64,000 nt of DNA from Ignavibacteriota bacterium. Its GTDB lineage: Bacteria; Bacteroidota; Ignavibacteria; UBA10030. Below are positions 1-64,000 of the stretch, piece by piece; position 1 is the first letter of the stretch; the number at the start of each line of letters is the position of its first letter. The stretch is taken from positions 428,530 to 492,529 of the forward strand of contig PMZI01000023.1 in the NCBI GenBank assembly GCA_003170475.1, in the 5' to 3' direction. Both the position numbers and the translations under genes were made by a program. The notes under the pieces are model-generated. The model had not been told where the DNA came from. It saw only the letters and a list, made by a program, of their open reading frames with translations, and did not search any database.

Positions 1-1
1 G

Positions 2-907
2 AACACCGCGATTGTGAGTGCAATGGTCGATTATCCCGTCGGTGATTTGATTGGTGAACGCGTAAAGGCGATGGGAGTAAAACCGTACTATAAGCGCTTC
101 AAGCATAATGGCGTCAACGGTCCTAACATGGCAACGGTGTATAGCGACCAGGGTCACGGTGTGCGTCCCCCGGTGGTGTTTTATAATCGGTCGAATGAAG
201 CGGCTGCGCAGCTCAAGCCCGGTGACTTCGACTGGAATGCGATTTTCGCCGGCGGCGTCCGCTGGTTTCACAGCGGCGGCATTTTCGCAGCACTTTCGGA
301 GACGACAGGGGAATTGATCATCGAGGGAATGAAGGCAGCGAAAAAAGCGGGAGCTGTCGTGAGTTTTGATTTGAACTTTCGCGAAAAGCTCTGGAGCATC
401 TGGGGCGGGGCACAGAAAGCCGCTGAGGTGATCGGCCGGATTGTCCAGAACGTCGATGTTCTTGTCGGCAACGAGGAAGATCTACAGAAAGGCTTGGGAA
501 TTCCCGGTCCTGAAGTGGCGGCCACATCGGCCCTTGACCCAAAAGTATTCTTCGGGATGATCGACAAAGTCTCGGCAAAATACCCACAGGTAAAAGTGGT
601 CGCAACAACCCTGCGCGAGGTGCATTTGACGAATCGACACAGCTGGAGCGCGGTTGCATGGATGAATGGCAAAAGCTATATAGCACCAATGTGCGAACTC
701 GGAGTTTTAGACCGCGTCGGAGGCGGCGATGGATTCGCCAGCGGGCTCTTTTACGGATTGTTGGCCGGAGAGACACCCGAAGAAGCGGTAAAACTGGGGT
801 GGGCGCACGGAGCATTGCTGACGACGACCCCCGGTGACACAACGATGGTGACATTGGAACAAGTGCGCGCCTTTGCGAAAGGCGGATCAGCGCGAATCCA
901 AAGGTAG
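2..907 (+). CDS. PfkB-family sugar kinase, 5' end cut by window edge
   Basis: A ribokinase/PfkB carbohydrate kinase, most likely acting on a 2-keto-3-deoxy sugar acid such as KDG (role inferred). The frame is open to the left edge, and the first visible residues (NTAIVSAMVDYPVGDLIG) align with residues about 60-76 of the complete kinase at 5635. About 60 N-terminal residues therefore lie outside the window, and the GTG at 14 is not a real start. Shared blocks with the second kinase are VRWFHSGGIFAALSE, SFDLNFREKLWS, VDVLVGNEEDLQ and the C-terminal VGGGDGFASG. The last holds the presumed catalytic Asp, in a GGGD context instead of the usual GAGD. It is followed after 100 bp by the unknown-family gene at 1008. 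The family assignment is safe; the substrate is not. Confidence 0.85.
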   Translation, partial: NTAIVSAMVDYPVGDLIGERVKAMGVKPYYKRFKHNGVNGPNMATVYSDQGHGVRPPVVFYNRSNEAAAQLKPGDFDWNAIFAGGVRWFHSGGIFAALSETTGELIIEGMKAAKKAGAVVSFDLNFREKLWSIWGGAQKAAEVIGRIVQNVDVLVGNEEDLQKGLGIPGPEVAATSALDPKVFFGMIDKVSAKYPQVKVVATTLREVHLTNRHSWSAVAWMNGKSYIAPMCELGVLDRVGGGDGFASGLFYGLLAGETPEEAVKLGWAHGALLTTTPGDTTMVTLEQVRAFAKGGSARIQR

Positions 908-1007
908 AAAACACAAAACAGATTTTCGATTTCCGATTCGCGATTGATGATTGAATACAAGACAGAAGAAGTATCGCTAAAACAGAACGCATCACGGAGG
1001 AAGGATC

Positions 1008-1799
1008 ATGGCAGAGCACGGCAAACATCTCTATATGATTGTATTTCCCATCAACGCACTGGTGGCCTCGCAATTGAGTCCGCAGGAATTTGCCGAGCAC
1101 TACACGGTCGGCAGCGCGAAACACTACAAAGGAAAGGTCATTTTTGCAGAAGTAGACATCAATTTTAGAAACCCCTATTTCGAGATCGATCAGTACCTTG
1201 CTCTCACCGTGCCGCACCCGGATGGAAAACCGAAGAAAACGAAGTTCATCTGTTCTTACGCCGTGTTGGAGCACGTCGAGTTGAAGGCGTTAAAGAATCT
1301 CTATCTGGTGACGGCAAACGGGAAAGCCCTTGAACTGACCTCCAAGCCGTACACGGCAGTCAATGAACCGGGATTGGTGCGGATCTATCAGGAGATCGCC
1401 CCGTTGACGAATCTGGTCGCCTCAACCGTCGATCAGCGGGCATTCGGGAAGTACATCACCAGCGAAACAAGATCCAAGGGTGCGCCGAAGATCTGCTTCA
1501 CACAATATGAATTCAACGTGGATGAATTTCTGGAGAAGAACAGGAATCGCGAAATCATGTATTCTCCGATCCCGGAAACCAATCCGGCGCGGATCTACGA
1601 CTACCTGGTGGAATTGAAGCGCGAGGCAACCAAGAAAACAAAGACGATCAGCCTGAGCACGACACTTCTCGAGGCGTCCTACGCGCTCATCAGACATGGG
1701 TTCTGGTTTGCCGCGGGGAACGATCTGCTTTTCTATCCCATGCCATCGTTGAGCGATTTGGAAAACACGTACTATGATTGGTGGAGATTTGTTCGGTGA
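1008..1799 (+). CDS. Conserved protein of unknown family, copy A
   Basis: A 263-residue soluble protein that I do not recognise. The start is fixed by a strong ribosome-binding site (GGAGGAAGGATC before the ATG). There is no signal peptide, membrane segment or obvious metal or nucleotide motif. It is a clear paralogue of the protein at 2094. Both open with a short HLYM block and ALVAS, carry a mid-N-terminal PHxDGxPKxxKxI stretch and a following EH[VL][ED]L block, have KKTKT[IV]S near residue 205, and end in a Trp-rich [YK]WWR tail. It lies between a sugar kinase and a membrane pyrophosphatase on the same strand, so a link to sugar-acid metabolism is possible but unproven. A structural search would be needed to name it. 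Confidence 0.8.
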   Translation: MAEHGKHLYMIVFPINALVASQLSPQEFAEHYTVGSAKHYKGKVIFAEVDINFRNPYFEIDQYLALTVPHPDGKPKKTKFICSYAVLEHVELKALKNLYLVTANGKALELTSKPYTAVNEPGLVRIYQEIAPLTNLVASTVDQRAFGKYITSETRSKGAPKICFTQYEFNVDEFLEKNRNREIMYSPIPETNPARIYDYLVELKREATKKTKTISLSTTLLEASYALIRHGFWFAAGNDLLFYPMPSLSDLENTYYDWWRFVR

Positions 1800-2093
1800 G
1801 GAATTGCCGCGGGAGGTTGTCTCAAGGGCCATGGTCGTCATTTCGAAGGAGCCCGGCCTCCCCGACAACAGAACTCGGGGCGGGTCGATGGGGTAAACTC
1901 CGCGACCGAGAAACCTAAATGAAAAGAAGGATTTCTCTCCCGATATCCTTCGATAGACTCAGGACAAGCATCGGGATCGAAATGACTGGGACGCTTCTGG
2001 AACGTCCTCAGTTCAGGAATTACACTTTGTTTCTTTATCAACCACAATGAGAAAACTGCACAACCGTACCGTTTCAACTGTTGGGAGGTCGTA
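1800..2093. other. Intergenic, repeat-like, no gene seen
   Basis: 294 bp between the two paralogous unknown genes. No coding frame of convincing composition. It contains C/G-rich short inverted pieces and the string ATCGGGATCGAAATGAC, which resembles other non-coding stretches of this window (33720-33900 and 35640-35850). I read it as a degenerate dispersed intergenic repeat. The last 10 bp hold the ribosome-binding site GGGAGGTCGTA of the next gene. Confidence 0.4.
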
Positions 2094-2867
2094 ATGAAAA
2101 TTCACCTGTATATGCTTTGCTATCGTTTCGAAGCACTCGTGGCATCACACCTTGAGCCGGAGGCATTCGGACGATATATGGCGGTCGGGACTCAGAAGAA
2201 CGCGCGTGGTAACGTGCTCTTTTTTGAGATCGACCCTGCTCTGAAGAATGACTATTTCAAGTTGAACGATCTGGAACAGCGCTGTGCTCCGCACGTCGAT
2301 GGGAGTCCCAAGCGCAGCAAGTACATTTCTGTGTATCGAGTGATGGAGCATCTCGATCTTTCAGCTTTTGGCAAGCTCTACTTGTGTACCGCTGACGGAC
2401 GAGTGATGTCGCTTGATTCCGCGCCCTATGATGCGAAGCAGGAAATGCCCGGATCGAATTTATACGAAGAACTCTGCCCCGTCTTCCCGCTGGTGGTTTC
2501 CGCTCTTGCCCCGGCAGCTTTCCTGAACTTCATGACGGACCCGGGTAATCCGGTGACTATTCCTCGGCTCTTCTTCGTCGATATGCTCCTGGATCGCGAT
2601 GAAAGCGGCAAGCTGGCGGGATATCTTCCGTATCCCGATCCGCTTCATTTGATCGACTGCGTGAACGATCTCGAGAAAGGAAGTGACAAGAAGACCAAGA
2701 CGGTCTCGCGATCACCCCGTCACCATGCATTCTTCCGTACCATCCGACGCGGATTCTTCATCGGCGATCAGAAGGGTTTGAAGTTTTATCCGTTCCCTGA
2801 ACGCCGAATCCTGGAAGTCGAGTACGCAAAATGGTGGCGGTCGGCATCAGAGAGTCTTATCTCATAA
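2094..2867 (+). CDS. Conserved protein of unknown family, copy B
   Basis: A 257-residue paralogue of the protein at 1008, starting at an ATG after TTGGGAGGTCGTA. The two copies align end to end without long gaps, sharing HLYM, the ALVAS block near residue 14, PHVDGSPKRSKYISVY against the equivalent block of copy A, KKTKTVS near residue 203, and the C-terminal KWWR. No signal peptide or membrane segment is visible, and I cannot assign a function. Identity looks moderate, so the duplication is not recent. Keeping both copies side by side suggests either a heteromer or two substrates (inference). The next gene, the pyrophosphatase, follows after about 150 bp without a clear terminator. Confidence 0.8.
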   Translation: MKIHLYMLCYRFEALVASHLEPEAFGRYMAVGTQKNARGNVLFFEIDPALKNDYFKLNDLEQRCAPHVDGSPKRSKYISVYRVMEHLDLSAFGKLYLCTADGRVMSLDSAPYDAKQEMPGSNLYEELCPVFPLVVSALAPAAFLNFMTDPGNPVTIPRLFFVDMLLDRDESGKLAGYLPYPDPLHLIDCVNDLEKGSDKKTKTVSRSPRHHAFFRTIRRGFFIGDQKGLKFYPFPERRILEVEYAKWWRSASESLIS

Positions 2868-3023
2868 AGAAATAACTGGTGTGACGAGCACACCCGATCT
2901 GGATTCTGCGGCGCCCTCTCCCGGGTGAGCACATCACGGGATGGGGAGTCCAGGGGGCTTCTCCGCGACGCATCTTTTATCACTGACTTCGACATGTTGT
3001 TCAACGAGAAATGGTCTTTCACA

Positions 3024-5624
3024 ATGAAATCACTACGACAAACCTTTCAATCGGAGACCGTCCGACACGCATATCTGGTGTTGATGATGGTACTGTTCGC
3101 TGTTGTTTACATCTGGCAGATCGGATATAGCCAGGATACGACAAAAACTGCCACGGCGGCGGTGGCAAGCGAATCGATTCACTTCTCGCCGTTCTCGCTC
3201 TTCAGCGATCCAAGATATAGTCCCATGGAAATCGGGAGCCTTCTGTTTGTTCTCGGGATTGCAGTGGCCGGACTGCTGTACGCGCTGCTTCTCGTCCGCC
3301 AGGTCTACAGAGCGGACTCCGGGACAGACAGAATGAAGGAAATTGCCGCGGCTGTGCGCGAAGGGGCAAACGCATACCTTGGAGCACAGTTCAAGCGAAT
3401 CGGGCCGCTGATCATTGTCATCACGCTTCTGCTGTTTGTGACCTACACCGGCGCTGTGGATGCATTCCGTTGGGGACGGGCAATCGCCTTCCTCGTTGGT
3501 GCTCTCTTCAGCTGGACCGTCGGCTTTGTTGGCATGCGGTTGGCGACGACAGGAAACCTCCGTGTCGCAGCAGCAGCCATGCAAGGATATGGAAAAGCGA
3601 TGCAACTCGGATACAGGACCGGCACAGTGACAGGGATGCTCACTGATGGATTGGGTCTTCTTGGCGGCACGATTATCTTCCTCATCTTCGGTGAGAAAGC
3701 GTATGAAGCGTTGCTTGGGTTTGGATTTGGCGGTACGCTCCTCGCTCTCTTTATGCGCGTTGGCGGAGGTATTTACACCAAAGCGGCAGATGTCGGGGCA
3801 GATCTTGTGGGAAAGATCGAAAAAGATCTCCCGGAGGATGATCCGCGCAACGCAGCGACCATTGCTGACAATGTCGGCGATAACGTTGGAGATTGCGCCG
3901 GTATGGCAGCAGATATCTTTGAAAGCTATGAAGTAACAATCGTAGCAGCGATGATCCTTGGAATGGCGAGCTTCGGCCACAAAGGAGTCATCTTCCCGTT
4001 GCTTGTGCGGGGTATCGGTGTGCTTGGCTCTATCATCAGCACGTACACGGTCAGGGCGGGAGCTCACGATTCGTCTGACAAAGCACTCAAGAGCGTCCAT
4101 CGAGGCTTCTGGATTGGTTCGGTCATCAGCGTCATCGGCTTCTTTGTTCTTGGCTACTACTATCTTCATTTCGACGCCGGATATCTGCTTGCGAACCCTA
4201 CGGCGGTTGCAGGATTTCCGCAAGGCGATCCGGGAATGCTCTCTACGCTCTTCTCCTGGGGTATTCCGGGACTTGATCTCCGTCCGGCTTTTACGTGTCT
4301 CGTCGGCGTGTTCCTTGCGGTTGCGCTGAACAAGGTCACGAGCTACTACACACACACAGGACATGCTCCGGTAAAAAGTCTTGCGAAAGCTTGCACTACC
4401 GGCCACGCAACCAACATCATCCAGGGATTCGCTGTTGGTTATGAAAGCACCGTTGCAGCAATCATCGTCATTGCGACTGCAATCATGATCTCGGTCCTCA
4501 TCTACGCTGGAACGCCCCCGTTGTTCATCGCCTACGGTATTGCGATGACCGGCATCGGGATGTTAACGTTGACGGGAAACACGATTTCGATGGATGTTTT
4601 TGGACCGGTGGCCGACAATGCCAATGGCATCGGTGAAATGGGGTATGATCCAAAGGAAATGGAACAGGCAAATCCTGGAAGCTACAAACGTGCACGACAA
4701 ATCCTTGCGGATCTTGACGCTGTCGGCAACACGACCAAAGCCGAAACAAAAGGAATTGCCATCGGCTCAGCCGTGATCGCAGCAGTTTCGCTCTTTGCCA
4801 GCTTCATTGCTGTGATCGCAGTTGGAAGCGAAGACAAAATCAATGAAATGACGACCGCGCAGTACCTCGCGGTATCAGGGAAACTGACGGTGGCCGATCC
4901 CATGGTCTTCGTCGGGTTCCTCATCGGAGGAGCTGTCCCGTTTCTTTTCAGCAGCATGTTGATTCGGGCGGTGGGGCGCGCCGCGTTTGATATTGTCCGT
5001 GAATGCCGGGAACAATTCAGAGATCCCGAGATCTGGGAGGGAACAAAGAAACCTGATTATGGCCGCGTCGTTGATATCTGCACCAACACGGCACAGAAGG
5101 AACTGATAGGTCCGGGATTTCTCGCGATCATGGCTCCGCTGCTCGTCGGATTCCTGCTTGGTCCCTATGCATTGGGAGGATTTCTGGCAGGGATGATTCT
5201 CGTCGGACAGCTGCTGGCGGTCTTCATGTCAAATGCTGGCGGCGCATGGGACAACGCGAAGAAACTGATTGAGGACGGCATCTATGGCGGCAAAGGTTCG
5301 GATGCGCACAAGGCTGCCGTCACCGGTGACACCGTCGGTGATCCGTTGAAGGACACGGCAGGACCGGCCATCAATCCGCTGATCAAAGTCATGAACATGG
5401 TCAGTCTCTTGGCGTTAGGGCTCGTTCTTAATTACAATGTCATTGCGCCGGCACATGTTGCCCCGGAACTGCAATGGGCGATGAAGACCATTGGCGGAAT
5501 GGCAGCGCTGCTCTGCTCCATAGCAATTGCATGGGCTATCTGGCAGAGTAAACGGGAGGGCGTCGAGCTTACTCAACTCGAAACCAAAGTCAAACCCGCG
5601 AAAAAGAGCAAGAAAAACCGATAA
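3024..5624 (+). CDS. hppA: Membrane-bound proton-translocating pyrophosphatase
   Basis: Hydrolyses cytoplasmic PPi and pumps H+ across the inner membrane. About 866 residues with roughly 16 hydrophobic segments. The family signature is complete: DVGADLVGKIEKDLPEDDPR followed by NAATIADNVGDNVGDCAGM (PPi/Mg binding), the second acidic set GPVADNANGIGEM, and the C-terminal NAGGAWDNAKK and GDTVGDPLKDTAGPA. The K+-dependence site reads GNTTKAET, with Lys and Thr where K+-dependent enzymes have Ala and Gly, so this should be a K+-independent H+ pump and not a Na+ pump. The frame opens at a GTG at 2925, but the first membrane segment follows MKSLRQTFQ at 3024, so I chose that start; its ribosome-binding site is weak. 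The next gene begins 11 bp downstream, suggesting cotranscription with a sugar kinase. Confidence 0.95.
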   Translation: MKSLRQTFQSETVRHAYLVLMMVLFAVVYIWQIGYSQDTTKTATAAVASESIHFSPFSLFSDPRYSPMEIGSLLFVLGIAVAGLLYALLLVRQVYRADSGTDRMKEIAAAVREGANAYLGAQFKRIGPLIIVITLLLFVTYTGAVDAFRWGRAIAFLVGALFSWTVGFVGMRLATTGNLRVAAAAMQGYGKAMQLGYRTGTVTGMLTDGLGLLGGTIIFLIFGEKAYEALLGFGFGGTLLALFMRVGGGIYTKAADVGADLVGKIEKDLPEDDPRNAATIADNVGDNVGDCAGMAADIFESYEVTIVAAMILGMASFGHKGVIFPLLVRGIGVLGSIISTYTVRAGAHDSSDKALKSVHRGFWIGSVISVIGFFVLGYYYLHFDAGYLLANPTAVAGFPQGDPGMLSTLFSWGIPGLDLRPAFTCLVGVFLAVALNKVTSYYTHTGHAPVKSLAKACTTGHATNIIQGFAVGYESTVAAIIVIATAIMISVLIYAGTPPLFIAYGIAMTGIGMLTLTGNTISMDVFGPVADNANGIGEMGYDPKEMEQANPGSYKRARQILADLDAVGNTTKAETKGIAIGSAVIAAVSLFASFIAVIAVGSEDKINEMTTAQYLAVSGKLTVADPMVFVGFLIGGAVPFLFSSMLIRAVGRAAFDIVRECREQFRDPEIWEGTKKPDYGRVVDICTNTAQKELIGPGFLAIMAPLLVGFLLGPYALGGFLAGMILVGQLLAVFMSNAGGAWDNAKKLIEDGIYGGKGSDAHKAAVTGDTVGDPLKDTAGPAINPLIKVMNMVSLLALGLVLNYNVIAPAHVAPELQWAMKTIGGMAALLCSIAIAWAIWQSKREGVELTQLETKVKPAKKSKKNR

Positions 5625-5634
5625 GAGGACAATT

Positions 5635-6720
5635 ATGGGTCTCAAGGTTCTCGCAGCGACAGACACCGGTCTTGATCTCCTCGCGCTCGGCGAGTGCATG
5701 ATCCGGCTGAGTCCGCCCGGACATCAACGCATCGAGTTGACGCCAACCTTTGAGGCCTATGCCGGAGGAGGAGAATATAATGTTGCGTACGCACTCGCAC
5801 GATATGGAATGAGAACAGGGTGGGTCTCGCGACTTGTCGACAATCCTCTCGGACATTTTATCCAGAATCATGCTCGGACGAGTGGCATGGATGTCAGCGA
5901 GATCGTCTGGGTTCCGTACGATGGCTCGGGCCGGGCCGACCGTATCGGATTGAATTTCACAGAGGTCGGCATCGGAGTCCGCGCAAGCGTCACGCTGTAC
6001 GACCGCGGACATACCGCGATCGCGCATATGAAACCGGGAGATGTTGATTGGAAACGCATCTTCAGGGAGCGAAAAGTCCGATGGTTTCACACGGGCGGAA
6101 TTCTCACGGCACTGAGCGACAGCTGTGCGGCAGTCGCGGTTGAATCGATGAAAGCAGCTCACGACGCGGGCACGATTGTCAGCTATGATCTCAATTTCCG
6201 GAGTAAGTTGTGGTCTTCAAAGAAGGCGATCGAGGAAACGAAGAAACTCATTCCCTTTATCGACGTGCTCATTGGAAATGAAGAAGACTTTCAAAAGGTT
6301 CTTGGATTCCAGGTCGAAGGAACGGATGAGAACCTGAAACAGCTGCCGTTGGAAGGCTATAAGAGAATGGTCGAACAGGTTGTCAAGGCGTATCCGCACA
6401 TCAAAGCCGTGGGGACAACCCTGCGCGAAGTAGTAAGCGGACTTGTCAACAACTGGTCGGCGATCATGTACTATGACGGCACGTTTTATCAGTCGCGGAA
6501 GTACGAAAACCTTGAGATCGAAGATCGGGTTGGTGGAGGCGATGGATTTTGCAGCGGGTTCATCTATGGTCTGCTTCATGGCATGATACCTCAAGAGTGC
6601 GTTGAAATGGGAGCGGCGCACGGAGCGCTTCTCCAGTCGACGCGCGGCGACACCAGCATGGTGACGATGGAAGAAATCAAGCATGTGATGGGGGGCGGTT
6701 CAGCAAGGATCAAACGGTAG
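5635..6720 (+). CDS. PfkB-family sugar kinase (2-keto-3-deoxygluconate kinase-like)
   Basis: A 361-residue ribokinase-fold kinase. The start ATG at 5635 follows AGAGGACAATT. The N-terminal PfkB glycine motif is AYAGGGEYNVA (residues 41-51). The mid-domain DVLIGNEEDFQ (about 210-220) is typical of KDG-kinase-like members. The catalytic loop reads VGGGDGFCSG, with the presumed base at Asp303. As in the partial kinase at the left edge, the usual GAGD is GGGD. The two kinases are paralogues. Genes downstream encode a LarA-like enzyme (15 bp gap), a PdxB-like dehydrogenase and Gnd, so the operon handles phosphorylated or unphosphorylated sugar acids. KDG is my preferred substrate given the pectin locus downstream. 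Other 2-keto-3-deoxy acids or fructose are alternatives. Confidence 0.85.
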   Translation: MGLKVLAATDTGLDLLALGECMIRLSPPGHQRIELTPTFEAYAGGGEYNVAYALARYGMRTGWVSRLVDNPLGHFIQNHARTSGMDVSEIVWVPYDGSGRADRIGLNFTEVGIGVRASVTLYDRGHTAIAHMKPGDVDWKRIFRERKVRWFHTGGILTALSDSCAAVAVESMKAAHDAGTIVSYDLNFRSKLWSSKKAIEETKKLIPFIDVLIGNEEDFQKVLGFQVEGTDENLKQLPLEGYKRMVEQVVKAYPHIKAVGTTLREVVSGLVNNWSAIMYYDGTFYQSRKYENLEIEDRVGGGDGFCSGFIYGLLHGMIPQECVEMGAAHGALLQSTRGDTSMVTMEEIKHVMGGGSARIKR

Positions 6721-6734
6721 CTGCGAAGGAGAGT

Positions 6735-8006
6735 ATGGTACTCTATAGGAGGGGTTCGGAGAACGATGTGCTTCAGGAAGAAGACCTGAGAAAAGGCCTC
6801 TCTGAAGCATTGGGAAAACTTGGTGCACGCAAGAAAATACTGGCCATACCGCCCGATCATACGCGATTGCACTCCCATGCCGGCGTTCTTACGCGTCTTG
6901 CCTGGGAGTACTACGGCGAAAGACTCACCGACATCCTCCCGTCTCTTGGTACTCACACGGCAATGACGGAGAGCCAGATCAAGAATATGTTCGGGCATAC
7001 GCCGCAGGGTCTCTTCCGGGTACACGATTGGCGGAAAGACGTCATCACGCTTGGAGAAGTGCCAGCCGAGTTCATTCGTCAACAATCGGAAGGAAAACTC
7101 GACTACCCCTGGAAAACTCAGGTGAACAAGCTTCTGGTGGAAGGGAATTTTGACCTGATCCTTTCGATCGGTCAGGTTGTACCGCACGAAGTCATCGGCA
7201 TGGCGGGTTACAACAAGAACATTTTCATCGGAACGGGGGGGGCAGAAGGAATCAACAAAAGCCACTTCCTCGGTGCGGTGTACGGCATGGAACGAATGAT
7301 GGGTCGGGCAGATACGCCGGTCCGGCGCGTCCTGAACTACGCATCCGAGCACTTCGCCAAACAGATGCCCATCCTCTACGTCCTGACGGTCGTGTCCCGA
7401 GGCGGCGATGGAAAATTGAAAGTACGGGGTCTCTACATCGGCGATGACATGGAATGTTTCAACCTGGCGTCAGCGTTGTCGCTCAAGGTAAACTTCCAGA
7501 TGCTTGAGGAGCCGCTCAAGAAAGTTGTGGTGTATCTTGACCCATCCGAATTCAAGAGTACATGGCTCGGCAACAAGAGCGTCTACCGGACCCGCATGGC
7601 CATCGCTGACGGCGGCGAGCTGATCGTGCTTGCTCCAGCGCTGAAAGAATTTGGTGAGGACCAACAAATCGATAGCCTGATTCGCAAATACGGCTATGTC
7701 ACCACTCCGCAAGTACTGGAGTTCGTGAAGAACAATGAAGACCTGAGAAACAATCTGAGCGCGGCTGCTCACCTGATCCACGGTTCTTCGGAAAACCGGT
7801 TTACGATCACCTATTGCCCCGGACACCTGACAAAGCAGGAGATCGAGAGCGTCAATTTCCGGTATGCAGATTTGACGGAAACGACGAAACGGTACAGCCC
7901 GAACAAACTCACCGACGGTTTCAACACGCTGCCAGGCGGAGAAAAAGTATTCTATATCTCAAACCCCGCACTTGGTTTGTGGGCTCACAAGGACCGGTTC
8001 AAGTGA
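6735..8006 (+). CDS. LarA-like nickel-pincer-cofactor racemase/epimerase
   Basis: A 423-residue member of the lactate racemase LarA (DUF2088) superfamily, which racemises or epimerises 2-hydroxy acids with a nickel-pincer nucleotide. The known LarA active-site set can be placed by motif and spacing: DHTR (Asp41, Arg44), LGTH (His74), PHEVIGMAGYNK (His151 and the cofactor-linking Lys161, ten residues apart as in LarA), and a His at 177, sixteen residues after that lysine, also as in LarA. The N-terminal ATG follows GAAGGAGAGT. No larB, larC or larE is present in the window, so the cofactor would have to be made elsewhere. It sits between a KDG-kinase-like gene and a PdxB-like gene, so the substrate is more likely a sugar acid than lactate (inference). 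The fold call is confident; the substrate is open. Confidence 0.85.
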   Translation: MVLYRRGSENDVLQEEDLRKGLSEALGKLGARKKILAIPPDHTRLHSHAGVLTRLAWEYYGERLTDILPSLGTHTAMTESQIKNMFGHTPQGLFRVHDWRKDVITLGEVPAEFIRQQSEGKLDYPWKTQVNKLLVEGNFDLILSIGQVVPHEVIGMAGYNKNIFIGTGGAEGINKSHFLGAVYGMERMMGRADTPVRRVLNYASEHFAKQMPILYVLTVVSRGGDGKLKVRGLYIGDDMECFNLASALSLKVNFQMLEEPLKKVVVYLDPSEFKSTWLGNKSVYRTRMAIADGGELIVLAPALKEFGEDQQIDSLIRKYGYVTTPQVLEFVKNNEDLRNNLSAAAHLIHGSSENRFTITYCPGHLTKQEIESVNFRYADLTETTKRYSPNKLTDGFNTLPGGEKVFYISNPALGLWAHKDRFK

Positions 8007-8043
8007 TCCTGTACGCCGCTTTCTCACACCTCACGGTTACCCG

Positions 8044-9174
8044 GTGAAAATTGTCGTTGACAAAAAGATACCCTTCATCAACGGGGTTCTGGAAAAGCGC
8101 GCCGATGTCGTGTATCTCGAGGGTCGGGAAATCTCCCGAAGGGATCTGCTTACCACCGACGCCCTGATCGTCAGGACGAGAACGAAGTGCAACCGGGACC
8201 TCCTTGAGGGAACGTCGGTGCGTTTCATCGCATCCGCGACGATCGGGTTTGACCACATTGATACATCGTTCTGCGAAGCAAACGGAATCTTCTGGACGAA
8301 TGCCGCCGGGTGCAATTCATCTTCGGTGCAGCAGTATATTGGCGGTGCGCTCGTGCATCTCGCACACAAACTGAACCTCACGCTTGCCGAAAAGACCATC
8401 GGTGTCGTGGGAGCGGGTAATGTCGGAAGCAAAGTCGCGAAGCTCTGCGAAACTATCGGAATGAGAGTCCTGCTGAATGACCCTCCACGAGAACGCAAAG
8501 AAGGATCAAATAATTTCGTTTCCCTTGAGAAGATCGTGGATGAGTCGGATATCATCACTCTTCACGTGCCCCTGAATCGCGACGGCATCGACAAGACGCT
8601 GCACATGGGTAATGAAGGCTTTTTTTCGAAACTGAACAAAGACCAGGTCTTCATCAACTCGTCGAGAGGCGAAGTTGTCGATACGTCTGCTCTGAAATCG
8701 TACCTCCGGAGTAGAAAAGCCAAGGCGTGCGTTTTGGATGTTTGGGAACACGAGCCTGAGATCGATCGGGAACTCCTCGATCTTGTGGATATCGGAACAC
8801 CGCACATCGCAGGATACTCCGCTGACGGGAAAGCGAAGGGCACTTCCATGAGCGTTCAGGCCTTGAGCCGTTTCTTTGGTTTGGATCTCAATGCTTGGAT
8901 CCCCGACGCAGTGCCGCCACCGGAGCATCCGATATTGGAATTGGATTGCCGTGGATTGAACCAGCAAGCGGTCTTCGGACAACTGGTTCGGCACACCTAT
9001 GATATTCGCGCAGATGACCGGAGGTTACGGGAATCGCCGAAAACATTCGAGAAACAGCGGGGTGAATATCCGTTGCGCAGGGAATTTGCCGCCTATACCG
9101 TCAGGTTGCGAAATGCGACCGACGGTACACTTGCGTTGGTCCGCGATCTGGGATTTCATGTTTCAGCTCTGTAG
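8044..9174 (+). CDS. pdxB: 4-phosphoerythronate dehydrogenase-like D-2-hydroxyacid dehydrogenase
   Basis: A 376-residue NAD-dependent 2-hydroxyacid dehydrogenase of the PdxB type, which oxidises 4-phosphoerythronate in the DXP-dependent pyridoxal phosphate pathway. Features are an N-terminal catalytic half (MKIVVDKKIPF, then IRTRTKCN-like VRTRTKCN), the PdxB-like block ASATIGFDHIDTSFC, a Rossmann GVVGAGNVGSKVA, and active-site pieces NSSRGEVVDTSAL (Arg), VLDVWEHEPE (Glu) and GTPHIAGYSADGKAKG (His). It also has a C-terminal extension matching the PdxB dimerisation domain. I start it at GTG 8044 because the protein family begins with K-[IV]-[VL]-x-D and the upstream in-frame ATG at 7972 overlaps the previous gene's end. 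Its place among sugar-acid genes leaves open a sugar-acid substrate instead of a PLP role. Confidence 0.8.
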   Translation: MKIVVDKKIPFINGVLEKRADVVYLEGREISRRDLLTTDALIVRTRTKCNRDLLEGTSVRFIASATIGFDHIDTSFCEANGIFWTNAAGCNSSSVQQYIGGALVHLAHKLNLTLAEKTIGVVGAGNVGSKVAKLCETIGMRVLLNDPPRERKEGSNNFVSLEKIVDESDIITLHVPLNRDGIDKTLHMGNEGFFSKLNKDQVFINSSRGEVVDTSALKSYLRSRKAKACVLDVWEHEPEIDRELLDLVDIGTPHIAGYSADGKAKGTSMSVQALSRFFGLDLNAWIPDAVPPPEHPILELDCRGLNQQAVFGQLVRHTYDIRADDRRLRESPKTFEKQRGEYPLRREFAAYTVRLRNATDGTLALVRDLGFHVSAL

Positions 9175-9274
9175 GACAAGTTGTCAACCTGACCTACCAG
9201 GATAGCGATGCGGAGCGTGATACAGAATACTGAGCGTAAATCAAAGAGCCACACAAACAAACGAAAGAACGACA

Positions 9275-10729
9275 ATGCAGGAAAAAGCTGATTTTGGATT
9301 GGTGGGGTTGGCGGTGATGGGGGAAAATCTCGTATTGAACATAGAGAGCCGTGGATACACCGTGGCCGTCTATAATCGCACGGTCGCGAAAGTCGACCAG
9401 TTTGTTCAAGGTCGCGCGAAAGGCAAGAAGATTGTCGGGGCTCATACGATACCCGAACTGGTTGCGTCATTGAAGACACCGCGGAAAGTGATGTTGATGG
9501 TAAAAGCGGGAAAGCCTGTTGACGATTTCATTGAGCTCATCATTCCTCATCTTGAAGCGGGTGACATCATCATTGATGGGGGCAACTCACATTTTCCCGA
9601 CACCATCCGGCGAACGAAATACCTCGAGTCCAAAGGATTTCTGTTCATCGGTACCGGCGTTTCGGGCGGTGAAGAAGGAGCGCTGCGCGGTCCTTCCATC
9701 ATGCCCGGTGGTTCGCGCTCAGCCTGGCCGTACGTGAAGCCGATCTTTCAGTCGATCGCTGCAAAGGTCTCCGACGGTACACCATGCTGTGATTGGGTCG
9801 GCAATGATGGCGCCGGACATTTTGTGAAGATGGTGCACAATGGCATCGAGTACGGCGATATGCAGTTGATCTGTGAAGCCTATCAAATTATGAGCGAATT
9901 GCTTGGGATGAGTGCAGGCGAAATCCATGAGGTATTCAAGCAATGGAACACCGGAGATCTCGACAGCTACCTCGTAGAAATTACGCGCGACATTCTTGCC
10001 TTCAAAGATACAGACGGCAAACCGCTGGTGGACAAGATTCTGGACACTGCCGGCCAAAAAGGAACCGGAAAATGGACGAGTGTCACATCGCTCGATCTCG
10101 GTATTCCGCTCACGCTGATCAGCGAATCCGTCTTTGCACGATGCTTGTCGGCGATGAAGGAGGAGAGGGTTGCGGCATCGAAAGTACTGGCCGGTCCGAA
10201 GGCGAAGTTCTCGGGAGACAAGCGGGCATTTCTTGCTGATCTTGAAAAAGCGCTGTATGCCTCGAAAATTGTCTCGTACGCCCAGGGATTCACACTGATG
10301 AGGGCAGCCGCCGAGGAATACAAATGGAGTTTGAAGTACGGCAGCATCGCGCTTCTCTGGCGCGGAGGGTGTATCATCCGCTCGGCGTTCCTCGGCAAGA
10401 TCAAAGAAGCATTCGACAACAACCCGTCGCTTGCCAATCTCTTGCTGGCTCCCTTCTTCAAAGAAAAGATCGAATCTTCACAGGAAGCATGGCGTCGCGT
10501 TATCTCCACTGCTGTCCTGAACGGGGTCTGGGTTCCGGCGTTTTCAACCGCCCTCAACTATTACGACGGTTATCGCAATGCTCGCTTGCCAGCGAACCTG
10601 CTCCAGGCGCAGCGCGACTATTTTGGCGCGCATCAGTATGAGCGCGTGGACAAACCGCGCGGCGAGTTCTTCCATACAAACTGGACCGGACGCGGTGGGG
10701 ACACAGCGTCATCAACGTATCGAGCGTAG
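9275..10729 (+). CDS. gnd: 6-phosphogluconate dehydrogenase, decarboxylating
   Basis: A 484-residue enzyme of normal length for the NADP-type long form. It converts 6-phosphogluconate to ribulose 5-phosphate and CO2 in the oxidative pentose phosphate pathway. Visible motifs are [17 protein letters not shown] (dinucleotide binding, residues 7-23), [28 protein letters not shown] (substrate loop), and [19 protein letters not shown] with the catalytic Lys and the adjoining His-Asn. The C-terminal tail holds [13 protein letters not shown] and HTNW, which closes on the partner subunit's active site in this family. It lies 100 bp downstream of the PdxB-like gene on the same strand and probably ends this metabolic group; no clear terminator follows. 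Confidence 0.96.
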
Positions 10730-10787
10730 GTGAGGCGGCGGGCAGGAATCGACTCGCTGCTCTCTTTGTCAGGAAAGGGTGTAAAGG

Positions 10788-11381
10788 ATGTTCACAGAAA
10801 TTACTGGCGCTACGAAAAAGCGCATGCAACTACTGGAGCAGATTGACGCCAGGGATAGAATTGACGGGACTGAAACGTCACAGCGGTTGAAGCAAATCCC
10901 ACCTGAAACCGGAAAGTTCCTTGCTTTGCTTGCTGCGAATTGTCCTGATCATGGTGAATTCGTCGAAATAGGGACAAGCGCAGGGTACTCTTCATTGTGG
11001 ATCTCTCTTGCTCTCCAACAGCGAGGGGCAAAGCTGAAAACGTTCGAGATATTGCCTGAAAAGATCAGGTTGGCACAAGAAACGTTTCGCGCCGCAGGCG
11101 TGACTGACCGGATAGAGTTGATCGAGGGGGATTTTCTTGAGAAAGGAAAGTCCTTAGGAGAAATTGCTTTTTGCTTTTTGGATTGTGAAAAGCATATCTA
11201 CGTAAAATGTTTTGATATGATTGCGACAAAGCTTGTGAGGGGTGGACTGCTCATCGCTGACAATGCTATCGATCACGCTGATGCCATGAAACCACTGATG
11301 GAAAAAGCTCAAAGCGATGATCGATTCGACTGCTTAACAGTGCCGATCGGCAAAGGCGAGTTTGTTTGCAGGAGAAAATGA
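10788..11381 (+). CDS. Class I SAM-dependent O-methyltransferase
   Basis: A 197-residue methyltransferase of the caffeoyl-CoA/catechol O-methyltransferase (Methyltransf_3) type. Motif I is VEIGTSAGYSSLWISLAL (about residues 58-75). The acidic end of strand 2 is TFEILPEKIRLAQETF. The metal/substrate region is FLDCEKHIYVKCFDMI, and LLIADNAIDH gives the typical Asp-Asn pair. It is slightly shorter than plant or animal members but similar to bacterial ones. The substrate is unknown. It is convergent with the oxidoreductase at 11416, with only 34 bp between stops and no hairpin visible there. It is probably unrelated to the pectin genes. Confidence 0.8.
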   Translation: MFTEITGATKKRMQLLEQIDARDRIDGTETSQRLKQIPPETGKFLALLAANCPDHGEFVEIGTSAGYSSLWISLALQQRGAKLKTFEILPEKIRLAQETFRAAGVTDRIELIEGDFLEKGKSLGEIAFCFLDCEKHIYVKCFDMIATKLVRGGLLIADNAIDHADAMKPLMEKAQSDDRFDCLTVPIGKGEFVCRRK

Positions 11382-11415
11382 AAGAGACAGGCGCCGTCAA
11401 TTCTGACTTGTTGCC

Positions 11416-12387
11416 CTAAACTCTTCGTAACATTTTGTCCATCACCCAGTTGGTCATTGCACCGGTTTTCCCGGTGCTTGGACTCTCACCAATCCCCAGA
11501 AGTTCATCCACGATATTCTGAATGAGCGGCTGCTGAACATGCTCGGGATGAGGGATATCGAATCGTTGGACACTCCCGTCTCTCTCCAGCGTGATCGGCA
11601 ATTCCAGAAACGTCGAATACGAAATCTTTCCTCGAGAACCGATAATCTCCGTAGAATCCAGATTCTCATCCGCACTAAAACTCCACAAGCCAACTCCATG
11701 AGCTCCGTTTTCAAAAGTGAACGCCGCACTCACGATATCTTCTGCTGCGTACAACTTTCCCTGATTTGAAGAAAAACCAACTGCTGCTCCAATGGGACCC
11801 AACAAGTACTGGAGAAGATCAATCATATGAGAGCCGAGATCGAAAAAATACCCGCCTCCAGCGATCGTTGGATCAACCCGCCATTGCTTGAGGCCTTTCT
11901 GATCGCTTTCTGAGGGCTTCTGGTACAGGCGAAGATTCACGCCGCGGATGTCTCCGATCTGACCTTCGTCGAGGAGTGATTTGAGCTTCAAGAAGCGGGG
12001 CAGCGCCCTCCGATAATAGGCAGTGAAAAGCGGAACCTTCGCCTCTTCGCAAACCTGAATGATCTCCTGGCACTCGGAGTAATTGAGCGCCATGGGCTTC
12101 TCAACGTACACCGGCTTGCCCGCACGAGCGACTGCAATCGCATACTCTTTATGCGATGAAGGGGGCGTGGCAATGTAAACGGCATCGACATCTTTGTCAT
12201 GAATCAGTGACTCGGCATCGTCGTACCATCTCGGCACGCCATGACGCTGAGCATACTCTTCCGCGAGTTTCCCGTTTCGGCGCATGACGGCGACGAGTTC
12301 CGAGCCGCGGGCTTTCTGAAACCCCGGCCCACTCTTCACCTCGGTGACATTTCCACATCCGATGATACCCCAGCGAATAGTCTTCAT
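11416..12387 (-). CDS. Gfo/Idh/MocA-family oxidoreductase
   Basis: A 323-residue NAD(P)-dependent dehydrogenase of the glucose-fructose oxidoreductase/inositol dehydrogenase family. The N-terminal Rossmann motif GIIGCGNVTEVKSGPGF is followed by the family EKPMALNYSEC motif, whose Lys is catalytic. The C-terminal part carries GGGYFFDLGSHMIDLLQYLLG, typical of the substrate domain. It acts on a sugar or sugar derivative that cannot be deduced from sequence. It is transcribed leftward behind the YiaK-like gene (61 bp gap), so the two may form a small operon on sugar-acid redox steps. There is no signal peptide, so it is cytoplasmic, unlike the Tat-exported relative at 40075. Confidence 0.88.
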   Translation of the reverse strand: MKTIRWGIIGCGNVTEVKSGPGFQKARGSELVAVMRRNGKLAEEYAQRHGVPRWYDDAESLIHDKDVDAVYIATPPSSHKEYAIAVARAGKPVYVEKPMALNYSECQEIIQVCEEAKVPLFTAYYRRALPRFLKLKSLLDEGQIGDIRGVNLRLYQKPSESDQKGLKQWRVDPTIAGGGYFFDLGSHMIDLLQYLLGPIGAAVGFSSNQGKLYAAEDIVSAAFTFENGAHGVGLWSFSADENLDSTEIIGSRGKISYSTFLELPITLERDGSVQRFDIPHPEHVQQPLIQNIVDELLGIGESPSTGKTGAMTNWVMDKMLRRV

Positions 12388-12448
12388 GGTGCTTGCCCCG
12401 CAAACGATGAACTAGGAACTGAAAACTGAAAACCCCTGGTGCTTCAGA

Positions 12449-13459
12449 TTATAGTTTCTGAACTTCTTCCCAAACCGATCGGTCGACAGGAATGCCTTTT
12501 TTCAGATTTTCGCTTCTTGTGTGCAGAACCCGTTCTCCGGGATAGAGGATCTTCCTCGTTTCATCCGCTGCAAGAGATTTGTGAAGATCTTCGATAATAT
12601 CATTCACCGATTCCTGAATCGTGAGATTATTCCTGAGCTGAGAAATGTCGATTGCAATGAAGACTTGCGATACTGCGGATTCCGCTTGCTGCTGACTGAT
12701 CTGTGAGGTTGACAATCCACCGGAGAGGATCACTGCCAGCACATCCAGAAGCAAAGCAAGTCCAGAACCTTTCCAGTAACCGACCGGCAGCAGGCGCCTT
12801 GATTCCAGGATTTCCGATGGATCTGTCGTTAACACTCCGGCTCTATCATATCCCCCCGGCAGCGGTAGAGGCATCGACTTGATCTGATACGATTCCACAG
12901 ACCCATAGGAGAATTGCGACATCGCCATATCAAGCACAATGGCTTCGTCCTTGAAGGGTACTCCGAGCACGAGGGGGTTGTTCCCCAAACGACAATCCAC
13001 TGCTCCCCAGGCGGGCATATTCGATGTGGTATTCGTCCACCCGATGAAGACGAAGCCGGCCTTGGCTGCCCTCCATGCATAATGACCACCTCTCATCCAA
13101 TGATTGGTGTTAAAGAGGGCAACACAGCCAATTCCGCATTCTTTTGCAAGATCCATCGCCCTGTCTGTTGCGAACAGTGCGTTCAACGGTCCCGGACCCA
13201 AACACCCGTCCCATTGTTCGATCGCACCAGCACGATGCCGTATCTCAGGCTTGGCGTTTACGCGAATGTATCCGTCTCGGACATATTGAACAAACCGCGG
13301 GAAGCGATTGATTCCATGCGACGAGACTCCATCCAGAGTGTTTTCGGCGAAGAGCCGCGCACAACGACTCCTTGCCTCGGACTCGAAACCAAGGACGTCC
13401 AAGATTCTGGAGAATTCACTCTCCAGTTGATCAACAGGAATTCGAAGTACCTCCGCCAC
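12449..13459 (-). CDS. YiaK/DlgD-like 2,3-diketo-L-gulonate reductase (Ldh_2 family)
   Basis: A 336-residue NAD(P)H-dependent 2-oxoacid reductase of the malate/L-sulfolactate/ureidoglycolate dehydrogenase type. It resembles E. coli YiaK closely: SHGINRFPRFVQ, GAIEQWDGCLG, GIGCVALFNTNHWMRGGHY with the catalytic His, MAMSQFSYGSVE, LLPVGYWKGSGLALLLDV and VSQVFIAIDISQL are all in place. The frame extends to a TTG at 13537, but YiaK proteins begin about where LRIPVDQLESEF begins here. A GTG at 13459 has a good ribosome-binding site (AGGAAGG, 8 bp spacer), so I chose it. It reduces 2,3-diketo-L-gulonate or a related keto-acid. A place in uronate or ascorbate-like sugar-acid metabolism beside the pectin locus is plausible. 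Confidence 0.88.
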   Translation of the reverse strand: MAEVLRIPVDQLESEFSRILDVLGFESEARSRCARLFAENTLDGVSSHGINRFPRFVQYVRDGYIRVNAKPEIRHRAGAIEQWDGCLGPGPLNALFATDRAMDLAKECGIGCVALFNTNHWMRGGHYAWRAAKAGFVFIGWTNTTSNMPAWGAVDCRLGNNPLVLGVPFKDEAIVLDMAMSQFSYGSVESYQIKSMPLPLPGGYDRAGVLTTDPSEILESRRLLPVGYWKGSGLALLLDVLAVILSGGLSTSQISQQQAESAVSQVFIAIDISQLRNNLTIQESVNDIIEDLHKSLAADETRKILYPGERVLHTRSENLKKGIPVDRSVWEEVQKL

Positions 13460-14105
13460 AATTCTGCCCTTCCTTTCCAGTTCTTCATTGCTGACAGCCA
13501 ACGACGAAAACATACGCCAGCGTTTCCAGAAAATCAACCTGGAGCGCCCACCAGCTGTGCAAAGTCAGCCAATTGCACCAGAACACAGGCCTGGTGTATG
13601 AGTCTGTCGATCAGCTCTTTAACGGTTCATTTGATCGTCTGCGCATCTTTCGAATGCCTCCGTTGTCTCAATCGATACGTACTTCTTGTGATCGCGAACC
13701 AACTCGTTTTTTCAAATCGTATCTCAACAAGAACTCTACGGTCGTCTCAAAGACCTTTCTCCTCGTAGAGAGCATGCGTACTCTGGACTGCACGGACTGA
13801 AAAGATAATTCTCAATCACTATTGATGCACGATGTCGTTTTCCTCCATGCCATGTATTTGCCTTTTCGTCGTTCATCTTGCAACACGTTCGGTGTGGGAG
13901 TAATAAAATGATCACAAAAGCGCGGAGGGGTTGTAGAAAAAACCATGACAGAGTTTGTCTTCAGAATATTGAGATTTTGGCAGTTCTCAATTCTTGGAAT
14001 TTAGACAGGCGGTCTGAAGTCGTGGATTCGAGCATTGCAAGATCAGAGACGTTTCTAAAACTGAGAATGAGGTCGTGTCTGATCGCAAAAAAAGAACCTG
14101 AGCCC
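13460..14105. other. Long intergenic, no convincing gene
   Basis: About 650 bp between the leftward YiaK-like gene and the first promoter of the pectin locus. Short frames exist on both strands (for example 13573-13800 and 13878-14405), but they have no recognisable motifs and poor ribosome-binding sites. The second runs into the receptor gene in another frame. No hairpin of note. I read it as non-coding boundary DNA between the metabolic region and the pectin locus. Confidence 0.4.
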
Positions 14106-14134
14106 TTGACAAAGAGCCTTCTTTTGCCAAAGTT
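14106..14134 (+). promoter_or_regulatory. Promoter P1 of first TonB receptor module
   Basis: TTGACA at 14106-14111, a 17 bp spacer, then AAAGTT at 14129-14134. The same arrangement, including the text between the boxes (AAAG-AG-CTT--TTTG), recurs before three other pectin-locus units. It leaves a leader of about 150 nt before the ATG at 14293. Confidence 0.7.
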
Positions 14135-14148
14135 ACGTTGCACCGTAA

Positions 14149-14166
14149 GCGATAAAGTAACCGATT
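14149..14166 (+). promoter_or_regulatory. Putative LacI-type operator O1
   Basis: GCGATAAAGTAACCGATT, about +8 to +25 from the expected start of P1 transcription. It matches the shared element GCGNTAANGNAANCG and has the AANCGNTT-like centre of LacI-family sites. Binding in this position would block the polymerase. Binding itself is inferred. Confidence 0.55.
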
Positions 14167-14292
14167 CCGCGAGGGCGTTGTTCCGAGTTGTGCTCTCTGA
14201 CCCAATCCTTCAAGACGAAGATCATCCAAGAGGCCCTAACGAAAACGGGTGGCAACTGTGCCGCCGCCACATCACTCTGAACTGGAGTTTCT

Positions 14293-17200
14293 ATGAAATC
14301 TTTTCTCTCACTCGCGATTCTCTGCGTCCTGACTCTCGCGATTTCCGCGAGCGCCTTCGGCCAAGGCACGTTGACCGGAGTTGTGACCGATTCTCTCACT
14401 CATGAAAAACTTGTTGGTGTCAACGTTGTTTTGCTTGGTACGGGTATCGGTAACGCAACGAACATCGAAGGTGAATACAAGATCACGAGCATTCCGTTGA
14501 AAATGTACGAAGTACGCGTCTCGTGTATCGGATATGAAGTGAAGACGAGAAGGGTGGATTTCTCGAAGACCACAGATCAGCGATTGAACTTCCAATTGAA
14601 TCAAACCGTCATTCAGGGCCAGGAAGTTGTCATCACCGGTCAGATGCGGGGTCAGGTAGCTGCGGTCAATCAGCAGGTCTCTTCCAAGACCATTGTCAAT
14701 GTTGTTTCGGAGGAGCGGATTAAAGAGCTCCCCGACGCCAATGCGGCAGAGGCAATAGGTCGACTTCCAGGCGTTGCGTTGCAGCGTTCCGGCGGTGAGG
14801 CAAACAAGATCGTTCTTCGTGGAATGAGCAGTGAATTCGGAAGTGTTTCTGTCGATGGCGTTAGGATCCCGCCGACCGATGCCGATTCCAGAGGTGTGGA
14901 TCTTAGCATGGTCTCTCAAGGATCATTGGCCGGCATCGAGTTGTTCAAGGCACTCACGTCGGACAAAGATGCAGATGCAATAGCCGGTACTGTCAATCTC
15001 GTCACAAAGAATGCACCCTCCGAGCGAACAATCCAGGTGGATACCAAAGGCGCATATAATAAACTGAACAAGACCGCAAAACAGTATGATCTTGCCGTGA
15101 AGTACGGCGAACGTTTTTTTGACAATCTGCTTGGGGTCCAGATATCGGGCAACCTTGAACAGAGAGACCGAAGCAGTGAGAATGTTGGAATCGATTATGA
15201 TTTGAACTACGATTCAAAGTTCACCGATTACATTATTACGGATCTCACACTGCAATATGTCGATGAAGTGAGAAAAAGAGGCGGGGGAAGCATACTCCTC
15301 GATATCAACACGCCGGATAACGGCACGATTAAGTTCAGCAATGTGTACAGTAGTACGAGCAGGAACTACATTACCTATAGCAGAAACTATCCGCAAACTG
15401 CAGTGTATGGACCTGTGTACTCGGACAGGGATCAGGAACAGAACATCAACACCTTTAATAGTTCACTCCATGGGAAGAATTACATATTTGGTCTGACGGC
15501 CGATTGGGGCCTGTCCTTTGCTCAATCGCGATCGCAGTACCCGTACGACTATTATATAGACTTCTTTGAGCCATCCAGCAACCTCGTCTCGGGTATGAAA
15601 GCTATTCCGCAATCGAATCTCAAAGGACCGCCGGAATCGTACATCGACTATGCATACAATAATTTCAGTGCGGCATTCCTCGATTGGTCTTATTACCGCG
15701 CTCAGAACAACAGCGACAAAGAGAAGACTGCGTATCTTGATCTCACGAAGAACTACACGTTCGGGAGTATGTTCTTTGGTGAATTGAAAGTGGGGGGGAA
15801 GTACCGACAGAAAGACAGAAACAAAGACCAAAGCCAGTTGACTTCGAATCATGAAATTTTTGGTTTTGATTCCGATCAACGATTACCCGATGGAACTATT
15901 GGCCCCAAAAATTTCGCCGGAAGTCAATTCCCACTACCATCAGCACCCGGCGCATACCCATCCGGAAAGATACTTCTTACGTATTTTCTTGATCCTAGCC
16001 CGCCGGAGAGGAGTCTCTACGACAAGTACCGGCTCTATCCAATGATCACCAATGATGCAATTCGCTCATGGTGGGACATCAACCAGAGCGGTACGAGCGG
16101 ATCAGTTTCAGAATATGTCGTCGATGGTCAGGCTGCGGCTGGTTCCTATGGCGTCGTAGAGCGGGTTTCGGCCGGGTATCTCATGAATACGCTGAACATC
16201 GGACAGGACGTCACCTTCATAGCCGGTGTTCGTGTTGAAAGTGAGAACAACGACTACACGTCAAGATTTTCACCGATACCGCTCTCTGGTTATCCTGCCG
16301 TAGGAGGTGTTTTGAAGGACACGTCCGCAAAGTATTCCGAGGTCGAATGGCTCCCGAACGTCCAACTGGCACTTAAACCTTTTGATTTTATGAATGTGCG
16401 TTTGGCTGCCTATCAAGCGCTCGCCAGGCCCGATTTCAATTACAGGTTGACGGAGGTTGTCGCAAGAAACTCCGCTACGGCGCTTCCGCGTGGAGTTCCG
16501 GCAGAATATGGAACGGCTGTCTATTACGGAAATCCAAATCTGACTGCAGGAAAGGCGTGGAATTTTGAAGTCAACGCTTCATTCTTCAGTAACACCATTG
16601 GCCTGTTCAGCCTTTCGGCGTACTACAAGAACATTGATAACATGTATCATCTTGCCAACTTCATCCTGGTCGAAGGACCTCTGACGGCCAATGGACAGAA
16701 ATATCTCGACGACAACAGCATCAATTGGAAGAATCCTTTTAATTCCAATAGCACGTCCTATTATATTTCCTATCCGTATAACTCCTCGAAGCCGACAAAG
16801 ATTTGGGGATTTGAAATTGAGCACCAGGCCAACCTCGGGTTCCTACCGGGCCTGCTCAAGAATATCGTTCTGTCGTACAATGTGTCCATCGTCCGATCTG
16901 AAACCTATATCAAGTCCTATGCGATGACCGACTCGATTTGGGTTGTCACGCATTCCCGATTCGGCGACCAAACGAATCTCTACTTAACACCAGAGTACTT
17001 CGAACTCAAACAAAAAATGGAGGGGCAACCAGAACTATACGGCAACGTAGCGCTTGGGTATGACATTGGTGGTTTTTCAGCGCGACTCTCTCTCTTTTTC
17101 CAGAGTGAGTATACCTCGGCTTACTCCGCTGACGGGAAAAATGACATCGTAACCAACAAACTGACAAGATTGGATTTAGCGCTCAAACAACAGATCACCA

Positions 17201-17349
17201 GCAACTTGGCCATCATGGTCAATGTGAATAACCTGACAAACGCTGATGAGAGCACTGCATATAAGAGCAGAGTCGCAGGATGGAAGCTTCAGAATTCAAG
17301 TACAAACTACGGTATGACAGCTGATGCAGCAGTACGTCTCACGTTCTAA
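14293..17349 (+). CDS. TonB-dependent receptor with CarboxypepD_reg-like domain, module 1
   Basis: A 1018-residue outer-membrane receptor for energised import, probably of pectin oligosaccharides (inferred from context). Order: signal peptide ending SASAFGQ (1-24); carboxypeptidase-regulatory-like domain with TGVVTDSLTHEKLVGVNVVL (about 25-110); plug with IKELPDANAAEAIGRLPGVAL and IVLRGM (about 120-240); and a long 22-strand-type barrel ending in an aromatic residue (VRLTF). It is a close paralogue of the receptor at 19815, nearly collinear throughout and strongest in the first 240 residues. It is followed after 37 bp by a T9SS beta-helix protein, the position where SusC receptors normally have SusD. 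It is driven by P1 and operator O1. Confidence 0.92.
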   Translation: MKSFLSLAILCVLTLAISASAFGQGTLTGVVTDSLTHEKLVGVNVVLLGTGIGNATNIEGEYKITSIPLKMYEVRVSCIGYEVKTRRVDFSKTTDQRLNFQLNQTVIQGQEVVITGQMRGQVAAVNQQVSSKTIVNVVSEERIKELPDANAAEAIGRLPGVALQRSGGEANKIVLRGMSSEFGSVSVDGVRIPPTDADSRGVDLSMVSQGSLAGIELFKALTSDKDADAIAGTVNLVTKNAPSERTIQVDTKGAYNKLNKTAKQYDLAVKYGERFFDNLLGVQISGNLEQRDRSSENVGIDYDLNYDSKFTDYIITDLTLQYVDEVRKRGGGSILLDINTPDNGTIKFSNVYSSTSRNYITYSRNYPQTAVYGPVYSDRDQEQNINTFNSSLHGKNYIFGLTADWGLSFAQSRSQYPYDYYIDFFEPSSNLVSGMKAIPQSNLKGPPESYIDYAYNNFSAAFLDWSYYRAQNNSDKEKTAYLDLTKNYTFGSMFFGELKVGGKYRQKDRNKDQSQLTSNHEIFGFDSDQRLPDGTIGPKNFAGSQFPLPSAPGAYPSGKILLTYFLDPSPPERSLYDKYRLYPMITNDAIRSWWDINQSGTSGSVSEYVVDGQAAAGSYGVVERVSAGYLMNTLNIGQDVTFIAGVRVESENNDYTSRFSPIPLSGYPAVGGVLKDTSAKYSEVEWLPNVQLALKPFDFMNVRLAAYQALARPDFNYRLTEVVARNSATALPRGVPAEYGTAVYYGNPNLTAGKAWNFEVNASFFSNTIGLFSLSAYYKNIDNMYHLANFILVEGPLTANGQKYLDDNSINWKNPFNSNSTSYYISYPYNSSKPTKIWGFEIEHQANLGFLPGLLKNIVLSYNVSIVRSETYIKSYAMTDSIWVVTHSRFGDQTNLYLTPEYFELKQKMEGQPELYGNVALGYDIGGFSARLSLFFQSEYTSAYSADGKNDIVTNKLTRLDLALKQQITSNLAIMVNVNNLTNADESTAYKSRVAGWKLQNSSTNYGMTADAAVRLTF

Positions 17350-17386
17350 GAGAATCATTCATTCATTTTTTCGGGAGGGCTTCGCA

Positions 17387-19003
17387 ATGAAACACCTATG
17401 GTACTGTGTTGTTATTCTAGTATTGTGGGCGGCTTCCGTTTTCGGTCAGGATTTGACTGTTCCGACGCTCAAAGCTTCGGGCAAATACCTGAACGAGTTC
17501 ATCGCCGCCGATTCGGCAGTAGCCAAGACAGGAACTCGAACGTATATCCTGCAACGTGACAGTATTTATTATGTGAACGCGGTCATCAGAAACATCGGCT
17601 GGACGTTGCGAATCAAAGCCGGAACCAAAGGATACTACAAACCCACCATTTTCCTCAGCACGCCGACCGGGTCAGCGCAAAATCCGGAAGAAATGTTTAA
17701 CGTCAACGGGGACATCTACCTGCAAAACATCCTCGTAGGTGGGTATAATGAACTCACGCCGGCCTTTATCAGCGCCATAAACTCCGCACTCATCTGGACG
17801 GCTGTCGAGAACTGCACCATCGCCGTTGACAGCTGCATCTTCACGAATGTCGGTCAGGCAGCGATACGTACGGTGAGTGCACCTCGAGTCGTCAAAGTCA
17901 CCAACTGCGTTTTCGCCAACATGGGATATGGCGGAAATTATGATCCGGGAAATGGCAGACCCATTGATTTGAGAAACGGCTCGTGCGATTCATTGGTCGT
18001 CGTGAACAACACATTTGTGAACAACATCGACCGTGTTATCCGCCACTATGCCAGCACTGCTGCCATAAAGTACTTCATGTTTGACCATAATACGGTTATC
18101 AACAACTACGCTTTTCACGGCATGTTTGCCTTTGGCATCATGGGTGACAAAGGCATCATCACGAACAACTTGTTTGTCAATCCCTTTACCCTGGGAGTCG
18201 ATACCGATGCCGTGCGTCAGGCGGAGTTTATTGACAGCGGTGAAAAAGATCGTTTTGGACAGCCAAGGATGACATGGATCAATTCCGTGCCGAACACCAC
18301 AACACAGTGGACCATAAGAAACAACTACTACACTGTCTCAACCGTTGAACAGAACTGGTACACGAGGAACACAGCTGCCGGTGTGACCGGCGAAGGTACA
18401 CCGCTGACATGGCACATCAACAGCAAGATCGCAGATTCCGTCAATGCGTTCAAGAAGGTAAGTGTTACGCTGACGAATTCTCCCGAGATCGGAACCGCCT
18501 TTATGGATTGGTACCGATCTCCCACCGGTGCGAACAAAACAAAGGTGTTCTCATCGTGGAAAATGGCAAATGATATCAATCGGGTAAGTTTTGTCTATCT
18601 GACGGATTCACTCAACTGCAAGTACCCGACGAGCGCGAGTATTTATACCGCAGCTGATGGCGGCAAGCCTGTTGGCGCTCTCACATGGTGGAACATGGCA
18701 CTGACAGCCGTGGAAAAGGTCGGGAACCAAGGCGTGCCCGAAACGTTCACGCTCAATCAGAACTACCCGAATCCGTTTAACCCCTCAACGACGCTGCAGT
18801 ACACGATCTCCAAGAGCAGCCATGTTGTCCTTGAGGTGTTCAACGTGCTCGGTCAGTCAGTTGCACGGCTCGTCGATGAACCGTTGGCAACCGGAACATA
18901 CAAGACGACCTTCAATGCATCGAGTTTGAGCTCCGGCGTATATCTGTACAGATTGACGGCTGGTGACTATGTCCAGACGCTCAAGATGGTTTTGATGAAG
19001 TAA
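17387..19003 (+). CDS. Secreted beta-helix protein with T9SS sorting domain, module 1
   Basis: A 538-residue exported protein. Signal peptide MKHLWYCVVILVLWAASVFG, with the start at the ATG 17387 preceded by GGGAGGGCTTCGCA. An in-frame ATG upstream (17324) lies inside the receptor gene. The middle (about 50-420) has the repeating ITNN/VVNNTFVN pattern of a right-handed parallel beta-helix. The last 85 residues are a type A T9SS domain opening with NQNYPNPFNPSTT and ending GDYVQTLKMVLMK, so it should be surface-attached or secreted. I see no catalytic signature of a known lyase or GH family. It is paralogous to the protein at 22932. It may be a surface glycan-binding partner of the receptor, or an unrecognised pectin lyase. 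A strong terminator follows. Confidence 0.85.
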   Translation: MKHLWYCVVILVLWAASVFGQDLTVPTLKASGKYLNEFIAADSAVAKTGTRTYILQRDSIYYVNAVIRNIGWTLRIKAGTKGYYKPTIFLSTPTGSAQNPEEMFNVNGDIYLQNILVGGYNELTPAFISAINSALIWTAVENCTIAVDSCIFTNVGQAAIRTVSAPRVVKVTNCVFANMGYGGNYDPGNGRPIDLRNGSCDSLVVVNNTFVNNIDRVIRHYASTAAIKYFMFDHNTVINNYAFHGMFAFGIMGDKGIITNNLFVNPFTLGVDTDAVRQAEFIDSGEKDRFGQPRMTWINSVPNTTTQWTIRNNYYTVSTVEQNWYTRNTAAGVTGEGTPLTWHINSKIADSVNAFKKVSVTLTNSPEIGTAFMDWYRSPTGANKTKVFSSWKMANDINRVSFVYLTDSLNCKYPTSASIYTAADGGKPVGALTWWNMALTAVEKVGNQGVPETFTLNQNYPNPFNPSTTLQYTISKSSHVVLEVFNVLGQSVARLVDEPLATGTYKTTFNASSLSSGVYLYRLTAGDYVQTLKMVLMK

Positions 19004-19018
19004 CGTGTGGCCTTTCGA

Positions 19019-19050
19019 GGGGCTGGACGAAACCGTCCAGCCCCTTTTTT
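19019..19050 (+). terminator. Rho-independent terminator of module 1
   Basis: A perfect 11 bp stem, GGGGCTGGACG/CGTCCAGCCCC, with an AAAC loop and a run of six T, 16 bp after the stop codon. Confidence 0.92.
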
Positions 19051-19572
19051 ATTTTTGTCCAGTCTGTCCGTGTCCGAGAGAATATGAAAACAGAAGTCAG
19101 AGATGTCGTAAGAAGGGATCCTCGTCAGAAGTTGTCGGCACAGATTCTCTTCATCATCTCACGTTTGCTTTTGACGCTTTGATTCTTGATCAGGGTGATC
19201 CCCAAACCAGGTCGTCCAACCTACCCCTGCATGCGGGCCGCTGTGCCGATCATGTCCGGCTTCTTCGTGTGTATGTTGGGGATTCCGACGACAGCTCTTG
19301 TATTTGGGAGATCGTCGAAGATGTTTTTGAAAGCACGATATTTCACAGCCGCTGCCTTGATCCTCGTTGGTGTCACGCCAGGGATTGTCTCGTACGCGGA
19401 AGAGGCACCTCGTGCGTATGTAAACTCGAAGTCAGTGCTGGCCCGAACCAATAAGTTCTGAGCTCCCAGAGTTAGAGAAGCCACCGTTTTTACAGCGCGG
19501 AATGATGGTACCGGCATTTGCATATATGGGAAGACGGGCAGTTTTTTCCATTCTTTTTCGACTCGAAACCCC
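19051..19572. other. Intergenic spacer between the two receptor modules
   Basis: About 520 bp. Short overlapping frames exist on both strands (plus 19186-19461; minus 19221-19790), but neither has a recognisable domain or clear ribosome-binding site, and the minus frame covers the P2 promoter. They may be remnants of a gene broken when the modules duplicated. I do not call a gene. Confidence 0.35.
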
Positions 19573-19601
19573 TTGACAAAAGAGCTTTGTTTGATTAAAG
19601 T
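19573..19601 (+). promoter_or_regulatory. Promoter P2 of second TonB receptor module
   Basis: TTGACA at 19573-19578, 17 bp spacer, TAAAGT at 19596-19601. It is closely similar to P1 and P3, including the spacer text. Confidence 0.75.
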
Positions 19602-19616
19602 TGTAGCACGCCGTGA

Positions 19617-19637
19617 GCGGTAAAGTAAACGATTAAG
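19617..19637 (+). promoter_or_regulatory. Putative LacI-type operator O2
   Basis: GCGGTAAAGTAAACGATTAA plus a final G, starting 44 bp from the -35 start, the same offset as at P3. It shares GCGNTAANGNAANCG with the other three sites. The core AAACGATT has the central CG usual for LacI-family operators. Confidence 0.6.
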
Positions 19638-19814
19638 CTGATTATGGCGTTGGCCTGAGTCGTTCTGGTGCCGTTCGTCTTCCTTGCCGTAGAAACCTTG
19701 ATGGAAATTTTGCGAAGGAATTTTGCTCAAGACGAGATTCCTCTGAAGAAACACATCCGCTGTGATCGCGCCATGTCCATGATTGAACAAAATCTATTTT
19801 GAAGAGGGATCTCC

Positions 19815-22814
19815 ATGAAAGCACTCACCTCATCATCACTTCTCATCCTGATCGTTCTTCTCGTCCCCGCAATGACATTTGGACAAGCGACATTGTCTGG
19901 TGTTGTCTCCGATTCTCTGACACATGAGAAGCTTATTGGTGTCAACGTCGTGTTGGTGGGAACCGGAATGGGCAATGCAACGAACATTGAGGGTGCTTAC
20001 AGTATTTCTGGAATCCCACTGAAAGTCTATGGGGTGAGAGTATCCTGCATCGGCTACGAGCCAAAGGTGATCCAGATTGATTTCTCCAGAAACACAACAC
20101 GGCGGTTGGACGTCCAGTTGAATTCAACAGTCATTCAGGGTCAGGAAGTCGTTGTGACTGCACAAATGCGCGGTCAGGTCGCAGCGATGAATCAGCAGGT
20201 TGCGTCGAACACCATCATCAATGTTGTCTCAGAGCAGAAAATCAAAGAATTGCCGGACGCCAATGCCGCGGAGGCGATCGGCCGTCTTCCCGGAGTGTCT
20301 CTGCTGCGATCCGGCGGTGAAGCAAACAAAGTTATTCTTCGTGGATTGAGTGACAAGTACACCACCGTAACCATCGACGGCGTGAAAATCGCTGCGACGG
20401 ACGCAGATTCGAGAGGCGTCGACCTGAGCACCATTTCGCAGGGTTCCCTTTCCGGCATCGAGTTGTCGAAGGCGTTGACTCCCGACAAAGATGCGGACGC
20501 CATCGCCGGCACCGTCAATCTCATTACCAAAAAGGCGCCTTCAAAGCGTATGCTACAGGCGGACATCAAGGGAGATTATAACAAGCTGATGAACTCAGCA
20601 AACCAATATGATTTAAGCCTGCGTTATGGAGAAAGGTTTTTTGATAACATCCTTGGTGTACAGCTGAGCGGAAATCTTGAAAACCGGATTCGAAGCAATG
20701 AGCAATCGACCATCAACTACCAGGACCGGTATGATCTCTTTCCGGCGAACTACTTCATCAGCAATTTCAAACTGCGCTTTGTCGATGAAACGAGGAAGCG
20801 CGATGGTGTGGTTCTTCTTTTGGATGTTAATACTCCCGATAGCGGCTCTGTTCGATTGAGCGGCAATTACAACGGAACGCAGCGAAACAGTTCCGCCTTC
20901 ATGAGGAACTACCCTACCAACAACGCCGGAAGCACGCCGGTCTACTATGAAACTGAAGTGTCGGACCAGAAAATCACTGCGTTTAACACCTCTGTGCGAG
21001 GGGAGAATTATCTCGGCGGCCTGGCATTCACGTGGGGCGGGGCCTATGCAAATTCCATCACCGATCTGCCGTTCGATTACTACCTTGATTATTTTGAGGC
21101 GATCGGAAAACGGGACGCATCCGGTCATGCCACCTCCGGCATGGATCTTCCCGGGAATCTCTTCATTCAAACAAATCCAGAAGTCATCATCCCTTATGCC
21201 GTGAACAACTTCGCGGTCGCAGCAATTGACTCAGGGATCTTCAGCACGGAACACAATAGTCAGACCGAGCGGACGGCCTATCTTGACGGGAAGGGAAAAT
21301 ATGGACTAGGAGAGCTGATTTCAGGCGAGTTCAAGATGGGTGGAAAATACAAGTACACCACGAGACAAAAGTCGGCAAGCAGGCTCTTTGCACCGTACTA
21401 CCTGGCTGCCTGGCAACCGAAGGACCTGTCGGGAACACGCTTCGCGTCCTTCTACGCGAGATACGTTGCAAATAACCAGGTGCGCAGCCCTTCGCTGACG
21501 GATTTTCTCGACTCGTCTCCGGCGCAGAGGAACTTGTTTGATTTGTATACACTCAATCCCATGATGAACAAAGATGCTGTACGGGATTGGTACAATCTGA
21601 ATAAGAACGGAACGGCGGCGAAACCCGATTACTTTACGGACAATACGGCGGATTTGGATTACTACGACATCACAGAGCGTCTGGGAGCCGGATATGCAAT
21701 GACGACGACGAATATCGGGCGCGACGTGACATTCATCGCCGGAATCCGCGTCGAGAAAGAATCGGATGACTACCTCTCGAGGTTCGTTCCCGGGACAGGA
21801 GCGCTTGGGGGCTTTCCAACACCGACAGGCCAAGTAAAGGACACCACCACCTCGTATGCCGAAACGATCTGGCTGCCGAACTTCCATTTAACGCTGAGGC
21901 CTTTTGAGTTTCTTAATTTGCGGTTTGCTGCCTATAGAGCTCTCGCCCGGCCAGACTTCAGTGCGAGGTTAGTCAAGCTGTACGGACAGTCGGTAGGCTC
22001 ATCCAACCAGCTGATCGTCGGAAATCCGAATCTGAAATCATCGAAAGCATGGAACTATGAGGTGAACACCTCGGTGTTCAGCAATACCATCGGACTCATT
22101 TCACTCTCGGCATTCTACAAAAACATCACCGACGACCAGCAGCTTCTCAACGCTGCAGGGTTGGTCGGTCCGCGATTTCTGGACAGCCTGGGTATCCACT
22201 GGAACACGGCTTTGATAAAAGGGGGGTATCAGTTGACAGTGCCGTACAATTCTGCACTTCCCACGAAGATCTGGGGATTTGAATTTGAACATCAAGCAAA
22301 CCTGAGCTTCCTGCCGGGGTATCTGCAGTTTCTTGTCTTGTCGTACAACTTCTCGATTGTTCGATCTCAAACACACCTGGTCGGCACAGTGATCGACACG
22401 ACCTATTTTGTCACCCACTCGGAATTTGGAGATATCGTAACTGCAAGTTATACAAACCGCATTGTTGATCGATCTCAGAAACTGGAGGGGCAGCCCGAGT
22501 TCTTCGGAAACGTCGCTCTGGGTGTCGACATCGGTGATTTTTCTGCGCGTATGTCAGTCTTCTATCAGGGCCAGTTTAACCGTTCGTTCTCAGGCGGAGG
22601 ATTGACCGACGGAATTACCGGGCGCTATACCAGATGCGATCTGACAATCAAACAGAGATTCACAGATCACGTCGCGCTGCTTCTGAGTATCAGCAATCTC
22701 TTCAACGTCGAGGAAGACTCGTACACGATCAACAGGGTTTATAATTGGACCCGCCTGAACACAAGTCAACGATATGGAATGACCGGAGATTTTGGAGTGA
22801 GGCTTGATTGGTAG
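19815..22814 (+). CDS. TonB-dependent receptor with CarboxypepD_reg-like domain, module 2
   Basis: A 999-residue outer-membrane receptor, start ATG after AGAGGGATCTCC. It has the same architecture as the receptor at 14293: signal peptide ending PAMTFGQ, regulatory-like domain LSGVVSDSLTHEKLIGVNVVL, plug IKELPDANAAEAIGRLPGVSL with VILRGLSDKYTTVTIDGVKI, then a barrel ending VRLDW. Conservation between copies is highest in the plug and in barrel pieces such as WLPN, RPDF and KIWGFE-EHQANL, and lower in the stretches expected to be extracellular loops. This suggests different ligands (inference). It is followed by a second beta-helix T9SS protein. It probably imports a different pectin-derived oligosaccharide. 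Confidence 0.92.
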   Translation: MKALTSSSLLILIVLLVPAMTFGQATLSGVVSDSLTHEKLIGVNVVLVGTGMGNATNIEGAYSISGIPLKVYGVRVSCIGYEPKVIQIDFSRNTTRRLDVQLNSTVIQGQEVVVTAQMRGQVAAMNQQVASNTIINVVSEQKIKELPDANAAEAIGRLPGVSLLRSGGEANKVILRGLSDKYTTVTIDGVKIAATDADSRGVDLSTISQGSLSGIELSKALTPDKDADAIAGTVNLITKKAPSKRMLQADIKGDYNKLMNSANQYDLSLRYGERFFDNILGVQLSGNLENRIRSNEQSTINYQDRYDLFPANYFISNFKLRFVDETRKRDGVVLLLDVNTPDSGSVRLSGNYNGTQRNSSAFMRNYPTNNAGSTPVYYETEVSDQKITAFNTSVRGENYLGGLAFTWGGAYANSITDLPFDYYLDYFEAIGKRDASGHATSGMDLPGNLFIQTNPEVIIPYAVNNFAVAAIDSGIFSTEHNSQTERTAYLDGKGKYGLGELISGEFKMGGKYKYTTRQKSASRLFAPYYLAAWQPKDLSGTRFASFYARYVANNQVRSPSLTDFLDSSPAQRNLFDLYTLNPMMNKDAVRDWYNLNKNGTAAKPDYFTDNTADLDYYDITERLGAGYAMTTTNIGRDVTFIAGIRVEKESDDYLSRFVPGTGALGGFPTPTGQVKDTTTSYAETIWLPNFHLTLRPFEFLNLRFAAYRALARPDFSARLVKLYGQSVGSSNQLIVGNPNLKSSKAWNYEVNTSVFSNTIGLISLSAFYKNITDDQQLLNAAGLVGPRFLDSLGIHWNTALIKGGYQLTVPYNSALPTKIWGFEFEHQANLSFLPGYLQFLVLSYNFSIVRSQTHLVGTVIDTTYFVTHSEFGDIVTASYTNRIVDRSQKLEGQPEFFGNVALGVDIGDFSARMSVFYQGQFNRSFSGGGLTDGITGRYTRCDLTIKQRFTDHVALLLSISNLFNVEEDSYTINRVYNWTRLNTSQRYGMTGDFGVRLDW

Positions 22815-22931
22815 TGAGCTTGATCCCGTTCCAGCGTGCAGCGCTTGCCGGGTATGAACGAAGAATCGCACACAGAGAACAGCATTTCTAATTACAGATC
22901 TACCACCACAAACAACCGAGGAGATCATTTC

Positions 22932-24632
22932 ATGAAGAACATGCGAACCATGTATTGCATCGTGCTGCTGTTGTTCTTGCTGCCGGTGCTCCTGTTCGGA
23001 CAGGAACTTCGTCTCGTTCCTTATTCCGGTCAGGGGAGCCAGTATCTGAATCAACAGATCGCAGCAGATACCGTGGCGAACGGCAAACTCCCCACCCGTG
23101 TGTATGTTTTGACGCGGGGAGCGCTCTATCTATCGAATGCTGTCTTTACCAATACGGGGGGCTGGGCGTTGAAGCTGAAAGCAAACGACAGCACCACGAC
23201 AAAAAAGCCGGTTATTATGCTGTATCCATCGGGCACAGGCTCCACGCCCTGGAACCCTCCCGGCAACCTCTTTCAACTCGGTGGCAGTTTGTCGATGAAG
23301 AATATTGAAGTGACGGGGTACTATGAGCTCGTCGACACGAATCGTTGGAACATGCAGGGAGCCCTGATTAACATCCCGACAACAACTTCAGGTGTCAGCA
23401 TCACCATTGACAGCTGTATCCTCTCGAACTGCAATGGCAACCATATTCGAACTGATGGTGTCGCCTCGACGATCAAGGTAACAAACACCGTGTTTGCAAA
23501 TCTGGGCTACCTCGGAAGATCAAATTTTGGCGCTGGCAAGGCCATCGATCTCAGAAATGTCACTTGCGATACATTGCTCATGGTAAACAATACGTTTGTC
23601 AACTGGCTGGACCGCATCATCCGTCACTATCCCGCCACGGGAGCTACGAGCACAGGCGCACTTGGCTATTTCCAGTTTGATCACAATACGCTCGTCAATG
23701 GCACGTCGTACCACGGGCTGCTTTCTCTTGGCAGCGTAGGTAGCAAGGTCATTATCACGAACAATCTGTTCTTTGATCCATTCATTCTGGGAAATGACTC
23801 GGATGCGACACGTCAGGTGGAATACATTCCGAGTGGCGAGCTCGATGCGTATGGCGGAGCGCGAATGGCCTGGATTTTCTCCTACCCCAACACTACCACC
23901 GCGTGGTCTATCTCCAATAACTATTATTGCATCTCCGACTCGGGACAGGCGTTCTACAACCAGTTTAAATCTGCTGGTGTCACAGGCGAAGGATCGCCGT
24001 TGACGTGGCATATAAACGGTAAACTCGGAGCCGATTCAGTCAACGCGTTCAAGAAGGTGACGGTTGCACTGAGCAAAGTTCCCGCCCCGATGACACAGCT
24101 TGCGCGATGGTATCGAGCCCCCAACGGTGGGAACAAGCTGAAGAACACTCCGGGCGCATGGACGTACGGTAATGCAACCGATCCCAACGATTATGACCGA
24201 AAGAAGTATGACTGGTTAAGGGACTCGCTCAACTGCGCGTACCCGACGACATCAGCGCTCTACACCAGCGCCGTGAAGGGATTCCCTGTTGGCGACCTGA
24301 ACTGGTTCCCGACCTCAAAGAGTCAGTGGCTCCTGACTGACGTAGAGCCTGTCAACAAGACAGTACCGACAGCATTCACACTGCAACAGAATTATCCGAA
24401 TCCGTTCAATCCCACCACGACGTTTGAATACTCGATTACGAAGAACAGTCACGTCGTTCTCGAAGTCTTCAACGTTCTTGGACAATCGGTTGCACGGCTG
24501 GTCGATGGGCAACTCAATGCAGGAACGTATCGTATTTCGTTCGACGCGTCCCAGCTAAGCTCTGGTGTCTATCTGTACCGGCTGAAGGCGGACAACTTGG
24601 TTCAAACCAAGAAAATGGTATTGATGAAGTAG
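22932..24632 (+). CDS. Secreted beta-helix protein with T9SS sorting domain, module 2
   Basis: A 566-residue exported protein. The ATG at 22932 follows GAGGAGATCATTTC and begins a clear signal peptide ending PVLLFGQ; the frame runs further upstream without a better start. Parallel beta-helix repeats fill residues about 60-440. It shares with the module 1 protein the strings VTGEG-PLTWHIN, DRxIRHY and DSLNCxYPT, so they are paralogues. The C-terminal T9SS domain starts LQQNYPNPFNPTTTFEYSI and ends KKMVLMK. No lyase or hydrolase catalytic motif is recognised. The role is either surface binding for the receptor or an unclassified polysaccharide-active enzyme. The pairing with receptor 2 repeats that of module 1 exactly. 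Confidence 0.85.
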   Translation: MKNMRTMYCIVLLLFLLPVLLFGQELRLVPYSGQGSQYLNQQIAADTVANGKLPTRVYVLTRGALYLSNAVFTNTGGWALKLKANDSTTTKKPVIMLYPSGTGSTPWNPPGNLFQLGGSLSMKNIEVTGYYELVDTNRWNMQGALINIPTTTSGVSITIDSCILSNCNGNHIRTDGVASTIKVTNTVFANLGYLGRSNFGAGKAIDLRNVTCDTLLMVNNTFVNWLDRIIRHYPATGATSTGALGYFQFDHNTLVNGTSYHGLLSLGSVGSKVIITNNLFFDPFILGNDSDATRQVEYIPSGELDAYGGARMAWIFSYPNTTTAWSISNNYYCISDSGQAFYNQFKSAGVTGEGSPLTWHINGKLGADSVNAFKKVTVALSKVPAPMTQLARWYRAPNGGNKLKNTPGAWTYGNATDPNDYDRKKYDWLRDSLNCAYPTTSALYTSAVKGFPVGDLNWFPTSKSQWLLTDVEPVNKTVPTAFTLQQNYPNPFNPTTTFEYSITKNSHVVLEVFNVLGQSVARLVDGQLNAGTYRISFDASQLSSGVYLYRLKADNLVQTKKMVLMK

Positions 24633-24656
24633 TTGGTGGACTTTCTCTGTTGTCTG

Positions 24657-24690
24657 CACCGGGGCTGGAATATCAGTTTCAGCCCCGGTG
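24657..24690 (+). terminator. Hairpin after module 2
   Basis: A perfect 11 bp stem, CACCGGGGCTG/CAGCCCCGGTG, with a 12 nt loop. There is no T run behind it, so it may protect the 3' end or terminate only partly before uxaE. Confidence 0.65.
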
Positions 24691-24774
24691 GTGGACAACG
24701 GTGTCCCTTCCTCGATTTCATCTTAGGGTGTAGTTCAAAGAAGTTGATTCACATCAAAGAGAGTGGAGACTGCT

Positions 24775-26025
24775 GTGATACTTGAGCAATACTCGATCGG
24801 CATCGGCGATAGGTTCGGCCACCAGGGGGCAGCACAACTGTGCGCTTTGCAACAGGCAGAACGTCAGGGTGTAACGATCGTTCCCGTGTGGAACAAATCG
24901 TTTCGTGAACATTCCATTGTGGGCACCTCGCCGACCGATACACGATTAGCGGCGGACAATGCTGTAAAGGAGCGCGGCTGGAAGAACTCATACTACGTGG
25001 ATGCAGACCACATTGGCTTAAAGAATGTTGATTGTTTCATTGACTCGAGCAACTTCTTCACACTGGATGTCGCAGACTACATTGGCAAGGCTGCCGGTGA
25101 GAAAGAGATCGATGCATTTGTTGGGTCAATGTCGAAATACTTGTCGGCTTTCCCAATGCCAGGAGTTCGAACAACAACAAGAGTCACGGAAGAAGACCTG
25201 CTTGCTATCGGCCGGAAGTACTTGTATGCGATCCAAGAAGCCGGAAGGATCTACCGGCACATCGCGGCACAAAAAGGAGTGGATCATTTTGTCACAGAAG
25301 TTTCGACCGATGAGGCAAATGAACCACAATCCCCGGCGCAACTGTTCTTCATTCTGGCGGCGCTTGCGCACGAAGGAGTGAAGGTTCAGACGATCGCTCC
25401 GAAGTTTACGGGAAGGTTTTTGAAAGGAATTGACTACGTCGGCTCCGTTGAGACATTCAGCGCTGAGTTCGAGGAAGATTTGCTTGTCATCGCTCACGCG
25501 GTGAAGACATTTGATTTGCCGAAGAATTTGAAACTCAGCGTACATTCGGGCAGCGACAAATTTTCGCTGTATCCGGTCATCCATCGCGCGATCAAGAAGC
25601 ATAACGCGGGGCTGCATTTGAAAACTGCCGGGACAACCTGGCTGGAGGAGCTCATCGGTCTCGCCATGGCCGGAGGCACAGGGCTCGATACCGCCAAGGA
25701 AGTCTACGTCAAATCCTATGGTCGGATTGATGAGTTGTGCAAACCGTACGAAACAGTTATTGATATCGACAGGGCGAAGTTACCCGATCCGCAGACTGTG
25801 ATGGCATGGACCAGCGACGAGTATGCAAACGCATTGAGGCACAATCAGAAAGATCCACGCTACAATCTACATTTCAGGCAACTGCTTCATGTCGGATACA
25901 AAGTTGCTGCCGAAATGGGAGACAAGTACCTCCAGATGCTCAAAGACTCGCGGGAAATCATCGGGAAGAATGTGACAGAGAATTTGTTCGATCGTCACAT
26001 CCGGCCCATTTTTCTCGGCACCTGA
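24775..26025 (+). CDS. uxaE: Tagaturonate epimerase UxaE
   Basis: A 416-residue cytoplasmic enzyme of the UxaE family, which epimerises D-tagaturonate at C3 to D-fructuronate and so joins the galacturonate and glucuronate routes without UxaB/UxaA. The recognition is by whole-protein resemblance: YSIGIGDRFGHQGAAQL at the N-terminus, TDEANEPQSP, IAPKFTGRFLKGIDYVG, KLSVHSGSDKFSLYP and HLKTAGTTWLEE. The metal ligands probably lie among the conserved Asp, Glu and His residues of these blocks. Two GTG codons are possible starts. I prefer 24775, because GGAG sits 6 bp before it, over 24763. It follows module 2 and precedes the esterase promoter, which fits intracellular processing of galacturonate freed from pectin. 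No uxaC or kdgA is present in the window. Confidence 0.88.
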   Translation: MILEQYSIGIGDRFGHQGAAQLCALQQAERQGVTIVPVWNKSFREHSIVGTSPTDTRLAADNAVKERGWKNSYYVDADHIGLKNVDCFIDSSNFFTLDVADYIGKAAGEKEIDAFVGSMSKYLSAFPMPGVRTTTRVTEEDLLAIGRKYLYAIQEAGRIYRHIAAQKGVDHFVTEVSTDEANEPQSPAQLFFILAALAHEGVKVQTIAPKFTGRFLKGIDYVGSVETFSAEFEEDLLVIAHAVKTFDLPKNLKLSVHSGSDKFSLYPVIHRAIKKHNAGLHLKTAGTTWLEELIGLAMAGGTGLDTAKEVYVKSYGRIDELCKPYETVIDIDRAKLPDPQTVMAWTSDEYANALRHNQKDPRYNLHFRQLLHVGYKVAAEMGDKYLQMLKDSREIIGKNVTENLFDRHIRPIFLGT

Positions 26026-26125
26026 CAGCGTTGACTCCATCCTTCCGCCATTTTGCCTCGCCAGAACCGAATTCCATGAGCGTTCGCAAAACTGGCAAAA
26101 TCATGCAGAAAAACCTCAATTCAGC

Positions 26126-26154
26126 TTGACAAATAGTCTTTGTTTTGGTAAAGT
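26126..26154 (+). promoter_or_regulatory. Promoter P3 of the esterase unit
   Basis: TTGACA at 26126-26131, 17 bp spacer, TAAAGT at 26149-26154; same design as P1 and P2. It drives the gene at 26248 and probably those to about 28259. Confidence 0.75.
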
Positions 26155-26169
26155 TCATTTGAATTGAGA

Positions 26170-26190
26170 GCGGTAAAGTAATCGTTAAAG
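26170..26190 (+). promoter_or_regulatory. Putative LacI-type operator O3
   Basis: GCGGTAAAGTAATCGTTAAA plus a final G, beginning 44 bp from the -35 start of P3. The first 15 bp match O2 except at one position. Confidence 0.6.
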
Positions 26191-26247
26191 TAAGCATCAA
26201 AACGAACCTCTTCCAAAGATCTTCCGCTCTTCGCCTGTCTCGACCAT

Positions 26248-27252
26248 ATGTATACTCCAAGCAAATCCATTCGCACGCTGTTCTTTACTTCCATCAGCCT
26301 CCTGGCTGTACTGTTTTCCCAACTTTCGGGTCAGCAGAAAGAAATTTCCCGCGATACGTCGTTCACTCTCGACAACACAGCCCCAAAAGTCTACAAACAA
26401 TATCCACACGCCAGACTTGTCGTGGCAATTCTTCCGGACGGTATCGCTGCAGAGGAGAACATTGTCTATGCCCGCTACAAGGAGAGAGAGCTGCATCTTG
26501 ATCTCTTCTCCCCGCGTGAGAAAGGCGAAGCATTCCACCCCGGGGTCATCCTGATTCACGGAGGCGGCTGGCGCTCCGGTCATCGTCAAATGGAATGGCC
26601 GATGGCTCAGTATCTGGCTGCACGGGGATATGTGACGGCGACAGTAGAGTATCGTCTCTCGATGGAGGCTCGATATCCCGCAGGAGTCTACGATCTCAAA
26701 GCAGCGATTCGATGGATGCGTGCGAACGCTGCAAGACATCACATTGACCCGAACAAGATCGCGGTGTACGGCTGTTCGGCCGGAGGTGAACTCGCGGCAT
26801 TTCTTGGCACCACGGGCGACGTAAAAAAATTCGAGGGGAGCCCTGAAGATACAACGATCTCAACCAGAGTGCAGGCAGTTGTCGATGTTGACGGCGTGCT
26901 CGACTTTACGACTCCCGCAGAAAGTGCGAAGGACGGCGATCCGACAAAACCATCAGCAGGAAAATCATGGTTTGGTGCATCCTATGCGGAGAATCCGGAA
27001 ATCTGGAGAGAAGCCTCGCCCATCAATTATGTCGACGCAGGGGCGGCACCCATCCTGTTTGTCAACAGCTCGCTGGAACGATTCCACGCGGGCAGAGATG
27101 AAATGATTGGACAGTTGAATGAGCTCCGGATCTATTCCGAAGTGCATACGATTCCGGATACTCCGCATCCATTTTGGCTGTTTCATCCGTGGTTTGAAGA
27201 AGCCTCGGGATATATCGTGACATTTCTCGACAAGACACTCAAAGGCAAATAA
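26248..27252 (+). CDS. Exported alpha/beta-hydrolase esterase
   Basis: A 334-residue secreted esterase of the hormone-sensitive-lipase/BD-FAE-like type. An N-terminal hydrophobic signal (about residues 10-28) is followed by oxyanion motif HGGGW (104-108) and nucleophile elbow GCSAGG with Ser177. A later TPHPFW block probably carries the catalytic His, and a DGVLDFTTP/PILFVNSS region the acid. Family members deacetylate plant polysaccharides or remove feruloyl groups. In this locus, removal of acetyl groups from pectin is the best guess. It is the first gene behind promoter P3 and is followed after 32 bp by a rhamnogalacturonan acetylesterase, so the two should be cotranscribed. The ATG has no strong ribosome-binding site. 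Confidence 0.85.
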   Translation: MYTPSKSIRTLFFTSISLLAVLFSQLSGQQKEISRDTSFTLDNTAPKVYKQYPHARLVVAILPDGIAAEENIVYARYKERELHLDLFSPREKGEAFHPGVILIHGGGWRSGHRQMEWPMAQYLAARGYVTATVEYRLSMEARYPAGVYDLKAAIRWMRANAARHHIDPNKIAVYGCSAGGELAAFLGTTGDVKKFEGSPEDTTISTRVQAVVDVDGVLDFTTPAESAKDGDPTKPSAGKSWFGASYAENPEIWREASPINYVDAGAAPILFVNSSLERFHAGRDEMIGQLNELRIYSEVHTIPDTPHPFWLFHPWFEEASGYIVTFLDKTLKGK

Positions 27253-27284
27253 TTATCCTTCTAAGGCGGGTCATTCGAAACTCT

Positions 27285-28259
27285 ATGAAGAGCCTTCTCA
27301 CGTTCTTCCTCCTGATACTCTTCAGCGCCGCGTCGCTGGTCGCTGAATCTGGAATCGCCGTCGACGCAAAGGCCAAGATGCTGGTTGCCACAGCCGGGAT
27401 CGACTATCAATGGTATCGCGATGGAAAAGTCGTCGCTGGAGAAATCGGGCAGACGTTGGGTGTAAGCGAATCAGGAATCTACGCCGTTGCATACACCGAT
27501 GTTTGCGGTAGACGCAAACTTCAGAACGCGCGCGTTGAGGTGTCAGGTACGAAGATTGTCAAAGTGTACTTGATTGGTGATTCAACGATGGCAGACTACA
27601 CCCTTGATGCCGACTACAAGGCGAAGCGCTTTCCCATCACAGGGTGGGGACAGGTGTTTCAGGCATTCATGAGTTCGGATAGCTTGTTCAAAGTTCGCAA
27701 CATCCTGAAGGCGGATAGTGTGGTCGTGGTCGATAAGGCACGAGGAGGACGGAGCACTCGAACGTTTTTTGAGGAAGGAAGATGGTCAGAGGTCTGCAAG
27801 TCGCTCGAGGCGAACGACCTGGTCCTGATCCAGTTTGGGCACAACGATGCTGCGAAAGACAAACCGGAACGCTATGTCAACGTCGAGGGATACAAGGAGT
27901 ATCTGCGTCTGTTTGTCAATCAGGCCCGCGAAAAGGGAGCGGTTCCTATTTTGTTGACTCCTGTGAATCGGAACTATCCATGGGCCGACGGAAAACTCTC
28001 GAATGTGCACGGAGAATACCCTGATGCCGTCAAACAAGTCGCGAAAGAATTGAATGTGCAGATCATCGACCTGACTCAGCTCTCCATCGACTTCTTCACG
28101 TTGAAGGGTCAGGAATATGTAAGCAGTCATTATTTTATGAATTTTGCCGCAGGGCTCTATGAAGGATATCCCAATGGGGGCAAGGACAATACGCATTTTC
28201 AGCCTGAAGGAGCGGTAGAAGTTGCCCGGCTCGTATTTCAGGCGATGGCCGGCCTGTGA
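27285..28259 (+). CDS. Rhamnogalacturonan acetylesterase (SGNH/CE12 type) with N-terminal Ig-like domain
   Basis: A 324-residue exported SGNH hydrolase that removes acetyl groups from rhamnogalacturonan I. Signal peptide 1-20. A small Ig-like domain (about 24-88: DYQWYRDGKVV...SESGIYAVAYTD) precedes the catalytic domain. Block I is YLIGDSTMADY with nucleophile Ser100. GGRST follows, block III is FGHNDAA (Asn), and the C-terminal DNTHFQPEGA gives the Asp-His pair. These four blocks are the standard CE12 set. The extra N-terminal domain is unusual for this enzyme and may bind carbohydrate or act as a spacer. It is in the P3-driven unit behind the alpha/beta esterase. A second enzyme of the same family, built differently, lies at 32181. 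Confidence 0.92.
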   Translation: MKSLLTFFLLILFSAASLVAESGIAVDAKAKMLVATAGIDYQWYRDGKVVAGEIGQTLGVSESGIYAVAYTDVCGRRKLQNARVEVSGTKIVKVYLIGDSTMADYTLDADYKAKRFPITGWGQVFQAFMSSDSLFKVRNILKADSVVVVDKARGGRSTRTFFEEGRWSEVCKSLEANDLVLIQFGHNDAAKDKPERYVNVEGYKEYLRLFVNQAREKGAVPILLTPVNRNYPWADGKLSNVHGEYPDAVKQVAKELNVQIIDLTQLSIDFFTLKGQEYVSSHYFMNFAAGLYEGYPNGGKDNTHFQPEGAVEVARLVFQAMAGL

Positions 28260-28538
28260 AAAGGTATGAACCTATGTGGAGACAGACACACCTCCATCAT
28301 CGCAGAATCCATCAAATGATCGATGCTCGGCGGTTTTGCTCGTTGTTGACGCTGACCACGCTCTTGAGTGTCAGGGAATATGCTGAGGTCGGCTATGATT
28401 TTTGACTGTGCATGGACGGCAGAAGGGGCGATCTTGATTCGAAGATAAAATGATCATTCACAAAGAACGACTGGTATCCACATTCAGGTGTGACACAGAA
28501 TCGTCCGAAACGGTACAATAATTAAAGAGAGGTGCATC

Positions 28539-29450
28539 ATGAAACAACGTATACCATTGCTGCTACTTGCATTCGTCATGATGGCGATGCCGGCGGCACT
28601 TGCTCAGACACCCGATAGTGTCATTTGGTACTTGAGCAGCACGACACTGAAGATTGCCGCGAACACTGCCAACGTCATAGGAGATTCAAACTCGGTTGGA
28701 CCGGCGCTTGGCCTGCAAATCGCCAGCTACAATGCGAACGGCCAGCGATGCAACTTGGCTGGTCCAGGCGGCAACAATTGGCCGGCAAGCGAAACCGATA
28801 CGGCAGCGGGACGTTACATCCAATTCGATGCTTCGCCTATCAGCGGGCGCAGCTTCACTGTAAAGAGAATATTCTTCAACTATGGCGGAGCTAGCAGTAC
28901 AAATGCTATGAAAGGAAAGGCGTTCTATTCGACAAATAACTGGTCTTCGATGACGCTGCTCAATACAGATTCCGCGTTCGTTTACCCGAACTCCACCGTA
29001 TCGCCGTATTCAAAAGCCGTTAATGTAACAGTTCCAAACAAGGGGAGATTCTCGCTGAGAATATATCCTTTCTGGGTATCGGCAACGGCAGGCACCAGCT
29101 CGAAATACTCAGTTCTCGATTCGGTAACGATTTCGGGAGCAACAGCAGTGGCCAGTAGCGTGGAGAAGACGGGAATCGAAGTACCGAGTGAGTTCATGCT
29201 TCATCAGAACTATCCCAATCCGTTCAATCCATCGACGAATATCGAATATCGAATATCGAAATCCGGAACTGTCACCCTGAAAGTGTTTGATGTGCTGGGT
29301 CGCGAAGTTGCGACTCTGGTGAACGTAGAACTCCAACCAGGAATATATCAAGCAACATTCGACGGTGCACATCTTGCCTCGGGAGTCTACCTGTATCAGT
29401 TGAGGGCAGGGGATTTCGTCCAGACGCAACGAATGGTGCTCGCGAAATAG
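28539..29450 (+). CDS. Small T9SS-sorted secreted protein, possible carbohydrate-binding
   Basis: A 303-residue exported protein: signal peptide ending PAALAQ (about 1-23), one beta-rich domain (about 25-205), and a type A T9SS C-terminal domain starting LHQNYPNPFNPSTN and ending MVLAK. The middle domain has a jelly-roll look (SGRSFTVKRIFFNYGG, KGKAFYSTNNWSSM, NKGRFSLRIYPFWV), similar in style to carbohydrate-binding domains found at the ends of Bacteroidota pectate lyases, but I cannot assign a family. No catalytic residues are seen. The ATG follows AAGAGAGGTGCATC. It stands alone between the acetylesterase and GH105 genes and ends in its own hairpin, so it may be separately transcribed. A pectin-binding surface protein is the simplest idea. 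Confidence 0.75.
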   Translation: MKQRIPLLLLAFVMMAMPAALAQTPDSVIWYLSSTTLKIAANTANVIGDSNSVGPALGLQIASYNANGQRCNLAGPGGNNWPASETDTAAGRYIQFDASPISGRSFTVKRIFFNYGGASSTNAMKGKAFYSTNNWSSMTLLNTDSAFVYPNSTVSPYSKAVNVTVPNKGRFSLRIYPFWVSATAGTSSKYSVLDSVTISGATAVASSVEKTGIEVPSEFMLHQNYPNPFNPSTNIEYRISKSGTVTLKVFDVLGREVATLVNVELQPGIYQATFDGAHLASGVYLYQLRAGDFVQTQRMVLAK

Positions 29451-29475
29451 CGATGCTCCCGGAGCGCAGTTCGCA

Positions 29476-29504
29476 TGGGGCTGAGTTTTAATGTCTCGGC
29501 CCCA
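29476..29504 (+). terminator. Hairpin after small T9SS protein
   Basis: TGGGGCTGAG pairs with CTCGGCCCCA (one G-U pair) across a 9 nt loop, 25 bp after the stop. There is no long T run. Confidence 0.6.
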
Positions 29505-29584
29505 GCTATCCCACACGTCATTGTGCAGCGGTTGGAAATCTTTGACACCTTCAAGAATATCTTGTGAGCCTTAAAGGGGACACC

Positions 29585-30832
29585 ATGAAAGCACCATCTT
29601 TCGGTCTCTTCATATCTCTTCTGTTTCTCCTGCCTCTGCCGACCATGGGCAATGGAAGCAATTCGGCCGGGAACGGAGGTGATTCGTTGTCCATCTCCGA
29701 TCAATGGCCATGGTCAAAACGGATCGCCGAGTCCTTTGTCCTGCGCCATCCCGGCGCGGTGACGTATGACTCGCTGTCTCCGAGCGAGAAGTGGAATTAT
29801 GAGCAGGGACTGATGCTGGAGGCTCTTCATCAAATGTGGTTGTTCACGAAGGATCAACGATACTTCGATTTCATCAGGCGGAATATCGATCAGTATGTCG
29901 ATGAATCCGGGAACATCAAGACCTATAAGCATGACGAGTTCAATCTTGACAACGTGGCCGTCGGCAGAGCGCTGCTCACACTCTCTGAGACAACGGAGAA
30001 CAAAAAATATAAAAGCGCTGCCGACACCCTCAGGTTTCAGCTCAAGAACCAACCGAGGACTCACGAAGGCGGGTTCTGGCACAAACAGATCTATCCATAT
30101 CAGATGTGGCTGGACGGCCTGTTCATGGCGGAGCCGTTCTATGCCTGGTACGCGAAAAGCTTCAAAGAACCTGACGCGTTCGAGGATATTGTAAACCAAT
30201 TCGTGTTCATTGCCAAGCACACGCGCGACCCCAAGACCGGATTGCTGTATCATGGATGGGATGAAAGCAAACAGCAGCGATGGGCGAATCCGGAGACAGG
30301 CTGTTCTCCCAATTTCTGGGGAAGGGCAGTGGGTTGGTATGAGATAGCGATCGTCGATGTTCTGGATTTTCTGCCCAAGAACCATCCGCGCAGACATGAA
30401 CTCATTTCGATTCTCAGGGATGTATCGGCTGCAACCCTGAAATTCCGTGATGGAAAAACGAACCTTTGGTATCAGGTGCTCGATCAGGGGAAGCGGGAAG
30501 GAAATTATCTGGAGGCTTCTGCATCCTGCATGTTGACCTATGCGTTTGCCAAGGGTGCTCAGAAAGGATATCTGGACAAGAATTACCTGACAGCGGCACG
30601 AGAATCGTTCGAGGGAATCAACAAATACCTGATTTCCGTCGATGCGAAGGGGTTCATCGATCTCCTTCACACCTGCCAGGGTGCCGGTCTGGGAGGCAAT
30701 CCGTACAGAGATGGGAGTTATGAGTACTACATCGGTGAGCGCCAGCGGACAAACGATATGAAAGGGTATGGTCCGCTTCTCCTTGCCGCCATCGAGCTGG
30801 AAAAAGCTGGCGTCAGAGTCAAGAGTCACTGA
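29585..30832 (+). CDS. GH105 unsaturated rhamnogalacturonyl hydrolase
   Basis: A 415-residue GH88/GH105 (alpha/alpha)6-barrel enzyme. It hydrolyses the 4,5-unsaturated galacturonosyl end left by rhamnogalacturonan lyase, by hydrating its double bond. A signal peptide (1-21) marks it as exported, probably periplasmic. Diagnostic strings are YPYQMWLDGLFMAEPF, whose Asp177 is the expected catalytic acid (the YteR Asp143 position), NYEQGLMLEALHQMW, GCSPNFWGRAVGWYEIAIVDVL, and the C-terminal GLGGNPYRDGSYEYYIGE. The ATG at 29585 follows AAAGGGGACACC and starts the signal peptide; an earlier in-frame codon at 29564 does not. The LacI regulator follows 68 bp later. Its presence implies that a rhamnogalacturonan lyase acts upstream, but none is in the window. 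Confidence 0.93.
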   Translation: MKAPSFGLFISLLFLLPLPTMGNGSNSAGNGGDSLSISDQWPWSKRIAESFVLRHPGAVTYDSLSPSEKWNYEQGLMLEALHQMWLFTKDQRYFDFIRRNIDQYVDESGNIKTYKHDEFNLDNVAVGRALLTLSETTENKKYKSAADTLRFQLKNQPRTHEGGFWHKQIYPYQMWLDGLFMAEPFYAWYAKSFKEPDAFEDIVNQFVFIAKHTRDPKTGLLYHGWDESKQQRWANPETGCSPNFWGRAVGWYEIAIVDVLDFLPKNHPRRHELISILRDVSAATLKFRDGKTNLWYQVLDQGKREGNYLEASASCMLTYAFAKGAQKGYLDKNYLTAARESFEGINKYLISVDAKGFIDLLHTCQGAGLGGNPYRDGSYEYYIGERQRTNDMKGYGPLLLAAIELEKAGVRVKSH

Positions 30833-30900
30833 AGTTAGATGTTCTGTGAGGGACGCACCGTCACCTCCCAGTGTCTCACTAAATTGGAAGGAACTGCCAC

Positions 30901-31944
30901 GTGAAACGTAGAGCGCATATAACCCTTGATGACATCGCCAAGAAGGTGAAAGTCTCCCGGGTTACAGTCTCGAAAGCACTTCGGGGTCATCCTGATATAT
31001 CCGAGAAGACATCGAAACTCGTGCGGAAGGTTGCCAACGATCTCGGCTACAGTCCGAATTTCATCGCAAGAAACCTTTCAGCACGAAGATCCAACATGCT
31101 CGGGGTCGTTGTTCCAAAGATCGCGCACTTCTTCTTTAGCTCTCTTATCGAATCGATCTACAATGCGGCTTTCGAAAAAAACTATGAAACAATCCTGACG
31201 GTTTCGCAGGAGAATGCGGATCGTGAAAAGAAACATATCCAGACCCTTGTCTCCATGCGTGTTGATGGAATCATTATATCGGTTTCTCAGGAGACGAAAG
31301 ACGTGGAAATCTTCAAGTGGATCAGGAAGATGGGGATCCCGGTCGTGTTTGTTGATCGCATGCCATACCCTCCCATTGAGGGTTTCAGCACCGTGCAGGT
31401 TGATGACAAAGGCGGAGCACGCCAGGTGGTCGAGCAGGCAGTGAAGGCAGGATACCGAAAAATGGCGATGATCGGTGGCAATCCGTCGATTAACATTGGC
31501 AAGAATCGCCAGATTGGATTTGAGGAATCGTTGGCGCAACATCAGCTTCCGGTGAAACCCGAGTGGATTGTACATGGAGGATTCGGCAAGGAAGATGGCT
31601 ACCGAGGATTCAAAAAGCTATGTGAAAACGGTGATCGACCGGAGTTCGTCTTTGCGATCACATATCCGGTTGCCCTGGGAATCTATGAAGCCGCAAAAGA
31701 ACTCGGACTTCGTATTCCCAATGATATTGACATCATCTGCTGTGGAGAAAGCGACATGATTAGCTTCCTTCATCCTTCATTGAGTTGTGTCAGTCAAAAC
31801 CCGCAGGAATTGGGAACGTCAGCAGTCAAAACAATGCTCGAGGTTATTGAGCGTCCTGATGAGATTCCGGAGCGCCATGTGGTGGTTCCAACACAACTGA
31901 TCCTGCGGGAGACCGGACTGGGAAAAATGCGGGTGGGAGACTAG
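30901..31944 (+). CDS. LacI-family transcriptional regulator, likely of the pectin locus
   Basis: A 347-residue regulator. The N-terminal helix-turn-helix ITLDDIAKKVKVSRVTVSKALRGHPDIS is followed by the hinge region LGYSPNFIARNLSARRSNMLGVVVP. The rest is a periplasmic-binding-protein-like effector domain (VDGIIISVSQE, IPVVFVDRMP, MAMIGG, PNDIDIICCGESDM). The start is a GTG preceded by GGAAGGAACTGCCAC. It is the only LacI-type regulator in the window and lies inside the pectin locus, so it is the prime candidate to bind the repeated operator elements at 14149, 19617, 26170 and 43836 (inference). The effector would be a galacturonate or rhamnogalacturonan fragment or phosphorylated intermediate. 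A perfect hairpin follows the gene. Confidence 0.93.
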   Translation: MKRRAHITLDDIAKKVKVSRVTVSKALRGHPDISEKTSKLVRKVANDLGYSPNFIARNLSARRSNMLGVVVPKIAHFFFSSLIESIYNAAFEKNYETILTVSQENADREKKHIQTLVSMRVDGIIISVSQETKDVEIFKWIRKMGIPVVFVDRMPYPPIEGFSTVQVDDKGGARQVVEQAVKAGYRKMAMIGGNPSINIGKNRQIGFEESLAQHQLPVKPEWIVHGGFGKEDGYRGFKKLCENGDRPEFVFAITYPVALGIYEAAKELGLRIPNDIDIICCGESDMISFLHPSLSCVSQNPQELGTSAVKTMLEVIERPDEIPERHVVVPTQLILRETGLGKMRVGD

Positions 31945-31963
31945 GAAACTAGCGAAAGAGCTC

Positions 31964-31988
31964 GGCATCGACTAAAGTCGATGCCTTT
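31964..31988 (+). terminator. Terminator after LacI gene
   Basis: A perfect 10 bp stem, GGCATCGACT/AGTCGATGCC, with a 2-nt apex, followed by TTT. A second hairpin, CGAAACCC-CTC-GGGTTTCG, follows at about 31992-32010. Confidence 0.75.
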
Positions 31989-32180
31989 CAACGAAACCCC
32001 TCGGGTTTCGAAACAATTGAGCCGTCACCTCACAACGCGTCCTCCTGTAGGCTGGCGGTCACCCTATCTTGATGGGTTCAAGATTTCTCGTCTCCACAAG
32101 ACGGAGACTCGAAACGACAAAACGGGAAGACTCCCATCACCAATGATTTAGTTTAATCCACAATTGCGACTGAAGTTATC

Positions 32181-33695
32181 ATGAACACGATGAATATGTT
32201 CTTCAAAAAGCTGATGGGGGTTCTCGCCGTTCTGACCTTGCTCGGCTTTCAGGGTGAAAGACCGGCTCGGCTCTATCTCATCGGCGATTCAACCATGGCG
32301 GACAAGCCGCTCATCGGGACGGCGGAGCGCGGCTGGGGGCAGGTCTTGCCGTTGTTTTTTGATCGCGGGGTCGTCGTGGAAAACCATGCACGAAATGGCC
32401 GGAGCACGAAGAGTTTTATCGCAGAAGGAAGATGGCAAACAGTGCTGGACAAGTTGCAGCAGGGCGACTATGTGTTCATACAATTCGGACACAATGATGC
32501 GAAGAAAGAAGATACTTCCCGCTTTGCAGAACCTCATACCGACTACAAAAAAAATCTGCTGCGGTTTGTCACGGACGCCCGCGAGAAAGGGGCAACACCG
32601 ATACTCTTCACGCCGGTAAGCCGAAGACAATATGACGATCACGGCAGCCTCGTCGATACCCATGGCGACTATCCGATCGTTGTACGGGAGCTTGCTGCAG
32701 AGCAGAAAGTCTCGCTCATCGATGTTCATCAAAGTACCATGCAATGGCTCAGGAGGCTCGGGCCCGATGATTCCAAGAGGGCATTTGTCTGGATCAAGGC
32801 GGATCTCTACACGGCAAATCGTGCCGGGAGACAGGACAACACACACTTCAATGAATCGGGAGCTCTGAACGTTGCACAGCTTGTTGTTGATGGGCTCAAG
32901 GAGCTGAATCTTCCTCTCGCCAAACATCTTAAGGCTCTCGACAAATCGGCGATGGTTGGACTCGGCAAGATCGTCTGCCTGGACGAATTTTACAACAATG
33001 AATGGCGGAAGGATGCCAAGGGCAAACCCGAGCGTTATCACTACGTCTGGGAAGACACGACAAATTCCGGCTTCTCAACCCTCGGCAGTATGATCGTCAA
33101 CATGGGAGCATCCATTGACACTCTCTGTGAGGCTCCTACAACTCAAGACCTTACCCGCGCCAGCCTCTACATCATTGTTGATCCCGATACGCCGCTTGAG
33201 ACGGAACATCCCAACTACCTCGAGCAACCCGCCATCGATGTAATCGAGAAGTGGGTGAAGAGCGGCGGTGTTCTTGTTCTGATGGGAAATGACAAGGGGA
33301 ATGCTGAGTTCGAGCATTTCAATCAGCTCGCAGCGCGATTCGGCATGCACTTCAACGAAGACAGTCGGAACAAGGTGACGGGCAACGCATACGATATGGG
33401 TAAGTTCGATTCCTTTCCGGACCATCCGCTCTTCAAAGGGGTCAGGCAGATTTACATGAAGGAAATCTCAACCCTCAAGGTGCAGGATCCAGCTGTTCCA
33501 CTCTTCTCGGATAAAGGGGATGTGATCATTGCTTTCGCCAAAGTCGGCAAGGGGTCAGTCTTTGCCGTCGGCGATCCATGGCTTTACAATGAGTACATCA
33601 CCCACCGCAAGCTTCCTGAAGCATATGAGAACGACAAAGCAGCGGAAAATCTCTTCCGATGGCTTCTGGAGCTCGCGCAACCGGCAGCAAACTGA
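32181..33695 (+). CDS. Rhamnogalacturonan acetylesterase fused to a C-terminal glutamine-amidotransferase-like domain
   Basis: A 504-residue exported protein with two parts. The first (about 28-255) is an SGNH rhamnogalacturonan acetylesterase: YLIGDSTMADK with Ser37, GRSTKSF, FGHNDAKK, and DNTHFNESGA giving Asp and His. The second (about 270-500) is a flavodoxin/amidotransferase-like fold with LGSMIVNMGASIDTL, LYIIVDPDTP, VIEKWVKSGGVLVLMGND and VFAVGDPWLYNEYI. It resembles the DUF4350-like domain found attached to GH88/GH105 proteins, where it lacks enzymatic residues and may bind ligand. A hydrophobic N-terminus (about 8-23) acts as signal. This pairing with an acetylesterase is uncommon in my experience. 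The family of the first half is sure; the role of the second is unknown. Confidence 0.88.
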   Translation: MNTMNMFFKKLMGVLAVLTLLGFQGERPARLYLIGDSTMADKPLIGTAERGWGQVLPLFFDRGVVVENHARNGRSTKSFIAEGRWQTVLDKLQQGDYVFIQFGHNDAKKEDTSRFAEPHTDYKKNLLRFVTDAREKGATPILFTPVSRRQYDDHGSLVDTHGDYPIVVRELAAEQKVSLIDVHQSTMQWLRRLGPDDSKRAFVWIKADLYTANRAGRQDNTHFNESGALNVAQLVVDGLKELNLPLAKHLKALDKSAMVGLGKIVCLDEFYNNEWRKDAKGKPERYHYVWEDTTNSGFSTLGSMIVNMGASIDTLCEAPTTQDLTRASLYIIVDPDTPLETEHPNYLEQPAIDVIEKWVKSGGVLVLMGNDKGNAEFEHFNQLAARFGMHFNEDSRNKVTGNAYDMGKFDSFPDHPLFKGVRQIYMKEISTLKVQDPAVPLFSDKGDVIIAFAKVGKGSVFAVGDPWLYNEYITHRKLPEAYENDKAAENLFRWLLELAQPAAN

Positions 33696-33917
33696 GAGTC
33701 CCCAAGGTGATCCTAATCGGGGATTGAGAACGAGGTCCCGAACAGAACCATTTCGGGACGACATGCTAAAGCGTATGTCACCCCGACATGTTTCGCTTTA
33801 GGAATCCCGCATGTGAGCGGAATCCAAAAGCGGGACTCTTGGTCGGGGTCTGAAAACAAGCCCTCGAACAAAAGCATTTCGGGACGACGTTCAAAGTATC
33901 ATTTCGAATGGAGTTTT
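33696..33917. repeat. Intergenic repeat elements and hairpin
   Basis: Two related stretches lie here in tandem. 33718-33765 contains CGAACAGAACCATTTCGGGA then CGACAT; 33838-33890 contains CGAACAAAAGCATTTCGGGA then CGACGT. A further copy of the start (GGTCAGGGTCTGAAAAC then CTCGAACAGAAATG) is at 54928-54958. Between them is a hairpin, CTAAAGCG (33766-33773) with CGCTTTAG (33794-33801), with an inner ATGTC/GACAT stem. I read this as a dispersed non-coding repeat family. Confidence 0.55.
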
Positions 33918-35570
33918 GTGCGAGCATTTTGTCTCTTACTCTCCCTCCTGCTTCTCTTTGCATTTCCGTTGAGCGCGCAGCAGTCCTCTCAAGATCGCGG
34001 CGTGTGGATCCCCGACAATGGAGACGGGACGTACAAGAACCCTGTCATCTATGCAGATTATTCTGACCCGGATGCCATTCGCGTCGGCGATGATTTCTAC
34101 ATGATTTCGTCGAGCTTCGGCTGTTTCCCGGGCTTGCCGATTCTTCGATCTCATGATCTTGTGAATTGGACGATCATCGGTCACGCTGTTCTCCAGTATC
34201 CCTATGATGAGTTCAACGAACCGCAGCACGGGATGGCTATTTGGGCGCCGTCGATACGATTTCGCAACGGAGAGTTCTTCATCTATTTTGGTGACCCGGA
34301 CCGCGGCGTGTTCCTGACGAAGGCCAAACATCCGGCTGGTCCATGGGAACCGTTGCGACTCATCCGCAAGGTGACCGGATGGATTGACACATGTCCACTC
34401 TGGGACGACGATGGCAGCGCCTATCTTATCCACGCCTGGTCCAACAGTCGCGTTGGGATCAAGAGCATGCTTGTGGTCAACAAGATGAACAACGACGGCA
34501 CGCAAATTCTTGATGACGGAATTGTTGTCTTCGATGGGCATGCAAGCCAGCCAACCATTGAAGGGCCAAAATTCTACAAACGGAATGGATACTACTATAT
34601 TTTTGCGCCGGCTGGTGGAGTCAAACCCGGATGGCAAACAGTCCTTCGCTCGAAAAGTGTTTTCGGTCCTTATGAGGATAAAGAGGTTCTCGAGCGGGGG
34701 ACAACAAACATCAACGGCCCGCACCAAGGCGCATGGGTTGATACCAAGTCCGGTGAAGACTGGTTCATCCACTTTCAAGACAGATACGCCTACGGCAGGA
34801 TCATTCATCTGCAGCCAATGCGGTGGGAAAACGATTGGCCGGTGATGGGCGTCGACAATGACAAGAATGGGATTGGCGAGCCTGTGGCATCCCATACCAT
34901 GCCACGCGTGGAAAAGACCTTCCCCATCGAGGTGCCACAAACGACAGATGAATTCAATTCCCCAAATCTTGGACTACAGTGGCAATGGGAAGGGAACGGC
35001 CGCAGCGAATGGACCTCGCTTGACGCGCGCAAAGGGTGGCTAAGACTCTTTCCCCAACGCCCGACACCGAAGCACAAGAATCTGTGGAATATTCCGAATC
35101 TGATGCTTCAAAAATTTCCCGCGCCGGCCTTCAGAGCGACAGCGAAGCTTGATTGCACATCACTATCACCCTTCGAAGAAACCGGACTCCTGATTTTCGG
35201 ACACGACTACTCCTATGCTGCGATCCGAAGAACTGCGACGGGCTATAGCGTACTACAGATGATGTGTGCGAAAGCGGACAAAGGCACTCAGGAAGAAATT
35301 GTCGCGTCCGCTGATATCGCGTCCGCTGAAGTCTATTTGCGCGTTGAGGTGAAGTCGGAGAATGATACAGACGTCATCCCGAACGTCCTTTGCGCGTTCA
35401 GTTACAGCGTGGATGGAAAGTCGTTTCATGCACTTGGGAAAGTGTTTACCGCCCGCGAAGGAGTTTGGGTGGGAGCAAAAGTTGGTCTCTTCTCTCTGGC
35501 GACTGGTGAAACGCCGCAGCTCGGGTATGCCGACATAGACTGGCTCAGATTCGAGCCCTTGAAGAAATAG
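33918..35570 (+). CDS. GH43 family glycosidase with C-terminal beta-sandwich
   Basis: A 550-residue exported GH43 enzyme (arabinofuranosidase/xylosidase type). Signal peptide MRAFCLLLSLLLLFAFPLSA. The five-bladed propeller begins NPVIYADYSDPDAIRVGDDFYM, with the base at Asp50. The pKa-modulating Asp157 is in WIDTCPLWDDDG, and the acid Glu215 is in TIEGPKFYKRNGYYYIF. From about 350 a concanavalin-like domain (FNSPNLGLQWQWEGN) is typical of GH43 subfamilies with a second sandwich. The frame opens at GTG 33813, but those first 35 codons lie in intergenic repeat sequence and lack a signal. I therefore start at GTG 33918, with GGAG 4 bp upstream. It probably trims arabinose or xylose side chains of rhamnogalacturonan or arabinan. 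Confidence 0.9.
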   Translation: MRAFCLLLSLLLLFAFPLSAQQSSQDRGVWIPDNGDGTYKNPVIYADYSDPDAIRVGDDFYMISSSFGCFPGLPILRSHDLVNWTIIGHAVLQYPYDEFNEPQHGMAIWAPSIRFRNGEFFIYFGDPDRGVFLTKAKHPAGPWEPLRLIRKVTGWIDTCPLWDDDGSAYLIHAWSNSRVGIKSMLVVNKMNNDGTQILDDGIVVFDGHASQPTIEGPKFYKRNGYYYIFAPAGGVKPGWQTVLRSKSVFGPYEDKEVLERGTTNINGPHQGAWVDTKSGEDWFIHFQDRYAYGRIIHLQPMRWENDWPVMGVDNDKNGIGEPVASHTMPRVEKTFPIEVPQTTDEFNSPNLGLQWQWEGNGRSEWTSLDARKGWLRLFPQRPTPKHKNLWNIPNLMLQKFPAPAFRATAKLDCTSLSPFEETGLLIFGHDYSYAAIRRTATGYSVLQMMCAKADKGTQEEIVASADIASAEVYLRVEVKSENDTDVIPNVLCAFSYSVDGKSFHALGKVFTAREGVWVGAKVGLFSLATGETPQLGYADIDWLRFEPLKK

Positions 35571-35899
35571 TATTCTGCTGCAATCGCATAACATTGTTTC
35601 AGACGTTAATTGCCATTGGCAGATCACCCCGAGGGGTGTTTTCCTTTGAACCGAGACTAGAAGCTACCTCAAAAATGGATTTCACTCCCGTCCCGAAGGG
35701 ATCCCTTCGGGAAATGCTTCTGTCGGGAGTCCAGAAGAGAGCATAATATTTGCCCAAGGCCGATTTAATCCATGATCTGGATTCCCCGCCTGCCATGAGA
35801 GAACGACGATGGCGGGCAGGCCGCTTAAGACATGCGGGAATGACAAGCCGACCTTTGGGAGTATTTTTGAGATGGGTTCTAGTCATCAAGGAGTTCCCA
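35571..35899. other. Intergenic with palindromes, no gene
   Basis: About 330 bp. Contains a perfect 22 bp palindrome at 35691-35712 (half site TCCCGAAGGGA) and a second inverted pair GCCTGCC/GGCAGGC around 35788-35822. The texture is the same as the repeats at 1800-2093 and 33696-33917. A frame from 35750 runs through it into the next gene, but the signal peptide begins only at 35900. Confidence 0.5.
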
Positions 35900-36616
35900 A
35901 TGCGAATGATCTTGAACCTGCTTCTTGTAGTGTCTGTCAGCGCTATCGCGAGTGCTCAAGTGCATCAGAAGCCAATGGTCATCTCAGGCTTCGTCAGAGA
36001 TTTTCAAGGACGGGTCATCGACAGTGCGAATGTTGTTCTTCAGAACCGGATGTTTCAGCCGGTGGCCCAAACCGTCACGGATAAGATGGGCTACTATTCG
36101 CTCAAGGTCGAGAAACGAGACTACAACTCGTTGCTCGCAATCCGCATGAGCGACTATGGTAAGACGCGGTTGGAATTCTGGGCGTGGAAGATTCCTCCTG
36201 CAGATTCACTGCTGATCGATCCTCGCTACCATAGATTGGAAGTCTATGGCCTTAATGCGTTCGTGGTTCAAGGCTCCGGTTCGCGATCGATCTTCGTATA
36301 CTTTCGGCCGATGAGTCTTACTCGCTATGCGGAGTGGCAGTCTCTTCACGACACCACGGGCAGCGAAATGCGAGTAATCGGTCCAACGCTGGCCACAAAA
36401 GACATTGCGGTCACCATAGATGGTCAGGTGTCGAACATCTTGGACCTTTGTGAGGTCAAGGAAAAAGCGAAGGTGGGATTCATGAGGGGTTACTTCATCC
36501 AATGCACACTGCCGAACTCAAAACCACGTGACACTACTTCACGTATCGTCATCGCAGTGACTGATCCGGAGAACCAGGACAAAGGAGAAGGCATGCTCTT
36601 TTGGAGTGGTGACTAG
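35900..36616 (+). CDS. Exported protein with carboxypeptidase-regulatory-like domain
   Basis: A 238-residue secreted protein of unknown role. The ATG at 35900 follows AAGGAGTTCCCA and starts signal peptide MRMILNLLLVVSVSAIASAQ. Residues about 27-90 form a carboxypeptidase-regulatory-like/transthyretin-like beta-sandwich (VISGFVRDFQGRVIDSANVVLQNRMF, then MGYYSLKVEKRDY). The remainder, rich in beta strands (GSRSIFVYFRPMSLTRY, KDIAVTIDGQVSNIL, SRIVIAVTDPENQD), is not recognised. It has no T9SS domain and no lipobox Cys after the signal. It lies between GH43 and the GH28-led operon, so it is likely an accessory envelope protein of the locus, but nothing in the sequence shows its partner. Confidence 0.7.
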   Translation: MRMILNLLLVVSVSAIASAQVHQKPMVISGFVRDFQGRVIDSANVVLQNRMFQPVAQTVTDKMGYYSLKVEKRDYNSLLAIRMSDYGKTRLEFWAWKIPPADSLLIDPRYHRLEVYGLNAFVVQGSGSRSIFVYFRPMSLTRYAEWQSLHDTTGSEMRVIGPTLATKDIAVTIDGQVSNILDLCEVKEKAKVGFMRGYFIQCTLPNSKPRDTTSRIVIAVTDPENQDKGEGMLFWSGD

Positions 36617-36654
36617 CCGCCCCAAGGTCTGCAACCGGCTACTAACAAACGGCA

Positions 36655-36672
36655 AACCCCGCGTAGCGGGGT
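36655..36672 (+). terminator. Small hairpin after 35900 gene
   Basis: CCCCGC-GTA-GCGGGG, about 40 bp after the stop codon, without a T run. Possibly a weak terminator. Confidence 0.35.
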
Positions 36673-36829
36673 ACACCGTCGCTCGCACGCTGGATAGGCG
36701 ATGTTGAAGCAGAGGATGGGCCCAATGAAAGGTGCTCGCTCCATTGCTCGCCAACAGGACAATCGAGGATCAGTTCGATACTGGCGGCTCGCAATGACAG
36801 TTTGGCTAAACGAAATCTGAAGGAGAAAC

Positions 36830-38470
36830 ATGATGAAAGTACAACGATGCTTCCTGCAGGCCATGGTGCTGATGTTTGTGGCCGGGTTCATCCCGCGGTC
36901 CCAAGCGCAGACAGCAAGCGCTTCTGATCAGGAGATCAAAGCGTACACCGCTAACTTGCCCTTCTCCATGCCGGAGATTCAGGCGCCGGTGTTCCCCGCA
37001 AACAAGGTCAGCATCGTCGATTGCGGTGCCGTCCCCGACGGCGAAACGATGAACACAAAAGCCATTAACGATGCAATCCAAACGCTCGCAAAAAAAGGGG
37101 GCGGAACTGTTGTCATTCCTCCAGGAATGTGGTTGACAGGTCCGATCGGATTCGAAAGCAACATCAATCTGTATGTTGAGACGGGCGCCGTTGTCCTCTT
37201 CAGCCCGAACTTCGAAGACTACCCCGTGCCGGCAAAGGGAAATCGGGTGACGTCACCGATCCATGGTCAAGGTTTGACCAATATTGCCATCACCGGGAGC
37301 GGGATGTTTAACGGGAACGGGCAGCATTGGCGCCCGGTCAAGAAAGAAAAGCTTACCGATCGACAGTGGAAGGAACTCGTTGCATCAGGAGGCGTCGTGA
37401 CTCCCGATGGCAAAATGTGGTGGCCTTCGAATGAAGCGATGAATGGAGAGAGCTATCTCAAGGACCTTCGCACCGTGAATAAGAAACCGACTCCGGAAGA
37501 TCTGGCTGGAGCAAGGGAATTTCTGCGGCCCACCATGGTAGATTTCACTGATTGCACGAACGTTCTCATCGATGGACCGACGTTTACCAATACTCCGGGA
37601 TGGGTGCTTCATCCGACAGAATGCGAAAACGTCATTATTCGGAACACTACTGTCACCAACAACTGGTGGGGACAGAATACCGATGCAGCGGATATCAGCG
37701 GATGCCGCAATGTTCTCTTCTATCGCAACGTCTTGAATGCCGGCGACGATGGCATTTGCATGAAGTCCGGAGCGAGTAAGAAGCGGGAGTTTGCACTCGA
37801 AAATGTGGTCATCGCAGACTGCATTGTCTATAACGGACATGGCGGCTTCGTCATCGGGAGCAATACCGATGGTGGCATGCGGAACATCTCCGTGAAGAAC
37901 TGCACATTCATCGGCACCGATATCGGCCTCCGTTTCAAATCGGCCCGTGATCGCGGAGGCAGGGTGGAGAAAATCTATGTTGATGGAATTCGCATGAAGG
38001 ATATCGCGACATCGGCCATTCTGTTCGATCTCTTTTACGATAGCAATGGTGACAGCGATCCGAACAAGGTAAAGATGCCTTATTTCCGTGATTTCGACAT
38101 TAGGAATGTTGTCTGCGATGGAGCTGCCGACGCGATTTTTGTGCGAGGACTTTCCGACGCGCCAATTCAATCGATTTCCCTCACGAACATCTTCATCACC
38201 TCTCAACGTGCGATGACGATGGAGGATGCCGACGGATTTGTGCTCAAGAACATCCGGCTAAACTTCACATCCGGACCGGTCCTCTCCGTGAAGAACGCAA
38301 AAAACATACAACTCGATCAGATGACCTCGTCTTCCACGCCGGAAGTGTTCATCAAAGCCAGCGGCGAACGGACGGAGAAGATCCGAGTGTCGAAGGTTGA
38401 CGCCTCAAAGGCGAAGCGTTCTGTCGAGCAGACGGAGGAAGTGCGAAAAGACGCCATTGTTGTGAGATGA
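36830..38470 (+). CDS. GH28 polygalacturonase, first copy
   Basis: A 546-residue exported glycoside hydrolase of family 28, cleaving alpha-1,4 bonds between galacturonates (or galacturonate-rhamnose). Signal peptide ends SQAQ (about 27). The GH28 catalytic set is complete: NTD at 283-285, GDDG with Asp306 and Asp307, GHGG with His337, and RFK at 367-369. Beta-helix coils surround it. The N-terminal VSIVDCGAVPDGETMNTKAI is typical of exo-acting bacterial members. A ~60-residue insert before the catalytic core (about 166-230) probably shapes the substrate pocket, suggesting exo action or xylo-/rhamno-galacturonan specificity. Two adjacent ATGs (36830, 36833) follow AAGGAGAAAC. It leads a five-gene operon; its stop overlaps the PL9 start by 4 bp. 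Confidence 0.93.
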   Translation: MMKVQRCFLQAMVLMFVAGFIPRSQAQTASASDQEIKAYTANLPFSMPEIQAPVFPANKVSIVDCGAVPDGETMNTKAINDAIQTLAKKGGGTVVIPPGMWLTGPIGFESNINLYVETGAVVLFSPNFEDYPVPAKGNRVTSPIHGQGLTNIAITGSGMFNGNGQHWRPVKKEKLTDRQWKELVASGGVVTPDGKMWWPSNEAMNGESYLKDLRTVNKKPTPEDLAGAREFLRPTMVDFTDCTNVLIDGPTFTNTPGWVLHPTECENVIIRNTTVTNNWWGQNTDAADISGCRNVLFYRNVLNAGDDGICMKSGASKKREFALENVVIADCIVYNGHGGFVIGSNTDGGMRNISVKNCTFIGTDIGLRFKSARDRGGRVEKIYVDGIRMKDIATSAILFDLFYDSNGDSDPNKVKMPYFRDFDIRNVVCDGAADAIFVRGLSDAPIQSISLTNIFITSQRAMTMEDADGFVLKNIRLNFTSGPVLSVKNAKNIQLDQMTSSSTPEVFIKASGERTEKIRVSKVDASKAKRSVEQTEEVRKDAIVVR

Positions 38471-40053
38471 AAGTGCCCGAAAGAATTGGAATGTTCATGA
38501 GCGTGAGAGCGCTGAAGAAGCACATAAACGCATTAAGTATCGCGATGGTAGCCGTCTGTTTCGTCACGATATTCCTTCCTGTCCTTTCAAGCGCCAAGAC
38601 CTACTACGTTTCTCCTGGAGGGAACGATGCGGCTGCGGGTACCATCGACCAGCCTTTTCTTACCATTGTGAAAGCACACTCCGTTGTTGCTGCTGGAGAC
38701 ACCATTTTTGTACGTGGTGGAAATTATGTTGTCAATGCCACGATCAATCTCTCCAAGAACGGAACGGGCACAAGTGGGTTTTTCCTGTTGGCGTATCCTG
38801 GTGGACGGCCCATTCTCGATTTTTCATCGATGACAGTTTCGAGTGGCAACAGAGGTATCCAACTGTCAGGAAGTTATTGGTACATCAAAGGATTCGATGT
38901 CAAAGGTGCAGGCGACAATGGGATGTTCATCAGTGGCTCGTTCAACACAGTCGAATTCTGTGCTCTTTTCGAAAACAGGGATACCGGCCTGCAGATTGGG
39001 AACGGCGCTTCAAACAACAGGATCATCAACTGTGATTCCTATTATAATGTGGATCCGAGTCAGGGAAATGCAGACGGTTTTTCGCCGAAACTCGATGTCG
39101 GTACAGCCAACTATTTTTATGGCTGCCGATCTTGGCAGAATTCCGATGATGGGTGGGATGGATATTTGCGACCATCCAACGATGTCACGACAACGCTTGA
39201 AAACTGCTGGAGTTTCAACAACGGCTATCTGAAGAATGGGGGCGCTAGCAGTGGAAATGGGAACGGGTTCAAGATGGGCGGGGGTGACAACGGAAACAGC
39301 GATCATTTGAAACACAATATGATCTTGAAGAGATGTCTTGCATTTGACAATAGAGTTAAAGGCTTCGACCAAAACAACAACGTGGGATCGATGACTCTCT
39401 ACAATTGCACGGCATACAGAAACGGAACAAACTACAGCATAAGTAGTACACTTGATTCGGGCAAAACACTGATCGTCATCAATTGTGTCTCGCTGGGGAG
39501 CTATGGTTCGTTGGGGAGTTTCGCCGCTCAACAGACAAACAGTTGGTTGAGTCCTTTCGGCGTCTCGAATGCTGATTTTGTCTCTGTCGATACAGGAGGC
39601 GTGCGTGGGCCGAGAAAAGCAGATGGTAGTCTGCCGGACCTACTTTTCATGCATCTCGCCCCCGGCAGTCGGCTGATCGATGCTGGGACGATTATTGGAA
39701 TGCCCTACGGTGGAACCGCCCCCGACCTGGGGGCATTCGAATATGGAACGACAACTTCGGTCAACAATGAACGAGAGCTCTTTTCACCTGAGACTTTTAC
39801 GCTTTCTCAAAATTTTCCCAATCCGTTCAATCCCACAACAACAATTCGGTATTGGCTTCCCTCTGCCGGGCCTGTTTCGTTACGGGTTTATGACACACTC
39901 GGCCGTGAAGTTGCAGTGCTCGTTGCAGCAGTCGAATCCCTAGGAGAACATCTTGTTCAATTCAACGCAGGGTTGTTCCCAAGCGGCACGTACTTTGCGC
40001 GTCTCACGTGGGCCGCACACACAAAAACCGTCACCCTCGTATTGGTGAAATAG
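38467..40053 (+). CDS. PL9 pectate lyase with T9SS sorting domain
   Basis: A 528-residue exported lyase that cleaves polygalacturonate by calcium-dependent beta-elimination. Its start overlaps the GH28 stop (ATGA). A signal segment (about 20-43) is followed by YYVSPGGNDAAAGTIDQPF, the usual opening of PL9 helices. Catalytic and calcium residues match Pel9A by spacing: Asp203 in NADGFSPKLD, and Asp227, Asp228 and Asp231 in NSDDGWDGY (intervals identical to Pel9A Asp209/233/234/237). A Lys at 269 in NGFKMGG lies close to the position of the catalytic Lys. The C-terminal T9SS domain starts LSQNFPNPFNPTTTIRYWL, so the enzyme should be displayed or released at the surface. A later ATG inside the first eleven codons is possible. 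Confidence 0.93.
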   Translation: MKVPERIGMFMSVRALKKHINALSIAMVAVCFVTIFLPVLSSAKTYYVSPGGNDAAAGTIDQPFLTIVKAHSVVAAGDTIFVRGGNYVVNATINLSKNGTGTSGFFLLAYPGGRPILDFSSMTVSSGNRGIQLSGSYWYIKGFDVKGAGDNGMFISGSFNTVEFCALFENRDTGLQIGNGASNNRIINCDSYYNVDPSQGNADGFSPKLDVGTANYFYGCRSWQNSDDGWDGYLRPSNDVTTTLENCWSFNNGYLKNGGASSGNGNGFKMGGGDNGNSDHLKHNMILKRCLAFDNRVKGFDQNNNVGSMTLYNCTAYRNGTNYSISSTLDSGKTLIVINCVSLGSYGSLGSFAAQQTNSWLSPFGVSNADFVSVDTGGVRGPRKADGSLPDLLFMHLAPGSRLIDAGTIIGMPYGGTAPDLGAFEYGTTTSVNNERELFSPETFTLSQNFPNPFNPTTTIRYWLPSAGPVSLRVYDTLGREVAVLVAAVESLGEHLVQFNAGLFPSGTYFARLTWAAHTKTVTLVLVK

Positions 40054-40074
40054 AAACATCACGGAGGTTTGAGT

Positions 40075-41445
40075 ATGGACTCTGATAATTCAATCACAAG
40101 ACGTGAGTTCGTTGCCTCGTCGACAAAGGCCGCCGCTGGCGCTTTGCTCCTTGGCCGGATGCCGACAATCATCTCTGCCAAACCCAGTCTGAAGAAGAAG
40201 CGGTTGGCGATGGTCGGCACGGGACACCGGGGGACCGGCATGTGGGGGACAAGTGTCCTGGCGTCGTGTGGGGACATCGTGGAGTTTGTGGGACTGTGCG
40301 ATATCAATCCGGGCCGGGCAGAGACAGCGAAAAAGATGTTGAGTGTCTCCTGCCCGACGTTTACCAACTTCGAGCAGATGATTGAGAAGACGAAACCGGA
40401 AACCGTCATCGTTACGACGGTGGATGGAACGCATCACACGTTCATCACCAAAGCTCTCGAGATGGGCTGCGACGTGATTACGGAAAAACCGCTCACGACG
40501 AATGAGGCAAAGCTCAGGCAAATCATAGAGGCACAGAGAAGTTCAAAGAACAAGATCATCGTTGCCCACAACTACCGATATCCTCCGACCCAAGCCCGGC
40601 TCAAAGAACTTCTCATGCAAGAGCGCGTTGGGCGCCTGACGTCAGTCGACTTCCATTGGTATCTGGATGTGTATCATGGTGCGGACTATTTCCGCCGGTG
40701 GCATCGCCTGAGGGAGAATTCCGGAACACTTCTGAATCACAAGGCATCGCACCATTTCGACCTGTTGAACTGGTGGATTGAGTCGGAACCCGAGGAGGTC
40801 CACGCTTTCGGTGCGCTTGAGTTTTACGGGAAGAATCATGAATTTCGCCACACCCATTGCAGGCCATGTCCCTTCAAAGAAAAGTGCGAGTTCTTTTTTG
40901 ATATGACGAAAGACAAGCGGCTCATGCAGCTCTATGCGGACAACGAACATTACGATGGATACACTCGCGATGGTTGTGTGTGGAAGGAAGACATCGACAT
41001 TTTTGACAAGATGGCTGTTCAAATCCGATACGCGAATAAGGTCCAAGTGAGCTACTCACTGACAACATATTCGCCGTACGAAGGATTTCGAGTTGCGTTC
41101 AATGGTACCAAAGGGCGGATAGATTTCTGGATGCACGAGAAGCAACCATGGCCGATGGAAAGCTATGACGAGATTCATGTGACGGACAGTTTCGGAAAGG
41201 CGGAATTTGTCAAGCTCCCTCGCATTGAGGCCGATCACTATGGCGGTGATCCTGTGCTGCGTGAGACGATCTTCAAGCATCAGTCCGCGCCCGACCCATT
41301 GAAACGAGCAGCCAATGTCCGGGATGGTGCAATGGCGGTCCTCATCGGAGTCGCAGCGCGAAACAGCATTGGCTCCGGAAAACCCGTCCGCATCGCAGAG
41401 CTCACGGACCTTGTTCCTCAGGCACAAAAACCATACGCCGAATGA
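40075..41445 (+). CDS. Tat-exported Gfo/Idh/MocA oxidoreductase
   Basis: A 456-residue oxidoreductase with a twin-arginine signal (SITRREFVASSTKAAAGALLL, Arg9-Arg10), so it is folded with its NAD(P) cofactor before export. The Rossmann motif is LAMVGTGHRGTGMWG and the family lysine is in TEKPLTTNEAKL. The substrate half includes NHKASHHFDLLNWW and a cysteine cluster HCRPCPFKEKCEFF that may bind metal or form disulphides. The start is ATG 40075 behind GGAGG at a 7 bp spacer; a TTG two codons upstream is less likely. It lies 21 bp after PL9 and 8 bp before CE8, so it is within the pectin operon. Exported relatives act on N-acetylgalactosamine or unknown glycans. The substrate here may be a pectin sugar (inference). 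Confidence 0.88.
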   Translation: MDSDNSITRREFVASSTKAAAGALLLGRMPTIISAKPSLKKKRLAMVGTGHRGTGMWGTSVLASCGDIVEFVGLCDINPGRAETAKKMLSVSCPTFTNFEQMIEKTKPETVIVTTVDGTHHTFITKALEMGCDVITEKPLTTNEAKLRQIIEAQRSSKNKIIVAHNYRYPPTQARLKELLMQERVGRLTSVDFHWYLDVYHGADYFRRWHRLRENSGTLLNHKASHHFDLLNWWIESEPEEVHAFGALEFYGKNHEFRHTHCRPCPFKEKCEFFFDMTKDKRLMQLYADNEHYDGYTRDGCVWKEDIDIFDKMAVQIRYANKVQVSYSLTTYSPYEGFRVAFNGTKGRIDFWMHEKQPWPMESYDEIHVTDSFGKAEFVKLPRIEADHYGGDPVLRETIFKHQSAPDPLKRAANVRDGAMAVLIGVAARNSIGSGKPVRIAELTDLVPQAQKPYAE

Positions 41446-41453
41446 GGTAATCG

Positions 41454-42710
41454 ATGAATCGACAAGTCCTTCTCTCGCTTCTTGTTTGCTTTGGTGTTGT
41501 CTGTGCTTTTGGCAGCGAACGCGCACAGATTATTGTCGCCAAAGATGGGAGCGGAACGTTTCGCACAATCCAGGATGCCCTCAATTCGATTCCGAAGAAC
41601 AACGGCCAAAATATCATCATTTTGATCAAACGAGGGACATACAATGAAAAGGTCTATGTTGAGCGGAGTTTTGTGACGCTTGTCGGCGAAGATCGGGATA
41701 GCACTCGCATTGTGTTCGCCGAGCTGCGCGAAAATTGGGCAAAAACCCACAATAACAGCGATTGGGGATCTGCCGTCGTGAACATCGATTCCACCGTCAC
41801 CGATCTGACCCTCGCAAATTTGACTGTTTACAACAACTACGGCTCTCTCTATAATACACCGAAGCATCAATTCGCGATCAGAGGCAAAGGAACACGGATC
41901 ATTCTCCTCAACTGCAACGTGATTGCCGACGGGAACGACACGATCAGCCTCTGGAACCGCGACAACGGGATGTACTATCATGCGAACTGCTCCTTCGAGG
42001 GATGGGTCGACTATGTTTGTCCTCGAGGGTGGTGCTACATCACCGACAGCAAGTTCTACGGTCACAATCTCAGCGCGAGCATCTGGCACGACGGTTCTCA
42101 CAACAAAGACCAGAAGTTCGTTATCCGGTATTCGAGCTTCGACGGAGTTCCGAATTTTCCGCTCGGTCGGCATCATTCGGATGCACAAATCTTCCTGCTC
42201 GATTGTATTTTCTCGCGCACCATGGCCGATCGCCCCTTCTATCTTCCGGTCTCTCCGAATGCAAAAGTGTGGAAATGGGGTGCGCGTCACTACTTCTACA
42301 ACTGTCACCGCGAAGGCGGTGACTATGAGTGGTTCAAGGACAACCTCTCAGAAGCGGAGGGCGCGCCAAGTCAGGATCAGGTGACCGCAACATGGACTTT
42401 CGGAGGTAAGTGGGATCCTGAGGAAACCATGCCGGCGGTGCTGCCGTTTGTCTTCCAGCCCAAGCCCCGTGACGGATCGTACAGCAATCCGACTGAGAAT
42501 ATGATCGCAAGGTGGGTTCCCTCGCGAAACGCGACAGTTCATCTCGTGTACTTTGGAAAGAGCGGATCTCCGGAATTTGTTGCGAGTCAGAAGGAGAACA
42601 CCTTCAAGATCGGCGCTCTGGAACCGAAGACAACATACTACTGGCGGATAGATGAGATTGCCGATCGGGATACCGTCCAAGGGCCCGTCTGGCATTTCAC
42701 CACACGGTAG
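41454..42710 (+). CDS. CE8 pectin methylesterase, divergent, with C-terminal FnIII-like domain
   Basis: A 418-residue exported carbohydrate esterase family 8 protein. The ATG follows GAGGTAATCG, and the signal peptide ends VCAFGSE. IIVAKDGSGTFRTIQDAL begins the beta-helix. The three key residues can be placed but in altered motifs: Asp162 in DGNDTISLW (usually NQDTL), Asp186 in GWVDYVCPRG (usually DFIFG), and Arg239 in LGRHHSDA (usually LGRPW). Residues about 330-418 form a fibronectin III-like domain (NATVHLVYFGKSG, LEPKTTYYWRIDEI). The altered subsites suggest another ester or a substituted backbone, but the catalytic residues appear intact. It is in the GH28-PL9 operon. A canonical CE8 enzyme is encoded at 53550. 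Confidence 0.85.
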   Translation: MNRQVLLSLLVCFGVVCAFGSERAQIIVAKDGSGTFRTIQDALNSIPKNNGQNIIILIKRGTYNEKVYVERSFVTLVGEDRDSTRIVFAELRENWAKTHNNSDWGSAVVNIDSTVTDLTLANLTVYNNYGSLYNTPKHQFAIRGKGTRIILLNCNVIADGNDTISLWNRDNGMYYHANCSFEGWVDYVCPRGWCYITDSKFYGHNLSASIWHDGSHNKDQKFVIRYSSFDGVPNFPLGRHHSDAQIFLLDCIFSRTMADRPFYLPVSPNAKVWKWGARHYFYNCHREGGDYEWFKDNLSEAEGAPSQDQVTATWTFGGKWDPEETMPAVLPFVFQPKPRDGSYSNPTENMIARWVPSRNATVHLVYFGKSGSPEFVASQKENTFKIGALEPKTTYYWRIDEIADRDTVQGPVWHFTTR

Positions 42711-42775
42711 ATGTTGCACTCAGTGGCGAAGGAAAACGCTCAGAAAACATCTAGTCGGGAAAAGGAGAGTTCACC

Positions 42776-43642
42776 GTGAAAAGAAAGAGCATTCTCTTGT
42801 TGATCATAGTGATTTGTTCGGGGATGACGATGAGCCATGCACAACAAGTCGTACGACTTCGGCCGGGGCTTGAGGGGGCAGCAGACAAGGATACACCGAC
42901 ATTGACTGTGTACTTACCTGCTGCAGACAAGGCGACGGGAGCAGCGATCATCATCTGTCCTGGTGGTGCATACAGGGGGCTGGCGAAACACGAAGGTGAA
43001 GGTTACGCACAGTTCTTGACGCCGTATGGAATCACTGCGTTCGTGCTGAGATACCGGCTCGGTTCAGACGGATACAAATACAAGGAGATCTCCGCGGACG
43101 CCGCGAGAGCAATGCGAATTGTTCGCGCAAACGCAGAGCGGTGGCATCTCAATCCTCATCTGATTGGCATAATGGGTTCGTCTGCAGGAGGACACCTTGC
43201 CTCAACGTTGATGACGCATTGCGATGCCGGCGATTCAACCTCAAACGATTATGTCGAGCGCGTCAGTTCTCGTCCGGATTTTGGCATCCTGTGTTACCCC
43301 GTGATCTCGATGGGTGACATTACGCACAAGGTTTCTCGCGAGCAGTTTCTCGGTACCAGTCCATCTCCAGCGCTGATAGCGCTCTATTCAAACGAGTTGC
43401 AGGTGACCCCGTCAACGCCGCCGTGTTTTCTGTTTCACACATCTGAAGATCAGGCTGTCAGCGTGGAAAATAGTCTCAACTTCGCCAAGGCGCTGCAGAA
43501 GAATGGTGTCCCGTTCGATTTGCACATCTATGAACATGGACGACACGGATTGGGCGTGGGAGATGTCGCCCCGTTTACAAACGCGCATCCATGGACAAAG
43601 GACCTTTTGGTATGGCTGAAAGGGAGGGGGGCGATTAGATAG
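42776..43642 (+). CDS. Exported alpha/beta-hydrolase, acetylesterase-like
   Basis: A 288-residue secreted esterase. GTG start after AAAGGAGAGTTCACC. The signal peptide ends SHAQQ (about 23). Oxyanion motif CPGGAYRGLA (61-70), nucleophile elbow GSSAGGH with Ser136, acid region SEDQAVSVENS, and His in EHGRHGLGVG. This is the BD-FAE/acetylxylan-esterase-like group common in polysaccharide utilisation loci. It removes acetyl or other acyl groups from pectin or hemicellulose (substrate inferred). It ends the operon that began with GH28 at 36830 (65 bp gap to CE8). It is distinct from the esterase at 26248, sharing only the fold and elbow. Confidence 0.87.
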   Translation: MKRKSILLLIIVICSGMTMSHAQQVVRLRPGLEGAADKDTPTLTVYLPAADKATGAAIIICPGGAYRGLAKHEGEGYAQFLTPYGITAFVLRYRLGSDGYKYKEISADAARAMRIVRANAERWHLNPHLIGIMGSSAGGHLASTLMTHCDAGDSTSNDYVERVSSRPDFGILCYPVISMGDITHKVSREQFLGTSPSPALIALYSNELQVTPSTPPCFLFHTSEDQAVSVENSLNFAKALQKNGVPFDLHIYEHGRHGLGVGDVAPFTNAHPWTKDLLVWLKGRGAIR

Positions 43643-43787
43643 ATGAAGCAGACCAGGTTGAGAGAACAATGACCCGCAAATGGTCTGGAAAGACTCTTTC
43701 AGAAGACGAGTGTGAAATGGAATCGTGTCACTTTTGACACTCGCCGCCCAAAAAGGAAGATATTAATGAAAGGTGTTTTGATTTTTC

Positions 43788-43816
43788 TTGACATCGTCAC
43801 CTGAAATCTCTAAGTT
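43788..43816 (+). promoter_or_regulatory. Promoter P4 of the second GH28 unit
   Basis: TTGACA at 43788-43793, 17 bp spacer, TAAGTT at 43811-43816. Same geometry as P1-P3, with a different spacer sequence. It leaves a leader of about 180 nt to the ATG at 44000. Confidence 0.65.
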
Positions 43817-43827
43817 TGCATCAGCGA

Positions 43828-43856
43828 TTGCGTTAGCGTTAACGCAACCGGTTAAG
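43828..43856 (+). promoter_or_regulatory. Putative LacI-type operator O4 with added inverted repeat
   Basis: From 43836, GCGTTAACGCAACCGGTTAA plus G matches the shared operator pattern and contains the palindrome AACCGGTT. Overlapping it, TTGCGTTA (43828-43835) and TAACGCAA (43840-43847) form an 8 bp inverted repeat with a 4 bp gap, a second possible LacI-type site not seen at the other three promoters. Confidence 0.6.
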
Positions 43857-43999
43857 TAGACCGCAGCACCGAACTCGTTTGCTCACCCAGAATAGTGACT
43901 CGCTGTCGTCATCGTCCTGGATTTCCCTGGTGGCAAACGAATAACGCACCTCACAAGAATGTAAAAACCTCAGCACAGAAAATTCGTACCAAGGTGGTT

Positions 44000-45406
44000 A
44001 TGCGATCGAACTTGTCAACTCGCGCCATTCAATTCTTGTTGGCTCTCTGCATGTTTCCTCCGTTCGCACACAATGTCAGCTTTGGTCAAGCGGGTTGGGA
44101 CTCTGTTCCTTCGATTCTCAAGCGCATCTCTCCGCCGCTCTTTCCTCAGAAGGATTTCGTCGTCACGTCGTTTGGCGCAGTCCCGGACGGTGTCACAGAT
44201 TGCAGCAGCGCGTTCAGTAAGGCGATTGAGAAATGCAATGCTGAAGGTGGGGGGAGAGTTGTCGTTCCGAAAGGCATCTTCCTCGTCGGGGCCATTCACC
44301 TGAAGAGCAACGTCAATCTCCACATCGCAAAAGATGCCACGCTCCGCTTCAGCACCGACCCCAGAAAATACATGCCGGTCGTCTTCACGCGCTGGGAAGG
44401 TATCGAGTGCATGAACTACTCTGCACTTATCTACGCCTATGAGCAGGAGAATATTGCCATAACAGGTGAGGGTCTTCTCGACGGACAAGCCTCGGATGCC
44501 ACTTGGTGGAGCTGGAAGGGAAACCAAGAAGCCAGTGCGGGCAAACCGAATCAAAATGAGGCGCGGAAGAAGTTGGTTGAGATGGGAGAAAACAGTGTTC
44601 CGGTGAAGGACCGTCTTTTCGGAGATGGCTCTTATCTCCGCCCCAATTTCTTCCAACCCTATCGCTGCAAGAATGTGCTCGTTGAGGGGGTCACGTTTAA
44701 GAACTCACCAATGTGGTATCTGAATCCGGAGTTATGCAAGAACGTCTCCATCGTGGGTGTGACAGCCGAGGGACATGGACCGAACAACGACGGTTGCGAC
44801 CCAGAGTCCTGTGTCGATGTTCTCATCAAGAACTGTACGCTCAACACCGGTGACGACTGTATTGCGATCAAATCCGGGAGAAACAACGATGGCCGGCGAG
44901 TGAACATGCCCAGCGAGAATATCGTGATCCAGGGATGCACGATGAAGGATGGGCACGGGGGCGTTGTCATTGGTAGCGAAGTCAGCGGCAGCGTTCGGAA
45001 TGTGTATGCCGAAGATTGTTCGATGGATAGCCCGATCCTCGACAGGGTACTCCGCATCAAGACAAACGCTGTTCGCGGTGGTGTGATCGAGAATGTCTTC
45101 ATGAGGAACGTCAAGGTGGGGCAGGTGAGGGAGGCAGTCCTCAAGATTGACTTCTATTATGAAGAAGGTGATAAGGGATCGTTCACTCCAATCGTCCGAA
45201 ATATTGAAATGAAGAATGTAGAATCCGGGAAGAGTCAGTTTGGGATCTGGATCCGAGCTTATGATCGCTCTCCGGCGTCGAACATCTCGGTCGATCATTG
45301 CGTTTTCAAAAATGTCGCAGAGCCAAACGTTCTTGATAATGTTAAAGACCTGAGTCTGATCGACGTGCAAACGATCTACGAATCGGATGGAAAGAAGGCA
45401 AAATAG
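44000..45406 (+). CDS. GH28 polygalacturonase, second copy
   Basis: A 468-residue exported GH28 enzyme. The frame opens at 43895, but the signal peptide (MRSNLSTRAIQFLLALCM...SFGQ) begins at ATG 44000 after AAGGTGGTT. The catalytic set is complete: NND 262-264 (Asn-Asn-Asp in place of NTD), Asp285 and Asp286 in GDDCIAIKSG, His319 in GHGGVVIGSE, and RIK 352-354. PNNDGCDPES and the N-terminal DFVVTSFGAVPDGVTDC are typical of exopolygalacturonases and of enzymes acting on unsaturated digalacturonate. It stands alone behind promoter P4 and operator O4. The outer-membrane operon starts 70 bp downstream and may be read through. It differs from the GH28 at 36830 by lacking the long insert. Confidence 0.93.
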   Translation: MRSNLSTRAIQFLLALCMFPPFAHNVSFGQAGWDSVPSILKRISPPLFPQKDFVVTSFGAVPDGVTDCSSAFSKAIEKCNAEGGGRVVVPKGIFLVGAIHLKSNVNLHIAKDATLRFSTDPRKYMPVVFTRWEGIECMNYSALIYAYEQENIAITGEGLLDGQASDATWWSWKGNQEASAGKPNQNEARKKLVEMGENSVPVKDRLFGDGSYLRPNFFQPYRCKNVLVEGVTFKNSPMWYLNPELCKNVSIVGVTAEGHGPNNDGCDPESCVDVLIKNCTLNTGDDCIAIKSGRNNDGRRVNMPSENIVIQGCTMKDGHGGVVIGSEVSGSVRNVYAEDCSMDSPILDRVLRIKTNAVRGGVIENVFMRNVKVGQVREAVLKIDFYYEEGDKGSFTPIVRNIEMKNVESGKSQFGIWIRAYDRSPASNISVDHCVFKNVAEPNVLDNVKDLSLIDVQTIYESDGKKAK

Positions 45407-45476
45407 ATGTCGCGGATTGTATTTCGAATATAATGTATCAGCAAAGAGTCAGATTATTAAGTGAAAGGAAGCTCAA

Positions 45477-48341
45477 ATGACAAAGTTCAGACTGAGAAAG
45501 AATACGGGTGTTCTTCTGTCTGTCGCGATCGTGATGATTCTGGCGCTGAGCACACTCTCGGCGCAAACCGCGGGAAAGATCTCGGGGAAAATCACGGATC
45601 TGGAGACAGGTGAACCGCTCGTCGGCTGTAATGTCGTTATCGTTGGAACGGGGATGGGGGCCGCGACGGATGTGGAGGGCACGTTTTTCATCATCAATGT
45701 TCCGCCTCGGAAATTCGATGTTGAGGCTTCTCTTCTGGGGTACCAGAAGGTTCTGCAGCGGGACGTAATTGTGAATTCGGGCAGAACGACCATAGTAGAC
45801 TTCAAATTGAAAACATCCGCACTGCTTCTCCAGGGGGTCGTCATACAGGCCACCCGGCCGGATGTCGAAGTCGAAAAGACATCCACGAGTATGATAACAC
45901 GTCTTGATGAAGTACAACAACTTCCGGCCATGCATAGCGCGAGTGACGCCTTGAAGTTATCTTCTGAGGTTGATAATGATCACTTCCGAGGTGGTCGTTC
46001 GGACGAAGTCCTTTACACATTGCAGGGTGTCGTAAGTGTAAATCCGTACGACAATTCGAATACGCTCAACCCGATTATGAGTGCGGTCGAAGAGGTAGAA
46101 GTTGTGACCAGCGGAATGGGTGCTCAGTATGGAAGCGCTCAATCCGGTGTTGTGAATATCTCGATGAAAGAAGGAAAATCGGATAAATGGAGGAGCTTTG
46201 CTGATATTCGCGTGAGAGTTCCAGGGAAGAAACATTTTGGAGCAAGTCCATGGGATTCTTCTGTCAATCCATATTTGCAGGAATTGAATAATCCAGCAAA
46301 CTATAGTTTATGGGTAACAGATGGTAAGATACCTGCGAAGTATGGAGCGCCTGGTAATGTTGGAGACGGTTATTTGCGTCTTCTGAATGATACAGTGATG
46401 TGTGCAAAAATTGCTTATGCCTTGCAGCAGCAATTGCTCAATAATCAGAATAGATCCTATGGAAACAAGCCGGACTATTCTGCTGAATTTGCCTTTGGTG
46501 GTCCGATCAATGAGTCTGTGCGAACATTTCTTGCAATGAATACAAATGTGAGTTGGCCGGTTTTGGCGACCGAACACCCTGATGAGAATTATCAGTTGTC
46601 TGGAAACCTTTTGAGTGATGTGGGCCGCGGCGCAACATTTCGCATAAGCACTGTATTTTCTCAAAACAACTCGAATACAATTAATGCGAATAGTAATTCA
46701 GCCTATGACGGTTTTTTGTACAACATGCTTACCGGAACGCAGTACCGACAGAGGCAAACCGAGCAGGTGGGCCTGCGATTCACAAAAACTCTGAGTCAAA
46801 ACACATACTATGAAATCAAGCTAAGCGGACTCGCAACACGAGATCAGATCGGTTCACGCAATTGCCTGCCGGATAGTATCAAGCCCGGCACCGGATACAA
46901 CGTTTATTGGGCCGACAGACCGAGTGCCTCGGTGGAAGGCTATTCCAATACACCACAATCAAACTTTAGAGACGATAAAACTCAGACAATCTCATTCGAT
47001 GGTTCTCTTACCAGTCAGGTCGCAAAATCGCATTTGATCAATGCCGGCATTCAGGCAAATTTGTACCTGATCGATGTGAATGAACAAAGTGGCGGGTACT
47101 ATGTCAGTGATTGGTCAACCACGACAAATTACTATGCAAAGCCTTTTGAAGCGAGCGCATATATTCAGGATAAGATGGAATTTGAAGGGATGATTGCAAA
47201 CGTGGGCTTGCGCGTTGATGGTTGGAACATGCGAGGGAGCTTCGGCAATTTAGATTCTGTATATACCAAAACCCAAACCGCGCCTATTCTTGTTCGATTG
47301 CAGCCGCGTGCGGGTTTTTCGTTCCCCATATCCGCGAATTCAGTGTTTCATGTGAACTATGGTTCGTTTGTCCAAAAACCTCAGCTCCAATACGCCACTT
47401 TTGAACAGTCCAGGAGTAGCAATCTGAACTATGTGCCGAATCCTGGTCTGAAGCCCGAAATGACCAATAGCTATGATATTGGTCTGAGTCAGGCGCTGGC
47501 TGAGGGATTTACCATTGATGTGAGTGGGTATTACAAAAACGTGACGGATCTCGTCCGGCGGGTTGAATATGTTATATCAGGGTTCAACAGCCAGGGCCAG
47601 GACTATTTTTCCTACGTCAATTACGATTATGCAGATATTCGGGGATTCCATGTCTCTTTGACAAAGCGAAAAGGAAACCTTTCAGGTTCCATCAATTACA
47701 CATATTCCGTCAATACTGGTTCCAGCTCAAGTGCGACAGCCACCAATATAGTTCAAAAATACTTGAACAACGGCGGCAACATTTCGTTGACTGATAATAC
47801 GTTAAGCATGCCGACACAGGAAGTTCTCTTAGACTTTGATCGGACGCATAACTTTGTCGTCAATCTCGCATATATAACGGATGACAATTTTGGTTTTGAG
47901 ATCGGTGACTCTCATCCGCTCGGAGATATTGCGATTGCAGTATCTTCCACAGCCAGCAGCGGCAGGCCCTATACTTACAAAACATCTTCCGCAGATCCAT
48001 GGATGAATAGGCGTGCTCCTGCTGAGTATAACACTGATCTCAAAATCTCCAAACGTATTAGAGATTTCTTTGGAACGACATTGACAGCGTACGCAGAAGT
48101 GTTCAATGTATTTGACAACAAGACGCTGAATTATACTTATCTCTTCCAGGCAAGCTTAACCGCTGACAACAACTCGGTTATTCAAAGATATTTAGCAGGC
48201 AGTCAATGGGCATCGAACGATCAGTTGCTGTATTTCAGCTTGAAAAACCCGTATACCCCGGGCTTGGGGGTTGATCAATCCTATATAATGTATTCCAACC
48301 AGCCGCGTTCCTATTGGTTTGGAGTCAGCGTAGAATTTTAA
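45477..48341 (+). CDS. TonB-dependent receptor heading a T9SS/outer-membrane operon
   Basis: A 954-residue outer-membrane receptor of another subgroup than modules 1 and 2. Signal peptide ends STLSAQ. The regulatory-like domain is ISGKITDLETGEPLVGCNVVIVG (about 30-115). The plug has LDEVQQLPAMHSASDALKLSSEV, HFRGGRSDEVLYTLQGV and MSAVEEVEVVTSGMGAQYGSAQSGVVNI. The long barrel ends SYWFGVSVEF. This type, with a plug like EVxxxSGGxxAxYGxAxSGVVNV, is common in Ignavibacteria beside T9SS proteins and PorV-type genes, as here. The ATG follows GAAAGGAAGCTCAA. Base composition changes from near 60% GC in sampled early lines to near 40% after about 46250, so the barrel may have a different origin from the N-terminus. 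Confidence 0.9.
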   Translation: MTKFRLRKNTGVLLSVAIVMILALSTLSAQTAGKISGKITDLETGEPLVGCNVVIVGTGMGAATDVEGTFFIINVPPRKFDVEASLLGYQKVLQRDVIVNSGRTTIVDFKLKTSALLLQGVVIQATRPDVEVEKTSTSMITRLDEVQQLPAMHSASDALKLSSEVDNDHFRGGRSDEVLYTLQGVVSVNPYDNSNTLNPIMSAVEEVEVVTSGMGAQYGSAQSGVVNISMKEGKSDKWRSFADIRVRVPGKKHFGASPWDSSVNPYLQELNNPANYSLWVTDGKIPAKYGAPGNVGDGYLRLLNDTVMCAKIAYALQQQLLNNQNRSYGNKPDYSAEFAFGGPINESVRTFLAMNTNVSWPVLATEHPDENYQLSGNLLSDVGRGATFRISTVFSQNNSNTINANSNSAYDGFLYNMLTGTQYRQRQTEQVGLRFTKTLSQNTYYEIKLSGLATRDQIGSRNCLPDSIKPGTGYNVYWADRPSASVEGYSNTPQSNFRDDKTQTISFDGSLTSQVAKSHLINAGIQANLYLIDVNEQSGGYYVSDWSTTTNYYAKPFEASAYIQDKMEFEGMIANVGLRVDGWNMRGSFGNLDSVYTKTQTAPILVRLQPRAGFSFPISANSVFHVNYGSFVQKPQLQYATFEQSRSSNLNYVPNPGLKPEMTNSYDIGLSQALAEGFTIDVSGYYKNVTDLVRRVEYVISGFNSQGQDYFSYVNYDYADIRGFHVSLTKRKGNLSGSINYTYSVNTGSSSSATATNIVQKYLNNGGNISLTDNTLSMPTQEVLLDFDRTHNFVVNLAYITDDNFGFEIGDSHPLGDIAIAVSSTASSGRPYTYKTSSADPWMNRRAPAEYNTDLKISKRIRDFFGTTLTAYAEVFNVFDNKTLNYTYLFQASLTADNNSVIQRYLAGSQWASNDQLLYFSLKNPYTPGLGVDQSYIMYSNQPRSYWFGVSVEF

Positions 48342-48364
48342 TCATTATCCATTAGGAAAATCTT

Positions 48365-50779
48365 ATGAAAAAGCGAATTCTCTTCATTGTGCTTATTGTC
48401 GCCATTGCTTGTTCGCTTGGGTTTGCACAAGAACAATGGGCAACCCATACGAGAGGGTTGTTGCATCAGTCTGTGTTCAACACGGGCGCCCTTGGTGTGC
48501 AATGGTACAGTTTCTCAACAGGTGCTTATCAAGGCGATTCATTGCGGACACCGTTTGAATGGCCGGGAAATTCATATTTCAATTTGAACAACCATAATTT
48601 CTGGTACTACAACGCAAACGGTGGCGGCCTTGTTCTCTGCTGTGATACCGGTCTTACGACAAATAGAAGTCGTGGCAAGTACATCTATATAGATAGTGTT
48701 GCCTCGACGACAACGAAAGGCGTCGATATGGTTGGATGCCTGAGCTCCAGCGGTGGCGGTCAATATCGCGATGGGAGTAAACTTCACTACTGGCCCGGTA
48801 CAGCGGTGAAGACCACAAACTATCCGTTGAACGACGATGGTACTTGGAACTCAAGCTACAATCCGAACGAAGCTGAAGAAATAATCACATCGTCCGTTCA
48901 TACTCGATACGGCCTTACCATTACACGTACCAGCCGCGCGTGGAGCTATCCCGGATATGATAGCTTCATTATTTTCGATTATGAAGTTAAGAACACCGGC
49001 ATATTCTTCGGAGGATTAAATAATGGAACATCTCCTTTAGTGTCTCCTACGCATGGTCGTGATACGCTTTCGGAAATAGCTATAGATTGCGTCGAAAGCT
49101 TCTTCCCTTCGTATGTGTATGGGAATCAGATTACGGGTGGTTGGAGTAGCGGAGGAAGCAGGGAGTTGGCACATTATGATCTCACACGGTATATGCAATA
49201 TGTAGTCTCCCCTGATGGAAGGCCATACACGCCTGCGAGCAATTTTGCCACGTATTCGCAAAATGGCACTTATGGCGGAGGATTATCAGCGCCTGCTGCA
49301 GTAGGACGCCTGTGCTTGTATTATGATTATGACAAGTTGCAGTCAGCTACCTATTCGCGATTCATAGAAACTCTGAAGCAAGCAAATAAGGACTCGCTTG
49401 TTGTCTTTGATGCGAAGAACAAATTCAAACAGCCCTGGGTTTGGGCATCAACACAATCAAATCTCTCCAATACAAAAATATTGTCCCATGTTGAGGCGAG
49501 TGCTACAAGATATGATCCATGGAATCCTAATAATGCCACCGATGGAAATGATGCGTTTTTAACTGCACACATGGGAGCGACTCGTGCGGCTTATTGGTAT
49601 GGACGCGCAAGGCCCAATGCAAACTTTAATTATGCATCGGCCATGGTGCAAAGTATGACGTTTGGGCCATTCCAATTGCCGCCAGATCAATCGTTCCATG
49701 TGGTTTGGGCTGAACTCGCAGGGTTTGGAGCCGGCCGCAAGGCCGACGCGAAATATTGGGATTGTGGCGGTGGAACTGAGACCGTTGCCACTGCCGACTT
49801 CATGCACCCCGTGCCAAGTTGGGACAGTGTGCTGGTATACCCAACGGGTAATCCAGCCACTATATCTTCTACCGGCGGTGCTGGAATTGCTTATACTCCG
49901 ATTTATGGATTGCCTGCATATATTCGGGACACCAATGTGGTATCTATCCGTGATGTTGCAGACCGCTGTATTCAAATGTATAGCGGCAGCACGAATGTCA
50001 TAAAGTGGGATTCAACCCAATACGAACCGTCGGGTGACAAAACGCTGGCAAACGCTGCTCCTTCACCAGCCCAGGTTGCGTCACGTTTGAACGGATGGAG
50101 CGCAGGAATCAAAATACCACTCCCTGGCCCGGTTCTTACGGGGATAGTTACTCCTACGATAGTCTCCAAAATAACTTGGATGAACACCGTGGAGAACCCG
50201 CCATCAGCGCTTTTGCCGTATCTCAACGGAGGGCTTGATCATTATGAAATCATACGCGGTACTTCAAAGCTTGGTCCCTGGACGCTTCTTGCAACCGTCA
50301 GCAAGAAGGATTCCCGATATTGGAATTTGACCGGTTCGGAAAATGTCTACTCCTTTGTCGATGGAAACGCAAGAATTGGTGCGACATATTATTATTGTGT
50401 TCTTTCTGTTGATGCCACCGGCAAGAAAAGCGGGTTAGCCAATATGCTGACGCTACAAGCAAATCTGCCCTACTATCCAGCATTAGGCAAAGTATATGCG
50501 GTTCCTAATCCATTTTTTATTGTCTCCAGCCTGCCCGGTGAAACGCCAGGGTCAACTTATTTACAGTTCTTTGGCCTGACACAGCATTCAACAATTCGCG
50601 TATTTTCATTTAGCGGGCAATTGGTTGCAACGTTGCATAGTGATGGACAACTTCAAAGCTATAAGTGGGATTTGAGGTCTGATTTCCAAAAGAAAATCGC
50701 ACCCGGTTTCTACTATTTCACCGTTGAGGATGACAAAACGGGAAGCAAGGCATGGAATAAATTTGTCGTTATACATTAA
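48365..50779 (+). CDS. Large secreted protein with T9SS-like C-terminal domain
   Basis: An 804-residue exported protein (signal peptide ending CSLGFAQ). I do not recognise the main domain. It is rich in Gly, Ser, Tyr and Trp, with beta-type stretches (SRAWSYPGYDSFIIFDYEVKN looks like part of a conserved Ignavibacteria surface protein). Around 610-700 there is a fibronectin III-like part (GLDHYEIIRGTSKLGPWTLLATV...TYYYCVLSVDATGKKSG). The final 90 residues (VYAVPNPFFIV, STIRVFSFSGQLVATLHSDG, KKIAPGFYYFTVEDD) are a T9SS type A-like or FlgD-like sorting domain. It lies 23 bp after the receptor and 16 bp before the PorV-like gene. It is probably a cell-surface component that works with this receptor, taking the SusD position. 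Lower GC than the flanking pectin genes. Confidence 0.78.
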   Translation: MKKRILFIVLIVAIACSLGFAQEQWATHTRGLLHQSVFNTGALGVQWYSFSTGAYQGDSLRTPFEWPGNSYFNLNNHNFWYYNANGGGLVLCCDTGLTTNRSRGKYIYIDSVASTTTKGVDMVGCLSSSGGGQYRDGSKLHYWPGTAVKTTNYPLNDDGTWNSSYNPNEAEEIITSSVHTRYGLTITRTSRAWSYPGYDSFIIFDYEVKNTGIFFGGLNNGTSPLVSPTHGRDTLSEIAIDCVESFFPSYVYGNQITGGWSSGGSRELAHYDLTRYMQYVVSPDGRPYTPASNFATYSQNGTYGGGLSAPAAVGRLCLYYDYDKLQSATYSRFIETLKQANKDSLVVFDAKNKFKQPWVWASTQSNLSNTKILSHVEASATRYDPWNPNNATDGNDAFLTAHMGATRAAYWYGRARPNANFNYASAMVQSMTFGPFQLPPDQSFHVVWAELAGFGAGRKADAKYWDCGGGTETVATADFMHPVPSWDSVLVYPTGNPATISSTGGAGIAYTPIYGLPAYIRDTNVVSIRDVADRCIQMYSGSTNVIKWDSTQYEPSGDKTLANAAPSPAQVASRLNGWSAGIKIPLPGPVLTGIVTPTIVSKITWMNTVENPPSALLPYLNGGLDHYEIIRGTSKLGPWTLLATVSKKDSRYWNLTGSENVYSFVDGNARIGATYYYCVLSVDATGKKSGLANMLTLQANLPYYPALGKVYAVPNPFFIVSSLPGETPGSTYLQFFGLTQHSTIRVFSFSGQLVATLHSDGQLQSYKWDLRSDFQKKIAPGFYYFTVEDDKTGSKAWNKFVVIH

Positions 50780-50795
50780 TAGGGAATTCTGAACG

Positions 50796-51866
50796 ATGAA
50801 AACAATGAAGAAAATACTCTTGTCGCTTGCGGCAATTAGCATGGTGACAGCTAGCGCGCTTGCACAGCAAAAAGCTGGCACAACATCCATGCAGTTCTTG
50901 TCGGTAATGCCAAGCGCACGCGCTACGGCATTGGGAGATGCGTATTCTGTGGCTGCCACCGGTGCCGAAGCGGTGTTTTGGAATCCGGCTGGCTTGGCAT
51001 GGACCGAGAATCAACAGCTTTCTCTGACGTACATTGCCTGGATATTTGATTCCAAATTATATGATCTGGCATATGCTCTGCCGTTGGGAAGCTATGGCAA
51101 TATAGGGCTGCAATTGCAGTATGTCGACTATGGCAGTTTCGACGAAACCATAACCACTGGCACATTGTATTATCCCGGCCAAACACTTCCCTATTTAACG
51201 GGCCGGACATGGAAGCCGTACTCCTACCTCGCAGGTCTAACGTACGCAACGAAGCTGACCGACAGGTTTTCATTCGGTGTCACTGCAAAGTATGCCTACG
51301 AGTCTTTGTATGATCAGACCGCGTCGGCGATTCAAACAGATGCCAATGGGAGTGTGACAAACGCCTATTCACTCCAAACGAACAGGGGTGTGTTCTTATT
51401 TGATGCCGGCTTCAGATACAATACAGGATTCAAAACTATTCAGATTGCGGCATGCACCCAGAATTTTGGCCCTGATGTTAAGTACTCATCAGATTATCAA
51501 GTTACCCAATATCCTGCGCCATTGACATTTCGCATTGGCATTGCCGGTGATGTCATTGGAAAGAATAGCTTGCTTCTGGAAGATGCAAATAATCGGTTGG
51601 GAGTGATGTTTGATCTGTTTCTTGAAAATGATGCAGATCAACAGGAGCATGTAGGCATTGAGTATGAATTTGCAAATATGGTTTCCATTCGTGCCGGTTA
51701 CAAAGTCAATTATGCAACGCAAGGGTTCACTTGCGGGGCCGGCGTTCACCAAACGATCGGGAATGTTAAATTTTCTTTTGATTACGGGTTTGGCGCTATG
51801 GATGCCATGATCAGTGCCTATACCGGCAATGTACATCGTATCAGCGTAGGAGTGGAACTACAATGA
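50796..51866 (+). CDS. PorV/PorQ-family outer-membrane protein
   Basis: A 356-residue outer-membrane beta-barrel protein of the PorV/PorQ type, the group that in T9SS carries cargo to the sortase or fixes it at the surface. Signal peptide ends TASALAQQ. The family N-terminus is clear: MQFLSVMPSARATALGDAYSVAATGAEAVFWNPAGLAW. This is followed by alternating amphipathic strands (GNIGLQLQYVDYGSF, FSFGVTAKYAYESLY, MVSIRAGYKVNYATQG) and a closing VHRISVGVELQ. It lies between the large T9SS-like protein and a FadL-like barrel; its stop overlaps the next start by 4 bp. A dedicated PorV-like shuttle in the same operon as its likely cargo would make the cassette self-contained (inference). Confidence 0.86.
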   Translation: MKTMKKILLSLAAISMVTASALAQQKAGTTSMQFLSVMPSARATALGDAYSVAATGAEAVFWNPAGLAWTENQQLSLTYIAWIFDSKLYDLAYALPLGSYGNIGLQLQYVDYGSFDETITTGTLYYPGQTLPYLTGRTWKPYSYLAGLTYATKLTDRFSFGVTAKYAYESLYDQTASAIQTDANGSVTNAYSLQTNRGVFLFDAGFRYNTGFKTIQIAACTQNFGPDVKYSSDYQVTQYPAPLTFRIGIAGDVIGKNSLLLEDANNRLGVMFDLFLENDADQQEHVGIEYEFANMVSIRAGYKVNYATQGFTCGAGVHQTIGNVKFSFDYGFGAMDAMISAYTGNVHRISVGVELQ

Positions 51867-53407
51867 CAAAACTCAAAAAAACATCGATCGTCACTCTTGT
51901 GCTGAATGCCGTGATTGTCTATGCCATGGTCGCACAAGACTACAATCTCCCTCTTTCTATGGAGGGGTTAAATCATACAACGAATACGTCTGTCCTGTCA
52001 AAATCTCTGGGCGGCGTGACCATTCCATTGCGGAAAGACGTATCTCTGATGTTTGTGAATCCGGCAAGCCTCGGGACGCTTGATGCGTTGACCATCTCGG
52101 TTGGCGCCATGCAAACGAATACAAGCGCAAACCAAACGCAACAATGGCAGCCATCTACCTATTTTGGTAATTATTCACTTCTTATGGACGGATCTGCCAA
52201 TAATATCTATCACACGGATACCACCACATCCAATAGATATCAGACCCCGGGTGCAACCACATATTTCCCCGGTGATACTCTTTGGAAAGCGTATGATAAA
52301 ATCGGGCCCAACTGGAGTCATGATAAAAGTCCGAGTAAATTCATTCCCAATATTTTCGTAGCGATGCCTGTAAAAATTATGGACATCAATGCTGCTGTCG
52401 GTATTGGGTATAGTGAATATGCTAACATGGATTATTACTATCAGAACAACAATTCGGAGAATCCGAATCCCAACGAACTGATGATCGGTCAGGGTATTGT
52501 CAAGGGCGATTCGACGAGAAGGATAGATTGGTGGCAATCAATACGTAATCGTGAGGGAAGCCTCAGTAGTGTTGGCGGAGCATTCTCTATAAATATAACG
52601 CCAAGTTTCACTGCCGGTGTGAGCGTAAAATATATATCCGGCAGTACAAACGATTTTGAGCAGACCCTCGGACGTGGTGTCATATGGTTCTTTTGGTCAG
52701 GTGCCGCAAACAAAAACGCTCCCTATCAAAGTCTCCGTTTAGACTCGGTCTCTTATATGAGCTCTCTTAGCGGAACGTCGAATTACAAAGGCTACGAAGC
52801 TGCCGTCAGCGCCACATATCGTGGTAAGGATGTTACGGTTGGCGTTACCATAACGTTGCCTACTGAAATTGACAGAACGTTTGACGGAACGACAACCAGT
52901 TATACAAACAAAACGAAGGATTTTGCGGCGGTACCCCTAGGGTCTGTTAATATCAGCACTTTCCAGGAGATGGACTTGCCGATCAAAGGAAACATCGGTA
53001 TCGGTGTGCAACTGCGACCCAATGTCTTTGTTGCGGGCGAATACGAATATGATCCGTACGGAGATGCAAAACTTATTACAAATCACGCCACGACAACGAA
53101 ACCTTGGTTAGACGGCTCTTCATTCCATTTTGGCCTCAAGTGGGAACCGTTGGAGAATTATTCGCTGCGCTTTGGCTATCGCAGGCAAACTGAAGTATTT
53201 CAAGCTCAATATTCGGCAATCGAAAACCAACCCGTGTCATACATTGCATATTCTGCAGGCATTGGAATTCAGCTGATGAAGGGACTTGCGCTTAACGCGG
53301 GGTATGAATTCTATCAGCGAAAATATGAAGACACATGGATTGGTAATTCAAACATCAACTTCTATGAATCCGGATCGATTTCAGCTGGATTACAATACAC
53401 ATATTAG
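51863..53407 (+). CDS. Outer-membrane beta-barrel protein (FadL/OmpP1-like)
   Basis: A 514-residue outer-membrane protein overlapping the PorV-like gene by ATGA. A hydrophobic signal (about 8-24) is followed by GLNHTTNTSVLSKSLGGVTIPLRKDVSLMFVNPASLGTL, which has the FadL/OmpP1/PorV-like entry pattern (N-P-A-x-L after a short plug). It then has strands such as ITPSFTAGVSVKYISGS, KDVTVGVTITLPTEIDR, NYSLRFGYRRQTEVF, and a C-terminal SAGLQYTY with terminal aromatic. It probably forms a pore or assists the PorV-like protein. The ligand is unknown. It is the last gene of the four-gene operon; a strong terminator follows. AT-rich like its three partners. Confidence 0.78.
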   Translation: MTKLKKTSIVTLVLNAVIVYAMVAQDYNLPLSMEGLNHTTNTSVLSKSLGGVTIPLRKDVSLMFVNPASLGTLDALTISVGAMQTNTSANQTQQWQPSTYFGNYSLLMDGSANNIYHTDTTTSNRYQTPGATTYFPGDTLWKAYDKIGPNWSHDKSPSKFIPNIFVAMPVKIMDINAAVGIGYSEYANMDYYYQNNNSENPNPNELMIGQGIVKGDSTRRIDWWQSIRNREGSLSSVGGAFSINITPSFTAGVSVKYISGSTNDFEQTLGRGVIWFFWSGAANKNAPYQSLRLDSVSYMSSLSGTSNYKGYEAAVSATYRGKDVTVGVTITLPTEIDRTFDGTTTSYTNKTKDFAAVPLGSVNISTFQEMDLPIKGNIGIGVQLRPNVFVAGEYEYDPYGDAKLITNHATTTKPWLDGSSFHFGLKWEPLENYSLRFGYRRQTEVFQAQYSAIENQPVSYIAYSAGIGIQLMKGLALNAGYEFYQRKYEDTWIGNSNINFYESGSISAGLQYTY

Positions 53408-53453
53408 GATATGTTCCTCGTGCGGTAATAGCTGTATGCTTCCTTTGTTTTTG

Positions 53454-53495
53454 CAGGCGTCAACCATGTACACGGTTTGACGCCTGTATTTTTTT
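53454..53495 (+). terminator. Rho-independent terminator of the outer-membrane operon
   Basis: CAGGCGTCAACC pairs with GGTTTGACGCCTG (one bulged base) around an 8 nt loop, followed by TATTTTTTT, about 47 bp after the stop codon. Confidence 0.9.
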
Positions 53496-53549
53496 GTTCC
53501 GACAGAAGCTAACCAACATTCAACAACAATCGTCAAGAAAGATTTCCCA

Positions 53550-54563
53550 ATGACTTCATCCTTCCGTCGTAAAACGGCTCTGCTCGTTTTCTCTTGTCTG
53601 CTCTGTCCCATTCAATTCATGGCGCAGAACATTGTTCTTCCCAAAGAAATTGTCGTAGCGCAGGACGGGAGCGGCAACTATGCGACCATCCAAGAAGCAG
53701 TAAATTCCGTGAGGGATTTGGGTCGGGACCGGGTGGTCATTCATATCAAAAAAGGGATCTATCGTGAGAAGTTGGTGATTCCCTCGTGGAAAACCAAAAT
53801 CTCCTTAGTCGGTGAAGACAAGGACAATGTCGTGATCACCAACAATGATTATTCCGGCAAAGCAATTCCTGGAGGTATAGATCTGTTCGGCAAAAGTAAA
53901 TTTTCCACCTTCACTTCGTATACTGTTCTGGTACAAGGAAATGATTTTATTGCGGAAAACTTAACGATCGAGAATGCGGCTGGTCCTGTGGGACAGGGGG
54001 TCGCGTTGCATGTAGAAGGCGACCGCTGTGTGATGAAGAATTGCAGACTGTTGGGCAATCAGGACACTCTTTACGCGGCAACCGAAAGAAGCCGACAGCT
54101 GTATCAGGGATGTTCTATAGAGGGCACGACCGATTTCATTTTCGGCGAGGCAACAGCAGTGTTCCAGAACTGTACTATCAAGAGTCGTATCAACTCTTAC
54201 ATAACCGCAGCTGCCACGACGCCGCATCAAAAATTTGGTTTTGTATTCTTTGACTGCAAACTCATTGCTGATAGCTCCGTCAACAAAGCCTATCTTGGCC
54301 GACCATGGCGGCCGTATGCCAAAACTGTATTCATCCATTGTGAATTAGGTAACCACATCACCCCTGAAGGTTGGGATCCCTGGAAAGGCGATGTCATGTT
54401 TCCAGATAAGGAGAAAACAACATTTTATGCTGAATATGGCAGCACCGGACCTGGGGCGTTGGTGAAGGAGCGGGTATCATGGGCTAAGCTGTTGACCTCA
54501 AATGAAGCACAATCATATACCTTGAAAAACATTCTAGGCGGTGCGGATCATTGGATCCGATGA
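53550..54563 (+). CDS. CE8 pectin methylesterase, canonical
   Basis: A 337-residue exported pectinesterase that removes methyl esters from homogalacturonan. A hydrophobic signal (about 8-25) is followed by VVAQDGSGNYATIQEAVNSV, the usual start of the beta-helix. All family motifs are standard: GNQDTLY with Asp172 (acid), DFIFGEAT with Asp195 (nucleophile), and LGRPWRPYAKTVF with Arg251 and Trp253 (binding). No T9SS domain, so probably periplasmic or soluble secreted. It follows the terminator of the outer-membrane operon and has about 55 bp of its own upstream DNA; the promoter is not obvious. It is the last recognisable pectin gene of the locus. Compare the divergent CE8 at 41454. Confidence 0.94.
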   Translation: MTSSFRRKTALLVFSCLLCPIQFMAQNIVLPKEIVVAQDGSGNYATIQEAVNSVRDLGRDRVVIHIKKGIYREKLVIPSWKTKISLVGEDKDNVVITNNDYSGKAIPGGIDLFGKSKFSTFTSYTVLVQGNDFIAENLTIENAAGPVGQGVALHVEGDRCVMKNCRLLGNQDTLYAATERSRQLYQGCSIEGTTDFIFGEATAVFQNCTIKSRINSYITAAATTPHQKFGFVFFDCKLIADSSVNKAYLGRPWRPYAKTVFIHCELGNHITPEGWDPWKGDVMFPDKEKTTFYAEYGSTGPGALVKERVSWAKLLTSNEAQSYTLKNILGGADHWIR

Positions 54564-55002
54564 GTAACTATAGTAGTGAATCGCATAGAAGATGAAACCC
54601 CGCTTTGGGTTACCCGATACTAACGGAACATTGGATCAATTCATCCACTCTTGAAGCGGTTGCAGCTTGAAATTAATTTCAACTCTGACTCTGAAATTGG
54701 AACCAACAGATTATTCTTCTGCGGCAGAGATGGGATCAAGCGCGATAGTCTTTCACAGATTTCATATGAAAGAAGAAATCATTATAGTTGGTGAGGATAT
54801 TGGCCGCAGCGTTTGCTGGACAGGGAATACCCCGCGTTGTCCAAGAAGCACTCCGTGACAAACGTTTTGAGATAGCTGGTGTTGAGCCGAGGTCCCAGGC
54901 TGTCAAGTCACCACGACAAGTGCTTGGTCAGGGTCTGAAAACCAGGCTCGAACAGAAATGTCTCAAGTGTCTAAGGCCTTTCAATCTGAGAGAAAAATCG
55001 AT
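54564..55002. other. Intergenic boundary with degenerate repeat
   Basis: About 440 bp. The portion 54928-54958 (GGTCAGGGTCTGAAAAC, then CTCGAACAGAAATG) repeats sequence found at 33842-33880. Frames at 54667 and 54788 (starting MVRILAAAFAGQGIPRVVQE) are short, out of step with each other and without ribosome-binding sites. They could be gene remnants, but I cannot name a parent gene. Confidence 0.4.
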
Positions 55003-56172
55003 ATGTCGCATACGGAAACCATGACACCGCGTGAGCGGGTCAACAAGGCATTGAACCACGGGGAACCCGACCGTGTTCCAATCGATCTTGGAGGGTTCCA
55101 GACGGGTATCCATCGCAGAGCGTACGAATCACTGCTCCAGCATCTCTCCATACAGGAGAGTATCAACATCCTTGACCCTGTTCAACAGATTGTCGTGCCT
55201 TCGGAAAACATCCTGCGGCGATTCCACGCCGATATTCGATACGTGACAGCGCACGGGCCCCACGATTTTCATTCAAGAATTGAAGTCAATGAGCGAGGGG
55301 GAAAGGCGTGGCATGATTTGCGGGATGAGTTTGGAGTCGTCTGGTCCATGCCCGGCGATCAGATGCTGTATATGGATATCTCGCATCATCCGTTGGCAAA
55401 TGCAGACCTCAAGGATATTGAATCGTACCCTTTTCCCGATGGGGCCGAACCAAGTCGTTTCACGGGAGTACGCGAGAAAGCCTTGGCCCTGCGCAGGGAG
55501 ACGCCGTATGCTTTGTCCAGCGGAATTTGCGGGGTATCCTACGAGATTTGTTGGTACATGCGCGGTATGGAACAGTGGTTCATGGACATGAAGGAGAACC
55601 AAACGTTCTGCGAAGCCCTCATCGATCGCACAGCTCAGTACTGGGTCGATTGGATGACGGTGTTTCTGGGGGAAGTGGGCGATCTTTTGGATGTCGTGAT
55701 GATTGGAGATGACCTCACGGGCCAGGACGGTCCGCTCTTCTCTCCGCAATTCTATCGGGACGTTGTTCGGCCAAGGCAGCAACGAATCATCGACGTGATC
55801 AAAAAGAAATCACCCTGCAAGATTTGGTACCATACCTGTGGGGATTGCTCTGTCTACATTCCCGATTTTATCGACATGGGAATTGACATCTTGAATCCCG
55901 TTCAAATCAATACGAGCGGCATGGACCCTGCGCAACTGAAAAGAATGTACGGGAACGATCTGGTGTTTTGGGGAGGGGGAATCGATTCGCAGCGTGTTCT
56001 ACCTTTTGCATCGCCGCAAAAGGTCAGAGATGAAGTGAAGAAGAACCTTGAGATATTTAAGCCGGGCGGCGGATACGTCTTCAATAATGTTCACAACATT
56101 CAGCCGGGAGTGCCGCCTGAGAACATCGTCGCGCTCTATGATGCAGCGTACGAATTTGGATTCTACGGTTGA
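55003..56172 (+). CDS. Uroporphyrinogen decarboxylase-family protein (MtaA/CmuA-like)
   Basis: A 389-residue protein of the URO-D fold family. The opening MTPRERVNKALNHGEPDRVPIDLGG is the form seen in methyltransferase-like members, not in heme enzymes. The C-terminal metal-binding region WYHTCGDCSVYIPDFIDMG, followed by NPVQINTSGMDPAQLKRMYG, is like the zinc site of cobalamin methyltransferases MtaA/CmuA. It therefore probably moves a methyl group or acts on a related small substrate. Such genes are frequent in carbohydrate loci of Planctomycetes and Verrucomicrobia, where the role is unknown. ATG 55003 or 55021 could be the start; neither has a strong ribosome-binding site. The frame upstream to 54958 is repeat sequence. 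It is convergent with the dioxygenase gene (21 bp between stops). Confidence 0.83.
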   Translation: MSHTETMTPRERVNKALNHGEPDRVPIDLGGFQTGIHRRAYESLLQHLSIQESINILDPVQQIVVPSENILRRFHADIRYVTAHGPHDFHSRIEVNERGGKAWHDLRDEFGVVWSMPGDQMLYMDISHHPLANADLKDIESYPFPDGAEPSRFTGVREKALALRRETPYALSSGICGVSYEICWYMRGMEQWFMDMKENQTFCEALIDRTAQYWVDWMTVFLGEVGDLLDVVMIGDDLTGQDGPLFSPQFYRDVVRPRQQRIIDVIKKKSPCKIWYHTCGDCSVYIPDFIDMGIDILNPVQINTSGMDPAQLKRMYGNDLVFWGGGIDSQRVLPFASPQKVRDEVKKNLEIFKPGGGYVFNNVHNIQPGVPPENIVALYDAAYEFGFYG

Positions 56173-56193
56173 ACCAACAGGTCTGACCTACTG

Positions 56194-57021
56194 CTATTTC
56201 ACCAAGCCCAGCTTTCTCTCCGCTGACACGCCTGCTTCTTCCACACTGATATGTTTTCGTTCGAGTCTTGCGTAGTTCTGTGTCGGTACTGTCCCGACCG
56301 GATTATGCTTGTATTCGTCCGTACCCCGGCAGAGATACGTCTTGAAATAGGGATTGACAGAAAGATCGCATTTTACGATGGTGCTTGAGTAGCGAATGGT
56401 CAATCCCGCACGACGCCGGTCGGAGAGATTTGCCGGCGAGCCGTGCACCAGCTTGTCATCGTGGATGGAAATTTGTCCCGCCTTGAGATTGAACGACACC
56501 GCTGCATCCTCCCGGAACTGACCCTGTTCGCATTCGAGTGTCAAGACAGAATCTGTAGCCGATGATCGCGAGTGTTTGAGCAACCCCGCCTTGTGCGATC
56601 CCGGTATCACTCTCATCGCGGCGTTTTGCTCATCAACGTCGTCCAGGGCAAGCCACACGGTCGCGGAAATCTTCGGCTCAAGAGGCCAGTAATAAGTATC
56701 CTGGTGCCAGCCGACCGTGGAGTTGCTGCGCGGCGGCTTGATGAAGAAATTTGAACCCCAGAGGTAGAAATCGGGTCCGAGGATATCTTCGACATAGTCG
56801 AGGATATCCTCGTTCGTGCAGATGTCGTAAAGGAAACGGCTGCTCTCGTGCCATTCCCGAATTTCCTTGGAGTCTTCATCCGGCCGCAGGAGTTTCATGA
56901 CCTCGTCTAGCCCATCGTTCAACCCCTTCACCTGTTGCGGCGTAAACACCGGCGGCAACCCGAGGATGTACCCGTTCGTCCCATAAAACGTCTTTTGCGG
57001 ATCTGTCAATCGCTTGCTCAT
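56194..57021 (-). CDS. Phytanoyl-CoA dioxygenase (PhyH)-family protein
   Basis: A 275-residue Fe(II)/2-oxoglutarate-dependent oxygenase. The iron-binding facial triad reads WHQD (His106, Asp108) and VHGSP (His193), with an Arg about ten residues later in DRRRAGLTIRY to hold 2-oxoglutarate. WLALDDVDEQNAAMRVIPGSHK is the characteristic family stretch. Members hydroxylate lipids, ectoine, nucleosides or natural products; nothing here reveals the substrate. It is transcribed leftward, tail to tail with the URO-D-family gene, and does not look part of the pectin locus proper. Normal length, no signal peptide. The start ATG at 57021 is the only sensible one. Confidence 0.88.
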   Translation of the reverse strand: MSKRLTDPQKTFYGTNGYILGLPPVFTPQQVKGLNDGLDEVMKLLRPDEDSKEIREWHESSRFLYDICTNEDILDYVEDILGPDFYLWGSNFFIKPPRSNSTVGWHQDTYYWPLEPKISATVWLALDDVDEQNAAMRVIPGSHKAGLLKHSRSSATDSVLTLECEQGQFREDAAVSFNLKAGQISIHDDKLVHGSPANLSDRRRAGLTIRYSSTIVKCDLSVNPYFKTYLCRGTDEYKHNPVGTVPTQNYARLERKHISVEEAGVSAERKLGLVK

Positions 57022-57361
57022 GTTGATTAGTGATGAGTGAGTGGTTCATGGGTGATTGTACTTCATTAACAACACGGACGTGTGAATAGTTCTGCGGATT
57101 CCATCCTCATCCTGGTTGTTCGTTCCACGTGTTGAACGCGTACGCTCTCAAGGTGCATGACCACTGGTCCCGAAGGAGGAGTGCGGGACACTGACTCAAA
57201 ACATCCCTGCTGAATGATGTATCAGAAACGCATGGTGTCGGACCTTGCCGGCAGCCGCAGTTTCCCAATTCTGAGACGCCGACACCGGTCATTCCATCTG
57301 AACAATCGTGGCCGATGGCAAGATCGCCGGCGTTCCCTCGATATCCGCTAAAGTTCTACTA
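57022..57361. other. Divergent intergenic region, nothing recognised
   Basis: About 340 bp upstream of the leftward dioxygenase gene and the rightward GbsR-type gene. Short frames only (for example minus 57107-57292). No repeats or RNA gene noticed apart from the operator-like palindrome that begins at 57362. Confidence 0.35.
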
Positions 57362-57398
57362 ATTCTTTTTAGTTTTGTTGTTGCAGAACTAAAAGAAT
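57362..57398 (+). promoter_or_regulatory. Palindromic operator upstream of GbsR/MarR-type regulator
   Basis: ATTCTTTTTAGTT (57362-57374) and AACTAAAAGAAT (57387-57398) form an inverted repeat of 12-13 bp arms with one base of difference and a 12 nt gap. It lies 47 bp before the regulator's start, a position suited to autoregulation. Binding by the regulator is inferred. Confidence 0.6.
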
Positions 57399-57444
57399 AC
57401 ACGTATCTTGAACACATCACAGACAGACTATTCCTGAGGCCGAC

Positions 57445-57921
57445 ATGAAAACCGACAAAGAACAAAACGTCAAAGAGCTCGTGGAGAGAATCGGCGTTGC
57501 CATGGAAATGGGAGGACTTCAGCCTGCGGTTGGCAGGGTGCTCGGCTGCCTGATGGTCTCCGATCCGCCATACAAGACGTTCGATGAAATCCAGGGCTAT
57601 CTCGGGATCAGCAAAAGCGCTGTGAGTAATGCGCTGAATGGCTTGATGTCGAGAGAAATTGTGGATTATATGACGCTCCCCGGAGAACGCAAACGATATT
57701 TCCAGCTGGTGCAGACCGGAATGATCTCTCAGATGAAGACGAAGCTGGCGCGTCACTCTGCGATGCCTGAATTGCTTCGAGCAGTTGTCCAGGTCCGTTC
57801 AAACAAGTATCCGGAGTTTAACAAGAATCTGCTTGAGATTTGCGACTTCTTCTCCTTTATGGAGAAAGAAATGCTCGCGTCCCTTGATAAGTGGGAAAAG
57901 CTGAAGGCAAAGAAATCGTAG
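57445..57921 (+). CDS. GbsR/MarR-type transcriptional regulator of the efflux operon
   Basis: A 158-residue winged helix-turn-helix protein of the GbsR-like group. Residues about 20-95 hold the DNA-binding part: GRVLGCLMVSDPPYKTFDEIQGYLGISKSAVSNALNGLMSREIVDYMTLPGERKRYF. The C-terminal third is helical and probably dimerises (FMEKEMLASLDKWEKLKAKKS). Start ATG after CCTGAGGCCGAC. The gene precedes tolC-, adaptor- and RND-type genes by 175 bp on the same strand. This is a frequent arrangement in Bacteroidota, where the regulator represses the pump until a ligand binds. The A/T-rich palindrome at 57362 is the likely operator. Confidence 0.88.
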   Translation: MKTDKEQNVKELVERIGVAMEMGGLQPAVGRVLGCLMVSDPPYKTFDEIQGYLGISKSAVSNALNGLMSREIVDYMTLPGERKRYFQLVQTGMISQMKTKLARHSAMPELLRAVVQVRSNKYPEFNKNLLEICDFFSFMEKEMLASLDKWEKLKAKKS

Positions 57922-58096
57922 TGGTGCGATTGTAGATATCGGCCCCTCAACCGTGATGATTTCTGTCCACCGGATTCTGAATTGACAAAACCATCATGCT
58001 CTCCGCCGAGGACTCTGTCCATCGTGCCACAGGGGAGTGTTGCAAGCCGTGAGCAAGCAAGAGTGAGCATTGATTATTCCAAATCCTGAGGAAACG

Positions 58097-59443
58097 ATGA
58101 AACAAAAGATTCTCTCAATCTGTCTGGTCTTCTTTCTTGTGCCTGTCATTGCGCCGGCACAACAAAAGCTCGCGCTGACCATTGAGCAAGCAATTCAAAC
58201 CGGACTGGAGAACAGCAAAACGCTCCATACCTCACAATTCAGACTCCAGGCTGCGGACGCCAGGGCAAGTGAAGCAAATACACTCGGATTGCCGTCGTTG
58301 AAGTTCAATGGTATGTACACGCGCCTGAGTGACGTCCCGAATCAAGCTATCACGCTGCCTGCAAACTCCTTCGGTCCTGGATTTCCGCCGGCGGATGTGG
58401 CGATGACCCTTTCGCCGACGATTCTGAACAACTACACGCTGAAAGCGACACTCCAACAACCGCTCTTTACCGGGGGAAAAATCTCCGGGGCAATCGATGT
58501 GGCCGAGTTCAACGCAAAGGCTTCGCAACACGACCTCCAGAAGGACAGGGCCGACGTCATCTACAATATCAAGGCCGCGTACTGGAACCTGTATCGCGCG
58601 ATCGAATTCAAGAACGTCGTCGATCAAAATGTCGCTCAGATGAAAATGCACTCATCAGACGCTGAAGGTCTCCTGAGGCAAGGGCTGTTGACGACCAACG
58701 ACGTTATGAAAGTGCAGATTCAGTTGTCTGACGCGCTTGTCCGGCAAATCGATGCTGACAACAATGTGACCGTCGCGATGTACGTTCTCAACAATACTAT
58801 CGGCTTGCCGCTCCAGACACCGATTACTCTGGAATCGACTATCGAAATCAATGGTCGACAGTGGGATGGAATGAGTGTCCTTGTGAAGCAGGCGATGGCA
58901 AATCGTCCTGAGATCAAGGGGATGGGCGCTCGCGTCCAGGCTGGGGAAGCAGGCCTGACGTCCGCTCGCGGAGCCTGGTGGCCCCAAATTTTCATGCTGG
59001 GCAACTACAACTACCTTCGTCCCAACCAACGCTATTTCCCCATGACCGACAATTTCAAGGGAACATGGGATGTCTCTGTTTCGCTCACCTTTGATGTATG
59101 GAACTGGTGGCAGACGGGGTATCAGACGACTCAGGCGCAGGCGCAACTGGCGCAGGCAAAAGAAGGACTGTCGATGACCATGGACGGAATTCTGCTTGAA
59201 GTAACGCAAAGCTCTCTGGGCATTCAAAGGGCGAAGGAGCGCAAAGCTGTCTCCGAAGAAGGCGTGCGTCAGGCAGAAGAGAACTACCGGATCATGGTCG
59301 GCAAATACAAACAGGGGCTTGCCGCGAACTCCGAGCTGCTTGATGCCGAAATCGCGTTGCTCCAGGCCAAACTTAATCTTACCCAATCCCTTGTCGATTA
59401 TGCACTCGCTATTGCGCAGCTCTCGAGGGCAATAGGCGAATAA
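58097..59443 (+). CDS. TolC-family outer-membrane efflux protein
   Basis: A 448-residue outer-membrane factor forming the exit duct of a tripartite pump. The ATG at 58097 follows GAGGAAACG and begins signal peptide MKQKILSICLVFFLVPVIAPAQQ. Two repeated halves of coiled-coil and strand are visible: LTIEQAIQTGLENSKTLHTSQFRLQAADARASEAN and later LVKQAMANRPEIKGMGARVQAGEAGLTSARGAWWPQIFMLGNY, the standard OEP duplicates. The long helices (AQAQLAQAKEGLSM, ERKAVSEEGVRQAEENYRIM) follow. It is the first structural gene of the operon; the adaptor begins 29 bp on. Substrates are not deducible. Confidence 0.92.
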   Translation: MKQKILSICLVFFLVPVIAPAQQKLALTIEQAIQTGLENSKTLHTSQFRLQAADARASEANTLGLPSLKFNGMYTRLSDVPNQAITLPANSFGPGFPPADVAMTLSPTILNNYTLKATLQQPLFTGGKISGAIDVAEFNAKASQHDLQKDRADVIYNIKAAYWNLYRAIEFKNVVDQNVAQMKMHSSDAEGLLRQGLLTTNDVMKVQIQLSDALVRQIDADNNVTVAMYVLNNTIGLPLQTPITLESTIEINGRQWDGMSVLVKQAMANRPEIKGMGARVQAGEAGLTSARGAWWPQIFMLGNYNYLRPNQRYFPMTDNFKGTWDVSVSLTFDVWNWWQTGYQTTQAQAQLAQAKEGLSMTMDGILLEVTQSSLGIQRAKERKAVSEEGVRQAEENYRIMVGKYKQGLAANSELLDAEIALLQAKLNLTQSLVDYALAIAQLSRAIGE

Positions 59444-59472
59444 CATTGTCTCCAGTGAAAAGGAAACGCATC

Positions 59473-60537
59473 ATGAGCACGAAAAGAAAGATATTTCTCA
59501 CCGTTGGAGTCATCGTGATTATTCTCGTTGCGCTGATTGCAAAGAACAGGGCGGCGATGAATTCAACTCCCGAGACCTCATCACTTCCCACAGCATATTC
59601 GGTATCGGTGGTCACGGCTTCCCGGCAGTCCCTGGAAGACAGGATCCCCGTCGTCGGAACGATCAATGCATTCAACGATGTCATTGTGCTGTCTGAAACC
59701 CAGGGGCGTGTGCTGAAAATCGACGTCGAGGTGGGTGACTTCAAAAAGGCGGGAGAGGTGCTCGTCGAGGTCGACAGTGAGCTGAAAGATGCTGCGTACA
59801 AGGCAGCGAGGGTGACCTACGAGAAGGCAAAAAAGGATCTCGAGCGCTATGAGGCGCTCTTCAAAGAGCATTCGATTTCCGATACACAAATCGAACAGGC
59901 GCGTTGGTCATATCAATCAGCCGAAGCGCAGTTCGTTGTCGCACGCAGGCAACTCAACGACACAAAGATTACAACGCCCATATCGGGAATCGTGACGGCA
60001 CGTTTTGTGAATGTCGGAACCATGGTCATGGGCGCTCCGCAGGCAACGCAGATTGCCAATGTTGTCGACATCTCGAAACTCAAGGTAAAGGTCAATATTG
60101 CAGAGAAGGATCTCTCACAACTCCATGTTGGAGACGCTGTTGATGTGACGACCGACCTGTATCCTCGCACGACGTTTCCGGGCACCGTCTTTACGGTTTC
60201 CTCGAAGGGGGATGATGGACACACATATCCGGTGGAAGTCCTTCTGAACAATCCCAAGCTTCAGCTGAAAGCAGGGATGTTCGTTTCCGTCGTCTTCAAG
60301 CCGAAGGCAACCGTACCGTCGCTCGTTGTGCCCCGCGAGGCTCTTATCGGCAGCCTGCAGAGTGCAAAATTGTACGTCGTGAAAGACAACATTGCGAAGC
60401 TTCGCACCGTCACGGTGGAAAAAGAAGTTGGTACCAGCATCGAGATTTCAGACGGGCTGCAGGAGGGAGAAATGGTTGTGATTGATGGCCAGAATAATCT
60501 GAGCGACAGCGTGTTGGTCGTGATCCGAAAACATTGA
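59473..60537 (+). CDS. RND efflux periplasmic adaptor (membrane fusion protein)
   Basis: A 354-residue HlyD/AcrA-type adaptor bridging the RND pump to TolC. ATG 59473 with AAAGGAAACGCATC ahead; a TTG at 59446 is less likely. One N-terminal membrane anchor (KIFLTVGVIVIILVALIA) and no lipobox. The biotinyl-lipoyl halves are VVGTINAFNDVIVLSETQGRVLKIDVEVGDFKKAGEVL and ITTPISGIVTARFVNVGTMV. Between them is a short helical hairpin (AARVTYEKAKKDLERYEALF...QIEQARWSYQSAEAQF). The beta-barrel and C-terminal domain end in GLQEGEMVVIDGQNNLSD. The pump gene starts 19 bp downstream, so translation is probably coupled within one operon. Confidence 0.93.
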   Translation: MSTKRKIFLTVGVIVIILVALIAKNRAAMNSTPETSSLPTAYSVSVVTASRQSLEDRIPVVGTINAFNDVIVLSETQGRVLKIDVEVGDFKKAGEVLVEVDSELKDAAYKAARVTYEKAKKDLERYEALFKEHSISDTQIEQARWSYQSAEAQFVVARRQLNDTKITTPISGIVTARFVNVGTMVMGAPQATQIANVVDISKLKVKVNIAEKDLSQLHVGDAVDVTTDLYPRTTFPGTVFTVSSKGDDGHTYPVEVLLNNPKLQLKAGMFVSVVFKPKATVPSLVVPREALIGSLQSAKLYVVKDNIAKLRTVTVEKEVGTSIEISDGLQEGEMVVIDGQNNLSDSVLVVIRKH

Positions 60538-60556
60538 TGACTGAAGGAATCTCAAA

Positions 60557-63500
60557 ATGACGATCACTGAATTAGCAATCAAACGTCCAACACTGGTTGT
60601 TGTGGTGTTCACCGTGATAGCGGTTCTCGGCGTGTTCGGCTATTTCCAGCTTGGGTATGAGCTGCTTCCAAAGATGTCGATCCCCGTTGTGACGATTACA
60701 ACGATCTATCCGGGGGCGTCTCCGTACGAGGTGGAGAATAACGTCAGCAAGGTCATCGAGGATGCGGTCTCGGGAATTGACAAGATCGACAATGTGCGGT
60801 CGACATCGTTCGAAGGGATGTCGCTGGTGATCGTCGAATTCAAGCAGGACGCCAATATCGATTTCGTTGTGCAGGACGCATCACGAAAAGTCAATGCCGT
60901 TCTTGCTCAACTTCCTACGGATGCCAAACAGCCGACGGTCTCTAAAATCGCGTTCGATGAAATCCCTGTCCTCCGCATGGGCGTTACCAGTCAGATGGAC
61001 TCGCGGGAATTCTATCAGTTCATGAAAGACCGGATTCAACCGCGGATATCGAAGATTGCAGGCGTGGCCCAGGTTGCTCTGACCGGGGGCGATCAACGGG
61101 AAATTCGCGTGAACCTGAACTCGAGAAAACTGCGCGCGTATGGGCTTTCCATTATGCAGGTCATGCAAGCAGTACGCAGCGCCAATATGGATTTCCCCAC
61201 GGGGAGTTTCAAGGATTCCGACGAGCAATTTGTCGTCCGCATCGCCGGAAAATTCAAATCAGTCGATGATTTGCGGCAGCTCGTGATCGCGCGCTCGCGC
61301 CAGGGAGGAGACATTCATCTGTCGGATATTGCGGAGGTTCAGGATGGCATGAAGGACTACACGCTTATCAACCGTGTGAACGGGATTACCTCCATCGGCA
61401 TTCAGGTCGTGAAGCAATCCGACGCCAATGCGGTTCTCGTCAGCAAGCTTGTTCGTGCTGAACTGAAGAAGATCCAGGAGGAATTCGCGAAACAAAGCAT
61501 CGTGTTTAACATCGCAGAGGACAGTTCGACATTCACACTCGATGCGGCGAACGCAGTGAAACAGGATCTCCTCACTGCCGTCCTGATGGTTGCCATTGTG
61601 ATGCTGCTCTTTCTTCACAGCATCAGGAATTCGCTCATCGTCCTTGTGGCGATCCCATCGTCCTTGATTACGACGTTTCTATTCATGTACGCGATGGATT
61701 TCTCCCTGAATATGATGACTCTGCTGGGGATGTCCCTTGTCATCGGCATCCTTGTCGACGATTCCATCGTTGTGCTCGAAAACATCTACCACCATCTGGA
61801 AAAGGGAGAAGAGCGGCGGACGGCAGCGTTGCGTGGCCGAAACGAAATCGGTTTTGCGGCTCTCTCGATCACGATGGTGGACGTGGTGGTGTTTCTTCCT
61901 TTGTCACTGGTGAGCGGCATCGTCGGTCAGATCATGAGGCAGTACGCTCTTGTGGTGGTCGGTTCGACACTCACGAGCCTTTTCGTTTCGTTCACCATTA
62001 CTCCCACACTGGCTTCCCGTTTCGGAAAGCTCGAGCGGCTGACCGATCGCACGCTGCTCGGAAAGTTTGCTCTCGCGTTCGAGAGGTACTACCATAGTTT
62101 TTCGGATTTCTATCAGAAGCTGCTCAAATGGGCTTTGGTGAATAAAGGAAAGGTTGCGATCGGAACATCGGCGATTTTCATTCTCGCGTTGACGTTTCCT
62201 GCCCTCGGATTGATCGGGAATGAGTTCATGCCCCAGTCCGACAGGGGAGAATTCAGCGTCTCGATGGAGCTTGAGCCCGGAACATCCATAGAACAGAACA
62301 ACCAGACCACGCTCCGTGTCGAGCGCATCTTTTCTCAGATGCCGGAAATCGAAAAAGTGTTCACGGGTGTTGGTTCGCAGGCCATGGGCTCACTTTCTCT
62401 CTCCAGCGACAATCTGACGCAGCTGAATGTCACTTTGATACCGAAAGAAAAGAGGAAGAAGTCTACAACGCAGGTGGGCGAAGAAATCAAAGTGAAGCTG
62501 AAAGAAATTCCGGGACTCAAAGTGTTCGTCAACCCGATCGGAATATTCGGTGCGGCCAACCAGTCATCGATTCAGATCGCTGTTAATGGAACTGACTTCG
62601 CCGCCATCACCCAGGCCGCCAGGCAGGTCGAAGATGTTCTTCATTCCGTCCCGGGGACAACGGATGTTCGGCTCTCTTCGGAGTCCGGTAAGCCGGAGAT
62701 GCGGATCGAAATCGACCGGGCGAAGATGGCCCAGCTTGGCCTCTCGGTTTCCGACGTTGGAACAACGCTGAGGGTAGCGTTAACCGGAGATGACCAGTCG
62801 AAATTTCGGGATGGAAGCAATGAGTACGATATCCGCATTCGGTTCGATGAGTTCAATCGTTCGAGAACCGACGACATTGGGGGCATTGCTTTTGTCAACA
62901 ACCGCGGACAGCAGATCGAACTCAAGCAGTTCGCAGATATCTATCAGTCCTCCGGTCCGACAAAACTGGAGCGCCGTGAACGCATCAGCATCATCTATGT
63001 AAACGGTGAGACACTTGGACGTCCGACCGGAACGATCATGGAAGACTTCAAGACGAGAATCGCCAAGGTCCAGCTTCCCTCGGGAGTGACGCTTGCATAT
63101 CTCGGAATGGAAAAGATGCGCGCCGAGGGATTCACCAGTTTGTTTCTCGCGATGGCCACGGGGATTCTCTTCATCTATCTGATCATGGTGGCGCTCTACG
63201 ATTCGTATGTCTATCCGTTCGTTGTGTTGTTTTCCATACCGCTGGCTTTGGTCGGATCTATGATCGCTCTTGCGGCCACGGGAAAGGCGCTGAGTATCTT
63301 CACGATGTTGGGGATTATCATGTTGACGGGGCTTGTCGCAAAGAATGCCATCTTGCTCGTGGACCGGACAAATCAAACTCGCCTTGAAAAGGGACTGTCC
63401 GTGTATGATGCTTTGCTGGAAGCAGCTCAGTCTCGTTTGCGTCCGATCCTCATGACGACGTTAACGATGATTTTCGGCATGCTGCCGATCGCGCTTTCCA

Positions 63501-63685
63501 CAGCGGAGGGTTCAGAGTGGAAATCCGGCCTGGCGTGGGCCTTGATCGGCGGACTGACAAGTTCCCTGTTTCTGACACTTGTTGTCGTGCCGGTGGTGTA
63601 TATGAAGGTCGACGAATGGAAGGAAAAGGTGCCGGCGTTCTTCAGCAGGCCGTCCGAGATCTTCCAGAAATTCCGCCGCAAGTAA
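60557..63685 (+). CDS. RND efflux transporter (AcrB/HAE1-type)
   Basis: A 1042-residue proton-driven inner-membrane exporter of normal length. The N-terminus ITELAIKRPTLVVVVFTVIAVLG is the first membrane helix, then the pore domain (ELLPKMSIPVVTITTIYPGASPYEVE). The proton-relay pair is in GILVDDSIVVLENI in the fourth helix (about residue 400), and the second half repeats the fold with LTGLVAKNAILLVDRTNQTR, which contains the lysine expected in helix 10. The sequence is closer to the ELLPKM/SRLRPILMT group of Bacteroidota exporters than to E. coli AcrB. Drugs, bile-like compounds or lipids are possible substrates. The last 20 residues form a basic cytoplasmic tail. A long hairpin follows. Confidence 0.95.
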   Translation: MTITELAIKRPTLVVVVFTVIAVLGVFGYFQLGYELLPKMSIPVVTITTIYPGASPYEVENNVSKVIEDAVSGIDKIDNVRSTSFEGMSLVIVEFKQDANIDFVVQDASRKVNAVLAQLPTDAKQPTVSKIAFDEIPVLRMGVTSQMDSREFYQFMKDRIQPRISKIAGVAQVALTGGDQREIRVNLNSRKLRAYGLSIMQVMQAVRSANMDFPTGSFKDSDEQFVVRIAGKFKSVDDLRQLVIARSRQGGDIHLSDIAEVQDGMKDYTLINRVNGITSIGIQVVKQSDANAVLVSKLVRAELKKIQEEFAKQSIVFNIAEDSSTFTLDAANAVKQDLLTAVLMVAIVMLLFLHSIRNSLIVLVAIPSSLITTFLFMYAMDFSLNMMTLLGMSLVIGILVDDSIVVLENIYHHLEKGEERRTAALRGRNEIGFAALSITMVDVVVFLPLSLVSGIVGQIMRQYALVVVGSTLTSLFVSFTITPTLASRFGKLERLTDRTLLGKFALAFERYYHSFSDFYQKLLKWALVNKGKVAIGTSAIFILALTFPALGLIGNEFMPQSDRGEFSVSMELEPGTSIEQNNQTTLRVERIFSQMPEIEKVFTGVGSQAMGSLSLSSDNLTQLNVTLIPKEKRKKSTTQVGEEIKVKLKEIPGLKVFVNPIGIFGAANQSSIQIAVNGTDFAAITQAARQVEDVLHSVPGTTDVRLSSESGKPEMRIEIDRAKMAQLGLSVSDVGTTLRVALTGDDQSKFRDGSNEYDIRIRFDEFNRSRTDDIGGIAFVNNRGQQIELKQFADIYQSSGPTKLERRERISIIYVNGETLGRPTGTIMEDFKTRIAKVQLPSGVTLAYLGMEKMRAEGFTSLFLAMATGILFIYLIMVALYDSYVYPFVVLFSIPLALVGSMIALAATGKALSIFTMLGIIMLTGLVAKNAILLVDRTNQTRLEKGLSVYDALLEAAQSRLRPILMTTLTMIFGMLPIALSTAEGSEWKSGLAWALIGGLTSSLFLTLVVVPVVYMKVDEWKEKVPAFFSRPSEIFQKFRRK

Positions 63686-63709
63686 ACAGCTCGAATGAAT
63701 TACCAACAT

Positions 63710-63743
63710 CAAGCCTCCGGCTTCCACGCGAAGCGGAGGCTTG
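63710..63743 (+). terminator. Terminator of the efflux operon
   Basis: CAAGCCTCCG (63710-63719) pairs with CGGAGGCTTG (63734-63743), extended inside by CTTC/GAAG with one bulge. It lies 25 bp after the RND stop. No long T run. Confidence 0.75.
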
Positions 63744-63854
63744 TGCATTATGAGCTTCGTACTCGAACCGGTGTATTCAAGGAGTTGAGGGAGGATCGAG
63801 GAAGAGAAGTCACAGAATCTGGGCCAGTTTGGAGAATTGAGCGCTGAAGGTAAA

Positions 63855-63883
63855 TTGCAGTGTGAATACAATTTTCGTATATT
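63855..63883 (+). promoter_or_regulatory. Probable promoter of tRNA-Pro
   Basis: TTGCAG at 63855-63860, 17 bp spacer, TATATT at 63878-63883, about 70 bp before the tRNA. The good spacing and AT-rich -10 support it. Confidence 0.5.
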
Positions 63884-63960
63884 GCAGCCAGAAAATGAGT
63901 GAAGAGAGAATATGAAAGCCCAAAGTATCAGAATCTCTCCAAACTCAAACTGATTTTCTT

Positions 63961-64000
63961 CGGGGTGTAGCGCAGTCCGGTTAGCGCACCTGCCTTGGGC
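63961..64000 (+). tRNA. tRNA-Pro(UGG), cut by right edge
   Basis: The first 40 nt of a tRNA: acceptor strand CGGGGTG, D arm GCGC/GCGC with loop AGTCCGGTTA, anticodon stem strand CCTGC, and loop CTTGGGC, giving anticodon TGG (proline). The remainder lies outside the window. Confidence 0.88.

Follow-up and report, generated by a model that had tools for sequence, protein, structure and literature searches.

Background

Of 1303 described binding motifs of LacI-family regulators, 1251 are even palindromes of 16-22 nt, 1173 of these having a central CG, and autoregulation is given for 72% of the studied proteins (PMC4052901). The pectin locus considered here lies in a window of 64,000 nucleotides (the whole stretch of DNA analysed) of an Ignavibacteriota genome. 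It resembles the local sugar regulons described for this family in having a regulator beside likely sugar-gene targets, invariant CG steps upstream and a small local regulon, but differs from them by two CGs 12 bp apart, a weak dyad and extra 12-bp units (PMC4052901). A parallel in a related phylum is offered by UxaR, KdgR and UxuR of Bacteroides, LacI-family regulators for galacturonate and glucuronate through which the galacturonate branch of pectin utilisation is controlled (PMC3878776, PMC4052901); going by their descriptions, these proteins serve monosaccharide (uronate) pathways, whereas the likely targets here are receptors, esterases and polygalacturonases. Repeat-type sites at pectin loci with TonB receptors are also known for the HTCS regulators of Bacteroides, for example HTCS_Rgu-1 (pectin), which is however a membrane two-component protein with two 12-bp sites and a 9-bp spacer, whereas abutting units and a LacI-type protein are found here (PMC3878776).

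Two further LacI-family proteins depart from the usual operator. CytR, with its flexible sites, shows that half-sites of a LacI-family protein can be arranged as direct repeats, but it acts with CRP on sites of weak consensus, in contrast to the strongly conserved sites of this locus (PMC3454398). CcpA on crevar sites departs from the standard LacI dyad and is a relative of solved structure, but in crevar the spacer between the two inverted repeats varies, whereas the 12-bp step is constant here (PMC5263246). Control of polysaccharide loci in Ignavibacteria seems to have been hardly described so far: among the papers listed from an open-access library, titles or abstract beginnings make no such regulon evident for this group and show no LacI ladder on 12-bp tandem repeats, and no relevant paper on TAAAGTAA as an operator was among the matches listed.

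Promoters and elements of the pectin locus

Coordinates of the features, with genes annotated by Pfam, are collected in Table 1. The sequence-only reading had described before four units a TTGACA box, a spacer of exactly 17 bp and a −10 box of slightly varying form, and these boxes are present at each unit. GCGNTAANGNAANCG is found exactly at the first base of elements 1 to 3 and at 43836, which is 43, 44, 44 and 48 bp from the start of the −35 box in units 1 to 4, and the description of the following bases as mostly TTA is fair (TTC, TTA, TTA and TTA). The start proposed for the gene of unit 4 (44000) is an ATG lying inside the ORF 43895-45406. Behind the two esterase genes that begin unit 3, same-strand genes run on to 43642. 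The element at 43836 is nearly identical on both strands, as is that at L174.

Table 1. Features of the pectin locus (positions in the window)
Feature	Position	Strand	Description
Promoter 1	14106..14134	+	TTGACA, 17 bp, AAAGTT; weakest −10 of the four
Operator-like element 1	14149..14166	+	GCGATAAAGTAACCGATT; upstream of TonB receptor gene 14293
Unit 1	14293..19003	+	TonB-dependent receptor (14293-17349) and T9SS-tailed protein (17324-19003)
Promoter 2	19573..19601	+	TTGACA, 17 bp, TAAAGT
Operator-like element 2	19617..19634	+	GCGGTAAAGTAAACGATT
Unit 2	19815..24632	+	TonB-dependent receptor (19815-22814) and T9SS-tailed protein (22836-24632)
Tagaturonate epimerase UxaE	24763-26025		After unit 2
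Promoter 3	26126..26154	+	TTGACA, 17 bp, TAAAGT
Operator-like element 3	26170..26196	+	Two 12-bp units (CGGTAAAGTAAT, CGTTAAAGTAAG)
Unit 3, start	26248..28259	+	BD-FAE esterase (26248-27252) and GDSL esterase (27285-28259)
LacI-family regulator	30901..31944	+	PF00356 and sugar-binding domain; candidate binder of all four elements
Promoter 4	43788..43816	+	TTGACA, 17 bp, TAAGTT
Operator-like element 4	43824..43853	+	Three CGs at 12-bp steps (43825, 43837, 43849)
Unit 4	44000..45406	+	GH28 polygalacturonase-type enzyme

Search of the assembly

The assembly to which the locus belongs (4.08 Mb, 96% complete) was scanned using its reversed sequence as control. By itself, TTGACA is found 55 times in the window, where 45 occurrences are expected. 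Three exact matches to GCGNTAANGNAANCGNTT exist in the assembly, all three at the pectin locus; the site at 26170 departs from it at the last T. When up to 2 mismatches were allowed, this motif was uninformative by itself (100 matches in the assembly versus 160 in the reversed control). Thirty of the 100 places were inspected singly, the other 70 being covered by the composite scan: leaving aside the four promoters, TTGACA is absent from the 70 bp upstream of the one-mismatch places L004, L005 and L007-L012 and was not noticed at the rest of the 30, most of which lie in long open frames.

The composite pattern TTGACAN{17,19}AAGTTN{6,26}GNTAANGNAA gave 4 matches in the assembly, which are the four promoters, and 0 in the reversed control. 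As this pattern was derived from the four sites, their recovery is by construction, but the lack of any other match in the assembly and the recurrence in other genomes are not. The matches of this genome-wide scan, which had been proposed as a check, are thus all at promoters of the locus and not at random positions. The motif had also been offered as a finder of further regulon members; it yielded no further composite match elsewhere in this assembly. Therefore, the regulon found in this genome is the pectin locus itself.

Conservation across the order

With a looser composite pattern, 47 places were obtained in 37 of the 98 genomes of the order, versus 4 control places in 3 genomes, and well beyond the window the pair of promoter and element is found again before pectin-type genes. 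After 3 places judged dubious and 2 duplicates by overlap had been removed, 42 distinct promoters were left, of which 36 precede a pectin-type first gene (TonB receptor in 19, GH28 in 11, PL9 in 3, BD-FAE esterase in 2, UxaE in 1). The remaining 6 comprise a sodium symporter, two proteins for which the sole matches were of T9SS-tail type, one case where a receptor lies some 1.1 kb farther downstream, and two truncated at contig ends. The dubious sites (G001, G040 and G097), which have no proper core or −10, were excluded from some counts. In G017, an element-only match with TTGACT in place of TTGACA, the element precedes UxaE, GH28 and GH88 genes.

The site analysis used 32 segments below 75% identity, reduced from 41 (L164, the site of G001, being left out), and spacer statistics were computed on 40 sites thinned from 49. 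TAnnnT lies at a spacer of 17 from TTGACA in 27 of the 40 sites, which none of the searches had required, versus 0-3 sites at each of the other spacers from 13 to 21, and a C stands directly 5' of TTGACA in 39 of them. The element lies 2-20 bp behind the −10 box, inside the predicted transcript; the search itself permitted distances of −1 to 23, and 16 of the 17 places returned by an element-only scan of 32 genomes are within that range.

Architecture of the element

The sequence-only reading took the element for a typical LacI-type operator core. The CG recurs, but the element looks unlike a simple AANCGNTT dyad centred on one CG: on the three possible axes, a mean of 6.0, 6.6 and 5.1 of 11 pairs was complementary. 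Without the pairs fixed by the search, the best axis pairs at 0.41-0.51, versus about 0.25 by chance. The axes scored lay on the first CG, on the second CG or on the AG between them, where the outer CGs have a PurR-like spacing. No single axis wins clearly, and the best one in the genus of the locus differs from that in others. At one GH28 site, that of G028, a 26-bp sequence is perfectly palindromic.

The element looks like a repeat of period 12, CGNTWAAGTWAN, with two CGs 12 bp apart. Two such CGs occur in the 40 sites, where the search required them. The direct-repeat score was best at period 12, and it remained so among periods 4-20 (0.06 versus −0.94 for the next) when pairs at fixed positions were left out, the search pattern favouring this period since it fixes two CGs 12 bp apart. 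Half-patterns with one CG returned only places having the second CG 12 bp away (left CG, 18 places in 15 genomes and 1 control place; right CG, 21 places in 17 genomes and 2 control places); as they hit mostly the same promoters, they give no evidence independent of that from the first pattern. The 12-bp units abut, and the long spacer of HTCS/SusR-type sites was not encountered.

The LacI-type protein and its link to the sites

The LacI-type gene noted at 30901 was confirmed by a PF00356 match of 49.6 bits (cut-off 27), and its sugar domain matches PF13377, PF00532 and PF13407 above cut-off. The protein matches the CcpA structure 1rzr over nearly its full length; judged by sequence, its closest LacI-family relatives of solved structure are CcpA and PurR. 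The hinge-helix leucine of the LacI family enters the minor groove, and A[RS][NS]L was found in the hinge helix of 34 aligned orthologs. The recognition helix VTVSK is common to all 34 (the protein of the locus and orthologs of 47-93% identity) and is directly preceded by R or K in 30; for contrast, one paralog was used. The same genome encodes two further LacI proteins that score higher than the family cut-off.

Among the 98 genomes of the order, 30 have both the LacI ortholog and the site, 7 the site only, 8 the LacI ortholog only and 53 neither (Fisher 1.4e-11); at genus level, these numbers become 15, 3, 5 and 32 (p 7e-7), both values overstating independence as the species are related. 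The genome-level test was run with and without the dubious G001, G040 and G097, the genus-level test without them. In two of the genomes counted as having the site only, a piece of LacI lies next to the site where the contig ends (G063, 75% over 124 aa; G069, 45% over 96 aa). In 19 of 30 genomes of the order having both, a tally which counts G063 and G069, the site is on the contig of the LacI gene at a distance of 1.4-17 kb. LacI is also the sole recognised regulator among 24 protein clusters shared by at least 3 genomes. These clusters come from genomes for which the loci of site or LacI had been retrieved, with annotation by Pfam, ORFs of less than 70 codons or overlapping longer ones being left out; one cluster, that of 48365, is without Pfam match.

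On the other side, 10 of the 38 LacI-bearing genomes of the order are without a reliable site, and scans with a position weight matrix (PWM) around LacI in these 10, where several contigs are short, gave no promoter-linked site. G035 (100% complete) has the site but no close LacI ortholog, another LacI protein being encoded on another contig. No site is found directly upstream of 30901. Protein 30901 is considered as the candidate binder because of the co-occurrence of ortholog and site, their shared contigs and its place as sole recognised regulator in the clusters, and it is likely that it reads the four elements.

Genomes of the class outside the order

Outside the order, a strict composite pattern was barely above control, with 37 places in 34 of 295 genomes versus 30 control places. 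The exact core CGNTAAAGTAANCG is present in 12 of these 34 genomes, 11 of which were examined for LacI (G235 being left out). An ortholog is present in 8 (G348, G282, G234, G149, G195, G155, G113, G213) and absent from 3 (G214, G339, G254); as 7 of 11 hand-chosen control genomes also hold one, LacI presence did not discriminate here. PWM scans of 37 stretches (590 kb), taken around LacI genes or sites outside the order and in LacI-holders without site, gave 37 matches versus 2 in reversed sequence. Three LacI-bearing controls from other orders without a strict match (G122, G148 and G166) carry variant ladders behind CTTGACA, and a fourth control (G156) a weaker one behind TTGACT; no ladder was found by PWM scan around LacI in G141, G179 and G323.

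Proposed regulation

Common to the four units is a promoter-like sequence (CTTGACA, 17 bp, TAAAGT-like −10) followed by a CG-N10-CG repeat. This repeat is the predicted and quite probable operator of LacI protein 30901, which would block the start of transcription until released by a product of pectin breakdown. The protein would sit on the CG-N10-CG element behind the promoter, at about +1 to +25, and repress by roadblock or by blocking promoter escape; the inducer may be a galacturonate-type sugar. The repressor gene, presumably read from promoter 3, would be part of its own circuit, and the receptors, esterases and polygalacturonase of one locus would switch on together.

That the element is a real pectin operator read by another regulator, for instance a direct-repeat binder, with LacI as a mere neighbour, is unlikely. 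Such a regulator would suit an element whose score is highest for a direct repeat and low for a dyad, the site of G035 and the precedent of a Bacteroides pectin regulon under HTCS control on direct repeats (PMC3878776), but the clusters contain no other recognised regulator family, the abutting units do not correspond to the spaced sites of HTCS_Rgu-1, and a position behind the −10 box is one suited to a repressor. Much less probable still is a signal of the initial transcribed or leader RNA that marks the transcript start and binds no protein: the location within the predicted transcript and the distances seen in the element-only scan are consistent with it, but the distance from the −10 box varies by up to 18 bp, the element can repeat in 12-bp steps or nearly match on both strands (43836; L174), and it accompanies LacI-bearing pectin loci. 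A chance resemblance of the promoter-like boxes in intergenic DNA, to which the frequency of TTGACA in the window and of the two-mismatch motif in the control might have pointed, has a practically negligible probability and is refuted by the composite scans of the assembly and of the order.

Within the proposed repression by 30901, a more daring and rather doubtful version may be considered: the operator read by a repressor kept across the order, and probably the class, would be a ladder of 12-bp units that abut (CGNTWAAGTWAN) and not a single dyad, so that LacI-type dimers would occupy the region of the transcription start either head to tail or in alternative registers, with half-sites in common. 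If true, such a way of reading an operator would be new for the LacI family, and the 12-bp ladder poses the question of how a repeat is recognised by a LacI-type dimer. If the proposed regulation is true, the regulator and its operator form a pair ready for a direct binding test, a usable promoter model (CTTGACA, 17 bp, TAnnTT) would be available for the Ignavibacteria group, and one search string would predict which loci of the order respond to pectin.

Promoters and elements of the pectin locus

The four promoter-element pairs and the LacI-type gene lie exactly where a sequence-only reading of this DNA had placed them, and the observation that one design is shared by four units is thus confirmed. 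The same locus also encodes GH88, GH43, GH28, Pel9A-like, pectinesterase and UxaE (tagaturonate epimerase) proteins.

Promoters, GCGNTAANGNAANCG elements and genes of the locus (a -10-like box follows each TTGACA box after 17 bp and precedes the element)
Feature	TTGACA box	GCGNTAANGNAANCG element	Genes
Unit 1	14106	14149	TonB receptor, 14293; T9SS-tailed partner, 17324-19003
Unit 2	19573	19617	TonB receptor, 19815; T9SS-tailed partner, 22836-24632
Unit 3	26126	26170	esterase run, 26248 and 27285
Unit 4	43788	43836	GH28 enzyme, 44000
Regulator			LacI-family gene, 30901
Four-gene block			45477-53407
PfkB-type sugar kinase ORFs			14-907; 5527-6720

The T9SS-tailed proteins (560-600 aa), each behind its unit's receptor, have the T9SS sorting tail as their sole Pfam match; many related loci also have such a pair of receptor and T9SS protein, the latter occupying the expected place of a SusD-type partner. 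The four-gene block (TonB receptor, 804-aa protein without Pfam match, PorV-like protein, second outer-membrane protein) also recurs, with its genes kept together, in several related pectin loci. The two PfkB-type ORFs have similar C-terminal residues; the first begins close to the window start, and its match covers only the later portion of the family.

Genome-wide searches

The exact string GCGNTAANGNAANCGNTT occurs at 3 places in the 4.08-Mb assembly, all at this locus; with 2 mismatches it showed no enrichment there (100 matches vs 160 in the control, the same pattern searched reversed). A whole-genome composite scan of the kind that the sequence-only reading had proposed (here TTGACAN{17,19}AAGTTN{6,26}GNTAANGNAA) returned 4 matches in this assembly, all of them these promoters, and 0 in the reversed control. 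This composite was written from the four window sites, and the real test therefore lay in other genomes. TTGACAN{22,46}CGNTAANGNAANCG matched 19 places spread over 14 of the 32 family genomes, against 1 for the control, and 47 places spread over 37 of the 98 order genomes, against 4 in 3 genomes for the control. When the element alone (CGNTAAAGTAANCGNT) was sought, with no promoter required, the 32 family genomes yielded 17 places, against 8 for the control. TTGACA stands at the right distance in 15 of the 17; the place in genome G017 has TTGACT at the same spacing, and the one in G014 lacks promoter boxes. By count, the strict composite was not enriched in genomes outside the order (37 places vs 30 in the control).

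Removal of three dubious places (G001, G040, G097) and two overlapping duplicates from the 47 order places left 42 distinct promoters. The first gene behind them encodes a TonB receptor (19), GH28 (11), PL9 (3), BD-FAE esterase (2), UxaE (1), a sodium symporter (1) or a protein with T9SS-tail-type Pfam matches only (2, of which one scores under the cut-off for the tail); of the other three, two are cut by contig ends and one has its receptor no nearer than about 1.1 kb. The G017 site found with the element alone, which comes on top of the 42, has UxaE, GH28 and GH88 genes downstream.

Promoter conservation and element position

Searches in other genomes fixed TTGACA and the element only. In a set of 40 non-redundant sites from order and class, 27 have TAnnnT at spacer 17, no other spacer from 13 to 21 has it in more than 3, and C precedes TTGACA in 39; this conservation supports the predicted promoter. 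The -10 box is followed by the element's first CG at a distance of 2-20 bp (search range, -1 to 23): 2 bp in 5 sites, all in family f6, 6-8 bp in 17, 13-16 bp in 11 and 18-20 bp in 7. The sites found thus overlap the predicted transcript start and first bases, which, if these predicted starts hold, would be the position of a repressor.

Element structure

Alignment of 32 sites gave aGTWAN-CG-NTAAAGTAAN-CG-NTWAAGT. The best direct-repeat period (4-18 scored) was 12, also after dropping position pairs that the search itself had fixed; dyad scoring gave 5.1-6.6 paired positions out of 11, according to the axis chosen. Measured from the first CG, additional CGs were most frequent at -6 (9/40), +24 (8), -12 (6) and +48 (6), for a background mean of 1.3; +36 occurred in 3/40. 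Window element 3 comprises two units and element 4 three CG steps. The AANCGNTT core, taken as typical of LacI-family operators in the sequence-only reading, is therefore one part of a longer repeat, with period 12 and extra CG steps. PMC4052901 describes LacI motifs as even palindromes, 1173 out of 1251 having CG at the centre, whereas the element here looks more like a period-12 repeat; direct repeats have a precedent in CytR (PMC3454398). In G028 the counterpart of element 4, before the GH28 gene (L174:14462-14487), forms a perfect 26-bp palindrome, which sets it apart from the rest of the aligned sites.

Association with the LacI regulator

Orthologs of the 30901 protein (47-93% identity) were found in 38 of 98 order genomes, the next LacI proteins being at most 42% identical among the matches listed; the nearest named genome found with the gene is an Ignavibacteriales MAG (protein 93% identical). 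The recognition-helix residues VTVSK are present in 34/34 aligned orthologs. Two further LacI proteins of the source genome score above the cut-off; they lie on other contigs.

Site and ortholog occur together in 30 order genomes (site only 7, LacI only 8, neither 53), in 28 without the three dubious sites (6, 10 and 54, respectively), and in 15 genera (3, 5 and 32). Six genomes have a reliable site but no ortholog. In G063 and G069 a LacI fragment (75% over 124 aa and 45% over 96 aa, respectively) adjoins the site where the contig ends; completeness is 55-79% for G019, G074 and G090. The true exception is G035, a 100% complete genome in which a two-unit site (L135:3479) precedes GH28 and no close LacI ortholog was found. 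Stretches fetched from the ten order LacI-holders without a reliable site contained no site. Of the 30 order genomes with both (G063 and G069 counted), 19 have LacI and site on the same contig at a distance of 1.4-17 kb, and LacI was the sole regulator recognised by Pfam among 24 protein clusters, each in at least 3 genomes with fetched loci. A small test outside the order gave no separation (LacI in 8/11 site genomes vs 7/11 controls); ladder variants (CG repeat in 12-bp steps) stand behind CTTGACA in three LacI-bearing controls of that test (G122, G148, G166).

The interpretation of the four units as a regulon is thus supported, with the operator model amended, and we infer LacI binding, repression, an inducer and autoregulation. 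The predicted regulon is a sugar regulon of known kind, in a new variant form. In G022 a sodium:solute symporter (L168:1603-3675) stands behind the promoter-element, and an inner-membrane carrier may therefore belong to the regulon in some species.
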